Of a stretch of 64,000 nucleotides of DNA, positions 1-64,000 are shown piece by piece. The position numbers and the translations under genes are program-made. The notes under the pieces were generated by a model, which was given only the letters and a program-made list of their open reading frames with translations, ran no database searches and was not told the origin of the DNA. Within the stretch, counting starts at the first letter, position 1. The number at the start of each line of letters is the position of its first letter. The DNA is from an uncultured Anaerolineae bacterium (GTDB taxonomy: Bacteria > Chloroflexota > Anaerolineae > J036 > Brachytrichaceae): the NCBI GenBank assembly GCA_937927775.1, contig CALBEF010000031.1, forward strand, positions 62,001 through 126,000. Reading direction: 5' to 3'.

Positions 1-825
1 CTTGCATTGCTCAGCCAGCGTCTGCACCTGTTGCATGAAGAACGGATCGGTCAGGCCAAAGCTGGTGATCGTTTCGATCGATCTGGCTCCATTGGCCGTG
101 TCACCCAGCGCGCACTGCGCCTGCGCCAAAGCCCAGTAACTAAACGGGTTCGGCGAGTTCCGGGTCAGGTCAACGCCTTTTTGAGCATTGTCGAGCGACT
201 TTTGAAGATCGCCCTTGAACAGAAAGACGTTTGCCAGGCCGGTGTACGCCGCGCCGAAATCAGGCTGATATTGAATGGCGGTCTCGAACTCTTTCTGAGC
301 GGCGTCGAGCGCTTCCGGGTATTTTTTCGGGTCGCGCTGGAGCAGAATCGTGCCCAGCACATAGTGCGATGTGGCGTCGTCAGGCTTGAGCTTGAGGGCA
401 GTCTCCACGTATTTTTGCGCTTCGTCGAACTGGCCGTTCTGATAGTACACCGTCGCCAGGTTGGTGTGGGCGGCGTCGTGGCCGGGATCGAGTTTGATGG
501 CGGTGAGATAGGCGTCAACGGCTTTGGTCAGATGGTCGCGCCGGGACTGCTCATCGGCAGCGATGCCGGCAAGCTGGTTGCGCGCGTTTCCGAGCAGATA
601 GTGGGCGTCGGCGCTATTCGGATCGGCAGCCACAGCAGCCTGCGCTTCCTGAAGCGCCACATCAAACTGTCCGGCGTTCAGCGCGGCGCGCGCTGCGTCA
701 AGATGAGGCCGGACTGTCTGACCGGCAGTGGGCGTGGGCGCGACCGTTGGGGCCGGCGCCGCGCAGGCTGCCCCGCCGAAGGCGAGAACAGCCATGACAA
801 GGCCGGCTGCGATGCTGCGTGTCAT
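1..825 (-). CDS. TPR-repeat lipoprotein, runs off left edge (partial)
   Basis: Minus-strand reading MTRSIAAGLVMAVLAFGGAACAAPAPTVAPTPT... (signal peptide plus lipobox Cys) followed by TPR-like units (AVDAYLTAIKLDPGHDAAHTNLATVYYQNGQFDEAQKYVE). SD GGAGGTG before the ATG. 4-bp overlap with the upstream gene. Absent from the ORF track, probably because it is open at the window edge. Confidence 0.8.
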   Translation of the reverse strand, partial: MTRSIAAGLVMAVLAFGGAACAAPAPTVAPTPTAGQTVRPHLDAARAALNAGQFDVALQEAQAAVAADPNSADAHYLLGNARNQLAGIAADEQSRRDHLTKAVDAYLTAIKLDPGHDAAHTNLATVYYQNGQFDEAQKYVETALKLKPDDATSHYVLGTILLQRDPKKYPEALDAAQKEFETAIQYQPDFGAAYTGLANVFLFKGDLQKSLDNAQKGVDLTRNSPNPFSYWALAQAQCALGDTANGARSIETITSFGLTDPFFMQQVQTLAEQCK

Positions 826-1481
826 TGCTTCACCTCCAACACCACGACCTGTGTGTCTTCCGGCAGATTGCTCCTGGTGACTTTGAGCGACTCCTGGGGT
901 TTGACATCCGCCAGCCCCATCTCTTTCAGAAACTTCCCGACGCCGTCCAGCTTGCGCGCGGCGCTTGTGCCGGCGGCCTTGAAGTTCATGGGCACGACGA
1001 TGCTCGGCTCGATCAGCGCGACGAGTTCGCTGGCCTGGGACGCGTTCAGGCTGTCGCCTCCGCCGACCGGCAGCAGCAACACATCGACCGTTTCGAGCGC
1101 GTCGATCTGCGCCTGGGTCGGCACAAACGGCAACTGGCCCAGGTTGACGACATTCAGGCCGTCGTAATAGTATGAGAACACCGTGCTGCGCAGGGTGTTA
1201 TCGCCGCGCTTTTTCTCCGGGCGCATCGCCACGCCGGTGATGAAGACGCCGCCCATCTCGAACTCGCCGGCGCCGCGCAGGATGCGCACATCGCCGCGTT
1301 GCGCGCCCGCCACCGCCGCCACATTGCCATACCCGGCCTCGTCACGACTGATCGTGATGACATCGGCCTTCAGTTTGGGCAGTTCCTCGCCCGCAGCCGG
1401 CTCGTAGGGATCGGTGACAACCGTGAGCCTGCCACGGTCGGCGAGTCGAAAACAAGACAGCCCGTGCCACGTGATTTCCAT
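822..1481 (-). CDS. MBL-fold metallo-hydrolase-like protein
   Basis: 219 aa MEITWHGLSCFRLADRGRLTVVTDPY..., typical of UPF0173/MBL-like hydrolases. Confidence 0.75.
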   Translation of the reverse strand: MEITWHGLSCFRLADRGRLTVVTDPYEPAAGEELPKLKADVITISRDEAGYGNVAAVAGAQRGDVRILRGAGEFEMGGVFITGVAMRPEKKRGDNTLRSTVFSYYYDGLNVVNLGQLPFVPTQAQIDALETVDVLLLPVGGGDSLNASQASELVALIEPSIVVPMNFKAAGTSAARKLDGVGKFLKEMGLADVKPQESLKVTRSNLPEDTQVVVLEVKQ

Positions 1482-1506
1482 AGGCGCTGATTTTAGCCCA
1501 TCACCA

Positions 1507-2463
1507 TCACAGCACCTGACTCAACGCAATGGTCTCCGGCGGGTCATCCTCACCCCGGCCGGCAATCGTGTCCACCACCTGCTCCAGCGCGCCCTGCACC
1601 TTTTCAATCGGCGATCTGGCCCTGAACAACTCCTCGTAATCCGCCACCGCTTCATCCGGCGACACATCGCGCCCGCACGTCTCTTTCAGGTAGTGATAGT
1701 GGTCGCTCACCCACACATACAGATCAGCCTCGGTGCGGCCGGGGAAGCGTTTCAGCACATCCTGCTCGCGGATGGCTCTCACGATGGGAAGATAGATGTT
1801 GTCATACCAGTCGATCACCGCTTCGTCTTCGGTGATTTCACGCTGCTGCTCCAGACCCATGAAATAGCGATGCGCGGCGATGTGCTCGATCAGGCGCGCG
1901 TAGCCGCCGGCAATGGAGAAGCGGATGTTCTGCTCCGGGCGCAGCGCGTCGAGCCGGGTGCGCTCCAGAAACTCGGTGTACTCGCCAAGAATGATCAGTG
2001 TGTTCGCGTCGATGTCGCTGGCTGTGACCGGCACCCGCGTGATTGCCTCCGTCACTTCGGCGTCCACAAAGCTGGCGCCGCGCTCGCGGGCCACCGAGAT
2101 ACGGTGGTTGCCGTCCAGCACAAAGTAGACATCACCCACTTTGTACAGCTTCACCGGCGGCAGACTGATGTCTTCATAGAAGGCGCGATTGATCTTGCGC
2201 CAGCGCGCGCTCAGCGCGCCGGTGCGCGGCAAAAAGGCGTCGTCGAAATCCTGGTACCGCCCCACGCTCCCCACGATCTTGTCGATGGGCACCGTCTGTA
2301 TGCCGCGCGCCAGCATGCCCCTCAGCTTGAGCTTGTCGCGCACCTCATCCCATGCCATCAGCTTCCGGCTATCACCGGACAGAACGCCCCACACCGAGCG
2401 CAGAAATTGCCTGGTGCGCGCGCGGTTGAAATCTATCTGGTCCTGCGCGTTGCCAACTCCCAT
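1507..2463 (-). CDS. ParB/sulfiredoxin-fold-like protein (DUF4032-like)
   Basis: 318 aa; contains VDGNHRISVARERG-like motif (VLDGNHRISVARERGASFVDAEV) characteristic of ParB-like nuclease domains. Confidence 0.6.
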   Translation of the reverse strand: MGVGNAQDQIDFNRARTRQFLRSVWGVLSGDSRKLMAWDEVRDKLKLRGMLARGIQTVPIDKIVGSVGRYQDFDDAFLPRTGALSARWRKINRAFYEDISLPPVKLYKVGDVYFVLDGNHRISVARERGASFVDAEVTEAITRVPVTASDIDANTLIILGEYTEFLERTRLDALRPEQNIRFSIAGGYARLIEHIAAHRYFMGLEQQREITEDEAVIDWYDNIYLPIVRAIREQDVLKRFPGRTEADLYVWVSDHYHYLKETCGRDVSPDEAVADYEELFRARSPIEKVQGALEQVVDTIAGRGEDDPPETIALSQVL

Positions 2464-2487
2464 AGCCTCAACTATAGCCCCCGACGG

Positions 2488-5400
2488 TTAACTGCCGCTT
2501 AAGCTCTCATCCAAAGCTGAACGGTCGGGATCAAGCCGGCGCGGCGCGCCGGCAGATCGTATCTGCTGATGCAACGGGATGTTGTCGATGTATCCCCGGC
2601 GATACGGACTGCCCTGCGGGATCAGGTTATGCTTGCGCATCATCTCGTCATAAGCCTGCGCCAGGTAGTGATCGGCTTCCTCCATCTGACCGTTGGCAGC
2701 CAGCGCCTGACTGTGCGCGAACAGGATCTCCTCGCTGAAGCATTCGACAATCTGCGTGAAGCCGAACTCGCGGTAGATGCTCACAGCCAGCGAGGACGAC
2801 GCCAGAGCCTGTTCCAGATGAGCCTGCCTTTCCTCCGGCGCCAGACGCGGCGCCAGGGCCAGATGCGCGGCGGCGGATTTGCAGGCCGCCGCCATGCGAT
2901 ACTGCCGCGACACAAAACCTTCGGCGGCCAGCGACTCCACCTGTTGCGCGAGTTCAATCGCTTCGCGCAGGCTGCGCTCGTCACCGCGCTGAATCAGCAG
3001 GATGCATTTAACCAATCCCCAGCCGGCCCGCCCCAGCTCGGTGAAATCGCGTCGGGTAATGTCCCATGCCTGCGCCAGCGTCGCCTCGGCTTCATCGAGC
3101 CGGCCCTGCGCCACCTCGATCTGCGCCTTGCGCAGCAGCGGATACAGCACGCCGGTGACATCTTTCCACGCCTCAATCGCTTCGTTAATGAGCGCCAGGC
3201 CGCCCTCCAGGTCGCCCAGATACAGCGCGCGGATTTGCCCGCAAAACATGAGGGCGTGCCCTTCGACGTTTCGATCTCCCATCTCGCGGGCCAGTTGCAG
3301 GCGGGGCTGTTCGCATTCCGTCAACTGGCGGCTATAGTCGCCGGCGCGTTCGGCGCGCGCGCTGAGCGCCGCCAGCAAGCGCAGGTTGATCTCTTTGTCA
3401 TCCAGTTGCTGACAGATTGGAATGGCCGCTTGCAGGTACTTCTCGTTGTGTTCCAGATCGTCGATGCCGCAGGCGAACGCCAGTCCCAGCAGCAGATGCG
3501 CCTGGTTGCGCAAATCGCCCAGCTCGCGCAGCAGGCCCAGCGCCTGCTCGCCGACTTCGCGCCAGCGCGGGTCGCGCAATTCGTAGTAGAGCGGCCCCAG
3601 TCGCATCAAACTATTGACCTCGCGCCGGCGGTCGCCCAGTTGCCGCGCCAGCGCCAGCGCTTCCTGCGCCATGCTCACGCCGGCCTGCGCCTCGGCATGG
3701 GTGGTGAAATCCGCCACCTCGGGTTGACACAACAAGGCGTCTACCCTCCAGGCGGGGTCGTCGCTCAACTGGCCGGCCAGTTGCAGCAGCTCGCGCGAAT
3801 CGTTGCGGGCGGCCTGCACATTGCCGACCAGATACAACACCTCGCGCCGGCCACTGAGCACTTCAAACCGCTCGGCGCCGATGGCGCGCAAACGACGGTC
3901 TATGACCGCGCGGTCACGGACCGCGCGGTCACGGACCGCGCGGTCATGGACCGCGTCGTCGCTCAACCCATCCGCCATCTTGTCCAGAATCTCCAGCGCG
4001 CGGGTGTAATGCTGGATTGCTTCGGCATTGGCGTACACTTTGCGCGATTGCTCGGCAGCCTGCAACGAGTAGAACAACTCCTTGTCGGGCCGGTTGGCAA
4101 AGCGATAGTGCCAGGCAATCAGCCCGGCGCGATGCTCCAGGTCAGCCCCCCAGAAGCCGGCCTCCAGATATTCGGCAGCCTGCGTGTGGTGCGCGGCGCG
4201 CTGGGTCGCCAGCAGGCTGTCATACGCCACATCTCGAACGAGGCTGGAGGTGAAGGCGTACTCCATTCCCAGCGCCGGCGCGGCCCCGCGCTCCTGGATA
4301 AGCTGAGCGCGCTGCAGGGCGGTGAGGATGGCGGGCAACTGCGGGGCCATGCTCTCGCCAACGAGCGCTGCCAGCATGTTGCGCCAGAACACCGGCCCGA
4401 TGACCGACGCGATCTGCAACACGCGCCGCTGCTCCGGGGCAAGTCGATCCATGCGCGCCGTCAACAGGCCCTGCAGGCTGTCCGGCAGGTCGAGCGAGGT
4501 CACGCTGCGCGTTTCACGCAGCCGGCCTGTCTCGTCGGGCGCCAGCGCCCCGCTGGCCGTCAGCGAATGAATCAGCTCCTTGATGAAATACGGATTCCCT
4601 TCGGCGCGCTGAATCACCAGTTCGCGCGTCGCAGGCGACAGCGCGCCGGGGCCGATCAACTCGTCGATCAATTGCCCGCTCTCCGCATCGGTCAGCGGCG
4701 GCAATTCGACGCGGGTCAGGCGGTGCGGATACTCGGTCTCGACGTGATGGCGGAAACTCCACACCGGCGACGTGCGGTCAGGACGAAATATCGTCAGCCA
4801 AAGGATGGGCGCGCCATCGCACAGCGGCAGACAGAAGCGCAACAGATCGATCGAACTGGGATCAGCCCAATGCAGATCAGAGAAGGCCACAACGACAGGC
4901 TGACGCTCGGCCAGCGCGGCCAGCCAACTCCGAATCGTTTGGAAGAGCTGGCGCTGCCACAGCTCGGCATCCATGCGCCGGGCCTGTGTTGCGTAAGGCT
5001 CCTCCAGCGGAAGCGACAGCAGCGACGCGAGGTAGGGATAGTGCTGGCCGGCCTGCTCGCCCCAGATGCGCTCGGCCTGCTGCCGCAGGAGCGCCGGCAG
5101 CGCGTCTGCTCCGAGGGCGGCGCCGTTGTGGGCGCCGGCTGACAGCGCAGAACCGCTTTGCGCCTCCAGCCAGCGACGCATCATGTCGCGCCACATGGAG
5201 AAGGGCCAGTCCTGGCTGTAAGAGCGGCAAAATCCATGCAACCACAGCGCCTGGCCGGCGCGCTCGCGCTGAGCAGTTGAACTGGCCGGGGCGCTCGCCT
5301 CTGCATCGTCGGCGAGGCCATCGGCGAGACATTCCGGCGCCAGCAGGCCCTGGTCGAACAGCCGCTGGCTGGCGCGCGACACGATGAATGATTTGCCGGC

Positions 5401-6561
5401 CCCTTTCTCGCCGGACACGAAACAAATGCCGCCCCTGCCCTTCAGCACATCTGCAATGCACCGCTCGACGGCTTCCAACTGCGTTGCGCGACTGACCATC
5501 GCGGCAGGCGTCTTCGGTTCTGCCAGCGCCCGGCCGGCGGCATCGGGCTGGTGCGCCAATGGCCGGTACGCAGCGATCGGCTCGCTGACGCCCTTCACCA
5601 TGATCTCCCCAACGGACTTCCAGCTAAACCTGGGGGCGACCAGTTGATACGTGCTGTCGCTGACGAGCACCGTGCCCGGCTCGGCGGCGGTTTCCATGCG
5701 CGCTGCGACGGCAACTGCCTGGCCCATGGCGGTGTCTTCCTTGTGCTGCCGGCTGTCGCCGACAGTGGTCACAATCACTTCGCCGGTGTTCACGCCAACG
5801 CGCAGTTTCAAGTCGATGCCGTCGCTTTCGGCCAGACCCGCCGCGTAGGACTTGATCGCCTCCTGCATGGCCAGCGCAGCAAGCACAGCGCGTTCGGGAT
5901 CGTCCTCGTGCGCAACTGAAGCGCCAAAAAACGCGACCAGTCCATCGCCGCGAAACTGGTTCACCTCTCCGCCAAAGCGATAGATCTCGGCTTCGAGAAT
6001 CTGGAAGACATGATTCATGACCTCCACCCAGGCTTCGCTGCCAAGCTGTTCGAGCAGATGGGTGGAATCGCGCACATCGGCCAGGATGACGGTGGCAATG
6101 CGGCGTTGCCCTTCGAGCGGCCTGGTCTGGAACCCGGCCAGGGCAAAGGTCTCGCCAAAGGTCCTGGTGATGGGCGCAACTGGCGTGGGGGCAGCCGTGG
6201 CGCGCCTTGCCGCCAACGCCGCCAGGAAGCTATCGTCGGCGCCGGGCGGCTGTGGCATCCGGCGCGCTTTCAGGCCGGAGTGGACACCCCGGCCATTTCC
6301 CGGTTCGGCCGGCGTCTCGCTGGCGCCACCCGGAGCCAGGGCAACCGGTTCTTGCGCCTCCATGCGCTCCCACGGCCGGCCGGCCATTACTGCGTCATAC
6401 ACGGCCCCCTCGGTGAGTTGAGTGCCGCACATGCCGCAGAAGCGGTAGTCCAGCGGATTGGCAAAGCCACACATCGGGCAGATGTGCGCCAGGCGCGCGC
6501 CGCAACGTCCACAGTACTTCATGCCGGCTATGCCGTCATAGCCGCAGCTTGGGCATTTCAT
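2488..6561 (-). CDS. Double zinc ribbon - class III adenylate/guanylate cyclase - AAA ATPase - TPR signalling protein
   Basis: 1357 aa. N-terminal CPSCG..CGRCG / CPMCG..CGMCG zinc ribbons, cyclase core (LADVRDST, FRGDGLVAFFG), Walker A GEKGAGKS, C-terminal TPR-like helices. Confidence 0.9.
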   Translation of the reverse strand: MKCPSCGYDGIAGMKYCGRCGARLAHICPMCGFANPLDYRFCGMCGTQLTEGAVYDAVMAGRPWERMEAQEPVALAPGGASETPAEPGNGRGVHSGLKARRMPQPPGADDSFLAALAARRATAAPTPVAPITRTFGETFALAGFQTRPLEGQRRIATVILADVRDSTHLLEQLGSEAWVEVMNHVFQILEAEIYRFGGEVNQFRGDGLVAFFGASVAHEDDPERAVLAALAMQEAIKSYAAGLAESDGIDLKLRVGVNTGEVIVTTVGDSRQHKEDTAMGQAVAVAARMETAAEPGTVLVSDSTYQLVAPRFSWKSVGEIMVKGVSEPIAAYRPLAHQPDAAGRALAEPKTPAAMVSRATQLEAVERCIADVLKGRGGICFVSGEKGAGKSFIVSRASQRLFDQGLLAPECLADGLADDAEASAPASSTAQRERAGQALWLHGFCRSYSQDWPFSMWRDMMRRWLEAQSGSALSAGAHNGAALGADALPALLRQQAERIWGEQAGQHYPYLASLLSLPLEEPYATQARRMDAELWQRQLFQTIRSWLAALAERQPVVVAFSDLHWADPSSIDLLRFCLPLCDGAPILWLTIFRPDRTSPVWSFRHHVETEYPHRLTRVELPPLTDAESGQLIDELIGPGALSPATRELVIQRAEGNPYFIKELIHSLTASGALAPDETGRLRETRSVTSLDLPDSLQGLLTARMDRLAPEQRRVLQIASVIGPVFWRNMLAALVGESMAPQLPAILTALQRAQLIQERGAAPALGMEYAFTSSLVRDVAYDSLLATQRAAHHTQAAEYLEAGFWGADLEHRAGLIAWHYRFANRPDKELFYSLQAAEQSRKVYANAEAIQHYTRALEILDKMADGLSDDAVHDRAVRDRAVRDRAVIDRRLRAIGAERFEVLSGRREVLYLVGNVQAARNDSRELLQLAGQLSDDPAWRVDALLCQPEVADFTTHAEAQAGVSMAQEALALARQLGDRRREVNSLMRLGPLYYELRDPRWREVGEQALGLLRELGDLRNQAHLLLGLAFACGIDDLEHNEKYLQAAIPICQQLDDKEINLRLLAALSARAERAGDYSRQLTECEQPRLQLAREMGDRNVEGHALMFCGQIRALYLGDLEGGLALINEAIEAWKDVTGVLYPLLRKAQIEVAQGRLDEAEATLAQAWDITRRDFTELGRAGWGLVKCILLIQRGDERSLREAIELAQQVESLAAEGFVSRQYRMAAACKSAAAHLALAPRLAPEERQAHLEQALASSSLAVSIYREFGFTQIVECFSEEILFAHSQALAANGQMEEADHYLAQAYDEMMRKHNLIPQGSPYRRGYIDNIPLHQQIRSAGAPRRLDPDRSALDESLSGS
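3904..3963. repeat. 15-bp in-frame tandem repeat GACCGCGCGGTCACG (3 good units plus a degenerate 4th), each containing the palindrome GACCGCGCGGTC
   Basis: Direct reading; encodes DRAVRDRAVRDRAV within the cyclase/AAA protein. Confidence 0.95.
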
Positions 6562-6582
6562 TTTTCGGATGTGTCCAATAGA

Positions 6583-6608
6583 GAAGCGCGCCGATGCCGG
6601 CGCGCTTC
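6583..6608 (-). terminator. Hairpin (11-bp perfect stem, 4-nt loop) between the cNMP-binding gene and the cyclase gene
   Basis: GAAGCGCGCCG-atgc-CGGCGCGCTTC. Confidence 0.65.
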
Positions 6609-6652
6609 GTCTGTTTCTTCAGGCGAGATCGCCCCGCCAGAGGGTAAGCCTA

Positions 6653-7093
6653 TCACATCGCTTCGAGCGCCAGGCGGAAGCGTTTAGCCAGTTCCTGCAG
6701 AATGAGCACCGCCATCTCGGCATCCTGGCGCACTTCGGCCAGAAAATCCCAGCGGCTGAGCACCAGGCAGCGCGTCGGCTCGACGGCGACCACCGACGCC
6801 GTGCGCGGCCCGTCGTCGAGCAGCGCCAACTCGCCGAAGAAATCGGTCGGGCCGAATTGATTGACGGTTACCCGCTCGCCGTCGCGCCGCTCGCGGACGG
6901 CCTCGGCTTTGCCCAGGGCGACGATGAACAACCCTTCGCCCCCCTGCCCCTGGATGACGATGGTCGCCCCGGCCGGGAATTCACGCTCGACCACGCGCTT
7001 TGCCAGCATTTCAATCTGACGATGGTTCAGATTCTGGAAAAGCGGCACGCGCCCCAGAAATTGAGCAATCTCTTTGACATTCGCCACGTTCAT
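6653..7093 (-). CDS. Stand-alone cyclic nucleotide-binding domain protein
   Basis: 146 aa; FPAGATIVIQGQGGEGLFIVALGKAEAV...FGELALLDDGPRTASVVAVEPTRCLVLSRWDF. Confidence 0.9.
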   Translation of the reverse strand: MNVANVKEIAQFLGRVPLFQNLNHRQIEMLAKRVVEREFPAGATIVIQGQGGEGLFIVALGKAEAVRERRDGERVTVNQFGPTDFFGELALLDDGPRTASVVAVEPTRCLVLSRWDFLAEVRQDAEMAVLILQELAKRFRLALEAM

Positions 7094-8823
7094 TTCTCCT
7101 GTTTCTGCAATCGGCCAATGTAAACGCCAAACGACGGCAGGGCCAGTTGCGACACATCATCACGACGGCCGGCTGCGCGCAGGTCTGCCCCATCGAACAG
7201 GCATTCTGCAACGTCAGCCGCGATCGGCGCATCGGCCAAATTGATGATTTGGACGCGGGGCGACATATTCAGAACAACCAGGCAGGTCTGGCGTGAATCG
7301 CGGCGCAAAAATGCCAGGTAGTCTTCAGCGTTTGGATGGAGGGGAACATACTCGCCGCCGAGCAGGGCAGGAGTCGCCCGTCGAACGCGCAGCAGGCGGC
7401 GGTAGAAGTTGAGCAGCGAGGCGGGATCGTCTTCCTGATCGGCCACGTTGACGCCGGCGGCATAGTTGGGATTGACCGGCAGCCAGGGGGCGACGCCGGC
7501 CGGGCTGAAGCCGGCATTGGGCGCGTTGGCCCATTGCAGCGGGGTGCGGCAGCGGTCGCGCGTCATGCGCGCCGCCATCGCCATAGCCTGCTCCGGGGGG
7601 ATGCCGTCGCTCACCGCCAGCCGGTAGAGGTTGACCGCCTGGTTGTCGCGCAACTGGTCGAAGCGTTCGAGGATCAGGTCGGTCATGCCAATCTCTTCGC
7701 CGTTGTACAGCACAGGCGTTCCACGCAGGGTCAACACCAGGGCGGCCAGGACGCGCGCCCATCCATCGTTGTGCCGGCCGTCGCCAAAGGCGCTGATCAG
7801 GCGCGCCGAGTCGTGGTTGCCCAGCGTGTTGCACGGCCACGCGCCGGGCGGCAATTTGCTCAGGCGCTCGGCCTGATTGGCGCGCACCCACGCCGGCGTG
7901 ATGCGGTCGGTGCGCATCAGCGGGAAGTTGAACACCAGATGCAGTTCGTCGTCGCCGTTGCCATAGTAGGCCGGGTCATCATCCTCGCCGATCAACACGC
8001 GATCGCCGGGGTATTCGTCCAGCACCGCGCGCAGGTCTCTCATCAACTCGTGGATGCCGGGCTGACCAACCTGACACTGAAACATGCGGGTGAATTCGGC
8101 CATGAGCGCCTGCTGTTCCTCCGGCGAGCGATTCTCGCGCCAGGCGCGCAGCATGTCCAACTGCGACAACTGCGCGGTCTGGGGTGGATAGGCCGGGTCT
8201 TCAAAGATGGTGCCGATGGCGTCGAGCCGAAAACCGTCCACGCCCATATCCAGCCAGAAGCGCACGGCCTGCCACATCGCTTGTTTGACGGCCGGGTTGT
8301 GCCAGTTCAGGTCCGGCTGTTCCTTGAAGAAGAAGTGATAGTAGTACTGGCCGGTGGCAGGGTCGAGTTCCCAGGCGGAGCCGCCGAAGGCTGAATACCA
8401 GTTGTTGGGCGGGCCGCCATCGGGGGCCGGATCGCGCCACACGTACCAGTCGCGCTTTGGATTGTCGCGGCTGGAGCGCGACTCGATGAACCAGGGATGC
8501 TCCTCCGAGGTGTGATTGAGCACCAGGTCGAGGATGACACGGATGCCGCGCCGGTGCGCGCCGTCGAGGAAACGGCGGAAGTCATCCGGCGTGCCGTATT
8601 CGGGCGCGACGCCGGTGTAATCCGACACATCGTAACCGCAATCGGCATTGGGCGATGGGAAGTGCGGCGACAACCACACAGCGTCGATGCCCAGCGACTG
8701 AAGGTAGTCGAGCCGGTCGATCATGCCGGGGAAATCGCCGATGCCGTCGCCGTTGCCATCAGCGAAACTGCGCGGGTAGATCTGGTAGAAGGCGGCCGTC
8801 TGCCACCACTTGAGATGGGTCAT
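7090..8823 (-). CDS. GH13 alpha-glucosidase / oligo-1,6-glucosidase-like
   Basis: Starts MTHLKWWQTAAFYQIYPRSFADGNGDGIGDFPGMIDRLDYL; GVDGFRLDAI and NTLGNHDSARL motifs. The start at 8823 is preferred over the ORF-track start at 9111 because it overlaps the upstream stop by 4 bp. Confidence 0.92.
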   Translation of the reverse strand: MTHLKWWQTAAFYQIYPRSFADGNGDGIGDFPGMIDRLDYLQSLGIDAVWLSPHFPSPNADCGYDVSDYTGVAPEYGTPDDFRRFLDGAHRRGIRVILDLVLNHTSEEHPWFIESRSSRDNPKRDWYVWRDPAPDGGPPNNWYSAFGGSAWELDPATGQYYYHFFFKEQPDLNWHNPAVKQAMWQAVRFWLDMGVDGFRLDAIGTIFEDPAYPPQTAQLSQLDMLRAWRENRSPEEQQALMAEFTRMFQCQVGQPGIHELMRDLRAVLDEYPGDRVLIGEDDDPAYYGNGDDELHLVFNFPLMRTDRITPAWVRANQAERLSKLPPGAWPCNTLGNHDSARLISAFGDGRHNDGWARVLAALVLTLRGTPVLYNGEEIGMTDLILERFDQLRDNQAVNLYRLAVSDGIPPEQAMAMAARMTRDRCRTPLQWANAPNAGFSPAGVAPWLPVNPNYAAGVNVADQEDDPASLLNFYRRLLRVRRATPALLGGEYVPLHPNAEDYLAFLRRDSRQTCLVVLNMSPRVQIINLADAPIAADVAECLFDGADLRAAGRRDDVSQLALPSFGVYIGRLQKQEK

Positions 8824-9164
8824 AGCGCCTCCAGAAGCGCGTAGAGGGAGGGAATGGCGATTTGAACGACCAGCGTCACGGCGAAGGTTCGCCACGAGCG
8901 CGGCTGGCCGGCGTAATGGCGGTGATACTCGCCGCTGAGAATGATGAAGGCAATGCCGGCCAGCGCGAAGACGATCAACAGGGCATTGCCAAACACCGCG
9001 CCGGCGCGCAGATCGGCGCCGGCGTTCAGCGCCAGCCGGGCGTACAGCAGAATGGACAACTGCCACAGCGCATATACATTCCACAGCGTCAGCGCCACTG
9101 TCACCAGCCACAGCAGGAAGACTGCGACCGACACAACGGGGTGTCGAGAAGGTGTCGCGCTCAT
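8820..9164 (-). CDS. Small integral membrane protein (about 3-4 TM)
   Basis: 114 aa with hydrophobic segments; 4-bp overlap with the GH13 gene. Confidence 0.75.
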   Translation of the reverse strand: MSATPSRHPVVSVAVFLLWLVTVALTLWNVYALWQLSILLYARLALNAGADLRAGAVFGNALLIVFALAGIAFIILSGEYHRHYAGQPRSWRTFAVTLVVQIAIPSLYALLEAL

Positions 9165-9201
9165 TGATGCATTCGCTCCGGCGTTTCTGCGGCCGGCGCG
9201 G

Positions 9202-10260
9202 TCAAATGCCCGTCAACTGCAATTCCTCGGCCCGATGGCAGGACACCCAGTGATCCGGCTTCAGCTCGCGGAACTCGGGCGCCTGTTGCTTGCACAGGTC
9301 CACGGCGTAGCGACAGCGCGGATGGAAGTAGCAGCCGCTGGGCGGGTTGGACGGATCGGCCACGTCGCCCTGCATGATGATGCGCGAGGATCTGTATTTC
9401 GGGTCGGCCTTGGGCACCGATGACAGCAGGGCCTCGGTGTACGGATGCAGCGGATTCTGATACAGCGCTTCGGAAGAAGCCACTTCGACCACTTTGCCCA
9501 CATACATGACCGCAACGCGATCAGAGATATGTTGCACGACGCTGAGGTCGTGCGCGACAAAGATGTAAGACAGGTTGAAGTCGCGCTGCAAGTCCTGCAG
9601 CAGGTTGAGCGTCTGGGCCTGGATCGACACGTCGAGCGCAGAAACCGGCTCGTCGCACAGCACCAGGCGCGGGTTCAGGGCAAGGGCGCGGGCAATGCCG
9701 ATGCGCTGACGCTGCCCGCCGGAGAACTCGTGCGGATAGCGGCGCAAGTGGTCGGGCCGCAGGCCCACGCGCTGCAGGAGGTTGACGATGACCTCCTCGC
9801 TGTGCCGGGGATCGTACTTGCCGTGAATGACCATCGGCTCGGCGATGATGTCTGAAACAGACATGCGCGGGTTGAGCGGGTTGATCGGGTCCTGGAAGAT
9901 CATGGCGATCTCTTCGCGGGTTTTGGTGATCTCATCGCGGTTGAGGCTGACCAGGTTGACCCGCCGGGGCCGGCCGTTCTCAGACAGGACGCGCGACTTG
10001 AACCAGATTTCGCCGGCGGTTGGCTCGTACAGGCGGATGATGCAGCGGCTGGCTGTGGTTTTGCCGCAGCCGCTTTCGCCCACCAGCCCCAGTGTCTCGC
10101 CTTCGCGCAGATACAGGCTGACATCATCCACCGCGCGCACATAGCCCACCGTGCGCCGGAGCAGGCCCTTCTGGATCGGGAAGTATTTCTTCAGATTTTT
10201 GACTTCCAGCAGGATGTTGTCGGTCTGCGAAGTCTCAGATGCCGGTGTCATCTCGTTCAC
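9202..10260 (-). CDS. Oligopeptide/oligosaccharide ABC transporter ATP-binding protein (OppF/DppF-like)
   Basis: [10 protein letters not shown] Walker [16 protein letters not shown] signature, C-terminal [17 protein letters not shown] oligo_HPY-type tail. Confidence 0.93.
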
Positions 10261-11408
10261 TCCTCATAAAGCAGGCAGCGCGCCCAGTGATCCGGGCCGG
10301 CCTCGACCCAGCGCGGGATGGTCTGGTCGCACTTGCCGGGCATGAAGGCGGGGCAGCGCGGATGGAAGACGCAGCCGGTGGGCAGGCGCAGCGGATCGGG
10401 CACCATGCCTTCGATGGACGCCAGACGCTGGCCGGTCCTGGGGCCGAGTTTGGGCACGGACTGCAACAGCGCCTTTGTGTAGGGATGTTTGGGGTTGTAG
10501 AACAGATCGACCACTTTGGCGCGCTCGACCTGTTTGCCCATGTACATCACCACGATTTCATCGGCCATGCTGGCGATCACGCCCAGGTTGTGCGTGATGA
10601 ACATGATGGCCATGTTGGCCGTCTGCTGCAACTCGCGCATGATGTCCAGAATCTGGGCCTCGATGGACACGTCGAGGGCGGTGGTTGGCTCGTCGGCGAT
10701 GAGCATGGCCGGCTCGGTGGACAGGGCGATGGCGATCATGACGCGCTGGCGCTGGCCGCCGGACAACTGATGCGGATAACTGTCAACGCGCTGCTCCGGC
10801 CTGGGAATGCCGACGCGCCGCAGCATCTGCACGGCGATCTCGCGCGCTTCTTCGCGCGTGACGTGGCGGTATTGCATGATCTTGTCGGCCATCTGATCGC
10901 CGAGCGTCTTGATCGGCAACAGGCGATGCAGCGTGACGGCTTCGTTGATGTGCGTGCCGGCGGTGTAGACGGGCGTCAGCGAACTCATCGGCTCCTGGAA
11001 GATCATGGCGATCTCGCCGCCGCGAATCTGGCGGATGGTCTCGCCGTCGGGGTCGAGGGTGGTCAGATCGATGATATTCGTCTCGGCGGGGGCGGTCTGG
11101 TGGCCGGCCAGCCGGCGGCGACGGTGGTAAATAATGTTGCCGCCGGTGATTTTGCCCGGCCTGGGGATCATGCGCAGAATAGCGCGCGCCGTGACCGATT
11201 TGCCGCAGCCGCTTTCGCCGATGATGCCCATGGTCTGGCCGCGCTTGATGTCGAAGGTCAGGCCATCAACGGCTTTGACCACGCCGCCGCGAATGTTGAA
11301 CTCGACCTTCAAATCGCGGACTTCGATGAGCGTTTCACGGCTGTCGGGGGCGGCGCCGGCCGGCGCTTCAGCCGTCGGGGTCGGGGAAGGATTCGTTTGC
11401 ATGGTCAT
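10257..11408 (-). CDS. Oligopeptide/oligosaccharide ABC transporter ATP-binding protein (OppD/DppD-like)
   Basis: [31 protein letters not shown], oligo_HPY tail [16 protein letters not shown]. Confidence 0.93.
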
Positions 11409-11411
11409 CTC

Positions 11412-12548
11412 CTAACGTCCGCTGTAGGGGTCGAGCGCGTCGCGCAGCCCGTCGCCCAGCAAGTTATAGGTCATCACAGTGAACAGGATCGGCGGCACTG
11501 TCCACAACAACCAGGGGGTGAAGCGAATGGCCCGCACCGTGGCCGCGTCCTGCAGCAGGGTGCCCCAACTGGTGAGCGGCGGCCGCAGACCGAGGCCAAG
11601 CCAGCTCAGCGCAGTCTCGGCCAGAATCATGCCGGGAATAGACAGGGTGGCGATCACGATGACATGACTCATCGTGCCCGGCAGCAGGTGACGGAACATG
11701 ATGCGGCTGTCTTTTGCCCCAAAGCTCCTGGCGGCCAGCGCATACTCACGCTCGCGCAGCGAGAGCACCAGCCCGCGCACCTGGCGAGCCAGACCGCCCC
11801 AGCCCAGAAAAGCCAAGATGAGTGTCAACATGAAGTACACGCTGATGGGCGACCAAAAGGGCGGGATTGCCGCCGATAACGCCATGAAGAGCGGGATGTT
11901 GGGAAAGGCCGCTAGAAACTCGGTAAAGCGCTGCACAAACATATCGGTGGCGCCGCCGTAGTAGCCGGAGATCACGCCGAGCGTAGCGCCCAGAATCAGA
12001 GTCAGGAATTGTCCAATCAACCCAACCATCAAGGAGAGACGCCCACCGTACATGATGCGTGTGAAGAAGTCGCGCCCCAGCGCGTCGGAGCCCATGATGA
12101 ACAAGCGCGCTTCGCGCTGGTCAGCGTCAATGCCGAATAGGTGAAGGTTGGCGGGAATGAATCCGAACAATAGGTACGGGTCGCCTTGAACAAACAACTT
12201 GACCGGATATTTGCGCTGCGGGTCCTCGACCCAAGTGCGCAGGCGTTTCACCTGATCGATCTTGCGATCCAGACCGTACACAAAGGGCGCTTGAAACTGT
12301 CCGTTCTGATCGACAAAGCGGATGGGGGTAGGCGGCGCTTCGACAAAATTGCTGCGGTTTTCCAGCGCATAAGGCGAGACGAACTCTGGAACAGCCACAA
12401 ACAGGAAGTACAACGCAATCAGGAAAATGCCACCCAGCACGCCCAGCTTGTTTTTCTTGAAGCGATACCAGACCAGGCTCCAGTAGCTCTGGCTGAACTC
12501 TTTCTTTTTGCCCAGCGGCAGGGCGGAAGGCGCGGATGCAACTGCCAT
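11412..12548 (-). CDS. ABC transporter permease (OppC/DppC-like)
   Basis: 378 aa; SYWSLVWYRFKKNKLGVLGG N-terminus and GRDFFTRIMYGGRLSLMVGLIG, typical OppC. Confidence 0.9.
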   Translation of the reverse strand: MAVASAPSALPLGKKKEFSQSYWSLVWYRFKKNKLGVLGGIFLIALYFLFVAVPEFVSPYALENRSNFVEAPPTPIRFVDQNGQFQAPFVYGLDRKIDQVKRLRTWVEDPQRKYPVKLFVQGDPYLLFGFIPANLHLFGIDADQREARLFIMGSDALGRDFFTRIMYGGRLSLMVGLIGQFLTLILGATLGVISGYYGGATDMFVQRFTEFLAAFPNIPLFMALSAAIPPFWSPISVYFMLTLILAFLGWGGLARQVRGLVLSLREREYALAARSFGAKDSRIMFRHLLPGTMSHVIVIATLSIPGMILAETALSWLGLGLRPPLTSWGTLLQDAATVRAIRFTPWLLWTVPPILFTVMTYNLLGDGLRDALDPYSGR

Positions 12549-12596
12549 CGGTTACTCCTTCTCTCTGTTACGCAAGACGCGGACAGGGCACAGGGG

Positions 12597-12666
12597 GTGT
12601 TGCGTATTACGTATTGCGTATTGCGTGTTGCGTGTTGCGTATTGGGTGTTGCGTATTGGGTGTGGG
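12597..12666. repeat. Degenerate 7-bp tandem repeat, 10 units (GTATTGC/GTGTTGC)
   Basis: Units read directly: gtgttgc gtattac gtattgc gtattgc gtgttgc gtgttgc gtattgg gtgttgc gtattgg gtgtggg; fills the spacer between two permease genes. Confidence 0.95.
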
Positions 12667-12667
12667 G

Positions 12668-13654
12668 TTATTCGAGGCGAATGCGGGGGTCAACCCAGGC
12701 CAGCAACAGATCGGCGACGAGATTGCCCACCAGCAACATGATGGTGAGAAAGACGATGCAGGTGCCGGCCAGATACATGTCCAGCTTGCGCAGCGAATCC
12801 ACAAACACCGGCCCGATGGTCGGCAGGTTGAGCACAATCGCCACGAGCGACGAGCCGACGATGATGCTGGGGAACACATCAGAGCCGAGAATCGTGATGA
12901 GCGGGTTGATGGCGATGCGGACGGCGTGCTTCCAGGTCACGGTGCGATTCTTCAGGCCGCGCGCGCGGGCGGCTTCGACGAAGGGCTGACCCAGCGTGTC
13001 GAGCAGGTTGCCGCGCATGATGCGCACCAAACCGCCGATGCCGGTGACGGCGCTGATGAGCGCCGGAATCCACAAGTGCCCCAGCAAATCCATGACCTTT
13101 GCGAAGCTCCAGGGGGCGTCCTGAAACTGCGGCGAAAACAGGCCGGTCACTTCCAGGTTGAAGACGATGATGGCGAAGTACATGATGATCAGCGCCAGCA
13201 GGAAGCCGGGCATGCCCAGGCCGATGAAGCTGACCACCGAGATGATCTGGTCGCCGGGAGAATATTGTTTGACCGCCGAGTACACACCGAGCGGAATCGC
13301 CAGCGCCCAGGTCAGCACCGTGGTGGCGATGGCAAGAATCACCGTGTAGCCCAGCCGGGCGCCGAGTATTTCGCTGACAGGGCGCTCGAACTCAAAGGAT
13401 TCGCCGAAGTCGCCGCGCAGGAAATTGCCGGCCCAGTTGAAGTAACGCTCCAGGAAAGGCTTGTCCAGCCCGTAGCGCGCACGCAGCATCTCAACTTGCT
13501 GTTCGGCGCTGCGGTCGCCTCTGGCGCGCAGTTGCTGAACCCTCTGCGTCAGGTAGTCGCCGGGCGGCAACTCAATGATCACAAAGCTGACAAAGGACAC
13601 CAGCACAACCATGATCAATGCGTAGCCGACGCGGCGAATGAGGTAGTTCACCAT
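12668..13654 (-). CDS. ABC transporter permease (OppB/DppB-like)
   Basis: 328 aa MVNYLIRRVGYALIMVVLVSFVSFVII... with RARGLKNRTVTWKHAVRIAINPLITILG EAA loop. Confidence 0.92.
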   Translation of the reverse strand: MVNYLIRRVGYALIMVVLVSFVSFVIIELPPGDYLTQRVQQLRARGDRSAEQQVEMLRARYGLDKPFLERYFNWAGNFLRGDFGESFEFERPVSEILGARLGYTVILAIATTVLTWALAIPLGVYSAVKQYSPGDQIISVVSFIGLGMPGFLLALIIMYFAIIVFNLEVTGLFSPQFQDAPWSFAKVMDLLGHLWIPALISAVTGIGGLVRIMRGNLLDTLGQPFVEAARARGLKNRTVTWKHAVRIAINPLITILGSDVFPSIIVGSSLVAIVLNLPTIGPVFVDSLRKLDMYLAGTCIVFLTIMLLVGNLVADLLLAWVDPRIRLE

Positions 13655-13780
13655 CTGCGTTTCTCCTTATTAACACATCCCTGCTTGGTAAGGGATTGGC
13701 TCTCCTGCAGCTTCCAGGCGTGCGGAAGAGTTGTAGCACGAACTTATAACAAGACGAGAGCACCCTGGCTATAAATCGCA

Positions 13781-13822
13781 AGTGGCGGATGGTTGGTGAT
13801 CTGATCCAATCCATCCGCCACT
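13781..13822. promoter_or_regulatory. 12-bp perfect inverted repeat (hairpin) between the substrate-binding protein gene and the first permease gene
   Basis: AGTGGCGGATGG ... CCATCCGCCACT. Confidence 0.8.
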
Positions 13823-13915
13823 CGCGCGCAGCGGGGTATTAGCCGGTTAATCGAGGTAGGGTGGGGTGTTCAGTCATGCCCCGCGCATCTTCTCTCTATC
13901 GCTCAGCGCGAGGCA

Positions 13916-16000
13916 CTATTTGTCCATCCACCACGTCGCGGCGATCTGGTTACCAGGTGTCGCCGGCGCCCACGGGCCGACCACGCCATAGTCCAGAATG
14001 TTGCGCATGTAGTTCTTGACGATAACGGGCATAGGCTGGTCGCCGGCTACGCCGATGACAAATGGCCCTTCCTCCGCAATCAGGTCGATGGCCTCCCAGA
14101 CCACACGGTGGCGATCCTCAACACTCCTGGTCGCCAGGCCTTTCTCGAACAGCGCTTGCAGCTTGGCTGCCGGGCTGTCGGGTTCGGGTTGTATGCCGCA
14201 CGAGTACGGCTGGCCCTCAACAAGCCTGCACTTGTCTTTACCCTCCTCATACCACCGCCCCGCCAGCGGGAACATGTAGCGGTTGACGAGCGGGAAGATC
14301 CAATCCGGATACGTCCAGATATCAATCTCAGAGATGTGCGCCGCTTTCAACATGTATTGGCCTTCGGCAACTCGCGTGCCTTCTTCGGGCTGGCCCTCCA
14401 TGTTGTTCACACGCACCTTGATGCCCAGATTCTTCTCCCACTGCGCCTTGGCCTCCGCTGCGGCATCCACTTGCACTTTCAGGCTGCCGCCCCAGGCGGT
14501 CACGTCAAGCACTAGCTCAAACGGTTTGCCGCCAGGCAGGGTGCGGAAGCCATCAGCGCCTTTCTGCATGCCGATCTCGTCAAGCAACTTGTTGGCTGTC
14601 TCGGCGTCGAAGTCGGCGTAGGAGCTGGCCCACTTCTGGTACGCCTCTTGGCCCTGCGGGCCGGCGAAGTGCCATGACTGTGGGCTGATGGTCGCGCCCT
14701 TGGCCTCGCCGATGCCGCCCCATGCTACGTCAATGATGCGCTCGCGATCCAAGCCCAAGGATAGCGCCTGGCGGAAGCGCTTGTCGCGCAGCAGCGCACG
14801 AATTTCCGCTGCCATCTCCGGCGTGTCGTCCGGGTAGTTCTTGCCGCCCTCGACGTAGTCCTGGTTGACCATATAGCCCGGCCAGGCGCCGGCGCCATTC
14901 ATATAGTTCTCCAGGAAGCGATAGTTATTGGCCTGCGCTCTCTCGCGCAGCAACGGAATTTCATTCGGTCCGCCGCAAACACGGAACGCTGTGTCATAGC
15001 GGCCCTGCGCGCAGTTGAGGATGCGCACCTGCTCATCTGACACAATCTCTACGGCGATCGCGTCGATGTACGGCAACTGGTTGCCCTCTTCATCCACGCG
15101 CCAGTAGTACGGGTTGCGGGTGAACTTGTAGTTCTGGCCGTCAGTAGACAATTCGGTCAAGCACCAGGCGAACAGGCAAGGATACCCCGGCGTCTGCCAC
15201 CACTGGTCGGCCTTCTGTAGATCGTCATAGGTCTTGTCCGAGGCGTACTTGGGGTGGAACTGCTTCAGATAATGGGCTGGCTTCATCATGGAGTTGGCGA
15301 ACTCCCAGTAGCCCTGCGCCATGTAGAACGGGTTGACCCACATGGCCTTGTCCGACTTCCAGATCAGAGTGAAGTCGTCGGGGAACTCCATGTCGATCAA
15401 CGACCCATCCGACTTGCGCAACCAGGCCGGTCGCGCGACGCTGCCTTTGTAGTCCTCATCCTTGACCATGTCCTCCCACCAGAACTTCCAGTCGGCCGTG
15501 GTGTAAGGCTGGCCGTCGGACCACTTCAGGCCCTTGCGCAGTTTGAGCGTGAAGGTCTTGCCGTCTTCAGACCATTCATAGCTCTCGGCAAGGCCCGGCT
15601 CGTAACCGGTGAGATCGGCTTTCCACTTAATCGGCGCTTCTACAGCGAAGTAAAGCAGCACATTGCCGACACCCGGCCACCAGCTCGCTGTCTGGATCGT
15701 GCCGCCGTACTTGCCGATCGCCTCTCGCACTGGGGTTACGACCGGATCGGCTGGCAAACGCTCATCGACCGGGGGCAACTGACCATTCTTAACGAGCTCA
15801 GCCAGGTCAGGGGCCTCGTTATATTTAGATGGGGTAGTTGCCGGCACCGGCGGCTCTGTCGGAGCAACCATCGCAGGAGTCGGAGTGGGCGGTGCCGGCG
15901 CTGCTGTGGGCGATTCAGGGGCAGGCGCGGGGCCGCCGCAACCTGCTGCCAGCAAGGCTGCGCTGACGAGCAGGCCAATTCGTATCTTCGCATTCCTCAT
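13916..16000 (-). CDS. Extracellular solute-binding lipoprotein of family 5 (Opp/Dpp SBP), 694 aa
   Basis: Lipobox LLAAGCGG; Pro/Thr linker; YEPGLAESYEWSEDGKTFTLKLRKGLKWSDGQPYTTADWKFWWEDM SBP_bac_5 signature. Confidence 0.92.
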   Translation of the reverse strand: MRNAKIRIGLLVSAALLAAGCGGPAPAPESPTAAPAPPTPTPAMVAPTEPPVPATTPSKYNEAPDLAELVKNGQLPPVDERLPADPVVTPVREAIGKYGGTIQTASWWPGVGNVLLYFAVEAPIKWKADLTGYEPGLAESYEWSEDGKTFTLKLRKGLKWSDGQPYTTADWKFWWEDMVKDEDYKGSVARPAWLRKSDGSLIDMEFPDDFTLIWKSDKAMWVNPFYMAQGYWEFANSMMKPAHYLKQFHPKYASDKTYDDLQKADQWWQTPGYPCLFAWCLTELSTDGQNYKFTRNPYYWRVDEEGNQLPYIDAIAVEIVSDEQVRILNCAQGRYDTAFRVCGGPNEIPLLRERAQANNYRFLENYMNGAGAWPGYMVNQDYVEGGKNYPDDTPEMAAEIRALLRDKRFRQALSLGLDRERIIDVAWGGIGEAKGATISPQSWHFAGPQGQEAYQKWASSYADFDAETANKLLDEIGMQKGADGFRTLPGGKPFELVLDVTAWGGSLKVQVDAAAEAKAQWEKNLGIKVRVNNMEGQPEEGTRVAEGQYMLKAAHISEIDIWTYPDWIFPLVNRYMFPLAGRWYEEGKDKCRLVEGQPYSCGIQPEPDSPAAKLQALFEKGLATRSVEDRHRVVWEAIDLIAEEGPFVIGVAGDQPMPVIVKNYMRNILDYGVVGPWAPATPGNQIAATWWMDK

Positions 16001-16419
16001 GATTCTTTCTTCCTCCTTTACTCATTTACTCATTCATAGGTGTTCCTGAGTATGAGAAACCACTTTGGATTTTCCTACCCCTGCGCACCAGCATGGCGCG
16101 CCGAGCAGGAAACCGATCACAAGAGACAGTTGCAGATATCGCTGGTTGGTTCACCTCCTGAAGCAATAAAAAATATTGGGGGCGCTCATGTTCCAATTGG
16201 GAGGCGTCAAGACCGACTGATTTGCGGTCGTTTGTCTTGCGTGTGGAGTGGTCGCCGCATTTGCAAAACACATACCGGGCTGGCAATGCCGCAAACAGCC
16301 ATCTGCCTCAGCTTGGAAGAGCATGACCGACCTGATTATAGCGCTGGCTCAGAGATCACACCAGACGCACGGCAGGCGCGCCTCTGCGTCTAAACCTTTG
16401 TCATTGCAGGAGGCAGCGC

Positions 16420-16454
16420 TGTAATCGTTTACATCGGGAGTGTAAACAATTACA
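16420..16454. promoter_or_regulatory. Pair of LacI-family-type operators, 21 bp apart centre to centre
   Basis: TGTAATCGTTTACA (16420-16433) and TGTAAACAATTACA (16441-16454). The second is the reverse complement of the first with one change. The first matches the cre-like LacI consensus TGWAANCGNTNWCA. Confidence 0.7.
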
Positions 16455-16549
16455 TGGCGTCTGTCAAGCGCGACAGCGACCATGCGACCATGCGACATTT
16501 CGCGTTGCGCCTGGCGTCCTCCGGGTGATAAGATTTAACACGAGCATCC

Positions 16550-17545
16550 GTGGTTGACTCTTCCAATCTCGATACCCTGACCGGTCTGATTGCCAGCGCA
16601 TTCGGCGTTGATCGGGCTTCTGTGCGACTCACCCCCATCCCCACCGGCAAGCACAACCGCTCGCACTACGTCGAAAGCGCCGCCGGCTCTCATGTGCTGC
16701 GCGTCGCCCCGCCCGACGACGCCGGCTTCCTCTTCTACGAAGCGCGCATGATGCGCCAGGAGCCGGCGCTGCATGCGCTCATCCGCCGGCGCCTGCCCAT
16801 TCCCGTCGCCGACGTGGTTCATCATGACTTCACCCGCGCGCGCTTCGACCGCGACTATCTCATCATGACCGCGCTGCCCGGCATCCCGCTCAGCGCCGCA
16901 ACCAATCTGACCCGGGCCCGGCTGGATCGCGCACTGCGCCAGACCGGCGAGTGCCTGCGCCAATTGCATTCGCTAACCGCCGAGGACTGCCTGGGCCGGC
17001 CCATGCACGGCTACATCGGCGCGCATCAGCCCATGACGCCGCAGCCCACCTGGTGGGAGGCGTTCCGCGTCATGTGGCACAAGCTGCTGGATGATGTGGT
17101 GGCCTGCGAATCCTACTCGCCGGAGGAAGCCCAGGCCATGCGCGATCTGCTCGATTACTACCGGCGCTATTTCGACCGGCCTGTAACCCCGCGCCTGCTG
17201 CACATGGATGTGTGGGGCCAGAACATCCTGGTGGATGACGCCGGCAACGTCACCGGCCTGGTGGACTTCGACCGCGCGCTGTGGGGCGATGTGGAGATCG
17301 AGTTTGCCGTGCTCGATTACTGCGGCATCAGCGAGCCGGCCTTCTGGCAGGGCTACGGCGCCGCGCGCGATACATCCACTGCCGCAGCGGTGCGCCGGCA
17401 GTTCTATCTGCTCTACGAAGTGCAGAAATACATGCCCATCGAAGTGTGGCGGCGCAACAACCCCGCCGCCGCGCAGCGTTACAAGCGACAATGTCTGGCG
17501 CTGGCGGCGCAATTGTTGCCGTCCGGCGCCTTGTCCGCAAACTGA
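16550..17545 (+). CDS. Phosphotransferase of the aminoglycoside phosphotransferase (APH)/kinase-like superfamily
   Basis: 331 aa; LLHMDVWGQNILVDDAGNVTGLVDFDRALWGD catalytic loop; GTG start. Confidence 0.85.
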   Translation: MVDSSNLDTLTGLIASAFGVDRASVRLTPIPTGKHNRSHYVESAAGSHVLRVAPPDDAGFLFYEARMMRQEPALHALIRRRLPIPVADVVHHDFTRARFDRDYLIMTALPGIPLSAATNLTRARLDRALRQTGECLRQLHSLTAEDCLGRPMHGYIGAHQPMTPQPTWWEAFRVMWHKLLDDVVACESYSPEEAQAMRDLLDYYRRYFDRPVTPRLLHMDVWGQNILVDDAGNVTGLVDFDRALWGDVEIEFAVLDYCGISEPAFWQGYGAARDTSTAAAVRRQFYLLYEVQKYMPIEVWRRNNPAAAQRYKRQCLALAAQLLPSGALSAN

Positions 17546-17560
17546 TGCGCCCCGGACGCA

Positions 17561-17655
17561 AAGACTCAAAGCCAACGCAGCGCAGTCAGGGGTGCGCGTA
17601 GTTCTCAGCCCGGATTCTTTGAGTCTTCGTGGTTCGATTCCTGAGAGCGAACCAC
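17561..17655. terminator. Nested inverted repeats between convergent genes (likely bidirectional terminator region)
   Basis: AAGACTCAAAG (17561-17571)/CTTTGAGTCTT (17617-17627), and GTGGTTCG (17629-17636)/CGAACCAC (17648-17655). Confidence 0.6.
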
Positions 17656-17699
17656 ACAGAAACCAGGAACACAAAGCGGCATCGGAATAGACCCGTGCG

Positions 17700-18803
17700 C
17701 TACAGCAACTGTAGCAGCCGCGCCGTCACCAGATCGACCTCCGTGTCGCTCAGCGTCATGGGGTTGAGAAAGATGCCGCGTTCGCCGGCAGCGGCCACCG
17801 AAATCGCCGGCGTGCCGGCCATAAGCGCCTGCATCAGCCCATCCCGCGTCAATCGCGCGCCGTCTTCCAGAATCACCTCGCAGCGCGGCAACGGCTGGCC
17901 GGCTTCGTTGGGAAACGAGCGTTGCGCCCGTACGCCGGCCAATCGATTCAGCGTCTGACACCAGCCGGCCACCACCCTCTCGTCGCGCTGGCAGCGCGCC
18001 TCGTGATCGAGCGACAGATAGCGCCTGACCGCCGCCAGCAGGCCAACCATCTCTTCCTTGCCCACCTTCATCGGCCGGCCAATCCCGGCGTTGGGATTGC
18101 CGATCGGGCGCATGGCCTCGATCAGCCACTGCTGCCCGACGATCAACCCGCTGGCCTGCGGCCCGCGCAGGTCCTTGCCGCCGCTGAAAATGGCGCACGC
18201 CGCGCCCATCTGCGTGAAGCGCCACAGGTTCTCCACTGGTGGCAATTGCGCTGCCGCGTCCACGATCACCGGCACGCCGCGCGCCGCGCACAGCTCAATC
18301 ACCTGCGCCAATGGCAGATCGCCGCGCCCGGTCATCGCGCCCTGAAACCACACAAACATGCCCGTGCGATCGGTGATCGCTGTTTCCAGATCGGCCGGCG
18401 CGCACGTCGCGCCATCGCCGACCTCAATGATCTTCACGCCCGCGTTGCGGATGGCGTGGTCGTAGCGGTTGCGGTGCGCCTTGAACACCAGCGCCTCGTT
18501 CTTCATGCCGGTTGTGTCGGGCAGCCGGGCGATGCGTTCGCGCTCGCCGCGCGTGACGCACGCCGCGACAGCCAGCACAATGCCGGCTGCCGCGCCGGTC
18601 GCCACATAGGCTGCTTCGTTGCGGGTCAGCTCGGCCAGCTTTGCGCCCACGCGCATTTGCAGGTCATCCAGATCGATGAACCAGCCCGCCGCGTCCTGCA
18701 TGGCGGCGATAACTTCCGGCGGCATGATGCTGCCGCCCAGCCGCGTCAATGTGGCGTGCGCGTTGATGACCTGCTTCACGCCCAACTCATCGTAGATGCT
18801 CAT
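17700..18803 (-). CDS. SelA-like / class V aminotransferase-fold PLP-dependent protein
   Basis: 367 aa MSIYDELGVKQVINAHATLTRLGGSIMPPEVIAAMQDAAG... with SGGKDLRGPQASGLIVG PLP-Lys region. Confidence 0.85.
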   Translation of the reverse strand: MSIYDELGVKQVINAHATLTRLGGSIMPPEVIAAMQDAAGWFIDLDDLQMRVGAKLAELTRNEAAYVATGAAAGIVLAVAACVTRGERERIARLPDTTGMKNEALVFKAHRNRYDHAIRNAGVKIIEVGDGATCAPADLETAITDRTGMFVWFQGAMTGRGDLPLAQVIELCAARGVPVIVDAAAQLPPVENLWRFTQMGAACAIFSGGKDLRGPQASGLIVGQQWLIEAMRPIGNPNAGIGRPMKVGKEEMVGLLAAVRRYLSLDHEARCQRDERVVAGWCQTLNRLAGVRAQRSFPNEAGQPLPRCEVILEDGARLTRDGLMQALMAGTPAISVAAAGERGIFLNPMTLSDTEVDLVTARLLQLL

Positions 18804-18852
18804 GATTCACTTTCCCTTGCCGCAGACAGGTGAAGCTTTGTGGTTCATTCTC

Positions 18853-20091
18853 TTACGGCAGGCGCCAATATTCGGCCGGCGCGTCCGTCCAGTGCGGCAT
18901 GCTCAGCCCGCCGGGGTCGAACACGATCTGGCCGGCGCGCACAGTCAGGGCGCACTCCAGCTTCTTGTCGCCAATGATCTTCGCGCGCCCGCAATCGACA
19001 AAGCCGAACTGCCCCTCGCGCAGCGTGAACACGGCCACATCCGCGCACGCGCCGGCGCTCAGATGCCCCAGCTCGGGGTGGCCGATCTCGCTGGCCGGAT
19101 TGATTGTGGACATCCGAATGACCTCCGGCAAAGAGACGCCCAGATTGAGGATTTTGCTCATGGTGGTTTGCATGTCGATCACCGACCCGTTCATGTTGCG
19201 TATATGCAGGTCGGTGCTGATCGAGTCCGGCGCAAATCCCTGCGCAATGGCGGGCGCCGCATTGCGGAACCAGAAGCTGGCCGCGCCGTGTCCCAGATCG
19301 AAGACAATGCCGCGCTCGCGCGCCTTGAACAGATAGTCATATACCCGGCCCTGCGCATCGATGATCGGGAACTGCTGCGCGAAGACATGTGTGTGGATGT
19401 CGCCCGGCCGCATCTTCTTCAATAACAGATCGGGATAGGTGCGCTCCGGGCGCGGCCAGAAATCGACCATCACCGGCTTGCCGCACAATTCACCAGCCTT
19501 CACCGCCTGATCGACGCAGGCCCACGGCGTGTGCAGTTCGTCCCAGGGCTTGTGTGTCCAGTAGTGCGCCGCCTTGACGCCCACGCAAATGTCCGGGTAG
19601 GCCAGCACAGTCGAGGCAGCCAGCTCGGCGTCGAAGTTGCGCGGATCCTGCTCGAAGTCGCCGATCATGCCCTGGTCGACGATGTTGACGTAGGCGAAGA
19701 TGCGCGTTTTGGCGCGGTCGATGACGGTGTGTTTGAAATGGCGCAGGTGGCGCGCGCCGGCCGTGCCGGTGTCCACCATCGTGGTTGCGCCGCTGCGGAA
19801 AGAGTGCGCATCGGCGAGCACGCTTAAGCCTTCAGGTTCGCCTTCCGGCGCGCGGGTGTGATACACATGCGCGTGCATGTCGAGGATGCCGGGGGTGACG
19901 ATGTGGCCCGATACATCCACGACTCTAGCTGCGCGCGCCGGGTCAATGTCGGGGGCAACGGCTGCGATGGTGTCGCCGGCGATCGCCACATCGCGCGTGC
20001 CATCGATGCCATTCTTCGGATCGATGACGCGGCCGCCTTTTAACAACAACGAATACGGTTTGTCAGAGGGTTGGGGTTGAGATTGGGACAT
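18853..20091 (-). CDS. Amidohydrolase/deacetylase-family metallohydrolase
   Basis: 412 aa; LLKGGRVIDPKNGIDGTRDVAIAGDTIAAV...VTPGILDMHAHVYH. Confidence 0.88.
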   Translation of the reverse strand: MSQSQPQPSDKPYSLLLKGGRVIDPKNGIDGTRDVAIAGDTIAAVAPDIDPARAARVVDVSGHIVTPGILDMHAHVYHTRAPEGEPEGLSVLADAHSFRSGATTMVDTGTAGARHLRHFKHTVIDRAKTRIFAYVNIVDQGMIGDFEQDPRNFDAELAASTVLAYPDICVGVKAAHYWTHKPWDELHTPWACVDQAVKAGELCGKPVMVDFWPRPERTYPDLLLKKMRPGDIHTHVFAQQFPIIDAQGRVYDYLFKARERGIVFDLGHGAASFWFRNAAPAIAQGFAPDSISTDLHIRNMNGSVIDMQTTMSKILNLGVSLPEVIRMSTINPASEIGHPELGHLSAGACADVAVFTLREGQFGFVDCGRAKIIGDKKLECALTVRAGQIVFDPGGLSMPHWTDAPAEYWRLP

Positions 20092-20170
20092 GGAATTTCA
20101 TCTCGCCGGCACACTCAGCCGCCGGCGCCGCCTGTTGTGGTCAGCCGGATTATAGGCCGGCACCCCCCGC

Positions 20171-20247
20171 TGAATCCCCAATCGCCAATCGTCACTCCTC
20201 AATCGTCAATCGTCAATCCTCAATCCTCAATCGTCAATCGTCAATTG
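20171..20247. repeat. Degenerate 7-bp tandem repeat, 11 units (TCAATCG), followed by inverted-orientation AATTGACAATC
   Basis: Direct reading of the divergent intergenic region. Confidence 0.95.
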
Positions 20248-20284
20248 AATTGACAATCCCCCCTCGCCAATTGACAATCGCGCC

Positions 20285-21232
20285 ATGTTGCTTGTATTCA
20301 TCCCCCATCCCGCCCTCGACAAGACGGTGGTTTTGCCGCATTTCGAGGTGGGCCGCACGTTTCGCACAACCGACATGCGCCAGCAGGCCGGCGGCAAGGG
20401 CTACAACTTTGCGCGCGCCCTGCGCTGTCTGGGCGGTCAATGTGTGGTCGCCGGCCCGCTGGCCGGCCACATCGGCCACATGGTGCGCGACCTGGCCGAA
20501 GCAGAGGGCATTGCCAGTGACCCCGTGTGGATAGCCGGCCAGACCCGTGTGTGTCTCGACATCGTGGACGCCGGCAACGGCGTCATCACCGAAGTGTACG
20601 AGAACGGCCCGCGCATCGACGCAGACGACTGGGCCCGCATCGCGGCGCATGTGGCGCAGGCGGCCTTGCGTTGCTGCAACGCGCGCGCCAGCGCCCTGGC
20701 GGTGTGCGGCGGCTTTCTGCCCGGCGCTCCGCCGCACGCCTTGCGCGACATCGTGGCCGCCGCGCATACGGCCGGCATCCCAGCCTGGCTCGACACCTAC
20801 GGGCCGCAACTGGCCGGCGCGCTGGCGTTGAACCCCGAACTGGTCAAGATCAACCAGCACGAGGCCGCCGATCTGGTCGAGCACGCAGCGGACACGCCGG
20901 CCGATGCGTTGCGCGCTGCGCAGACGTTGCAGCAACGCGGCGCGCAGGCCGTGATCATCACGCTGGGCAAGCTCGGCGCGGTCGGCGTCGGTGCCCAGGG
21001 TCAGACGGTCGGCTGGGCCGCGCCCAACACAGGCGGCATGTTTCCGGTGGGCAGCGGCGATTCATTGTTCGCCGGCCTGGCCTGGGGATTGGAGCAGGGC
21101 TGGCCGTTGCGCGACGCGCTACGTCTGGGCATTGCAGCCGGCGCAGCCAACACCTTGCAGCCCGGCGCAGCCTTGTTCGAGCGCGCCCAGGTCGAGGCAC
21201 TGCTGGCGCGCATTCAGCCGCTCTCAGTCTGA
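20285..21232 (+). CDS. PfkB-family sugar kinase (1-phosphofructokinase/tagatose-6-P kinase-like)
   Basis: 315 aa; QAGGKGYNFARALRCLGG and FPVGSGDSLFAGLAWGL PfkB signatures. Confidence 0.85.
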   Translation: MLLVFIPHPALDKTVVLPHFEVGRTFRTTDMRQQAGGKGYNFARALRCLGGQCVVAGPLAGHIGHMVRDLAEAEGIASDPVWIAGQTRVCLDIVDAGNGVITEVYENGPRIDADDWARIAAHVAQAALRCCNARASALAVCGGFLPGAPPHALRDIVAAAHTAGIPAWLDTYGPQLAGALALNPELVKINQHEAADLVEHAADTPADALRAAQTLQQRGAQAVIITLGKLGAVGVGAQGQTVGWAAPNTGGMFPVGSGDSLFAGLAWGLEQGWPLRDALRLGIAAGAANTLQPGAALFERAQVEALLARIQPLSV

Positions 21233-21970
21233 GGCCAGCAGCCGCTCGACCCGTTGTGTCAGCACAGATTTGGGCGCCGCGCCCACGATGCGATCGGCCT
21301 CGCGCCCGCGCTTGAAGAGGATGAGGGTGGGAATACCCATGATGCTGAGCCGGCCGGCCCAGCGCGAGTTTTCGTCGGTGTTCACTTTGGCCACACGCAA
21401 GCGCCCGGCGTACTCGCGCGCGATCTCCTCGACCATCGGCGACACGGTGCGACACGGGCCGCACCACGGCGCCCAGAAGTCCACCAGCACCGGCAGGGGC
21501 GACTGCAACACGCGCGTCTCGAACGTGTCGTCGGTGACAACGATCACGCCGCTATCGCCGCCGCCTGTCGCGTCGCGCGCCGGCTCCTTTTTTAACAATC
21601 CACTGGGGCCGCTGACAGGGCCGGGTTCGGGGCCGCGTTCGAGCAGGTATTCCAGATGCGCGCGCACGGCTTCGATGTTGACTGCGCCTTCGATGCGCGC
21701 GCGCTCGCGGCCGGCGCGCCAGAACACCAGCGTCGGCACGCGCGTCACGCGATAGCGTTCCATCAGCGCGCCGTCTTTGACGTTCTCGACCCGCACGATC
21801 AACGCCTGCCCGACGTAAGCGCGCGCCAACTCTTCGAGCGTTGGAATCATAGCCCGGCAGTGTTCGCAGTCTGGCGTCTCGAACACCAGCAGCATGGGCA
21901 GGCCGGCCTTCAACACGCGCTCCAGATTCTGGGCGCTGGTTTTCACCGGGACATCGAAAACGGCAAGCAC
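21224..21970 (-). CDS. Tandem two-domain thioredoxin (CEHC and CGPC active sites)
   Basis: [19 protein letters not shown] and [25 protein letters not shown] start at 21970 with upstream GGAGAG. Confidence 0.88.
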
Positions 21971-22111
21971 GGTTCTCTCCTGATTGGCGCGCCCGGCGCG
22001 CAGGCGACTGGCATCCGCAATGCCGGGCCGGGCAATTTGCACAGCGTGTTTCTAACGGTTGAGCGTCCTGGTCGCTAGTGACATTCGGCCTGTTTTTGGG
22101 GCGAGGGGTCG

Positions 22112-22137
22112 CGCCCGGCTGCGCGGGCAGCCGGGCG
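22112..22137 (+). promoter_or_regulatory. 11-bp stem hairpin in the rarA leader
   Basis: CGCCCGGCTGC-gcgg-GCAGCCGGGCG. Confidence 0.6.
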
Positions 22138-22152
22138 TGTATCATCGTTGAT

Positions 22153-23556
22153 ATGGCTGTGGATTTGTTCGACAACGCGTCGGCAGAACGCGCCAAACGC
22201 GAGGCGCCGCTGGCCGACCGCATGCGCCCGCGCACGCTGGATGAGTTTGTCGGCCAGGAGCACATCGTCGGGCCGGGCAAACTGCTGCGCCGCGCCATCG
22301 AATCCGACCGGCTGTTCTCGTCCATCATCTTCTGGGGGCCGCCGGGCACTGGCAAAACGACGCTGGCGCGCATCATCTCCAATCGCACACAGAGCCACTT
22401 CGAGACGCTCAACGCCGTGATGGCCGGCGTGGCCGACATCCGCCGCGTGGTGGCCGAGGCGCGCGAGCGCCGCAAGCTGTATCGCCGGCGCACCATCCTG
22501 CTGGTCGATGAAATCCACCGCTTTAACAAAGCGCAACAAGATGCGTTGCTGCCGCACGTCGAGGACGGCACCATCATCCTGATCGGCGCAACCACCGAGA
22601 ACCCCTACTTCGAGGTGAACAGCGCGCTCATCTCGCGCTCACGGCTGTTCCAGCTCAACGTGTTGACCGACGCGCACGTGCAGGCGTTGATGCGGCGCGC
22701 GCTGGCCGACACCGAGCGCGGCTATGGCACGCGCCAGATTGCGATCGACGAAGACGCGCTGGCGCATCTGGCGCGGGTAGCCGGCGGCGACGCCCGCAAC
22801 GCCCTAAACGCGCTCGAACTGGCCGTCGAGTCCACCCAGCCCGGCCCGGATGGTGTGGTGCGCATCGATCTGGCGGTGGCGCAGGACAGCATCCAGCGCC
22901 GCGCGATCCTGTACGACAAGGAAGGCGACGCGCACTACGACACGATCAGCGCCTTTATTAAAAGTGTGCGCGGCAGTGACCCGGACGCCGCGCTGTACTG
23001 GCTGGCCAAGATGATTTACGCCGGCGAAGACCCGCGCTTTATCATGCGCCGGCTGCTCATTCTGGCCGGCGAGGATATCGGCCTGGCCGAGCCGATGGGG
23101 CTGGTGGTGGCTGCGGCTGCCTCACAGGCGCTGGACTGGGTGGGCATGCCGGAGGGCATCTTTCCGCTGGTCGAGGCGACGTTGTTTCTCGCCACCGCGC
23201 CCAAGTCCAACACCGCCACGCATTATTTCAACGCCCGCGCGCAGATCGAACGAGAAGGCGCCGGCGACGTGCCCGATCATTTGAAAGACGCCAACCGCGA
23301 CGCAAAGGGGCTGGGCCACGGCAAAGGCTATGTGTATCCGCACGCTTTCGACGAACACTGGGCGCCGCAGAACTATCTGCCGCGCGAGATTGCCGGCATG
23401 ACGTTCTACACGCCCAGCGGGGTTGGCTATGAGGGGACGGTGGCCGAGCGGCTGGAACGCTGGCGGGACGCGCAACGCCGGGCGCTGGGTATCGAGGGGC
23501 GCGCCGGGCCGCGCCTCAGCCACGCCGAAGTGGAGCGCATGAAGCGCGAGCGGTAA
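22153..23556 (+). CDS. rarA: Replication-associated recombination protein A (MgsA/RarA AAA+ ATPase)
   Basis: [81 protein letters not shown]. Confidence 0.95.
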
Positions 23557-23577
23557 AGGCCGAATCGCGCCCCCACC

Positions 23578-24555
23578 TCACGGCGTCCAGCCGGCCACCT
23601 GCGCCATCAGCACCCAGAACGCTTTGGCCAGGCGCACCTTGCCCATGCTGTTCAGGTGGCCGGCGTTCATTTCCGTGGTGTAGTTCGGGCAGATGGCCGG
23701 GTAGTCGAGTTTATCGTCTGGGAAGTTCTCGCATTTGGTGGGATTGTTCGGCTCGCAATAGCGCGCGCCGTCGCGGTTGTCGAAGCACGGCCTGCCGGCC
23801 GGATCGCGCGCTTCGATGTCCGCCACATCGAACAGAATCCTGTTGTTGGCCCGCGCATAGGCGCGCATCTGGTTGTTGAAGTCGGTCGACTCGGCCGTGC
23901 CCACGCCGCGCGACAGGCTGGTCGTCCACAGGATGAATTGCCTGCCGGGATAGCGGGCGGCGAACGCCTCGTAGTCGTAGATGTCGTTGACGGCTTTGTT
24001 GTTGGCAAAAAAGCCCGCTGACTTGCTTGCGATGGTCGAGCCGGCGCCCACCTCGCCGTAACTGAACTGGAACGACAATACATCGTACTGAGCGGCAACC
24101 GGCCCGGCCTGCGCGATGAAGCAGGACACCAGTTCGTACCACGCGCTGCATCCGCGCTCCGGCCACCATTGATAGCGCCACCTGCTGCGGTCGTATTTGA
24201 GGTTGGCCACCAGGCCGGTCGATTGGCCGGTGACCGGATCGGGCCGCTTGCAGCCGATCGGCGCGGCGCTGGCCGACGGGTATTGCAGGCAATCCAGACC
24301 GCTATCGATGTTTGCCCCTACTGACTTGTCAAAGTAGATCATGCGCAGTTCCCGCGCCGCCCGGATATAGCGATCAGGGATGTGGTCGAACAGGGCGATG
24401 GATGTGTGGTCGACGAGGATGGGCCGGCTTTGCGCAGGGGTCGGCGCGGGCAGCCGCCCCGCATCGCGCGCGTCTGCGCTGGTTTCAAGAGGCGTCGCCA
24501 TCACGGTCAGCGCCAGAATGCCGATCAATGCCAATCCAATCACTCGCTTCATCAT
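23578..24555 (-). CDS. Secreted, possibly SGNH-hydrolase-like protein
   Basis: Signal peptide; MIYFDKSVGANIDSGL (SVG block) and C-terminal NAGHLNSMGKVRLAKAFWVL, resembling a block V His. Confidence 0.5.
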   Translation of the reverse strand: MMKRVIGLALIGILALTVMATPLETSADARDAGRLPAPTPAQSRPILVDHTSIALFDHIPDRYIRAARELRMIYFDKSVGANIDSGLDCLQYPSASAAPIGCKRPDPVTGQSTGLVANLKYDRSRWRYQWWPERGCSAWYELVSCFIAQAGPVAAQYDVLSFQFSYGEVGAGSTIASKSAGFFANNKAVNDIYDYEAFAARYPGRQFILWTTSLSRGVGTAESTDFNNQMRAYARANNRILFDVADIEARDPAGRPCFDNRDGARYCEPNNPTKCENFPDDKLDYPAICPNYTTEMNAGHLNSMGKVRLAKAFWVLMAQVAGWTP

Positions 24556-24691
24556 GCCACCTCAGCGCAGGCAATAATCCCACATTCTGGCAGGGGAAGC
24601 GCGTCGGTCTGGGTGGCAGAGCAAGCCCGGCGGCCTGCCCTGCTTTTGCCGGCCAGTGCTCTCGTCGCCGCGCAACTCAAGCTGCGCCGGC

Positions 24692-26281
24692 CTACAACAC
24701 GCCCCCCAGCATCCACGGATTGAACTCGGCTTCGCCCACGTCCTGCGCCTCGCTTTTGGTTTGCCGTCCCGAAGCCACCGCGATCATCAATTCGAACAGG
24801 TCGTCTGCCACGCGCTGCATCGGCTCGCCATCCAGAATGCGGCCGGCGTTCACATCCATGTCCTCCTCCATGCGCCGGTACAGGTCGGAGTTGCTGGCGA
24901 CCTTGATGCTGGGCGCCGGCTTGAACCCGAACACCGAGCCGCGCCCGGTGGTGAACACAACCAGATTGCACCCGCCGGCCACCTGCCCGGTGACCGCCAC
25001 AGGATCATAGCCGGGCGAATCCATGAAACTAAACCCGCGCGCCGTCACCGGCGCCGCGTAGTCGAACACATCCACCAGCGGCGCGCTGCCGGCTTTGGCG
25101 ATCGCGCCGAGCGACTTCTCGTAGATCGTCGTCAGCCCGCCGGCCTTGTTGCCGGGGCTGGGGTTGTTGTCGATCTCCAGATTCAGCCGCGCGGCGTGGG
25201 CCTCCCACCAGCGCACCTTTTCCATCAACTTGCCGGCCACTTCGGCGCTGACGGCGCGCCGCGCCAGCAAATGCTCTGCGCCGTAAATCTCCGGCGTCTC
25301 GGCCAGCACCACACTGCCGCCGTGCTGAACCAGTCGGTCGGCAGCCAGGCCAAGCGCCGGGTTGGCGGTCACGCCGCTCCAGCCATCGCTGCCGCCACAC
25401 TGCAAGGCCACCATCAACTCCGAGACCGGCTGCGGCGAGCGGGGCGTTGCATTGACCACGGGCAACAGCGTCTCGACGGCGGCAATGCCGGCCTGCACGG
25501 TCCTGCGGATGCCGCCTTCTTCCTGGATAGTCAGCAGGACAGGCGCGCGGCTTTCTCCCCGCGTGTCCAGAGCGTGATTGCGGATCAGGTCGGCCATCTG
25601 GTTGGCTTCACAGCCGAGGCCGACCAGCACACAGGCCGCGACGTTGGGGTGACGCGCCATGCCGGCCAGCACGCGCTGCAACAACACGTAATCGGCCCCG
25701 CCTGCGCGCGTGGCGCAGCCGGCGTGATGCGCCAGCGCGATGACACCATCGACGTTGGGATAGCCGGCCAGTCGCTCGCGGGTGAAATGATGCGCGATTT
25801 GTCGGACGGTGTGGGCCGAGCAGTTGACTGTGCTGATGACGGCGATCATGTTGCGCGTGCCGGCGCGGCCGTCGGGCCGGCGATAGCCCATAAACAGCCG
25901 GCGCTCTGTTTCGGGGACGTAAGCCGGCGGGCGAGCGTCTGCGCCCCATTCATTTGGCCGTTCAAACTCATGAACGCCGAGATTGTGGGTGTGAACGTGT
26001 TCGCCCGGCGCGATATCGACGCTGGCCGCGCCGATGATCTGACCATAGCGCCGGATCGCCTGTCCAGCCGGAATGGCGCGCAGGGCGAATTTGTGGCCGG
26101 AGGGAATCGTCTGCGCGATCGTGATCGTTTGCGCGTCCGAGAGTCGCAGGGTCTGGCCGGGGGCAAGGGTAGTCCTGGCAATGGCCGCGTTATCGTCGGG
26201 GTGAAGGCGGATGGCGGCGCGGTCGAATGGAATTCCGCTCTCGCCGGGTGGCGGGATGAGAGTCAGGTTGTGAGTTGGCAT
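24692..26281 (-). CDS. UxaA-family hydrolase / altronate dehydratase-like (SAF domain plus UxaA catalytic domain)
   Basis: 529 aa; FMGYRRPDGRAGTRNMIAVISTVNCSA, LALQCGGSDGWSGVTANPALG-type motif. Confidence 0.9.
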   Translation of the reverse strand: MPTHNLTLIPPPGESGIPFDRAAIRLHPDDNAAIARTTLAPGQTLRLSDAQTITIAQTIPSGHKFALRAIPAGQAIRRYGQIIGAASVDIAPGEHVHTHNLGVHEFERPNEWGADARPPAYVPETERRLFMGYRRPDGRAGTRNMIAVISTVNCSAHTVRQIAHHFTRERLAGYPNVDGVIALAHHAGCATRAGGADYVLLQRVLAGMARHPNVAACVLVGLGCEANQMADLIRNHALDTRGESRAPVLLTIQEEGGIRRTVQAGIAAVETLLPVVNATPRSPQPVSELMVALQCGGSDGWSGVTANPALGLAADRLVQHGGSVVLAETPEIYGAEHLLARRAVSAEVAGKLMEKVRWWEAHAARLNLEIDNNPSPGNKAGGLTTIYEKSLGAIAKAGSAPLVDVFDYAAPVTARGFSFMDSPGYDPVAVTGQVAGGCNLVVFTTGRGSVFGFKPAPSIKVASNSDLYRRMEEDMDVNAGRILDGEPMQRVADDLFELMIAVASGRQTKSEAQDVGEAEFNPWMLGGVL

Positions 26282-26638
26282 AGGCGCCTGTTTGTCGCCG
26301 TCCGGGCAATGGGGCAGGCGTTCCTATTGTACGTGTTGTACGTGGGCCAGCGATGCTTCGCTGCGCTCAGCATGACAGGGGCAAGTGCCCCCGCAGGTTG
26401 AGAACCTCGATGCTATAATCCTCGCGCCGCCTTGCGCCATCACTCTGCACCGGATGGCGGCAGGTGACGCGCCCATATCAACATCTGCCATTGTTTGCTT
26501 CGCCTGTCGAAGCCCCGGCCGGCATCCAGCGCACTCACAGCAGCATCCTGGTTTTGGGCCGGCTGCCAGAAGGCGGTGTTTGAAGATGTTGGCTCAGGCC
26601 AGCGGCCGCCCCTGTTCGCAAAACGGAGGACGAGAGCA

Positions 26639-27283
26639 ATGACGATTCGCATTTTGATCGCCGACGATCACATGGTTGTGCGCCAGGGTTTGCGCATGTT
26701 CCTGTCGCTCGACCCGGACCTGGAGATCGTTGGCGAAGCCGCCGATGGCGCCGAAGCGGTCAAAAAGGCCCACGAGTTGAAGCCCGATGTCGTGCTGATG
26801 GACTTGCTCATGCCGGTCATGGATGGCATTAGCGCGATCGGGGCGATCCGGCGGGAGTTGCCCGACACCGAGGTGCTCGCGCTGACCAGTGTGCTGGAAG
26901 ATGCGTTGGTGATTGGCGCGGTGAAGGCCGGCGCCATTGGCTACATGCTCAAGGACACCCACGCCGATGAGTTGTGCCGCGCCATCAAGGCTGCCGCCGC
27001 CGGCCAGGTGCAACTTTCGCCCAGAGCTGCCGCGCGGCTGATGCGCGAGGTGCGCGTGCCCGACAGCCCGGAGACGCTTACCGAGCGCGAAACCGAAGTG
27101 CTGCGCCTGCTGGCGCAGGGCCAGTCGAACAAAGAGATCGCCTCCACGTTGACCATCGGCGAAAAGACCGTCAAGACGCACGTCAGCAACATTCTGTCCA
27201 AGCTGGGCGTGCAAAGCCGGACGCAAGCAGCGTTGTACGCGGTTCGCATCGGGCTGGTCAGCGCCGGCGCGGTCAATGCGTGA
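26639..27283 (+). CDS. NarL/LuxR-family response regulator
   Basis: MTIRILIADDHMVVRQGLRMFLSLDPDLEIVGEAADG...LTERETEVLRLLAQGQSNKEIASTL; SD GGAGGA. Confidence 0.95.
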   Translation: MTIRILIADDHMVVRQGLRMFLSLDPDLEIVGEAADGAEAVKKAHELKPDVVLMDLLMPVMDGISAIGAIRRELPDTEVLALTSVLEDALVIGAVKAGAIGYMLKDTHADELCRAIKAAAAGQVQLSPRAAARLMREVRVPDSPETLTERETEVLRLLAQGQSNKEIASTLTIGEKTVKTHVSNILSKLGVQSRTQAALYAVRIGLVSAGAVNA

Positions 27284-29439
27284 CTTCGGACCGTGACGGC
27301 CCGGGCGCTGCGCCGACGGGCGTCTGTCTGCGTGTCATGCCACTCCATCGCCTCCCCCGGCTTCTGGCGCTGTTCGAGAGCAGCCTGGTTCGCGTATCGA
27401 TTGCCGTGCTGCTCGTTCTGGCCGGCTACGCCGTGCTGTTCGTTTTCTTCTCTCGTGGCTATGCCGACCGCACGGTGGAGTTTCGGCGCCAGGAGTTGAA
27501 ACGGCTGGCGCAGATCGCGTTGAGCGTGGTCGAGCCGGCGCGCCAGCAACAGCGCGCCGGCCAGATTTCCCCGGAGCAGGCGCGCATGATCGGGCGCGAC
27601 CTGATCCGACGGATGTCCTACACCGACGAAGCCGGCAGCAACTATCTTTTCATGGGTAGTTACGACGGCGAAGTGTGGCTGCTGCCGTACAGCCCGCCGC
27701 GCGAGGGCGCCAATGAATTCGATCTGGTGGACGCCAGCGGTAAGAACATTACCCGGGAGCTGATTCGCGCGGCCACAAGCGCGTCTGGCGAGGGATATGT
27801 GGAGTATGACTACCCGCCGCCGGGCAGCGCCATCCCGCAGCGCAAGATCTCATACGTGGTCGGCATCCCGGAATGGGATAGTTATATCGGCACGGGCATG
27901 TACCTGGGCGACATCGAGGCGCGCACCCGGAACTATTTTCTGAACGCGCTGGTGCTCACACTTGGATTGACGGTGCTGATCTTCCTTGCCATCTTCATGA
28001 CCCTGCTGCCAACCGCCCGCTCGTACACCACATTACTGCGGTTGTTCGAGCATATCAGCCGCAACCCGGATGATGTGCCGGCAGTGCCGGTCGATCAATT
28101 CAGCGCCGGCACCGAGGGGTGGCGGCTGTTGACCGGCTTCCAAACCATGCTCGAACGCATCAAGGTCAACCGCCAGAAACTCCAGGAGAGCGAGCGGCAA
28201 CTGGAGCGGCGCGTCTCCGAGCGCACCCGCGAACTGTCCAATCTGCTGCAAGTCTCGCACGATGTCGCTTCGACGCTGGAGCTGGAACCTTTGCTCGGCC
28301 TGATCCTGGATCGCCTGAAGTCGGTGATCGATTACACCAGTTGCGCGATCTTTCTGTTGCAGGATGGGCGGCTGGTCAGTCTGGACTATCGAGGCCCGGC
28401 GCCGCGCGAGCAGATGCTGGCGCTGCGCCTGTCCAGGCCGTCTGCCGCCGAAGAGGTGTTTCGGCTGCGCGCGCCGGTGATCATCTCGGACGTGCGCGGC
28501 GATCACCGGCTGGCCCACGTATTTCGCCGGTCGGCCGGCGAGCACATGGACACTTTGTTTGGCTATATCCATTGCTGGATGGGCGTTCCGCTGATGGTGC
28601 AGGATCGCATGATCGGCGTGCTCAGCCTCGATCACAGCCAGGCCGGCTATTACACCGCCCGGCACGCTTCGGTGGCACTGGCAATCGCCAACCAGGCCGC
28701 CATTGCCATCGAGAACGCGCGCCTGTATCAGGAATCGCATCAGCTCGCCGCTCTGCAGGAGCGGCAACGGCTGGCCCGTGAGTTGCACGACTCGGTGTCG
28801 CAGGCGCTCTATGGCATTGCGCTGGGGGCGCGCACGGCCCGCCGGCTGCTCGACTCGGCCCAGGCCGAAGATCAGCGCGCCGCGCCTGCGGACTCTGTCC
28901 GAGCGGACTCTGTCCGAGACGACGCGTTGCGGCGCAAACTGGCCCAGCCGCTGGACTATGTGTTGCAACTTGCCGATGCCGGCATGGCTGAGATGCGCGC
29001 CCTTATCTTTGAGTTGCGCCCGGAATCGCTTCAGAACGAGGGGCTGGTGGCCGCGCTTTCCAAGCACGGCGCGTCGATGCAGGCTCGCCACCATATCGCC
29101 GTGGAGACCGAGTTCTGCGAAGAACCGCCTTTGTCTTTCGACTGCAAAGAGGCGCTGTATCGCATTGCCCAGGAAGCGTTGCACAATATCGTCAAGCATG
29201 CCAAAGCGACGCGGGCGAGCATTCGGCTGGCGAACGATGGCAACGGCGTCATGCTCGAAGTCCGGGACAACGGCGCCGGCTTTGACCCCAACGGCGACTT
29301 CCCCGGCCATCTCGGTCTCAGGTCGATGCGCGAGCGGATCGAAAAGCTCGGCGGGACGCTGACGATCGACAGCGCGCCGGGCCGGGGCGCCAGTGTTGTG
29401 GCGCGCTTGAGCTGTTCCCGGCGCCCGGCCAAAGGTTAA
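27280..29439 (+). CDS. NarL-type sensor histidine kinase (Cache sensor, GAF, HisKA_3, HATPase)
   Basis: Cache-like periplasmic segment between two TMs, GAF-like region, RQRLARELHDSVSQALYGI H-box, DNGAGFDPNGDFPGHLGLRSMRER. Start GTG 27280 (overlaps the RR stop) or ATG 27337. Confidence 0.93.
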   Translation: MTSDRDGPGAAPTGVCLRVMPLHRLPRLLALFESSLVRVSIAVLLVLAGYAVLFVFFSRGYADRTVEFRRQELKRLAQIALSVVEPARQQQRAGQISPEQARMIGRDLIRRMSYTDEAGSNYLFMGSYDGEVWLLPYSPPREGANEFDLVDASGKNITRELIRAATSASGEGYVEYDYPPPGSAIPQRKISYVVGIPEWDSYIGTGMYLGDIEARTRNYFLNALVLTLGLTVLIFLAIFMTLLPTARSYTTLLRLFEHISRNPDDVPAVPVDQFSAGTEGWRLLTGFQTMLERIKVNRQKLQESERQLERRVSERTRELSNLLQVSHDVASTLELEPLLGLILDRLKSVIDYTSCAIFLLQDGRLVSLDYRGPAPREQMLALRLSRPSAAEEVFRLRAPVIISDVRGDHRLAHVFRRSAGEHMDTLFGYIHCWMGVPLMVQDRMIGVLSLDHSQAGYYTARHASVALAIANQAAIAIENARLYQESHQLAALQERQRLARELHDSVSQALYGIALGARTARRLLDSAQAEDQRAAPADSVRADSVRDDALRRKLAQPLDYVLQLADAGMAEMRALIFELRPESLQNEGLVAALSKHGASMQARHHIAVETEFCEEPPLSFDCKEALYRIAQEALHNIVKHAKATRASIRLANDGNGVMLEVRDNGAGFDPNGDFPGHLGLRSMRERIEKLGGTLTIDSAPGRGASVVARLSCSRRPAKG
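28888..28917. repeat. 15-bp in-frame tandem duplication GCGGACTCTGTCCGA x2
   Basis: Encodes ADSVRADSVR, just after the H-box of the histidine kinase; unit is itself near-palindromic (CGGAC tct GTCCG). Confidence 0.95.
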
Positions 29440-29454
29440 GGTATCCTTTCGCGC

Positions 29455-30942
29455 ATGGTAACTATTCGAATACCCACACCGCTGCGACCCTACGTCGGCG
29501 GCAGCAGGGAAGTGACGGCGGAAGCCGGCACTGTGCACAGTGTGCTGGCGTCGCTGGTGGAACGCTATCCCGACCTGAAGCGACATCTGTTCAACGACAC
29601 AGGCAAACTGCGTTCGTTCGTCAATGTGTATCTCGGCGACGAGGATGTGCGCCATTTACAAGGCTTCGAGACGCCCGTGCCGGATGGGGCAGAGTTGAGC
29701 ATTGTGCCGAGCGTGGCAGGCGGCAGCGCTTCTGTTGCCTGGGCGCGCGAGGGTGAAGACGAGGGCGACGACGAAGCGCAAAGACTCTCGAACGCCGAAA
29801 TCCGGCGCTATTCGCGCCACCTCATCATGCCCGAAGTGGGCATGAAGGGACAGAAGAAGCTGAAGGCCGGCAGCGTGCTGCTGGTGGGAGCAGGCGGGCT
29901 TGGCTCGCCAGCCGCGATGTACCTGGCCGCCGCCGGCGTGGGCCGCATCGGCATCGTCGATTTCGACACGGTCAGCGAGTCGAACCTGCAACGGCAGATC
30001 ATTCACGGCCAAAGCGCCGTGGGCAAGCCCAAGCTGGAGAGCGCCAAAGCGCGGCTGCTCGACATCAACCCTTTTATCCATGTCGATACGTTCGAGGAGC
30101 CGCTGACCAGCCACAACGCGCTGCGCGTGTTTGCCGACTACGATGTCATCGTGGACGGCACAGACAACTTCCCCACGCGCTACCTGGTCAACGACGCCTG
30201 TGTGCTGCTGGGCAAGCCAAATGTGTACGGCAGCATCTTTCGTTTCGAGGGGCAGGCTTCCGTGTTCTGGGCAGAGCGCGGGCCGTGCTACCGCTGCCTG
30301 TATCCCGAACCGCCGCCGCCCGGCCTGGTGCCCTCGTGCGCGGAGGGCGGCGTGCTGGGCGTGCTGCCGGGCGTCATCGGGGTTATCCAGGCCACCGAGG
30401 CTGTCAAACTCATCACGGGCATCGGCGAGCCGCTGGTGGGCCGGCTGTTGCTATACGATGCGCTCGACATGCGCTTCCGCGAGTTGAAGTTGCGCAAAGA
30501 CCCCGACTGCCCGATCTGCGGCGATCATCGCGCGATTCACGAGTTGATCGACTACGAAGCATTTTGCGGGATGCCGGCTATCGACCCCGACTCTGCCGGC
30601 CAGTCTGCCGCGCGACCCGATGTGCCCGAGATCACGGTGACCGAGCTGCGCGACCGCATTGCTGCCGGCCTGCCGGGCGCGACGTTGATCGATGTGCGCG
30701 AACCTCAGGAGTGGGAGATCGCGCATCTGCCGGCTGCCCGGCTTATCCCGAAGGGCGAGTTGCCCAGCCGACTGGGCGAGTTGAGCCAGACCGATGAAAT
30801 CCTGGTGCATTGCCGCAGCGGCGTTCGCAGCGCCGACGCCGTGCTCTTCCTGCGCCAGATGGGCTTCAGGAAAGTGAAGAATGTCAAGGGTGGTATTCTT
30901 GCCTGGGCGCGGGAAGTAGACCCATCCGTGCCGGTGTACTGA
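29455..30942 (+). CDS. MoaD/ThiS - MoeB/ThiF (E1-like adenylyltransferase) - rhodanese fusion
   Basis: 495 aa; MoaD-like N-terminus ending LSIVPSVAGG; GAGGLGSPAAMYLAAAGVGRIGIVDFDTV; CYRC/CPIC zinc pairs; rhodanese VHCRSGVRSADAV. Confidence 0.92.
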   Translation: MVTIRIPTPLRPYVGGSREVTAEAGTVHSVLASLVERYPDLKRHLFNDTGKLRSFVNVYLGDEDVRHLQGFETPVPDGAELSIVPSVAGGSASVAWAREGEDEGDDEAQRLSNAEIRRYSRHLIMPEVGMKGQKKLKAGSVLLVGAGGLGSPAAMYLAAAGVGRIGIVDFDTVSESNLQRQIIHGQSAVGKPKLESAKARLLDINPFIHVDTFEEPLTSHNALRVFADYDVIVDGTDNFPTRYLVNDACVLLGKPNVYGSIFRFEGQASVFWAERGPCYRCLYPEPPPPGLVPSCAEGGVLGVLPGVIGVIQATEAVKLITGIGEPLVGRLLLYDALDMRFRELKLRKDPDCPICGDHRAIHELIDYEAFCGMPAIDPDSAGQSAARPDVPEITVTELRDRIAAGLPGATLIDVREPQEWEIAHLPAARLIPKGELPSRLGELSQTDEILVHCRSGVRSADAVLFLRQMGFRKVKNVKGGILAWAREVDPSVPVY

Positions 30943-30977
30943 GTCAACGGCCAAACGGCCCTACATGCGAGTCTGCT

Positions 30978-32603
30978 GTGGCACAAGCACTCTACCGCAA
31001 GTGGCGTCCCCAGTCCTTCGACGAAGTGGTTGGGCAGGAGCACGTCACGGTAACACTGAAAAACCAGATCGCAAGCGGCCGCGTCGGCCATGCCTACCTG
31101 TTTGTCGGCTCGCGCGGCTGCGGCAAGACCACCACGGCGCGCATCCTGGCCAAAGAGATCAACCTGCAGGGGCTTGACCCGGCCAATCCGCACACGGCGC
31201 AACTGGCCGAGGCGATCAGCGAAGGCCGCGCCCTCGATGTGATCGAGTTCGACGCGGCCACGCACACGCAGGTCGAGAAGATGCGCGAGATCATCGATAA
31301 GGTGGTCTTTCAGCCGAACGAGTTGCGCTACAAGGTCTACATCATCGACGAAGTGCACATGCTTTCTGTGTCGGCGTTCAACGCGCTGCTGAAAACGCTG
31401 GAGGAGCCGCCGCCGCACGTGGTGTTCATCCTCGCCACCACAGACCCGCAGAAAATTCCGGCCACAGTGCTGTCGCGCTGCCAGCGCTTCAACTTCAAGC
31501 GCGTGCCGACGCGGCTGATTGTCGGGCGGCTGCGCCAGATCTGCGAGGCCGAGGGGATCGAGGCCGACGATCACGCCCTCACTCTGATTGCGCGCCAGGC
31601 GACGGGCGCCATGCGCGACGCCATCAGCCTGCTCGATCAACTGGCATCCTCCAGCTCGACGCGCATCTCGGCCGATGACGTGCGCGAGGCATTGGGCGCC
31701 ACCGATACGGCCACTGTGCGCGGCGTGATGGATGGGTTGACGCAGCGCAACCCGGCTGCCGGGTTGGACGCGATTCAGTCGGCCATCGACCAGGGCGCGG
31801 ATGCGCGCCAACTGGCCCGCCAGATGGTGGACTACCTGCGCGCGATTTTGCAAGCGAAGATCGCGCCGCAGGAGGCGCAGGCCGGCCAGGCCGATTTGGG
31901 CGAGGCGGAACGGCTGGAGCTTGCAGACTACGCCGCCGGCATGAGCGCCGGCATGATTCTGCGCAGCATCCGCGCCTTCAGCGCGGCGGTGAATGACATG
32001 CGCGGCAACATCGACGCCCAACTGGCGCTGGAACTGGCGTTCCTGGAATGTGTGACTGAAACAGGGGACACAGCGGGTGACGTTCGCGCCGATGCGCGGC
32101 GTCCTGAAGTGACCGAACAACCGCCGGCGCGTTTGGGCGCAGACGCGCGACCGGAATCTGAAACCCAAAACCCAAAATCCAGAATCCGGAATACGCCAGA
32201 CAACGGGCCGGTCACGCCCGCCCCTGCGCCAGGCAGCGCCGGCGACAGCGCGGACAAAATCGGCCGGGAGGGTGAATCCAGTCTCGATGCGCTGCGCGCG
32301 GTCTGGAAGCAGTTGATCCAGGAAGTGAACGCCAGCAACAAGCCGGCGGCGGCGCTGCTGCGATCGTGCCGGCCACAGGCCATCGAGGGCGACGTGGTGC
32401 GCATTCAGGCCGACCATGACTTGTTCAAGACACGCCTGGAAGACCCCAGGAACAAGCTGGCGGTCGTCACTGCGTTGAACCGGCTGCTGAATGGCAGGTA
32501 CAGCCTGGTGGTATCGTCGGCCCGGCAGCCGGAGCCGGAACCCGGCGAGGATCCGCTGGTCAAGGCGGCGCAACGGCTGGGTGGCCGGGTGCGTGAAGGA
32601 TGA
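30978..32603 (+). CDS. dnaX: DNA polymerase III subunit gamma/tau
   Basis: MAQALYRKWRPQSFDEVVGQEHVTVTLKNQIASGRVGHAYLFVGSRGCGKTTTARILAKEI...VYIIDEVHMLSVSAFNALLKTLEEPP; GTG start. Confidence 0.95.
   Translation: MAQALYRKWRPQSFDEVVGQEHVTVTLKNQIASGRVGHAYLFVGSRGCGKTTTARILAKEINLQGLDPANPHTAQLAEAISEGRALDVIEFDAATHTQVEKMREIIDKVVFQPNELRYKVYIIDEVHMLSVSAFNALLKTLEEPPPHVVFILATTDPQKIPATVLSRCQRFNFKRVPTRLIVGRLRQICEAEGIEADDHALTLIARQATGAMRDAISLLDQLASSSSTRISADDVREALGATDTATVRGVMDGLTQRNPAAGLDAIQSAIDQGADARQLARQMVDYLRAILQAKIAPQEAQAGQADLGEAERLELADYAAGMSAGMILRSIRAFSAAVNDMRGNIDAQLALELAFLECVTETGDTAGDVRADARRPEVTEQPPARLGADARPESETQNPKSRIRNTPDNGPVTPAPAPGSAGDSADKIGREGESSLDALRAVWKQLIQEVNASNKPAAALLRSCRPQAIEGDVVRIQADHDLFKTRLEDPRNKLAVVTALNRLLNGRYSLVVSSARQPEPEPGEDPLVKAAQRLGGRVREG
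32154..32195. repeat. 7-bp-period repeat (6 units) embedded in the dnaX coding sequence
   Basis: gaatctg aaaccca aaaccca aaatcca gaatccg gaatacg, encoding ESETQNPKSRIRNT. Confidence 0.85.
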
Positions 32604-32607
32604 TCCC

Positions 32608-32656
32608 GATTTTGGATTTTGGATTGACGATTGCTGATTGACAATTGACGATCGAC
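32608..32656. repeat. Degenerate 7-bp repeat (7 units) between dnaX and ebfC
   Basis: gattttg gattttg gattgac gattgct gattgac aattgac gatcgac. Confidence 0.95.
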
Positions 32657-32676
32657 AAGACAAGCAAGGAGGCACT

Positions 32677-33030
32677 ATGGCAAAAGGACGACGAGCAGAT
32701 TGGACGCCGCGCGGGCCGGCCAATCCGCAGGCCGACATGATGAGCAGGCTGCAGAAAATGCAGGAGGACATGCGCAAGACCCAGGAGGAGCTGGAGCATG
32801 AGATCGTCAACGTGACGGCTGCCGGCGGCGCCATCACCATCGCCATCACCGGCCACCAGCGCGTCCAAAGCATCAAAATCGATCCCAGTCTGGCCGATCC
32901 CAGCGACATGGGCATGCTGGAAGATGCGCTGGTGGCTGCCGTGAACGAGGCGATCCTTGCGTCTCAAACACACTCGGCCCAGCGCCTCGAATCGGTGACC
33001 GGCGGCCTGAACATTCCGGGGCTGATGTGA
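32677..33030 (+). CDS. YbaB/EbfC nucleoid-associated protein
   Basis: SRLQKMQEDMRKTQEELEHEIVNVTAAGGAITIAITG; position between dnaX and recR. Confidence 0.93.
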   Translation: MAKGRRADWTPRGPANPQADMMSRLQKMQEDMRKTQEELEHEIVNVTAAGGAITIAITGHQRVQSIKIDPSLADPSDMGMLEDALVAAVNEAILASQTHSAQRLESVTGGLNIPGLM

Positions 33031-33056
33031 TTGAGTCATTGGGTCATTGGGCGATT
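33031..33056. repeat. 8-bp-period repeat (TTGAGTCA TTGGGTCA TTGGGCGA) between ebfC and recR
   Basis: Direct reading. Confidence 0.85.
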
Positions 33057-33110
33057 GGCGCAAGACAGCCATTTGCCAACGCGTCGATGATTCGATGCCG
33101 CGCTGAATGA

Positions 33111-33737
33111 ATGGCTGCGCCGAATAGAACCCTGCCTCCCTCGGTTGTCCGGCTGATTGACGCCTTCGCGCAGTTGCCGGGGATTGGGCCAAAGTCGGCC
33201 TCGCGGCTGGCGTATTACCTGCTGCGCGCGCCGGCGGAGGTCTCGCTTGCGCTGGCCGACGCGCTGCGCGACCTGAAATCGCATACCCGGCTGTGCTCGG
33301 TGTGCTTCAACATCACCGAGCGCGACCCGTGCGAGATTTGCGGCGACCCGACGCGCGATCACAGCCTGATCTGCGTGGTGGAGGAGCCGCTGGACGTGGT
33401 GGCGATCGAACGCTCGCGCAGCTTCACCGGCGTCTACCATGTGCTGCACGGGGTCATTTCGCCGATGAATGGCGTGGGGCCGGATGATCTGCGCCTGCGC
33501 GAGTTGCTGTTGCGCGTCGAACAGAGCAGCGCGGCGGGCCGGCCGGTGCAGGAAGTGATTCTGGCCACCAACCCCACGCTCGAAGGCGAAAACACAGCCT
33601 CGTTCATTCAGCGCAAGCTCGCCGGGTCCGGTGTCCGCATGACGCGCCTGGCGCGCGGCCTGCCGGTCGGCGGCGATCTGGAGTACGCCGACGAAATCAC
33701 CCTCAGCCGGGCGCTCGAAGGGCGCCAGCAGATGTAG
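33111..33737 (+). CDS. recR: Recombination mediator RecR
   Basis: LPGIGPKSASRLAYYLL; CSVCFNITERDPCEICGDPTRD zinc finger; TOPRIM. Confidence 0.97.
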   Translation: MAAPNRTLPPSVVRLIDAFAQLPGIGPKSASRLAYYLLRAPAEVSLALADALRDLKSHTRLCSVCFNITERDPCEICGDPTRDHSLICVVEEPLDVVAIERSRSFTGVYHVLHGVISPMNGVGPDDLRLRELLLRVEQSSAAGRPVQEVILATNPTLEGENTASFIQRKLAGSGVRMTRLARGLPVGGDLEYADEITLSRALEGRQQM

Positions 33738-33940
33738 CCGGCGACGCGACAGCGCGGTTCGGCGATTCGTCGGCGCTTTGTCAGTTGCCTGTTGCGTTTT
33801 TGCATACCTTTGCGCGCAGCAGCCGCGATATCGCGCGCGCTGTAACATGGCGCAGACAAACCTGTTTGCCTGTTGAAAAGAGATTGCCGGGTCGTGAATG
33901 GCCGCAGACGGCGGCCACAAATAAAAGGAGCAGAAAAGAA

Positions 33941-34741
33941 ATGACAGAAGCATTTACGAATGTGGCCGGGCAGCGTCTGGATTTGCCAGAGCCGCCGGTG
34001 GCGCTCAGCGGTTCGACGATGGGCGGCGCGTCGTTCAAAGTGCTGGGAACGGTGATGCAGGCGCTGGTCATGCAACTACGGGCCGGTCAGACCGTTTACA
34101 CCGAAACCGGCGCGCTGTCATGGATGCAGGACGGCATCCGCATGGATACCAACATGCGCGGCGGACTTGGCGGCATCCTGGGTCGGGTGTTCACCGGCGA
34201 ATCGTTGTTTGTAGCCAACTTCACCGCCGAGCGCGACAATGCCATGATTGCCTTCAGCAGCGAGTTTCCCGGCAAGATCATTCCGGTGAATCTCGCGCAG
34301 GGCCAGTCCCTTGTGGCGCAGCGCGACTCGTTTCTCGTCGCCGAGAAAAGCGTGAACATGGCTGTGCAGTTTCAGAGGAAATTCGGCGCATTCTTCGGCG
34401 GCGAAGGAGTGCTGATGCAGCGCTTCGACGGCCCCGGCACCGTGTTTGCGGCGCTGGACGGCGAAGTAGTGGAGCACACGCTGGCAGCCGGCGAGCGCCT
34501 GAAGGTGGACACCGGTCACGTGGCCATGTTCGAGCCGACGGTCACCTTCACCGTCGAGATGGTCAAGGGATTCAAGAACATCCTGTTTGGCGGCGAGGGG
34601 TTGCTGTTTGCCACGCTGACCGGCCCGGGGCGGGTGTGGCTGCAAACGATGCCCATGTCGAAGCTGGCCGGGGCGATTGCGCAGTATCTGCCCAGGGCCG
34701 AAGGCAGCAAGCAGGGCCTCAACATCAATCTCGGCGGTTGA
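33941..34741 (+). CDS. TIGR00266/AIM24-family protein
   Basis: TGALSWMQDGIRMDTNMRGGLGGILGRVFTGESLFVANFTA. Confidence 0.88.
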   Translation: MTEAFTNVAGQRLDLPEPPVALSGSTMGGASFKVLGTVMQALVMQLRAGQTVYTETGALSWMQDGIRMDTNMRGGLGGILGRVFTGESLFVANFTAERDNAMIAFSSEFPGKIIPVNLAQGQSLVAQRDSFLVAEKSVNMAVQFQRKFGAFFGGEGVLMQRFDGPGTVFAALDGEVVEHTLAAGERLKVDTGHVAMFEPTVTFTVEMVKGFKNILFGGEGLLFATLTGPGRVWLQTMPMSKLAGAIAQYLPRAEGSKQGLNINLGG

Positions 34742-34751
34742 CAAACAGACA

Positions 34752-34804
34752 ACCGCAGGGGCAGGGACGCGCGCAGGGGCAGGGCTTGTCCCTGCCCCTG
34801 CGGT
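34752..34804. terminator. 17-bp perfect inverted repeat between convergent genes
   Basis: ACCGCAGGGGCAGGGAC ... GTCCCTGCCCCTGCGGT, with an internal third copy of CAGGGGCAGGG. Confidence 0.8.
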
Positions 34805-34820
34805 ACGTTGTGCGGTTGTG

Positions 34821-35951
34821 TCAGGCGCGGGAGGATACGGGTTGCGGGGGCTGCCCCAGTTGCTTCAGGGTGCGCAGGTGGCCGGCAATGGCTGCGCGCC
34901 AGGTGGGATAGGTGAAGTACTTCACCCCGAATTCGCGGCAGGTTTCCTGCACGATCTTCGACAGCCGGGGGTAGTGGATGTGACAGATGTGCGGCATCAG
35001 GTGATGCTCGATCTGGAAGTTCAGGCCGCCGGCGTACCAGTTCAGCACTTTATTGCCCGGCGCGAAGTTCACCGTGGTCTCCACCTGATGGATGGCCCAT
35101 TCGTTTTCAACATGCAAGGGGTCGCCGGTCGGCTCCGGGAATTGCGCTTCATCCATCACGTGCGCGAGCTGGAAGATGGTCGTCAGGGCAAAGCCGATAG
35201 TCAACATGACGACGAAGAACCCGATAATCACCTGCCACCAGGGGAACACCAGCAACGGCAGGCCAAGCAGAATCGTCAGGATGGTGAGCTTGCCGCCCCA
35301 GAAGATGAAATGTTCTTTGAGGCTGAGGGGCGGATAGCGATGGTGCTCGTCAGTCTTGCCGGTGAAGTAGATCTGGAAGTCGCGGAATAACAGCCACTGC
35401 AGGCCGGCCAGACTGTACACAAACGGCACGTACAGGTGCTGGAAGCGATGCCAGGGCTTCCAGTGATCGTGCGGGCTGAAGCGCAACAGGCCGTTGGTTT
35501 CCAGATCCTCATCCAGCCCGGCGATGTTCGTGTACGTGTGATGCCAGACGTTGTGCTTCTGTCGCCAGAAGGCGCTCGAACTGCCGAGCAGCTCCATCGT
35601 CATCCCCATGATTTTGTTGACCCAGGGATGTTTTGAATAGGCGCCATGGATGGCGTCGTGCATGACGTTGAATCCCATGCCGGCTGTAGCCAGGCCAAAT
35701 GACACGCACAGGGCGACGTTGACCAGCGGATGGAACCCGCCCAGCATGATGAGCAGGTAGCTGCCCAGCCACCAGGCCATGATGATGGCGGTCTTGAGAT
35801 ACATGGCCGGCGCGTCTTTGGCTGGCAGCTTGTGCTCGGCCATGTAGGCTTCGATTCTCTGGGTGAGGGTTTTGCGGAAACCGACCTGCCCGATGAAGGG
35901 CACGGAACGAACGGGGGCGGAACTTTTCTTCACAACTGACAGTGTTGACAT
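34821..35951 (-). CDS. Membrane fatty acid desaturase (acyl-lipid/linoleoyl-CoA type)
   Basis: Histidine boxes HDAIHG, HNVWHH, QIEHHL. Confidence 0.92.
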   Translation of the reverse strand: MSTLSVVKKSSAPVRSVPFIGQVGFRKTLTQRIEAYMAEHKLPAKDAPAMYLKTAIIMAWWLGSYLLIMLGGFHPLVNVALCVSFGLATAGMGFNVMHDAIHGAYSKHPWVNKIMGMTMELLGSSSAFWRQKHNVWHHTYTNIAGLDEDLETNGLLRFSPHDHWKPWHRFQHLYVPFVYSLAGLQWLLFRDFQIYFTGKTDEHHRYPPLSLKEHFIFWGGKLTILTILLGLPLLVFPWWQVIIGFFVVMLTIGFALTTIFQLAHVMDEAQFPEPTGDPLHVENEWAIHQVETTVNFAPGNKVLNWYAGGLNFQIEHHLMPHICHIHYPRLSKIVQETCREFGVKYFTYPTWRAAIAGHLRTLKQLGQPPQPVSSRA

Positions 35952-36061
35952 GCTTTTTAATCAAACTCCATTGCTCACGGCTCGAGCGATTATAGCCGGC
36001 CATTTGGCGAGAGCGCGTTTGCGCGAAGGGAGCGCGGGGGCCTGTTTGACGGCGGCGCGAT

Positions 36062-37567
36062 TCAGTAAGCGCCGCGCGCCGACAACAGATAGGGAATTGT
36101 TTTCAGCGCAATCCTGATGTCCTGCGACAGCGACCAGTTCTCGATGTAGTAGATGTCGAGCAGGCAGGTTTCGTCAAAGGTGAGTTCGCTGCGCCCGCTG
36201 ATCTGCGACAGGCCGGTGATGCCCGGCTTGACGCGCAGCCGCTCGCGCTGCCAGTCGGTGTAGCGCGCCACTTCCTCCGGCAGGTTGGGGCGCGGGCCAA
36301 CGATGCTCATGTCGCCGCGCAGGACGTTCCAGAATTGCAGGAGTTCGTCGATGCTCAGCCGGCGGATGATGCGCCCGATCCTGGTCTGGCGAGGGTCGTT
36401 GCGCATCTTGAACAGCGGGCCATCGGCTTCGTTGTAAGCCAGCAGCTCGTTCTTGAGGGTGTCGGCGTCTGCGCGCATCGAGCGCAGTTTGTAGAGCTTG
36501 AAGCGCCGGCCATCCTGGCCGACGCGGATCTGCGAGAACACCGGCGAGCCGGGCGATTCGAGGCGCACCAGGATGGCAGTCAACAGGATAATGGGCCAGG
36601 TGATCAGCAGCACCAGCGACGCGCCGAGCAGGTCGAACAGGCGCTTGGCGATCCGGTCGCCGCGTCCTATCCTCCGCTCGTTTGTGGTCAGCAGCGGAAT
36701 GCCGCCGAAATCATCCACGTCGATGCGATTCAGATTGAGTTGCAGCAGCGATGGCGCGACATGCACGCGCACGCGATGGGACTCGCACAGGCGCATCACT
36801 TGCATGATCTTCGGCTGCGCCGACCAGGGGAGCGTGATCACCACTTCGTCCACGGCGCGCTGGCCGAGCACATCTGGCAGGCAGCCGAGTGATCCCAGAG
36901 CGAGAAACCGGCCGATGTTGGTGGCGCCGCGTTCGGGGTCGTCATCGACGAAGCCAACGCACTGGTAGCCCAGCTCGGGCCGGGCGACGATGGCGCGCAT
37001 CACGGCCCGGCCCAGTTCGCCCGCGCCAACGATCAACACGCGGGCTACACCAACCCCCTTGCGCCGCAGATGCGCCTCGATCAGGCCGCGCGCCCAGCGC
37101 GCAATGCCCAGCAGGATGATGGTGATGACGCCGGCCTGCAAAATCAGCAGCCGCGAATACGTGAGGGGGCGGAAAATGAAAATGAACGCCAGAACAATGA
37201 TGACGCCCTTGGCCGTGCCGTTGGTGATGGCGTACATCTGATCCAGCCACGATGGCGCGCGGCGGTTGGCGTATACGCCATCGAGCTGATACAGAACGAG
37301 CAGTGTCAGGGTGAATGTCAACTGGATCGGCCAGTAATCGATCAGCCGGGCTTCGAAGCCGGTCTCGCGGAACCACTGCCAGTCGTAGCGCATGACGTAG
37401 CCGATAACAAAGCTGATGTTGATCAGACAGGCGTCGATCAAGACGTTGAGAGGGCGGCTCCTGGTAAACATGCGCTGCGTCACACCGCTCCTGGCCCGGC
37501 CCCGACCGGAAGCCAGGATGCGCCGGGCTGCCGGATCAAGGCTGGCATCAGGCGATTGGTATGTCAT
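36062..37567 (-). CDS. Exopolysaccharide polyprenyl glycosylphosphotransferase (bacterial sugar transferase, WcaJ-like)
   Basis: RIAKRLFDLLGASLVLLITWPIILL...KLRSMRADAD...RRLSIDELLQFWNVLRGDMSIVGPRP...KPGITGLSQISGRS. Confidence 0.95.
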   Translation of the reverse strand: MTYQSPDASLDPAARRILASGRGRARSGVTQRMFTRSRPLNVLIDACLINISFVIGYVMRYDWQWFRETGFEARLIDYWPIQLTFTLTLLVLYQLDGVYANRRAPSWLDQMYAITNGTAKGVIIVLAFIFIFRPLTYSRLLILQAGVITIILLGIARWARGLIEAHLRRKGVGVARVLIVGAGELGRAVMRAIVARPELGYQCVGFVDDDPERGATNIGRFLALGSLGCLPDVLGQRAVDEVVITLPWSAQPKIMQVMRLCESHRVRVHVAPSLLQLNLNRIDVDDFGGIPLLTTNERRIGRGDRIAKRLFDLLGASLVLLITWPIILLTAILVRLESPGSPVFSQIRVGQDGRRFKLYKLRSMRADADTLKNELLAYNEADGPLFKMRNDPRQTRIGRIIRRLSIDELLQFWNVLRGDMSIVGPRPNLPEEVARYTDWQRERLRVKPGITGLSQISGRSELTFDETCLLDIYYIENWSLSQDIRIALKTIPYLLSARGAY

Positions 37568-38765
37568 ACACGCGGTACCTTTTGTACACCTCTCCCCCAA
37601 CCAGCTTGTTAATGCGGTTCATGTCCTCGTTTGTTTCCAGAATCCACGACATCTCGCCGCCGATGACGCCCTTGCGCAGGCCGGCCTGGAGCGTCTTGTA
37701 GATCATGACGGCGTCCATGCCGCTCGCCCGATACTCCGGCAACAGGCCGAGCAGAATCACCCGCACCGCGTTGACCATGCGGCGCCGGTGCCACAGGAAC
37801 TTGAGCAGCGTCCACCATTCCGGCGTCTTTGGATTGGGATAAGCCTTGCGCAAGGGCCGGTTGACGTTGGGCAGTGTCACCGAAAAGCCCACCGGTTCCC
37901 CGTTCACTTCCGTGACAAAGATAAAGTCCTGGTCGGCAAACTGCTTCAGGTTGGTCGCCAGGTGCTGTAATTCGTGGTCAGTCAGCGGCACGAAGCCCCA
38001 GTTTTTCTCCCACGCGCCGTTGTAGATTCTCTTGAGCTTCTCGATCTCGTTGTTGAAATCCTTGAGCACAGCGTTGCGAACGGTGAATTTGCCGCGCTTG
38101 AGCACGGCGTTGACCACGCGCTCGACCTTGCCCTGCAGCACCTTGTTCTGCGCCACGCCGATCGGCACCCACCATGCCAGCAGGTCCATTGCCTTGCGGA
38201 AACCGTATTGCTCCAGCAGGTCGATGTAGTAGCGCGGATTGTAGGTCATCAGCACCATCGGCTCGGAGTCGAAGCCCTCGATCAGCAACCCCCATTCGTC
38301 GTTGCTGCTGAGGGTGGCCGGGCCGCGCATGATCGTCATGCCGCGTTCGCGCAGCCAGTCTCGCGCCGTGTCGAGCAGCGCCCTGGCGACGGAGAAGTCG
38401 TTCACACACTCGAAGCCGCCGAAGAAGCCGGTCTTTTCCTGGTGAAACTCGTTGTGCCGGTGGTTGAGAATGGCGATGATGGTGCCGACGATTTTGCCCT
38501 CGCGCCGGGCGACGAACATGCCGGCCTCGGCATGTTCGAAGAAGGGGTTCCTGGCCGGGTCGTAGAATGCCTCCCGCTCGCTGATCAGCGGCGGCACCCA
38601 ATAGAGGTCGCCCCGGTAGATCTCCCATTGAAACTCGATGAACGCGCGGCGCTCTGCGCGAGTCCGGCACTCGACGATCTGAACGGGGAGAGAGGGCGAA
38701 GCTGCATCAGCGGGGCCGCTCGCCGTGGAATGAGTCGCAGATGTGGCGTCGGGCGATGTGTGCAT
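37548..38765 (-). CDS. GNAT-like acyltransferase-fold protein, function unknown
   Basis: 405 aa; MFVARREGKIVGTIIAILNHRHNEF. Confidence 0.6.
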   Translation of the reverse strand: MHTSPDATSATHSTASGPADAASPSLPVQIVECRTRAERRAFIEFQWEIYRGDLYWVPPLISEREAFYDPARNPFFEHAEAGMFVARREGKIVGTIIAILNHRHNEFHQEKTGFFGGFECVNDFSVARALLDTARDWLRERGMTIMRGPATLSSNDEWGLLIEGFDSEPMVLMTYNPRYYIDLLEQYGFRKAMDLLAWWVPIGVAQNKVLQGKVERVVNAVLKRGKFTVRNAVLKDFNNEIEKLKRIYNGAWEKNWGFVPLTDHELQHLATNLKQFADQDFIFVTEVNGEPVGFSVTLPNVNRPLRKAYPNPKTPEWWTLLKFLWHRRRMVNAVRVILLGLLPEYRASGMDAVMIYKTLQAGLRKGVIGGEMSWILETNEDMNRINKLVGGEVYKRYRVYDIPIA

Positions 38766-38903
38766 AAGCGCAATTGTAAATCGGTTTCGGCGCCGGCCTG
38801 ATTCGTGATATCATTAGCCTTAGCCAAGGCCAGCCGAGGCGACAGAGAAGCTTTCCGCTCCTGCGACTCACCCGCGGGCGCGCTGTCGAGCGTGTCCGCT
38901 TTT

Positions 38904-38926
38904 TTTGGCGCTTGTGGCGCGCCAAA
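38904..38926 (+). promoter_or_regulatory. Leader hairpin upstream of rpsF
   Basis: TTTGGCGC-ttgtggc-GCGCCAAA, 56 bp before the rpsF ATG. Confidence 0.4.
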
Positions 38927-38981
38927 GGCCGGTGGACCAGCAGGGGCACATATACCAGGGAAAGGAGTCACTTTTCATACA

Positions 38982-39404
38982 ATGTCTCGTTACTATGAAC
39001 TGACGCTCATCATCAAGCCCGACATCGATGACGCCGGCGCGACTGCGCTCATGGAGCGCGTCTCAGGGTTCATCACCGCCGAGGGGGGCAAAATCCTCAA
39101 GTCCACCCCGTGGGGCATGCGCCGGCTGATGTATCCCATCCGCAAATTCCGCGATGGCCGCTATGTGTTCAACCTGCTGGAACTGGACGCGAAGTCGGTC
39201 AACCGCATCGAAAGCCGGCTGAAGCTGACCGAAGACATCATTCGCTATCTCTTCATCCGCGCCGACGACGACCTCGATGTGTCGCGGTTACTGGACACGC
39301 CTCCGGTCGCCGAGGCCGAGACTATGGCCGTGGCCGCGCCGGATGCGATCGCGCCTGTGGATGCGGGCGAGCCGGCGCCATCAGAATCGCCGGCAACTGC
39401 GTGA
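38982..39404 (+). CDS. rpsF: 30S ribosomal protein S6
   Basis: MSRYYELTLIIKPDIDDAGATALMERV...TPWGMRRLMYPIRKFRDGRYVFNLLEL. Confidence 0.95.
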   Translation: MSRYYELTLIIKPDIDDAGATALMERVSGFITAEGGKILKSTPWGMRRLMYPIRKFRDGRYVFNLLELDAKSVNRIESRLKLTEDIIRYLFIRADDDLDVSRLLDTPPVAEAETMAVAAPDAIAPVDAGEPAPSESPATA

Positions 39405-39487
39405 CGGGCGCCTGACGCGCCATCATCGAAGGACGCAACCGGTCTATTGGGGCCAGCCTGCGCCCACGATGCAATTGGGAGAACACC

Positions 39488-39901
39488 GTGCGCGGTCTGA
39501 ACAAGGTTTTGATCATCGGGCAACTGGGACGCGATCCTGAACTGCGATACACGCCCGGCGGCAAGGCCGTGACTTCGTTCGCCGTCGAAACCCGGCGATC
39601 CTGGGTCACCCCCGAAGGCGAGCGCCGCGAGGACAGTGAGTGGTTCAACGTGGTTGCCTGGGGCAGCCTTGCTGAGATCTGCAAACAACATCTGACGCGC
39701 GGCCAGCAGGTCTATATCGAGGGGCGTCTCCAGACGCGAGGATGGGAAGACGCAGACGGCAAGCGACATTACCGCACGGAAATTGTCGCCAATGAGATGA
39801 TTCTGCTGGGCGAGCGCCGGACGCATGCCGCCCACGATGACTTCAATCAGTACGATGAAGACGGCGGGGGCGGCAACGGTGAAGAGACTTTCCCGTTCTA
39901 G
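39488..39901 (+). CDS. ssb: Single-stranded DNA-binding protein
   Basis: MRGLNKVLIIGQLGRDPELRYTPGGKAVTSFAVETRRSW...EWFNVVAWG; acidic tail ends TFPF rather than the canonical DDDIPF. Confidence 0.95.
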   Translation: MRGLNKVLIIGQLGRDPELRYTPGGKAVTSFAVETRRSWVTPEGERREDSEWFNVVAWGSLAEICKQHLTRGQQVYIEGRLQTRGWEDADGKRHYRTEIVANEMILLGERRTHAAHDDFNQYDEDGGGGNGEETFPF

Positions 39902-39961
39902 GCGCGCCGGCAGCCGGTCTTTCGTTGTGGGATCACTCACCTCAAAACACTCCAACACGCC

Positions 39962-41278
39962 ATGCCTTATAAGCCCAGGGTTTCCCAGTCCAACATCTCT
40001 GATCTTGTGCAGGCGCGTGATTCGCGCTACCAGCGCGAGCGCAGAATCCGCAAAGCTGTGGTGATCGGCGTTCTGGCCGTCACCATTCTGGTGGCGCTGC
40101 TCATCGCCGCATTCGTGATCCAGGAGTATGTCGTTAATCCCGGCCGCGCGGTTGCCACCGTGGGCGGTCAGCCCATCACGGTATCGCAGACGCAGTCGCG
40201 GATGAGAATTGAGCTGGCGCAGGCCACATTCAACTACAGCCAGGTGATCCAGCAGATTCAGGCGGCGCAACAACAGAACAGGGAGGGGAGCAATGATTTC
40301 CTCATCCAGTTCTATCAGCAGCAACTTCAGCAGATTGCCCGTGGCATCGACACCGCGCAGATTGCCAATGCTGCTCTGGATTCGCTAATCGAGGATCAGT
40401 TGATCCGGCAGGAAGCGCAGCAGCGCGGCATCGTCGTGTCGCCGGCGGAAGTGCAGGAGGAGATCGAGCGCCAGAATGGCTTTTTCCGCGCCACCCTGAC
40501 GCCATTCCCCACCTACACGCCCGCTCCAACCCCGACGCCGTCTCCTGCGCCCACAGACACAGCCGGCCTCACGGAAACAGCCGCTGTCGCGCCGGTGGAA
40601 GCGCCGACCCTTGCGCCGCCGGCTCAACCAACCTCGATCAGTCAGGCCGACCTCGACCAGATCAAACAACGCGGGCGCGAGTTCTACGTGTCGATGGGCT
40701 ATCCTGAATCCCAGTTCGAGCAGGCGTATGAGATCGGTTTGTTGGCCCAGCGCCTGCAGGAAGCCATCGGCAGCGAAGTGCCGACGCGCACGATGCACTA
40801 CCAGTTCAGCTACATTCGCTTCAACACAGTCGAGTCGGCCACGCAGGGCCTGCAGGAACTGACTTCGGGCGCCATCACATTCGACGCGCTGATCAGCCAG
40901 ACAAATGCCATTACCCAGCCGGCGGTGGTCGGTTCCGGCGGCGCGCGCGACTGGCGCAGCGCCACTGCCGTCGAACAGGAATTCGGCGTCGATGTGCTGG
41001 GGGCGCTGGACACGGCTACTCTGAATCAGCCCTCGCCGGTAGTGACCTCCAGCCTGGGCGGGGCTTACCTGTTGCTACCCACCGGACGCCAAATCCGCGA
41101 CCGCGCCGAGAGCGAGTTGAGAGCGGCCCGGCAGCAGGCTTACAACGACTGGCTGCGCAACGCCAAAAACGACCCGGCCCGTGTGCAACGCCTGATAGAG
41201 CCGGCGACAATCGTGCCGGCTGCCGTCCGAAACGCGATCGAGCAGTTCCGGCGGGCCAACCTGTCGGGCGCGCAGTAA
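39962..41278 (+). CDS. Membrane-anchored SurA N-domain/PpiC-like chaperone-foldase
   Basis: TM anchor, then ATVGGQPITVSQTQSRMRIELAQ...NAALDSLIEDQLIRQEAQQRGIVVSPAEVQEEIE, characteristic of the SurA_N family. Confidence 0.75.
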   Translation: MPYKPRVSQSNISDLVQARDSRYQRERRIRKAVVIGVLAVTILVALLIAAFVIQEYVVNPGRAVATVGGQPITVSQTQSRMRIELAQATFNYSQVIQQIQAAQQQNREGSNDFLIQFYQQQLQQIARGIDTAQIANAALDSLIEDQLIRQEAQQRGIVVSPAEVQEEIERQNGFFRATLTPFPTYTPAPTPTPSPAPTDTAGLTETAAVAPVEAPTLAPPAQPTSISQADLDQIKQRGREFYVSMGYPESQFEQAYEIGLLAQRLQEAIGSEVPTRTMHYQFSYIRFNTVESATQGLQELTSGAITFDALISQTNAITQPAVVGSGGARDWRSATAVEQEFGVDVLGALDTATLNQPSPVVTSSLGGAYLLLPTGRQIRDRAESELRAARQQAYNDWLRNAKNDPARVQRLIEPATIVPAAVRNAIEQFRRANLSGAQ

Positions 41279-41444
41279 ATGCGGATTGGGATTTCTGTCG
41301 CCCGATATTCCAATGTTCCGGCGTCTTGCCCAAACCTGACCGGTCGGGTATCATGCCGGTCTGTGATACATGGAGCAAACTTGTTGGACGCCGGCTGAGC
41401 GCTGAGGGGTGTCCGGCAGTTGACCACACTGCGGAGGATATGGA

Positions 41445-43151
41445 ATGATTCGTTCGGATTCGCCCGCGAGCGGCATAGACCTGAGCAGCATCGCTGAAGC
41501 GCTGCGCGCGCAGATTGACCAATTTGCCCCGGCACTGGAAGCCGTAGACGTTGGCACGGTTGTCGAAATCGGCGATGGCATTGCCCGTTGCAGCGGCCTG
41601 AAGAACGTGCAGGCTTCCGAATTGGTGGAGTTCACCAGAAGCGGCAAGCTGGGCATGGCGCTGAACCTGGAGCCGGATGAAGTCGGCGTGATCGTCATGG
41701 GCGATTACCAGGACATCGAAGAAGGCGACACCGTGCGCTCCACCGGGCGGATCATCTCCGTGCCGGTTGGAGAGGCGCTGATCGGCCGTGTGGTCGACCC
41801 GCTGGGCCGGCCCCTGGACGGCAAAGGGCCGATCAACACCACAAAGTTTCGTCCGCTCGAGCGCATCGCCCCCGGCGTTGTCAAGCGCGCCAACGTGGAT
41901 ACGCCGGTGCAGACCGGCATCAAGGCCATCGACGCTCTGATCCCGATCGGACGCGGCCAGCGCGAACTGATCATCGGCGACCGCAGCACCGGCAAAACCG
42001 CCGTCTGTGTGGATACCATCATCAACCAGAAGGGCAAAGGCATGGTGTGCATCTACGTGGCGATTGGCCAGAAGCTGGCCCAGATCGCGCGCGTGGTCGC
42101 CACACTGGAAAAGAACGGCGCAATGGATTACACCATCGTCGTCGTGGCTGCCGCCTCCGATGCCGCCGCACTGCAATACATCGCCCCATACGCCGGCGCG
42201 GCGATGGGCGAGGAAGTGATGGAGAGCGGCGTGACCGTGCAGGGCCAGATTGTGAACGACGCGCTGTGCGTGTACGACGACCTGACCAAGCACGCCTACG
42301 CCTATCGTCAGGTGTCGCTGCTGTTGCGCCGCCCGCCGGCCCGCGAAGCCTATCCCGGCGACATCTTCTATCTGCACTCGCGCCTGCTCGAGCGCGCTGC
42401 CCGCCTGGCGCCCGAATTCGTCATCCGCAGGCAGGAGGACTCGTCGGAGTGGGGCAATGGCGAAAGCGTCAACGGCAAAATCTACACCGACGCCCTGGGC
42501 GAAGAACAGGCCAAACACGACCTGAAGGCGCTCGGTGAGGGGCACAAGCTGGTGCGCAATCCGCGATCGGGTGGCTCCCTGACCGCGCTGCCGATTATCG
42601 AAACCCAGTTGGGCGACATCTCCGCCTACGTGCCCACCAACGTCATCTCGATCACCGACGGGCAGTTGTTCCTGGAGACCGACCTCTTCAACGCCGGCAT
42701 CCGGCCGGCCATCAGCGTTGGCCTCAGCGTCAGCCGCGTGGGTGGCGACGCGCAGACGCGCGCCATGAAACAGGTGGCCGGCCGGCTCAAGCTCGAACTG
42801 TCACAGTTCCGCGAATTGCAGGCATTCGCCAGCTTTGGCAGCGACCTGGACAAGACAACCCAGGCCACCCTGGATCGCGGCCGTCGGCTGACCGAGATGC
42901 TCAAGCAACGGCAGTACGAGCCGCGCACATTGGCCGCCGAAGTGACCGCCCTCTTCGCGGTGACAAACGGCTACCTGGACAAGATTCCGGTCAGCCGCGT
43001 GGTTGCCTGGGAGGAAGCCTTCATCAAGTATATGGAGACGACCTACCCGGACATCAACAAGACGATCATGGACGAGAAGCGCCTGAGCGACGACACCATC
43101 GCCAAACTGCGCCTGGCCGTCGAAGCGTTCAACCGGAGCTGGTCCGGCTGA
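41445..43151 (+). CDS. atpA: F1F0 ATP synthase subunit alpha
   Basis: [33 protein letters not shown]. Confidence 0.97.
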
Positions 43152-43209
43152 GGTCAGAACGCCGGCTATCCGGCCCGGCGACACTGACAAGCGAGGATTT
43201 TCACCGCTC

Positions 43210-44124
43210 ATGGCAACCGCACGAGAAATCCGGCGTCGCATCCGCAGCGTCAGGAATATCCGCCAGATCACCCGCGCGCTGGAAGCGGTCAGCGCCAGCA
43301 AAGTGCGCCGCGCCCAGGACGCCGTGCAAGGCACGCGGCCCTATGCCAGCAAGGCGCGCCAATTGCTGGCCGATGTGGCGGCGCTGGCCGGCGGCGAGAC
43401 GCGCCATCCCCTGCTCACCCGGCGCGACGTTGTCAACAGCGCCTATATCCTGTTGATCACATCCGATCGTGGTCTGTGCGGCGCGTTCAACACCAACGTG
43501 GCGCGCGAAGCGTTTGACTTTGCGCGCGACTACGGCAAGCCGGTCAGTTACGTGACCATCGGGCGCAAAGGCCGGGACTTCCTGTACCGGCGCGGGCGAA
43601 AGATTGTCGCCGAGTTTGCCAATCTGCCGGCCCGCCCCAGCCTGCTCGACACCACTGCCGCCACCCGCACCCTCATTCAGGACTTCCTGGACGGCAAGTG
43701 CGACGAGGTCTACCTGGCCTACACCGAATTCCGCAGCATGGTGTCGCAGCGTCCGGTCATCCGCCGATTGCTGCCGCTGGCCGCCGAAGAGCTGGCTGGC
43801 GACCTGCCCAAAGGCGGTCCCCGCCCGGCGTATGAGTTCGAACCTGGCCCGGCCGAGATTCTAGACGGCCTGCTGCCCCGCCTGACAGAAATGCAGGTCT
43901 ACGTGGCTGTGCTGGAATCGCTGGCCAGCGAACACGCCGCGCGCATGGTCGCCATGCGCAACGCCACAGACAGCGCCAGCGATCTGATCTTCAGCCTCAC
44001 CCTGAGCTACAACAAGGCGCGGCAGCAGGGCATCACCAACGAGCTGCTCGATATCGCGGGCGGCACCAGCGCGCTGGAGCAGGCCCTGAAAGAGGCCGCC
44101 GCAGCCAGCCGGTTGCGTGAATGA
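43210..44124 (+). CDS. atpG: F1F0 ATP synthase subunit gamma
   Basis: MATAREIRRRIRSVRNIRQITRALEAVSASKVRRA; C-terminal YNKARQQGITNELLDIAGG. Confidence 0.97.
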   Translation: MATAREIRRRIRSVRNIRQITRALEAVSASKVRRAQDAVQGTRPYASKARQLLADVAALAGGETRHPLLTRRDVVNSAYILLITSDRGLCGAFNTNVAREAFDFARDYGKPVSYVTIGRKGRDFLYRRGRKIVAEFANLPARPSLLDTTAATRTLIQDFLDGKCDEVYLAYTEFRSMVSQRPVIRRLLPLAAEELAGDLPKGGPRPAYEFEPGPAEILDGLLPRLTEMQVYVAVLESLASEHAARMVAMRNATDSASDLIFSLTLSYNKARQQGITNELLDIAGGTSALEQALKEAAAASRLRE

Positions 44125-44153
44125 GCGCCGCGCGACAAAGGACGAGCGACACA

Positions 44154-44189
44154 GGGCGAGCGGCTGATTCAGCCGCTCGCCCTTTCCTT
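44154..44189 (+). terminator. Intrinsic terminator-like hairpin just after atpG
   Basis: GGGCGAGCGGCTG-att-CAGCCGCTCGCCC (13-bp perfect stem) followed by TTTCCTT. Confidence 0.75.
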
Positions 44190-44207
44190 GAAAAGAAGCA
44201 GGGGGTT

Positions 44208-45881
44208 GTGAGCCTGCTTCACGCGGGCCTGCTTGCGGCCTGTGTAGCCCTCTTCTTGGCGACCGCGCTGCGCCAGCTTGATCTGCCTGGCCTGTACTAC
44301 GATGAGGCGCTGGATCTCGCGCCGATGCTGGACATCCTGCGCGGCGCCCCAACGCCACTCTTGCGCGGCATCGGCGTGACCATCGGCGGATACACTTACC
44401 CGGTCATGCTCATGGACTACATGGGCAGCCTGAACGGGTATGTGACGCTGCCCTTCATGCTTGCGCTCGGGCCGGGCGTGGCGGCAGCCCGCCTGTCTCC
44501 CATTCTCTTCTCAGCCATCACGATCGTTCTGGCATATGCCATTGCGCGCGCCTGGTTCGGTCAAACGGCGGGGCTGTTCACGGCGCTGCTGCTGGCCGTC
44601 AGCCCGTCGTTTATCTGGTTCAGCCGGCAGGGCATCACCGTCACCTCGATCATGACGGTGTTTTCGCTGGGCAGTTGGTTGCTGCTCGACCGCTGGCAGC
44701 GCCTGGGGAATGACGGTCACTATCAGCGCGCAGCCGGCCACCCACGCCTGATATTGCTGGCCGCCGGCCTTCTGCTGGGTCTGGGGCTGTGGGCCAAGAT
44801 CATCTTTCTGTGGTGGATCGCGCTGCTGGGTGTGATGGGGCTGGTGTGGATCGTCACGCGGCAACGCGCCGTCACACACGCAGTCACGCGCGCGCCTGGC
44901 GCAGCGCCCTGGGTTGCGTCCGGCTTTCTGATTGGCGCGGCGCCGTTCCTGTATTTCAATCTCGCCGGTCTGGCGCAGGGACAGACGCCGGCGACATTCG
45001 ATCTTCTGTTTCGTTCGCTGTTCGAGCCGACGCAATACGGCATCGACAACCGCAACCTGCTGGCCAATCTCGACAAGCGATTGCAGGACTTCGCCGTTTT
45101 TCTCAACGGCAGCTACTTTTGGTTTCTGGCGCCGGTTCCGTATGGCAATGTCTACGCGGTCCCGGCGTTCGTCGCGTCTGTCGTGGCCGGCTCGGCGCTG
45201 GCGTTTCGGCGCCGCGAGTGGCGCAAATGGCTGGCGTTGATTGCCTGCGTCGCGGCCTATCTTCCGATCAGCGCGTTCACCGTGTCTGATCTGTGGGCCA
45301 CGCACTTCTTTCTGCTCTTTCCGCTGCCCCAGATGGCAGTGGCCGTGGCGGCAGTGTGGCTGGCGCAGGCTGTTGCGCGCAGAATCACCCGCGCCGGCGG
45401 CGTGCGCTTTGCGCTCCTGAGCGGCGCGCTGGCGCTCGGTCTGGTTGCGCTGCCCCTGAGCCGAGACCTGTGGGTCAACCAGCAATACCATGAGCAACTT
45501 GCGATCATGGGCGGGTCAGGCCGGTTTTCGGACGCAGTCTATAAACTGGCAGCGTATCTGGATGCGGAAGGCATTGCGCAGCCGGTGGCGCTCGACTGGG
45601 GTATCGAGAAGAACGTGCGTGTGCTCACCGGCGATCGCGTGCGGCCGGTGGAGCTGTTCGGATTTTCCGCAGAAGCTGACGACGCTTTTCTGCAGCGCGC
45701 GCAGGAGATGCTGGCCGACCGATCCCGCCGCTACATCGTGCTTTGGGATCAGTTTGCCGTTTATAATCGGCGGTTAGTGTTCACGCAGATTGCAGAAAGC
45801 ATGGGACGCGAAGTGGTCGAGACATTCATCGCGCACGAGCGGAGCGGGTTGCCCGTGTATGTTGTCCTGCAGGCGCGGTAA
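44208..45881 (+). CDS. Multi-TM glycosyltransferase (GT39/ArnT-like) inserted between atpG and atpD
   Basis: LPGLYYDEALDLAPML... GT-C-like acidic loop, about 10 or more hydrophobic segments. GTG 44208 preferred over the ORF-track start at 44121 because the intervening DNA is a terminator hairpin. Confidence 0.75.
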   Translation: MSLLHAGLLAACVALFLATALRQLDLPGLYYDEALDLAPMLDILRGAPTPLLRGIGVTIGGYTYPVMLMDYMGSLNGYVTLPFMLALGPGVAAARLSPILFSAITIVLAYAIARAWFGQTAGLFTALLLAVSPSFIWFSRQGITVTSIMTVFSLGSWLLLDRWQRLGNDGHYQRAAGHPRLILLAAGLLLGLGLWAKIIFLWWIALLGVMGLVWIVTRQRAVTHAVTRAPGAAPWVASGFLIGAAPFLYFNLAGLAQGQTPATFDLLFRSLFEPTQYGIDNRNLLANLDKRLQDFAVFLNGSYFWFLAPVPYGNVYAVPAFVASVVAGSALAFRRREWRKWLALIACVAAYLPISAFTVSDLWATHFFLLFPLPQMAVAVAAVWLAQAVARRITRAGGVRFALLSGALALGLVALPLSRDLWVNQQYHEQLAIMGGSGRFSDAVYKLAAYLDAEGIAQPVALDWGIEKNVRVLTGDRVRPVELFGFSAEADDAFLQRAQEMLADRSRRYIVLWDQFAVYNRRLVFTQIAESMGREVVETFIAHERSGLPVYVVLQAR

Positions 45882-45903
45882 CAACGCGGGACTGAACTTC
45901 TGA

Positions 45904-47430
<1,527 letters not shown>

Positions 47431-47433
47431 GGG

Positions 47434-47473
47434 ATTGAGTCATTGGGTGATTGAGTCATTGAGTCATTGACTC
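47434..47473. repeat. 8-bp-period repeat ATTGAGTC (5 units) between atpD and atpC
   Basis: attgagtc attgggtg attgagtc attgagtc attgactc. Confidence 0.95.
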
Positions 47474-47496
47474 AATCGCCAAGTGGGCAGGTTCTG

Positions 47497-47925
47497 ATGC
47501 CACTGAATCTGGAAATCGTAACGGGCGAGCGCGAAGTCTTCAAGGGCGACGTGGACATGATCAATGTGCCCGGCGGCGACGGCGATATGGGCATCCTGCC
47601 CAAACACGCGCCGGTGCTGTCCACCCTCAAGCCGGGGGTGTTGCGGGTCAGGATCGGCAACGATCAGCAGGAGTTTGCCATTGGCGGCGGCTTCATCAAC
47701 ATCCTGGGCGATCACGTCATCATTCTGGCGGACAGCGCCGAGCGCGCCGACGAGATCGACATTGCGCGCGCAGAGGCGGCCCGGCTGCGCGCCGAGGAAA
47801 TGCTCAGGAATCCGCCCGAAAATAAAGAGGACTTGTTCCGGCTGGAAGCTGCGTTGCGCAAGAGCGAGGCGCGCCTGAAAGCAGCCAGTCGCCGGTCAAC
47901 ACGGCGGACGGAGTTGCCAACTTAG
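47497..47925 (+). CDS. atpC: F1F0 ATP synthase subunit epsilon
   Basis: MPLNLEIVTGEREVFKGDVDMINVPGGDGDMGILPKHAPVLSTLKPGVLRV. Confidence 0.95.
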   Translation: MPLNLEIVTGEREVFKGDVDMINVPGGDGDMGILPKHAPVLSTLKPGVLRVRIGNDQQEFAIGGGFINILGDHVIILADSAERADEIDIARAEAARLRAEEMLRNPPENKEDLFRLEAALRKSEARLKAASRRSTRRTELPT

Positions 47926-47998
47926 CAGGATGATTGAACCGGGCGCCGGAATCTGGCCGACGCCTGGATGACCATTCATTGAGAACACGGCGCTGACG

Positions 47999-49006
47999 AT
48001 GAGCTTCATGAGAGCGGAAGTCGGGATTGATCTGGGCACGGTGCACGTGGTCATCTATCTGCGTGGCAAGGGCATCGTGATCCAGGAACCCTCGATCGTC
48101 GCCATGATCAGCCGCGAAGAAAAGATCGTGGAGGTCGGCGAAGCGGCGCGGCAGATGTATGGCCGCACCCCGGACGAGATCGAGGTGGCCCGGCCCGTGC
48201 GCGATGGTGTCATTGCCGATTACCAGGTGACTCAGCGTATGCTGGGCTACTTCGTGGCGCGGGTGAAGGGGCTGAAGTTTCTCCCGCCGCGCATCGTGAT
48301 CGGGGTGCCGTATGGCGTGACGAGCGTCGAGCGCCGGGCCGTGCGCGAAGCGGCCATCGAGGCCGGCGGCGGCGAGGTCTATCTGTTGCGCGAGCCGCTG
48401 GCAGCCGCGCTGGGCGCCGGCCTGCCGGTTGACACCGCTACCGGCAATCTGGTGCTCGATCTCGGCGGCGGCACCGCCGAAGCTGCCGTGGTGTCGATGA
48501 ACGGTATCGTGGTCGCCAACTCGGTGCGCGTCGGCGGCATCAAACTGGATGAGGCCATCCAGAACTTTGTCCGCCGCAAGTACAACCTGGCCATCGGCGA
48601 ACCGACCGCTGAGGACATCAAGATCCAGATCGGCAGCGCCATGCCCCTCGAGGACGAGTTGATCATGCAGGTGCAGGGGCGCGATCAGGTGACCGGCCTG
48701 CCGCGCACGATCGAACTCACGTCCACCGAGATCACCGAGGCATTGCAGGAGCCGCTGTCTCAGATTGCGGCGTGCGTGCGCTCGGTGCTCGAACGGACGC
48801 CGCCTGAGCTGGCTTCGGATATCATCGATCGCGGCATGGCCATGACCGGCGGCACAGCCCTGTTGCGCAAGCTGGACGAGTACATGTCGCGCGAGGTCGG
48901 CGTGCCGGCCTATGTCGCCGACGCGCCCATGGCGTGTGTGGCGCTCGGCACCGGCCGCGCCCTCGAGAACATCGAGGTGCTCAAGCGCACGGAACCGATG
49001 GCGTGA
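47999..49006 (+). CDS. mreB: Rod shape-determining protein MreB/Mbl
   Basis: [46 protein letters not shown]. Confidence 0.93.
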
Positions 49007-49617
49007 TTCTCGCCTCTGCTTCTCCCCGCCGGCGCGAGTTGCTGGCCGCCCTGGGTGTCGCGTTCGACACCCGCCCCTCTGATGTCGATGAGACGCCGCT
49101 GCCCGGCGAGACGCCCCTCGACACGCAGCACCGCATCACGCTCCTCAAGGCCCGCGCGGCCAACTCGGATCGCGACATCGTCATCGCGGCGGACACAACG
49201 GTGTTGCTGGACGGGGACATGCTGAACAAGCCGGCCGACGCCGACGAGGCGCGGCGCATGTTGCGGCGCTTGCGCGGCCGCGCCCACGAGGTGCAGTCGT
49301 GCGTGGTCGTCAAGCGCGGCGCGCAGGAAACGATGCAGATCGTGTCATCGCTGGTGGTGATGCGCGACTACACGGACGAGGAGATCGAAGCCTACATTGC
49401 CAGCGGCGACCCCTTTGATAAAGCCGGCGCGTACGCGGTGCAGCACCCCGGTTTTCATCCCGTGGCGGAAATTCGCGGCTGTCCGCTGAACGTCATCGGG
49501 CTGCCGCTGTGCGCCCTGCGCAGACAACTGCCGCACTTGCCCGATCCATCGCCAGTGTGCCTGAGGATATCCGGGCGCGCGTGTCTGGAAAATCAGTCGC
49601 GCCGGGGCGCAGCTTAG
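49003..49617 (+). CDS. Maf-like nucleoside triphosphate pyrophosphatase
   Basis: [45 protein letters not shown] start overlapping the mreB stop. Confidence 0.95.
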
Positions 49618-49644
49618 GTTACGCCTGCTCTGTGGAGCGGGCAC

Positions 49645-49911
49645 TTACTGCGCGTCAGCTTTTGGGGCTGCGTCTGTTTGCTGAGCTTGCGCCGGCGTCT
49701 CCGGCTCTTCCTCGTTCGACTCCCACCCGATGATCCACACGCACAGGCCGGCCAGCCCGATCGTGGCCAGAATGAGGAACAACCATTGGTTCCACAGCAG
49801 GCCCACATCGCGCGCGGCAATGATCAGGACGATCACCATGCCGATCGCCAGCAGAATCCATGCCGCCAGTTTTGGATGTTGGCTTGCCCATGACTTCAAT
49901 TTCGACAGCAT
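49645..49911 (-). CDS. Small 2-TM membrane protein, unknown function
   Basis: MLSKLKSWASQHPKLAAWILLAIGMVIVLIIAARDVGLLWNQWLFLILATIGLAGLCVWIIGWESNEEEPETPAQ. Confidence 0.65.
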   Translation of the reverse strand: MLSKLKSWASQHPKLAAWILLAIGMVIVLIIAARDVGLLWNQWLFLILATIGLAGLCVWIIGWESNEEEPETPAQAQQTDAAPKADAQ

Positions 49912-49927
49912 GAGCGGGATTGTACTC

Positions 49928-49983
49928 CAGACATCAGACGACAGGCTGTCTGTTATCTGTGCTCTGTAATCTGCAATCTCAGA
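49928..49983. repeat. 7-bp-period repeat with an orientation switch (CAGACAT x3 then TCTGTTA x5)
   Basis: cagacat cagacga caggctg tctgtta tctgtgc tctgtaa tctgcaa tctcaga; overlaps the stop codon of the M50 gene. Confidence 0.85.
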
Positions 49984-51085
49984 AGGGCGTGGCCGAGAAA
50001 AGTGACAGGAACAGCATCGCCGTGGCGAGGAAGGCAAGATTGCGGCGCAGATCCAGAGGGGTGATGTCGTTCATCGGCGCCGGGTGGCGCATGCCGCTGA
50101 GCAGCGCAAAGCCGATCCACACGAACCAGGTGGGCGACGACACAATACCCAGCACGGCCATGATCGCGATGGTCGCATATCCGATCCAGCGCGCCCACCG
50201 GCGGCCCAGCGCGGCGTAGGCAATGTGGCTTCCATCGAGCTGGCCGATGGGCAACAGGTTGATGGCGGTGATGATCAGACCGAAGCGCGCGGCCAGCAGC
50301 GCCGGATTGAGCAGGATGCCACTGGTTGCCGCGTCCGGCAGGAAGATGGCAATCAGCAGATGCATCAACATCGAGCGGGTCGGAGGCGCTGGCGAATCGG
50401 TGACAACGCTCATGACCAGGCCGGCGACAAACAGCGGGATCGCAACGATCAGCCCCGCGATCGGCCCGCCTACCCCCACGTCGAACAAGGCGCGCTTGTT
50501 TTCGACCGGCCCGCGCAACTGAATGAATGCGCCGAATGTCCCCAGGCCGAACGGCACGGGAATGAAAAACGGCAATGTCACCAGCAAACCATGTCGGCGG
50601 GCCTGGATGTAGTGCCCCAGTTCGTGCGCGCCCAGGATCAGCAACAACGTCGCGGCAAAGGGAACGCCATAAGAGAGAATGCTCTCGATGGACAGCGATT
50701 CGTCGCCGGCAAGCAGGCTGGCATACCGGCCGCCGGCGAACACAGTCGTAGCGATGGTGGCCGCCAGCAGCCCCAGATTGACCCATGGGCGTTGAGCAAA
50801 CGTAGATTGCAACCTGCCCCGAATGGCGACGATGATCTGCCGCTCCCCAGAGTCGTTTTCGCGCAACAGCGGCACGTATCCCAGTTCGACGAAATGCGCC
50901 TTGAGTTTGCTGAAAGCCTCCTCGGCTTCGACGCGCAATCGGCCGGTGAATGTGATGGCGCGGCCCTCCTCCATCTGCTGATCTTCGACAGACATGATAT
51001 CGATGACTCGCGCCCGCAATGCGCTGAGTTCGTCTACCCGGATCGTTGGCCCTGTCTCGCGGGCCGGCTGAACGTTCGTCTCCAT
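49979..51085 (-). CDS. M50-family membrane zinc metalloprotease (site-2-protease-like)
   Basis: LGAHELGHYIQARRHG and NLLPIGQLDGSHIAYAALG. Confidence 0.93.
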   Translation of the reverse strand: METNVQPARETGPTIRVDELSALRARVIDIMSVEDQQMEEGRAITFTGRLRVEAEEAFSKLKAHFVELGYVPLLRENDSGERQIIVAIRGRLQSTFAQRPWVNLGLLAATIATTVFAGGRYASLLAGDESLSIESILSYGVPFAATLLLILGAHELGHYIQARRHGLLVTLPFFIPVPFGLGTFGAFIQLRGPVENKRALFDVGVGGPIAGLIVAIPLFVAGLVMSVVTDSPAPPTRSMLMHLLIAIFLPDAATSGILLNPALLAARFGLIITAINLLPIGQLDGSHIAYAALGRRWARWIGYATIAIMAVLGIVSSPTWFVWIGFALLSGMRHPAPMNDITPLDLRRNLAFLATAMLFLSLFSATPF

Positions 51086-51296
51086 TCGTTTTCCTGTTCG
51101 ATTGTGCTGGTTGCCGGGTCAGCGCAATGGATACCTTCAAGCAAGGGGAGCAATCTGCCACGCGCAACAACTCGACTATATTACCAGTTGCCCGCTCGGA
51201 CATCATTTCGTCTGATGCGGCAATCAATCATCGCTTCGAGAAGCAGGGCGCAGATGGGGCAATCATTGTCGTATCGCGGCGCCGAGGCATTTCAAC

Positions 51297-52418
51297 ATGC
51301 AGGATGAACTGACCACAATAGCCGGTCACACGCAGCTCAGCAGTGTGGACGGGCTGGCCGGCCGGCTGGCCATTCGCGGCTACCCGATCGAGGAACTGGC
51401 CGGGCGCGTTGCCTATGAGGAGGCCGCGTATCTGCTCTGGCATGGCGAGCTGCCGGATGCGCCGGCGCTGTCCGCGTTCGCCGGCGCGCTGGCGTCGCGG
51501 CGCGCGTTGCATCCCGCCAGTCTGGAGCTGTTGAGGGCTTGCGCTGCCGAGCGCGTAGCGCCCATGGATGCGATTGGCATGGCTGCCGGCACGCTGGGAT
51601 TGGGCCTTGCGCCAGATGACGCGCCCATGACCCTTGTGGCCCGTTTCCCAACGCTGGTCGCGGCGTATTGGCGATTGTTGAACGGCCATGATCCGATCGC
51701 CCCGCGCGCCGATCTGGGTCACACTGCCAACTATCTCTACATGCTGGATGGGCAACTACCGAACGCCGGGCGCGTGAAGGCGGTCGAAACGTATCTCGTC
51801 ACACTGATCGATCACGGCATCAGCGCGTCCACATTCGCGGCGCGGGTCATCATATCCACGCAATCGGATGTGATCGCGGCGGTGGCCGGCGCCATAGGCG
51901 CGTTGAAGGGGCCGCTGCATGGCGGCGCGCCGGGACCAACATTGCGCATGGTGCTGGAGATTGGCAGCCCTGATCGTGTCGAATTCTGTTTGCGCGACAG
52001 GCTGGCGCGCGGCGAGCGGCTGATGGGCTTCGGCCACCGCGACTACAAAGTGCGCGATCCGCGCTGCGGCGTGCTGGCAGCGGCAGCGGAAGCGGTGTAT
52101 CAGGCGGAGGGGGACATGGCGACGTATGCGCTGGCGCGCCAGGTGGAGGAAGTGGCCGTGCGGCTGCTGGCGGAACACAAGCCGGGGCGCCGGCTGTGCG
52201 CGAATGTGGAGTTCTACGCCAGTCTGCTCATGCACGGCGCCGGCCTGCCGGCCGAGTTGTTCACGCCCACGTTTGCCGTCGCGCGCGCAGCCGGCTGGGT
52301 GGCGCACTGCCTGGAACAGCAACGCGCCAATCGTATGCTGCAACCGCAGACGGTGTACACGGGGCCGCTGGGCCGGCGCTGGGTTCCGATTGAGCAGAGG
52401 TTGCCAAAGGCGGGGTAG
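51297..52418 (+). CDS. Citrate synthase-family protein
   Basis: [57 protein letters not shown]. Confidence 0.88.
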
Positions 52419-52425
52419 CGTTGCC

Positions 52426-53286
52426 ATGCTTATTGCCCTCTCCTTTGTCCAGGCCCGTCGGGCGCTCGCGGCTCGCCGATCCGGGCGATCCCGTGTGGCG
52501 CTGTCGCTCGACCTCGGCCTCAGCGTCGTTGAAGTCGAGATGGATGAGGCCGGCCTCATATTGCCCGGCGGAGCGCATGTCACGTGGGCGCGCCTCGAAG
52601 AGGTTGCCGCCGCCGAATCGAGTTGCTTCAGGGTGGAAGCTGACGGGGGCATTCGCAAGATTCAAACCTTCTCCCCGTTGACTCAGCGCCACTACAGCCT
52701 GTACCCGACTGCCGGCGCGCCTGCCATGCTTGTGTCCGGTCTGCCGATGCATCGCATCAAGGACACCGAGCCGCAACGCGACGCGCTCAGCAAGATCAGG
52801 GCTGCCGGCCTGTCGCAGGGCGGCGCGGAGTGGCGCGTGCTGGACACCTGCACCGGCCTGGGCTACACCGCCATCGAGGCGGCCAAAACAGCCGGCGAAG
52901 TGGTGACGATCGAACTGGACCCCGCCGCGCAGGAAATCGCCCGCCAGAATCCGTGGTCATGGCGCTTGTTCGCAGCCGCCAATATCCGCCAGATCATCGG
53001 CGACAGCGCCGAGGTCATCGCACAATTCGAAGCGGCGTCCTTCGCGCGGATCATCCATGATCCGCCCACTTTTGCCCTGGCCGGCGATTTGTACTCCAGC
53101 GCGTTCTATCACGAGATGTGGCGCGTGCTTCGGCTGGGCGGGCGGGTGTTTCATTACATCGGCGACCTGGACAGCAAGTCGGGCAACCGTGTGGCGCGCG
53201 GCGTGGTGGAACGTTTGCAACAGGCCGGCTTCGCGCGCGTCCTGCCGCGCAACGAGGCGTTCGGCGTGGTGGCGATCAAAGAATAA
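52426..53286 (+). CDS. Class I SAM-dependent methyltransferase
   Basis: [41 protein letters not shown]. Confidence 0.8.
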
Positions 53287-53293
53287 ATAAACG

Positions 53294-54457
53294 TCAGCCC
53301 GCCAGTTCCCGCCTGGCCTGGCTCACGTCCACCAGATGCGCCGGCCCGCCAATGTCACCCTCGATCGCGTCGAAGCCCAGGCTGCGCACATGCGACGCCA
53401 CGCGATCCACCATGTCGCGGCGCGTCAGCAGCACCACAGTTGGCCCCGTGTCGGTCGAGGCGTACACCGGCGCGCCTTTCGCCCGCAATTCGTTGCAGGC
53501 GCGGAACAGCGTCAGATTTTCCGGCTCCCACGCGAAGATTTTGTGATCGTCGCTCCCGGTCATGGTGATTGCGTGCAACTGGATGCTGTCCAGTTCGGCC
53601 AGCCGGCCCACCGTTTGCCAGTCGCCGGCCTGCACGGCGTCAATGCAGCGCAACGTCTCTGCGCGCCGGTTCAGCATCCAGCATTTGAACAGCGGGCTGT
53701 TTGGCGCGTCGGCGTGCGCAAGTTCGGTCTTGAGGCCGATGCGCGAATCGATTGGCACGGTGATCAGGCGCATCTCGGCAAGCTGATTGGCGTTGTCGAG
53801 CCGCACGGCGAAACTGTCTTCCGGCGCGATGCCGGGGTAGGACAACCACAGTGACACGCCGCCGGTGGCGCTGCGACACCCCGACCCGGCCAGCAGACGC
53901 GCCATGCTGCTCACAAAGCGCGTGTTGGCAGTTGCCTCCGGCCCCAGCGCCGCCGCAATGGCCGCCATGGCCAGCGCCGCCGACCCCGACGCGCTGGTGC
54001 CCAGCCCCTTGCCCGTCCTGCCGCCGCGCGCCACATTTTTTGAGATAACGCGCGCGCGCGTCGTCATGCACGCTGCCCATCGCACCGCGTCCAGGCTCTG
54101 CTTCACGCGCTCCAGGTCGCGGCCGGTTGCCGTCATCCCGCCGATCACCGCCACATCGTCCGGCAAATCCGGGTCGAACTCGACCAGCGTCAGTGTGTAG
54201 GCGGCGTCGTTGCACACCGAGATGCTGGGCAGGTAGGCGATGCGCCACACCCAGTCGGTCATGCCGTGATATTTCAGCACGCCCTGCATTGGATGCGCGC
54301 GGGCAGCGGCAACACCGCGCGGGTTGCCGGGCCGGTCGAGCAATGGATAATCGGGAAACGTAATGCCGTGCTGCTGCAGGGCGCTCAGGATGTCCGCGTG
54401 CGCTGCGCGCATCGGGGCAATCATGTCCGCGCAGGTGTCTGGAATGTGTGTCGCCAT
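53294..54457 (-). CDS. GHMP-family mevalonate-pathway decarboxylase (diphosphomevalonate/phosphomevalonate decarboxylase-like)
   Basis: LKYHGMTDWVWRIAYLPSISVCNDAAYTLTLVEF; GKGLGTSASGSAALAMAAIAAALG; start MATHIPDTCADM. Confidence 0.85.
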   Translation of the reverse strand: MATHIPDTCADMIAPMRAAHADILSALQQHGITFPDYPLLDRPGNPRGVAAARAHPMQGVLKYHGMTDWVWRIAYLPSISVCNDAAYTLTLVEFDPDLPDDVAVIGGMTATGRDLERVKQSLDAVRWAACMTTRARVISKNVARGGRTGKGLGTSASGSAALAMAAIAAALGPEATANTRFVSSMARLLAGSGCRSATGGVSLWLSYPGIAPEDSFAVRLDNANQLAEMRLITVPIDSRIGLKTELAHADAPNSPLFKCWMLNRRAETLRCIDAVQAGDWQTVGRLAELDSIQLHAITMTGSDDHKIFAWEPENLTLFRACNELRAKGAPVYASTDTGPTVVLLTRRDMVDRVASHVRSLGFDAIEGDIGGPAHLVDVSQARRELAG

Positions 54458-54545
54458 GAGGCCGTCCCTTGTTCTGGCCGGCAGTCTATCACTCTGCGGC
54501 GCGCTGCTGTGACAGCGCGCCGCCAGTGGATTGAATCGATCTGTG

Positions 54546-55031
54546 ATGAACCCGCAACCTTCCCTGATTGATTGGACCGGCGCGCCTGTATCGCGCGCGC
54601 CTGATCGCCTGATGGCTTCAGCCAGCGCCATCATATTCGACGATGCCGGGCGCGTATTGCTCATGCTGCGCGCCGACAACCAGCACTGGGGCATTCCCGG
54701 CGGGCGCGCTGAAATCGGCGAGTCGATCGCGCAGACTGTCGTCCGTGAAGTAGCCGAGGAGACCGGCCTGCGTGTGTCGGTCAAGCGCCTGATCGGCGTC
54801 TACTCTGACCCGGCGCGTTACAGCATTGCCGCGTATCCCAACGGCGACACGGTTCAATTCGTCAACGTGTGCTTCGAGTGTGTCGTCGAAGGCGGCGCGC
54901 TCTGTGGATCGGAAGAAGGGCGCGAGCTGAGATTCTTCGACCCGCAGCAGTTGCCAGCCAATACGCTTCTGGCGCACCGGCTGCGCATCGACGACGCCCT
55001 GGCCCGGCGCGAAGCGGCGTTCATCCGATAG
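54546..55031 (+). CDS. NUDIX hydrolase
   Basis: GIPGGRAEIGESIAQTVVREVAEETGLRV Nudix box. Confidence 0.95.
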   Translation: MNPQPSLIDWTGAPVSRAPDRLMASASAIIFDDAGRVLLMLRADNQHWGIPGGRAEIGESIAQTVVREVAEETGLRVSVKRLIGVYSDPARYSIAAYPNGDTVQFVNVCFECVVEGGALCGSEEGRELRFFDPQQLPANTLLAHRLRIDDALARREAAFIR

Positions 55032-55040
55032 ATTTCCGAA

Positions 55041-55075
55041 TAGATTCCCGGAGTCTTGAAGGCTCCGGGAATCTA
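55041..55075. terminator. 13-bp perfect hairpin between convergent NUDIX and YceI genes
   Basis: TAGATTCCCGGAG ... CTCCGGGAATCTA. Confidence 0.85.
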
Positions 55076-55086
55076 TAGCGTCTGCC

Positions 55087-55842
55087 CTAACGCGCCACAA
55101 ACTCCAGAGTCAGTTTGGCGTCGTCTTCGGCGCGCAGGATGCCGGCGATGCTCGGCGCCGCAAAGTTGAAACTGCTCATCTTGATCTGGGTTGTGGCCGT
55201 GCCAACGAGCTGGCTGCCATCGTAACGCGCTACCACGTCCCAGGTGACCGGGATGGTGGTGTCGCGCACGGTCATGTCGCCGGTCATTTTGAAAGTCAGC
55301 TCCTGCCCGATCTCGTAGCTGGCGGGAAGCCCTTCATAGGCGGTGGGGACGAATTTGGCGAGCGGATACTTTGCCGACTCCAGCCAGTTGCCACGAATGG
55401 CGCTGTCGCGGCGGTCGCTGTCTGATTTGAGCGCGCTGATATCGACGGTGATTTCGCCCACGATGGTGTTGACGGGGTTTTGAGGGTCGAGCGTAATGTC
55501 GCCGTTGACGATCGTGGTCACGCCGATGGCTGTCGCCAGCTTGTTGTTCTGATTGAGGAACGTTTCGTCCACGGCATACGAAGCTTTGGATTCATCCGGG
55601 ACAATCTTCAAGGTGATGGTGGACGCGCCGGCAGGGGCCGGCTCGGCAGCGGCAGTTGCCTCAGCCGGGGCGGCGCTTTCGGTTGGGGTTGCGGCCGGTG
55701 CAACCGTGGGCGCTGCGGGTTGCGATTGTGTTGTTGCGGTCGGCGCGGCAGTTGGCGCCGGCGCAGCGCCACATGCGCTCAGCGCAATGGCGCCGGCAAG
55801 AACGCTCCCGATCATCATCCGATACGCTGCTGATTGCTTCAT
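55087..55842 (-). CDS. YceI-family lipoprotein
   Basis: Lipobox ALSACGAA; low-complexity Ala/Thr/Pro linker; YceI domain (DPQNPVNTIVGEITVDISALKSDSDRRDSAIRGNWLESAKYPLAKFVPT). Confidence 0.9.
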   Translation of the reverse strand: MKQSAAYRMMIGSVLAGAIALSACGAAPAPTAAPTATTQSQPAAPTVAPAATPTESAAPAEATAAAEPAPAGASTITLKIVPDESKASYAVDETFLNQNNKLATAIGVTTIVNGDITLDPQNPVNTIVGEITVDISALKSDSDRRDSAIRGNWLESAKYPLAKFVPTAYEGLPASYEIGQELTFKMTGDMTVRDTTIPVTWDVVARYDGSQLVGTATTQIKMSSFNFAAPSIAGILRAEDDAKLTLEFVAR

Positions 55843-55893
55843 CTCTCTACACTCCTTATTCCGTCATGGCGTGACGCACGGTGAATCTGCCCT

Positions 55894-56106
55894 TCAGTCC
55901 AACTCGGGCATTGTGAGGCCGGCGTCGCGCAAAACAATGAGTTTGCACACGCTTGTTAGCCTCGCGTGAATCTTTCCGGGCAGTCTGATGAGAATAACGA
56001 GCGAGAGAGTGAGCGGAAGGTGAGAACTCCCTGAGAGATTGTAAGGCGTTCTGTCCGGCTGCTGATGCTTCAGCGCCGCAATGATGCGCTGACGGTTGTT
56101 CATCAT
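55894..56106 (-). pseudogene. Truncated N-terminus of a uroporphyrinogen decarboxylase-family (URO-D/MtaA-like) gene
   Basis: MNNRQRIIAALKHQQPDRTPYNLSG matches the usual N-terminal pattern of URO-D family proteins, then loses similarity after about 25 aa; ribosome-binding-like GGGGGAAAAC upstream. Confidence 0.45.
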
Positions 56107-56145
56107 GTTTTCCCCCTTGCGAATAGGTGCCGGACGCCCAGGATC

Positions 56146-57507
56146 TTATCCACGTCGAGACGATCCTCCATCCCCGGCCAGCCGCTCCATGTATGCCCGA
56201 ATCGGCGGCACGGCCAGCAGCCGGTCGCGGAAGAAGTCGTTGGCGATGTCGATCAGCTCGGTGCGCGCCGTCTCCGCCAGATCGACAAAAGCCTGGCCGG
56301 TCTGGCGCAGCGACAGCGCCTTGCGGAGTTGTAGCAGGCGGCCGGCGATCGCCTTCTCTTCCTCGCCTTCCAGCGCGTCGATCACGGTGAAGATGAGCTG
56401 GTCGGCCTGGGCAATGAGGTTTTCCAGCGCCATGTCCTGACCCAGGTGCAGCGCCTCATCCAGCGAGCGCACCAATGCCCAGCCCTGATAAAGCGCCGCC
56501 GCCGGCTCGTCGAACAGTTCGCGCACATAGGCCGCCTCGACGTACTGGCCGTTCAGCCGAAAGATGTTGTACAGCCGTTTGGCCACCTTGCCATAGTTCA
56601 CGTCCTCGGCCAGATATTTGCGCACTTCCTTTTCCAGTTGGCCGATGTAGTGATCGACGGCGTCCGCCGCAACCTGTTTGGCCAGTTTGGCGAAGATGGG
56701 GATCGACGCCGCCTCCAGATAGACTTCCTGGAAGTACGGATCGAGATAGCCGTCCAGGGGCGTGATCGCGCCGTCGGGAGCTTCCCAGGTCACGTCGAAC
56801 ATATTGCTGGCGTTGGCCAGCCGGCCGCGTTGCGGATCGGCGATGATCCAATCCATCTTGCACCAGCCGGGGTCCTGCGCCACCTCGTCCCACGTGATGA
56901 CAGCCGGCGCGCCGTCCAGTCGCTCGACTTCCACACGCCCGGCCTGCACTTCTTCCGCCGTCCAGCCGATGGAGCTGCCGGCCTTGAGCTTGCGCCCGTT
57001 GCGCATCACCTCATACGGGTAATTGCCGAAGCGCACCTGGATCAACTGATACGTCGGCCCCTTGAGCGTGCCCAGCGCCTTGTCGCGCAGCACGCGCGCC
57101 AGGATGCGGCAGGCTTCCTCGCGCGATAACGCGCGAATGTTCACCCGCTCAAAGTAGTCGGCGTCGCCGGGGTACGTCTGCACTTTGGATTGCGCCGCCG
57201 AGCCGGACAACGAAAGCGCCGTCTCGACCACGCCCGGCTCGTCGTAGATCTCCACCAGCCGGCCCACCTCGCGGAAATGCTCCAGCTCAGCCGGACTGAA
57301 GTCGAGCATGGTGATCTTGTGGCCGAAGACGCCGGACCGCGTGTCGTATTCCACCGCGTCGGCGCTATGTCCGACGGCCATGGCCGCCAGCCATTGCAGC
57401 GCCTCTTCCTCATCGATCTCGACGCCCATGCGCCGGGCTGATTCAATGATCTGCGCGAGTTCCTGTTGTGGCGTCGTGTGTCGTTCGGGTTGCGCTGCGT
57501 CGGCCAT
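56146..57507 (-). CDS. Conserved-looking protein of unknown function (about 453 aa)
   Basis: Long ORF from MADAAQPERHTTPQQELAQIIES; no recognisable family. Confidence 0.8.
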   Translation of the reverse strand: MADAAQPERHTTPQQELAQIIESARRMGVEIDEEEALQWLAAMAVGHSADAVEYDTRSGVFGHKITMLDFSPAELEHFREVGRLVEIYDEPGVVETALSLSGSAAQSKVQTYPGDADYFERVNIRALSREEACRILARVLRDKALGTLKGPTYQLIQVRFGNYPYEVMRNGRKLKAGSSIGWTAEEVQAGRVEVERLDGAPAVITWDEVAQDPGWCKMDWIIADPQRGRLANASNMFDVTWEAPDGAITPLDGYLDPYFQEVYLEAASIPIFAKLAKQVAADAVDHYIGQLEKEVRKYLAEDVNYGKVAKRLYNIFRLNGQYVEAAYVRELFDEPAAALYQGWALVRSLDEALHLGQDMALENLIAQADQLIFTVIDALEGEEEKAIAGRLLQLRKALSLRQTGQAFVDLAETARTELIDIANDFFRDRLLAVPPIRAYMERLAGDGGSSRRG

Positions 57508-57574
57508 TTGAGTTGTCCTCCTGATTTTGTGAAACCACGTCCCCTGAGCGCGCGGGCCGGCTGCGCGATTTCCA

Positions 57575-58324
57575 TCACGCCGCCATGACTGCTTTGGCAA
57601 AGCCGGCCACAAACAGGCGCGGCGCCACCGGCCCGGCGCAATTGAACACAATGCCGTCGATCGGCAGGCTCTGCAAATCGTCGAAGAGAATCTCTCCTGA
57701 AGTCTTCACCGTTTGCGCCTCAAACTTCAGCCCGCCATCGCCCCGATCGCGCAGAAATGCGTCGAGCGTGTCCGGCGCAGTGAATACGGCGGCCAGCTTG
57801 CGTCCGCGCTTGTCGGGGGCCAGGGTCAGCGCGCGCCCCTCGCCTTCGAGTCGTTGCGTCACAACGTAGAAGGCGTCGAAGCGTTTGATCAGACTGAGGT
57901 CGGGCTGCGGCGTTGCCAGGGTGCGCTCCACTTTCACGGCGCGCGCCCACTGCTGCAGCGCCGGGATCTGATCGCCGCGATAGTGCAATTCGGGCGGCGA
58001 GTACGCATTGACGCGGATGACATCCACTTCGTCGGGCAGGTTGGCAAATAACTCGTCGCCGGCGATGGTGATGAAGTGCTCGCCCAGCGCCCCTGCGCCG
58101 ACCGTTGCCAGACAGTCGGCATACGCCTGCCTGTCTGTGCACAGAAACAAATAGCGCTGCCCCGCGCTATCCTTCAGCCGCAACAGCGCAATCTGCCCGC
58201 GCTCGTCGCGCGCAGCCGGCACATGCCAGCCGGCGTGATCCAGGAACAGCCGGAGCAGCGCATGGCTCGACCGGCTGCCGTCCAGAGTGGCCTGCATGGC
58301 CTGCCGAAGATCGTGGTCGTTCAC
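57575..58324 (-). CDS. Hypothetical protein
   Basis: 249 aa; no recognisable motif; some resemblance to SseB-like N-termini (RYLFLCTDRQAYADC). Confidence 0.65.
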   Translation of the reverse strand: MNDHDLRQAMQATLDGSRSSHALLRLFLDHAGWHVPAARDERGQIALLRLKDSAGQRYLFLCTDRQAYADCLATVGAGALGEHFITIAGDELFANLPDEVDVIRVNAYSPPELHYRGDQIPALQQWARAVKVERTLATPQPDLSLIKRFDAFYVVTQRLEGEGRALTLAPDKRGRKLAAVFTAPDTLDAFLRDRGDGGLKFEAQTVKTSGEILFDDLQSLPIDGIVFNCAGPVAPRLFVAGFAKAVMAA

Positions 58325-58424
58325 GGGTCGTCATCCTGCCCACAGCAAAGGGCTCCGGGTGATTGTACCCATAAGAAATGCGCCCATCGCTGTCCGGTTC
58401 GTGGAGGTCGCGCGTTGCGCCGTC

Positions 58425-60161
58425 TCAATCTTCGATCGCCGCCTGTTGCGTGTTGATCTGCCGGATGATGGCCGGGTCGAACTTGGGCTTGCGCTGGCAG
58501 GTGTGCAACCCGTTCACCTCCTGCTCGACATCGGTGAGCTGGGTGTAGCAGAAGCCGAACATGTTCGGGTTGCAGAGCAGCGTCTCGGTCAGCGCCCTGT
58601 AGCGCGCCAGAAATTCCTCCGCGCTGCGCGGGCGGTTGCCGTAGCCCCAACTCCTGTCGTCGGACTGCCCGGGGTTCCACCAGATGCCGCCATACTCAGA
58701 GACGAAGTAGGGTTGTCCCTGATACGGCGCGTCGTGCTGGGGGAAATTGCGCCAGGCGTCTTCGCCCGTCAACTTGAACAGCTCGTAGGTCTGCGCAAAG
58801 CGAGCCGGGTCCTGCTCGTAGTTGTGGCAGTCGTAGATGTCGGTTTCGACGTGCACGTAGCCGCTGGCGTCGATGACGGGCCGCGTCTGGTCGAGCGTCT
58901 TGGTGATGCGGTAAACCGCGCGCAGGAGTTCCGGATTTTGATGGGTCGGCGTTTCGTTGAAGGGGCACCAGCCGATGATGGATGGGTGATTGAAGTCGCG
59001 CTCGACCACTTCGACCCACTCCGGCAGGAAGCGCTCCAGCGCCTGCGGGTGGGCCGTGTCGATCCCCCAACTGGGGAATTCGCCCCACACCAGGTAGCCC
59101 AGCCGGTCGGCCCAGCACAGGAATCGCTCTTCGAACACTTTCTGGTGCAGCCGGGCGCCGTTGAAGCCCATCGCCATCGATAGTTCGATATCCCGGCGCA
59201 GCGCCTCGTCGCTGGGCGCAGTGTAGATGCCATCGGGGTAGAAGCCCTGATCCAGAATCAGGCGTTGAAAAACCGAACGGTTGTTGATGAGCACACGCTT
59301 GCCCGCGATGCGCACATCGCGCAATCCGAAGTAGCTCTGCGCCTCATCCACGACCTGATCGCCCTGTCTGAGGGTGAACGTGATGTCGTACAGGAACGGG
59401 TCGCCCGGCCCCCACAGGCGCGGGTTGGGCACGCTCAACGTGAAGGCGCACTGCCCGTTGGCGCTGATGGCTGTTTCGGTCTGGCACACAGGCGCCCCCT
59501 CAGCCGAGACCGCCGCGCGCAGGGTCAACCCCTCGGCAGGGCCGTCGACGCCGATGTGGACGGTCAGGCTGCCCTGGTTGGGGTCTGTGAAGTAGCGCGG
59601 CCGGCGCAGACAGGTGGAGGGGACGGCCTCGAGCCACACGGTTTGCCAGATGCCGGTCGTGCGTGTGTAGAAGCAGGCGTAGGACTCGTAGCGATCGGAC
59701 TGCTTGCCGGTTGGCTGCAGGGGGCTGCGCGTGTCGTCGGCGGCGAACACAGTCAGCGTGTTCTGGCCAGGGGCGAGGTAAGGCGTGATTTCGAGCGTGA
59801 AGGAGGCATAGCCGCCCAGATGCCGGCCGGCCAACTGCCCATTGACCCACACCGTTGCGGCGTAGTCCACCGCGCCGAAGTGCGCCAGAATGCGCCTGCC
59901 CTGCCAGTCTTCGGGCAGGGTGAACGCGCGCCGGTACCACACGCCGGCCATGAAGTCCTTGTCGCCGATGCCGGACAGTTCACTTTCCGGGCAGAAGGGC
60001 ACGGTGATCGTCCCGGCGAACAGCTTGCCCTGGTGCAATCCACGCTCCAGGCCCGATAGTCCGGGGTCGATCTCGAATTCCCACGCGCCGTTCAGGTTCT
60101 GCCAATCGGCCCGAACCCACTGAGGGCGGGGATATTCCGGGCGAGGCGTTTCGTTTCCCAT
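58425..60161 (-). CDS. Glycoside hydrolase family 2 protein (beta-galactosidase/beta-glucuronidase-like)
   Basis: Jelly-roll plus TIM barrel; RRAFTLPEDWQGRRILAHFGAVDYAATVWVNG; WCPFNETPTHQNPELLRAVYRITKTLDQTRPVIDASGY. Confidence 0.93.
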   Translation of the reverse strand: MGNETPRPEYPRPQWVRADWQNLNGAWEFEIDPGLSGLERGLHQGKLFAGTITVPFCPESELSGIGDKDFMAGVWYRRAFTLPEDWQGRRILAHFGAVDYAATVWVNGQLAGRHLGGYASFTLEITPYLAPGQNTLTVFAADDTRSPLQPTGKQSDRYESYACFYTRTTGIWQTVWLEAVPSTCLRRPRYFTDPNQGSLTVHIGVDGPAEGLTLRAAVSAEGAPVCQTETAISANGQCAFTLSVPNPRLWGPGDPFLYDITFTLRQGDQVVDEAQSYFGLRDVRIAGKRVLINNRSVFQRLILDQGFYPDGIYTAPSDEALRRDIELSMAMGFNGARLHQKVFEERFLCWADRLGYLVWGEFPSWGIDTAHPQALERFLPEWVEVVERDFNHPSIIGWCPFNETPTHQNPELLRAVYRITKTLDQTRPVIDASGYVHVETDIYDCHNYEQDPARFAQTYELFKLTGEDAWRNFPQHDAPYQGQPYFVSEYGGIWWNPGQSDDRSWGYGNRPRSAEEFLARYRALTETLLCNPNMFGFCYTQLTDVEQEVNGLHTCQRKPKFDPAIIRQINTQQAAIED

Positions 60162-60254
60162 CTTGCTTTAATCCTCTTGTGATTGGATTTACGCATCATA
60201 GTCTGACTGCGGCAAGCGGGCGAAGCCGATGCTTTTGGGCAAACTGTCCGTCGT

Positions 60255-60656
60255 CTATGCGCGCAACAAGCCACGCTGAAGATAGACCCCGGCTGCTTCG
60301 CGCACCCAGCGGCCCGTCTCGACCGCCCCGTACATTTGTTCCAACCGCGTTGCCAGCGCAATGATCTCGGCATACGTCGAGCGCCCCGGCCGCAGCGCCT
60401 CGTACATCTGCAATAACTCATCGTTGGGCACGGCGGTCAACTCGGCTGCGCGCGCCAGCGCGTCGGCCAGTTGCGGGTAGCCGGCCTGCCGGGCAATCCG
60501 GGCCTGCGCGCGCAACGTCTCCGCGCTGATCTGCAAATCGGCAAAGCTGAGTTCGCCGGCCCGCAGCGCATCCGGCGTGATCCCCATCAACGGTCTCCCG
60601 CTGGCTGCCTGCACTCGCTCAGTGGCATTCTCGCCCAACGGATACGCATACTCCAT
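60255..60656 (-). CDS. B12-dependent diol/glycerol dehydratase small subunit
   Basis: YPLGENATERVQAASGRPLMGITPDALRAGELSFADLQISAETLRAQARIARQAGYPQLADALARAAELTAVPNDELLQMYEALRPGRST (PduE-like). Confidence 0.9.
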   Translation of the reverse strand: MEYAYPLGENATERVQAASGRPLMGITPDALRAGELSFADLQISAETLRAQARIARQAGYPQLADALARAAELTAVPNDELLQMYEALRPGRSTYAEIIALATRLEQMYGAVETGRWVREAAGVYLQRGLLRA

Positions 60657-60686
60657 ACGCTCTCCATCCTCCACCTTCAACCCGCC

Positions 60687-60728
60687 TCAATCGTCAATCG
60701 TCAATTGACAATCGTCAATTCCAAATCG
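60687..60728. repeat. 7-bp-period repeat (TCAATCG/TCAATTG, 6 units) between the dehydratase subunit genes
   Basis: tcaatcg tcaatcg tcaattg acaatcg tcaattc caaatcg. Confidence 0.95.
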
Positions 60729-62981
60729 TCACACGTCCGGCTCCCAGTCGAACCACAATTCAGCGGGCGGTTGCTCGCGCACCGCTTCCGTCTCGCGCCG
60801 GTGCAGCAACGTGGTCTTGACGATCAACCGCAAGCGCGCCCAGTTATCGACCTGCACCGGCACAGGCGTCACGGCCAGTCCTTTGGCGTAACGGGCCGCG
60901 TTTTGGCCGATCTGTTCGTAGCTTTGCAATGTCAGGCTGGGCGACTGTGGAAACAGTTCCAGATTGTTCAGCCGGGGCAGGCCGCGTTTCTGGATCATCG
61001 CTGTGCCGCGCGATTGCAGGCCGATGGCAATGCCCGATCCGCTCAGTTGCGCGCCGGCGTGCGCAATGGCGGCCAGATCGGCGCTGTGATAGACCTTGAC
61101 CACGCGCCCGAACAGGCCCTCTCTGGCGATGCCGGTCAGGAGGGCGGCCAGCACGTCTTCGTGCGACAACCCGCCGATGGTGCGGATGAGCGATGCGCCA
61201 AACGCCGGCCCAACCGCGACCACGACTTCAGGCTGAGTCACGACCCGCGCCGGCCCGATCTCGCGCAGGGTGGGCAGCGGCTGACCGATGTTGTCATCTA
61301 TAAAATCGCGCGGCGAGCGGGCCTGCGGCACGCGCTGGATTTCATCCCAGCGCGCGCCTTCGACGCGATAGCCGGTGCCGGGGCCGCGATAGTCGTTGGG
61401 ATCGTTAATCGCGCTGCGCACGCCAAAGCGCGCCGGGCTGCCGTCTTGTGGCGCGAAGATGGCCGACGGTTGCAGATAGTCGCCGGCCACGCGCTGCCGG
61501 CCCATCTCCAGCACGTTTGCGGCAATGTCATCGAAGCCGCGCCGTTGCAACGCGCGCGCAATGTCGAGCATCGTGATCGCGCTGTTCAGGAAGCGGTCGG
61601 CGGCAGCCAGGTCGGCCGCCACATCGCGCGCCGGCATATCGTCGCTGCTGTGGCCGGTTGTGGCCGCCTCGACTTCTTCATCCGTCACCGGCGGCAATCC
61701 CAGTTCTGCGAACACGGCTTGAATCGCTTGCGCCGCCCGGCGACGCACAGCCAGCGCGCTGTCTTCGCGGATCGGGCGCAGGCCGGCGTCGATCTGCATG
61801 TCGCGCTGGAGGATGGCCCAGTCGTCAAAATCCTCGGCGTCGAAGTTGCCGCCGCCGAACAGGTTGTCGCGGCGCGGCACGGCGCTGTAGCCGGAAGTGA
61901 TGAAGTCTGTGCCAGGGAGCAGTTGCAGCATCAGCTTGGCCGTTTTGCGGATGGCCGAATGCGAGGCCAGCGCGTCGTTGCCTGACGCCACTTCGAGGCC
62001 GAGCATGGCGGCCAGCAGATTTTCGGCCAGCACGGCGCGCACGCCGCCCGGCAGCGATTCGGGCAGCGCAATGCACGAGATCGACCCGTTTTGCACGCCC
62101 TGGCTGCCGGCTCCGCGCGTCACCAGCAGACAGCGCGCTTCCAGATACAACATCGAACAGCCCTCGGCGTGCCCCATTAACGCTTCTGACCCTGTGCCGG
62201 AGGTGAAGCGAATCTTGACCCCGCGCGAAGCGTAGGCCGCAGCCAGAAACGCTTTCGACCACGGCGTGTCGTCGCCGTCCACGAAGGCGCGCTCTGTGCC
62301 ATACACCGACAGCGTTTCGGCGTAACTGGTCAGTCCCTTCAGCGCCAGGCGCAGGCCCAGCGATTCTTCAACCGAGCATTGTGTCAGCGCGCCGCCGGCC
62401 CCGGTTTGCGCGCCGATCAGGATGGAAAGCGCGTTAAACGGGGCATAGCGCGCAATGCCGACGGTTGTTTCAATTTCGGCAAAGCCGCGCAGCGCGGCCT
62501 CAGCGGCATCGGCGGCCAGCAGCGCGGGATGATGGCGGCGATTGGTGACGTGCGCCTGGTTAGCCGGCGCGCGGCGCTGGCGCATCTTCGCCAGCCCCAT
62601 CATCATCTCCAGCGCGTTCATGCCGGCGATGATGTCAACCAGTTTGGCCGGCGTGCAGCCGCCGGCCAGCCGCTGAATCTGGGCGCGCGGGACGTTGATA
62701 TCCACCAGCATGCGCGCCAGCTCCAGCGACGGTGTCGCCATCGCCTGCTCCGCCACAGCCAGGTCCAGGCCGTGATCTGCAATGAAGAGATCGAGCGTGT
62801 CGAATTGCGCGCGCGGCTTGCCGTCCATCTCAACCACGCGCCCGCCCTCGATGCGCAGGCTGGGCCGGGGATCGCGCGGGCTATCGGCGACGCTCAGGCC
62901 GGCTTCGGGCCACGGCTCGACATACGTCTCTTTGTTGATGTCGCGCTCGGCAAGCAGGGCGAAACGTTTGGAGCGGGTCAT
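60729..62981 (-). CDS. B12-dependent diol/glycerol dehydratase, fused large and medium subunits
   Basis: 750 aa; PduC-like (KRFALLAERDINKETYVEPWPEAGL, RFTSGTGSEALMGHAEGCSMLYLEARC) followed by PduD-like (EIGPARVVTQPEVVVAVGPAFGASLIRTIGGLSHEDVLAALLTGIAREGL). Confidence 0.93.
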   Translation of the reverse strand: MTRSKRFALLAERDINKETYVEPWPEAGLSVADSPRDPRPSLRIEGGRVVEMDGKPRAQFDTLDLFIADHGLDLAVAEQAMATPSLELARMLVDINVPRAQIQRLAGGCTPAKLVDIIAGMNALEMMMGLAKMRQRRAPANQAHVTNRRHHPALLAADAAEAALRGFAEIETTVGIARYAPFNALSILIGAQTGAGGALTQCSVEESLGLRLALKGLTSYAETLSVYGTERAFVDGDDTPWSKAFLAAAYASRGVKIRFTSGTGSEALMGHAEGCSMLYLEARCLLVTRGAGSQGVQNGSISCIALPESLPGGVRAVLAENLLAAMLGLEVASGNDALASHSAIRKTAKLMLQLLPGTDFITSGYSAVPRRDNLFGGGNFDAEDFDDWAILQRDMQIDAGLRPIREDSALAVRRRAAQAIQAVFAELGLPPVTDEEVEAATTGHSSDDMPARDVAADLAAADRFLNSAITMLDIARALQRRGFDDIAANVLEMGRQRVAGDYLQPSAIFAPQDGSPARFGVRSAINDPNDYRGPGTGYRVEGARWDEIQRVPQARSPRDFIDDNIGQPLPTLREIGPARVVTQPEVVVAVGPAFGASLIRTIGGLSHEDVLAALLTGIAREGLFGRVVKVYHSADLAAIAHAGAQLSGSGIAIGLQSRGTAMIQKRGLPRLNNLELFPQSPSLTLQSYEQIGQNAARYAKGLAVTPVPVQVDNWARLRLIVKTTLLHRRETEAVREQPPAELWFDWEPDV

Positions 62982-63188
62982 CTGCTGTCACCTGAGACAC
63001 AAGGATCTGCAAACAGGTTGAGGCCGATTATCCATGCCGGCCTGTGGCATGAGCAAGGAGCAAGGACAAGCCCGGCGGCTTGCCCTACACACAACCCCGC
63101 CCGGCCCGGCAATGGATATTGAATCTCGCGGCAAACGTTTCAAGCGCCGGGTCACATGTCCGGGCGACGAAGTGCGCATTGCAAGCCA

Positions 63189-63767
63189 TCATTGTGATAG
63201 AGGCCGGCGCGCTATCTGCCGCGCCGGCGCTGCTTCATGGTCGAGCCGCGCCTCGACCAGCAAACGATAGCGATACGACCAGGTGTCTTCGTCCCAGCCG
63301 GCGCACGTGAGCAGCAACAGCGCGCGGCCATCGCGGCGATAGATGGATTTGACATCGCCGGGCCGCAGGAGGAACTGGCCTGTCACGCGGTAGCGCCATT
63401 CATGGCCGTCGCGGGCGCGCAACACAACCAGCGCGCCGGGGCGCAGGCTGCCCAGGCCATAGAAAGGCCCGCGCTGATCGCCCTCCAGCGTGACATGGCC
63501 GGCAATGACCATCGCCAGGTCATCGCCGGGCCGGCGGCCGGTTGTTTCCAGCAGCCCCACTTCATGCGCGCCGAGTCGCGCCTCATCCCAGGCGCCGTTC
63601 ACGACGGGCAATCGTGTCAGGGGGACAGATGACAGACCCAGCGCCGGAATGTCCAGGCGAACCGCGTCTGCGCTTTCGCGCGCGGAAAGCGGCGTGAAGC
63701 CCGCTGCTGCCGGCATCAGCGCCAGCAGCGCGATGCACACGCCGGCGTTCAGGCGCCGTCCTTTCAT
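63189..63767 (-). CDS. Sortase (class E/F-like)
   Basis: VIAGHVTLEGDQRGPFYGLGSLRPGALVVLRARDGHEWRYRV...LLTCAGWDEDTWSYRYRLLV (catalytic His, TC, R). Confidence 0.85.
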   Translation of the reverse strand: MKGRRLNAGVCIALLALMPAAAGFTPLSARESADAVRLDIPALGLSSVPLTRLPVVNGAWDEARLGAHEVGLLETTGRRPGDDLAMVIAGHVTLEGDQRGPFYGLGSLRPGALVVLRARDGHEWRYRVTGQFLLRPGDVKSIYRRDGRALLLLTCAGWDEDTWSYRYRLLVEARLDHEAAPARQIARRPLSQ

Positions 63768-64000
63768 CTGCGACCTGTTCCGGGCAACTGGCCCGGCACA
63801 ATCAGCGTGCGCGTCGTGTTCGATTGCGTCACGCCACGGCTGCTGGTGAGCGACGCTGTGTTGAGCAGCGTGTCCGGCGGGCGGGCGCGATCGTTGACGC
63901 GCGCTGTGATTTGGATGGCGACACGCTCGCCAGGCCCCATGTCGCCGAGCGCCAGCGTCCATGTGTTGGCGGCAGGATCGAAGCTGAACGTTCCGCGCGG
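63764..64000 (-). CDS. C-terminus of a DUF11-like secreted protein ending LPGTGRR (partial; runs off right edge)
   Basis: Minus-strand reading ...TFSFDPAANTWTLALGDMGPGERVAIQITARVNDRARPPDTLLNTASLTSSRGVTQSNTTRTLIVPGQLPGTGRR*; stop overlaps the sortase ATG by 4 bp. Confidence 0.8.
   Translation of the reverse strand, partial: PRGTFSFDPAANTWTLALGDMGPGERVAIQITARVNDRARPPDTLLNTASLTSSRGVTQSNTTRTLIVPGQLPGTGRR

Follow-up and report, generated by a model that had tools for sequence, protein, structure and literature searches.

The window analysed here spans 64,000 nucleotides, positions 62001-126000 of contig 31, in the 3.55 Mb draft genome of an uncultured member of the phylum Chloroflexota, and its GC content is 0.636. 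Short arrays of tandem heptads and octads are scattered through it, and their Pfam-assigned neighbours include two binding-protein-dependent permeases, YbaB/EbfC, RecR, the beta and epsilon subunits of ATP synthase, an M50 peptidase and a fused dehydratase. A preliminary description had listed seven intergenic arrays and one in dnaX, sharing a period of 7 or 8 and an AT-rich composition within a GC-rich genome. All eight were recovered by TRF, with heptads or octads at every place and an array GC of 0.38-0.50. TRF itself delimits the dnaX array at 32161-32181 and the ebfC-recR array at 33030-33058, slightly inside the bounds given below. Genome-wide, period 9 occurs as well. When the 47 spacers of the window were compared with 200 dinucleotide shuffles, six of the seven listed spacers had scores reached by at most one shuffle maximum, and the spacer at 49912-49978 was weaker, with 5 of 200 maxima reaching its score. 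An Rfam scan of the window matched no family.

Between the OppC-type and OppB-type permease genes, and antisense to both, lies a plus-strand array of GTATTGC and GTGTTGC heptads (family W2; 12600-12658). A short octad array absent from the preliminary list (CTCATTTA, 2.8 copies, plus strand, 16010-16036) lies in a spacer that scores above all 200 shuffle maxima. The minus-strand array of GATTGAC heptads at 20173-20245 (W1; TCAATCG on the plus strand) was equalled by none of the 200 shuffles; by Pfam, its neighbours form a divergent pair, amidohydrolase-type on the minus strand and PfkB-type on the plus strand. The array inside dnaX (W4, GGATTTT on the minus strand, CCAAAAT on the coding strand; 32161-32187) falls near residue 394 of the protein, in the stretch that separates domain III, which ends at 357, from the tau C-terminal domain, which begins at 432. 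The nearest matches of this DnaX are from Anaerolineae-type Chloroflexota at ~42% identity, which places the host in that phylum. The dnaX-ebfC spacer carries a composite plus-strand array, W4 followed by W1 (GATTTTGGATTTTGGATTGACGATTG..., 32608-32656), and the ebfC-recR spacer carries W5 octads (ATTGAGTC/ATTGGGTC, plus strand, 33027-33058). W5 octads recur on the plus strand in the atpD-atpC spacer (47427-47474), where an inverted arm (TGACTCAATC) closes the array. The weakest array, made of ATCTGTT-type heptads (W6, plus strand, 49949-49979), lies between two minus-strand genes, one of them encoding the M50 peptidase. A second W1 array (minus strand, TCAATCG on the plus strand; 60687-60731), again equalled by no shuffle in 200, is found at the 3' end of the gene for a dehydratase with fused large and medium subunits.

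Genome-wide counts and vocabulary

Genes were called with our own ORF finder, which scores hexamers; over the first 0.66 Mb it called 91% of the sequence coding. A 21-base window was counted as periodic at a given lag when it had 17 or more matches at that lag. In a sample of 0.94 Mb, whose densities are upper estimates because many of its stretches were picked from contigs with W1 hits, spacers yielded 1818 such windows at period 7, 580 at period 8 and 104 at period 9, and none at periods 2-6. Dinucleotide-shuffled spacers of the same sample yielded none at any lag from 2 to 9, so the claim of a period-7/8 signal survives the comparison with shuffled DNA. Within the first 0.66 Mb, the lag-7 rate is 25.1 per kb in spacers versus 0.9 per kb in genes. 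Exact word counts over the whole genome, which the choice of stretches does not bias, give 204 matches for the two-unit W1 sequence TCAATCGTCAATCG (reversed control, 0) and 372 for RATTGNNRATTGNNRATTG (control, 2). The preliminary description had likened the repeats to the short tandemly repeated repetitive (STRR) heptanucleotides that Mazel et al. reportedly described from cyanobacteria in 1990; a genome-wide STRR-like family with period 7/8 and several words, far denser in spacers and unusual for this background, is indeed present.

Nine word families, at scattered loci, hold 179 of the 203 arrays in the sample. They comprise the heptads GATTGAC (W1), GTATTGC (W2), CTGACTA (W3), GGATTTT (W4), ATCTGTT (W6) and GAGTGCT (W9), the octads ATTGAGTC (W5) and CACCCTGT (W8), and the nonad AAGGTTGGT (W7), with a GC content of 0.35-0.63 that is mostly below 0.50. 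The words noted at first (TCAATCG, GTATTGC, GATTTTG, ATTGAGTC and TCTGTNN) correspond to W1, W2, W4, W5 and W6. The early picture of a variable-word family was correct in that several words are used, but the vocabulary is not open-ended: rather than free words, about nine families recur at unlinked loci, with fixed strand and order.

Order, strand and position relative to genes

Arrays of different families lying at most 150 bp apart were treated as neighbours, and 61 of 71 such pairs are on one strand. The same-strand order runs W4, W1/W5, W7/W9/W2, W6, W3, with W8 after W1/W5, and it is obeyed by 41 of 42 informative same-strand pairs once the interleaved W1/W5 pair (10:9) is left out. Single pairs are near-unanimous (W6 before W3, 5:0; W2 before W6, 4:0; W1 before W8, 4:0; W4 before W1, 4:1). 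This order was derived from the same counts that support it, the sole outside check being four cases in G089, a genome that belongs to a different family of the class and mostly uses other words, where W1-like arrays precede W8-like arrays 4:0. Inverted pairs of one family are arranged plus-then-minus in 13 cases against 1 (P = 0.002). In spacers, W1, W4, W5 and W7 begin at a gene border and W3 and W8 end at one, whichever the gene direction (permutation P ≤ 0.0005), an effect with a partly trivial cause: the stop of a gene can come from the array itself (negative border distances are such stops), the reverse strand of W5 contains ATG, and starts placed by our ORF caller inside W5 arrays may bring W5 falsely close to genes. 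A preference for one replication strand was also considered and rejected, as the strand of the words shows no link to local GC skew (58 of 109, P = 0.57).

Any mechanism must satisfy this fixed order and strand. To our knowledge, heptameric repeats in bacteria have long been noted without an accepted mechanism. A template would fit such constancy of words, order and strand, the heptads then being written by a reverse transcriptase of telomerase-like or retron-like type; no RVT_1 domain is found in this genome or in its congeners G001 and G002 (assembly about 93% complete), although RVT_1 is present in 34 of 99 relatives, and we consider templated synthesis highly improbable. An unrelated or missed enzyme may act as heptad writer. 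A more general polar process would lay words of 7-9 bases into spacers and protein linkers in a set order, from GGATTTT through GATTGAC/ATTGAGTC, GTATTGC and ATCTGTT to CTGACTA, with a genome-specific vocabulary and a period and polarity common to distant bacteria; such a process we judge very unlikely. Loss of mismatch repair was examined separately as a cause and rejected, MutS_V being present in this genome and in 98 of 99 relatives.

The preference for co-directional genes, which the preliminary description had noted, is modest: arrays occur in 75 of 336 co-directional, 11 of 95 divergent and 8 of 63 convergent spacers. Its term "spacer-filling" is only loosely true, with a median of 0.46 of an array-bearing spacer covered, and the repeats are not confined to spacers: about 30% of arrays lie inside protein genes. 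W3 ends at the gene border (median 2 nt; permutation P < 0.0005) and lies 2-19 nt before the start codon in 9 of 11 sense cases, a placement that recalls the TAACTGA repeats of Beggiatoaceae (PMC4679880) and would suit functional cis elements, such as the translational or transcript-stability regulator sites proposed there. However, W3 also adjoins the stop codons of antisense genes, and a substantial share of arrays is coding. W1, W2 and W5 show no orientation preference, and in co-directional spacers 54 arrays are sense and 45 antisense. Because spacer orientation is even overall and arrays vary between congeners at the core operons dnaX-ebfC, ebfC-recR and atpD-atpC, a regulatory role is unsupported overall, and we regard it as quite unlikely. 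A cellular function is not needed to explain the observations.

Coding sequence harbors 55 of the 179 family arrays. Besides dnaX, the hosts include valine-tRNA ligase (valS; arrays at 687 and 721, between the catalytic and anticodon domains), glycine-tRNA ligase (glyS; at 695), EPSP synthase (aroA; at 218), a shikimate kinase/DHQ synthase (at 374), GMP synthase, NuoG (nuoG), an FAD-linked oxidase and an MrfA-type helicase. Some positions fall between domains and others within a domain match, where the arrays presumably sit in loops. Genic arrays are in frame, and the orientation in which they are read almost always gives a hydrophilic heptapeptide: 52 are antisense and 3 sense to the word strand, compared with 45 and 54 in co-directional spacers (P = 2e-10). 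For W1 and W3 this bias arises because sense reading gives stops. W4 and W2 are stop-free both ways, yet 20 of 20 are antisense in genes, which indicates that amino-acid content matters too (QNPKSKI and NTQYAIR versus GFWILDF). Length differences from the G002 orthologs are multiples of 3 at 15 of 18 genic loci (P = 2e-5), compared with 10 of 22 in spacers. Through arrays that stay in frame, as in the aminoacyl-tRNA synthetases, EPSP synthase, NuoG and DnaX, essential proteins have a continuing source of new heptapeptide linkers.

History among congeners and origin

The genome (G000) was compared with G001 and G002 at array loci for which both flanks could be aligned. Identity is 81% between G000 and G002 and 74-75% between G001 and either of them, making G001 the outgroup. 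No array is present in G001 at 13 of 13 orthologous loci, which indicates that the arrays spread recently. G002 carries an array at 18 of 42 orthologous loci, a weak one at 6 and none at 18, and none of 208 shuffled G002 spacers reaches the array threshold. Since G002 was assembled independently, this agreement excludes an assembly artefact, which the preliminary description had named as a possible refutation. Upon reciprocal choice, 13 of 21 G002 arrays have a counterpart in G000; G000 is longer at 14 loci and G002 at 7, so net growth in G000 holds even with loci chosen from G002.

Differences between the species at the same locus are gradual, and both length and unit number differ. At L204:18477, four heptads stand in register in both species, with GTCAATC in G000 and a CAAATC-type unit in G002, and at L238:5788, CCAAAAT in G000 stands opposite CCACAAT in G002. 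Clusters 18 and 20 differ by substitutions at equal length, which may reflect decay in G002 instead of gain in G000. Within the window, the dnaX array is absent from both orthologs; the dnaX-ebfC array has a degraded copy in G002 and none in G001; the ebfC-recR spacer is without array in G001 and has no more than a chance-level match in G002; and the atpD-atpC spacer contains a hairpin in G001 and a single unit (GATTGAGTCG) in G002. These locus comparisons show that, within the time span of a genus, arrays are gained, become longer or shorter and change their words. With hundreds of arrays here, an intermediate congener and an outgroup nearly without them, gain, growth and decay can be traced locus by locus.

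The lone unit at atpD-atpC, together with about one unit kept in G002 at 12549-12667 (GCGTATTGCG) and at C23:63928 (AGTAGTCAG), would agree with a purely local origin, in which slippage starts from a chance unit in each spacer and nothing is copied between loci. A polymerase-footprint explanation of heptamer slippage, cited in a passage of PMC4692102, points the same way. Yet about 1170 distinct heptad words exist, and nine families are reused in one order at unlinked loci. Clusters 21, 85, 116, 117 and 123 have no counterpart in G002 or G001, yet use the same vocabulary, and the cluster 21 array has a seed in neither relative. The unlinked loci C10:44748 and C23:47994, moreover, have a non-periodic W1-W6 junction in common (GATTGACGATTAACGTCTGTCATCTGC). 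The same words at unlinked loci need a shared source, and we consider a purely local origin unlikely.

This common junction, along with the dispersed, polar and composite structure, could also hint at a non-autonomous mobile element of the MITE or REPIN type carrying the heptads. The arrays, however, have neither shared terminal inverted repeats nor a conserved non-periodic flank, their ends vary in phase, and the gradual differences at single loci speak against it as well. Repeated non-periodic 18-mers belong to other elements, and none of those listed from at least three places is linked to an array. With no conserved flanks found, a conventional mobile element is disfavoured, and we find this explanation hardly credible.

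The repeats are dispersed genome-wide and add DNA; their small recurring vocabulary follows one order on a single strand, they were acquired within the genus, and they are retained both in spacers and in the linkers or loops of proteins. We lean, with some reserve, towards STRR-like repeats that are copied from existing arrays, expand and contract in place, and are kept wherever proteins can accommodate them. New arrays would be seeded by copying from arrays elsewhere in the genome; short matches would prime this copying, possibly as a template switch or an ectopic conversion in the course of repair. Slippage or unequal exchange would then lengthen, shorten and homogenise the arrays in place. 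If what is copied are parts of composite arrays and not one word at a time, the fixed order might follow. The C10/C23 junction is as such copying would give, and so are the more than 50 bp that two C15 loci, 1.8 kb apart, have in common across their junction. Most other family junctions differ from locus to locus, so composite copying does not fully explain the common order. Purifying selection would remove arrays that give stops or hydrophobic heptapeptides or that break folded domains; the antisense bias of genic arrays and their length changes by multiples of 3 speak for such a filter. We conjecture that loops of 7-9 nt might evade mismatch repair, which would fit the lack of periods 2-6.

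Comparison with known heptameric repeats

Of the known kinds, cyanobacterial STRRs come closest and resemble the present arrays in their degenerate heptads, their many and mostly intergenic loci and their several words per genome. Here, too, period 7 dominates and the copies are dispersed and mainly intergenic, and words are shared for some families only. The same scan found GGATTTT and a CTGACTY word in plasmid stretches of Nostoc and Sphaerospermopsis, and the W4-W1 array matches 15 plasmid records, 10 of them cyanobacterial and one from Chlorohelix, the E-values being weak (2e-3 to 4). Heptanucleotides of Calothrix are cited in a passage of PMC4692102. Unlike cyanobacterial STRRs, the present arrays mix in octads and nonads, occur frequently in frame in housekeeping genes and form ordered multi-word composites, the order having been examined in G000 and G089 only. 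The repeats are of the same kind as STRRs but not strict members, because their host belongs to the Chloroflexota.

The TAACTGA direct repeats of Beggiatoaceae, cyanobacteria and Bacteroidetes, where a single word prevails with few similar ones beside it (MacGregor 2015, PMC4679880), are likewise dispersed heptads with a patchy distribution across phyla, and W3 is alike in word and in closeness to start codons. In contrast, nine families are present here with no single dominant word, the nearest being CTGACTA; spacer orientation is even overall, and a forward majority just before start codons is true only of part of W3. The GGGNATC heptads of Xanthomonas and Nostoc, with G-runs, a preference for four units and G-quadruplexes (Rehm et al. 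2015, PMC4692102), share the location between aligned genes, the variable unit number and the inverted pairs, but the main families here are without GGG. REPINs and other small dispersed repeats are equally short, dispersed and intergenic, whereas no fixed boundary or palindromic core was found here.

Of 150 genomes of the class, 12 have exact GGATTTT arrays (1 for the control) and 10 have exact CTGACTA arrays (4 for the control). In stretches sampled from G023, G065 and G089, there is a period-7/8 excess with other words, which indicates that the vocabulary is largely genome-specific. On viral contigs, 13 stretches with GGATTTT arrays were observed. A search of the openly accessible literature, most subscription papers being outside it, found no account of such repeats in Chloroflexota. 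The kind of repeat is already known from the systems above; its ordered vocabulary, its invasion of genes and its host phylum appear to be new.

Heptad arrays in relatives and viral contigs

The reversed control GTTARNN x3, a heptad word read backwards and counted as background for exact-match searches, gave 297 matches in G003 and 188 in G019, both from the same family as G000, the genome holding the window, indicating that these two relatives possess a further abundant heptad word. A very long mixed array of CATTTGC/CATTCGC (> 300 bp) lies at L213 15733-16074 in G089, from another family of the class. Arrays of GGATTTT are present in thirteen stretches (L291-L303) from IMG/VR viral contigs.

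Tandems with longer units

At L204:17006, G000 carries an array of the octad family W8, whereas the ortholog in the congener G002 (C45 near 129400, L261) displays a 12-base tandem instead, with a unit of about GGCGAACTATTC. Two 15-base tandems lie within genes of the window: GACCGCGCGGTCACG at 3904-3955 (3.5 copies, 97%; unit length a multiple of 3), within the large gene 2488-6561, and GCGGACTCTGTCCGA at 28888-28918 (two perfect copies), within the gene 27337-29439.

A dispersed palindromic element

The palindromic element CAAGCCGCCGGGCTTGCC / GGCAAGCCCGGCGGCTTGCCCTACAGGCATACC is dispersed over up to 13 places in the sampled stretches of G000. It is distinct from the heptads and is REP-like or terminator-like.
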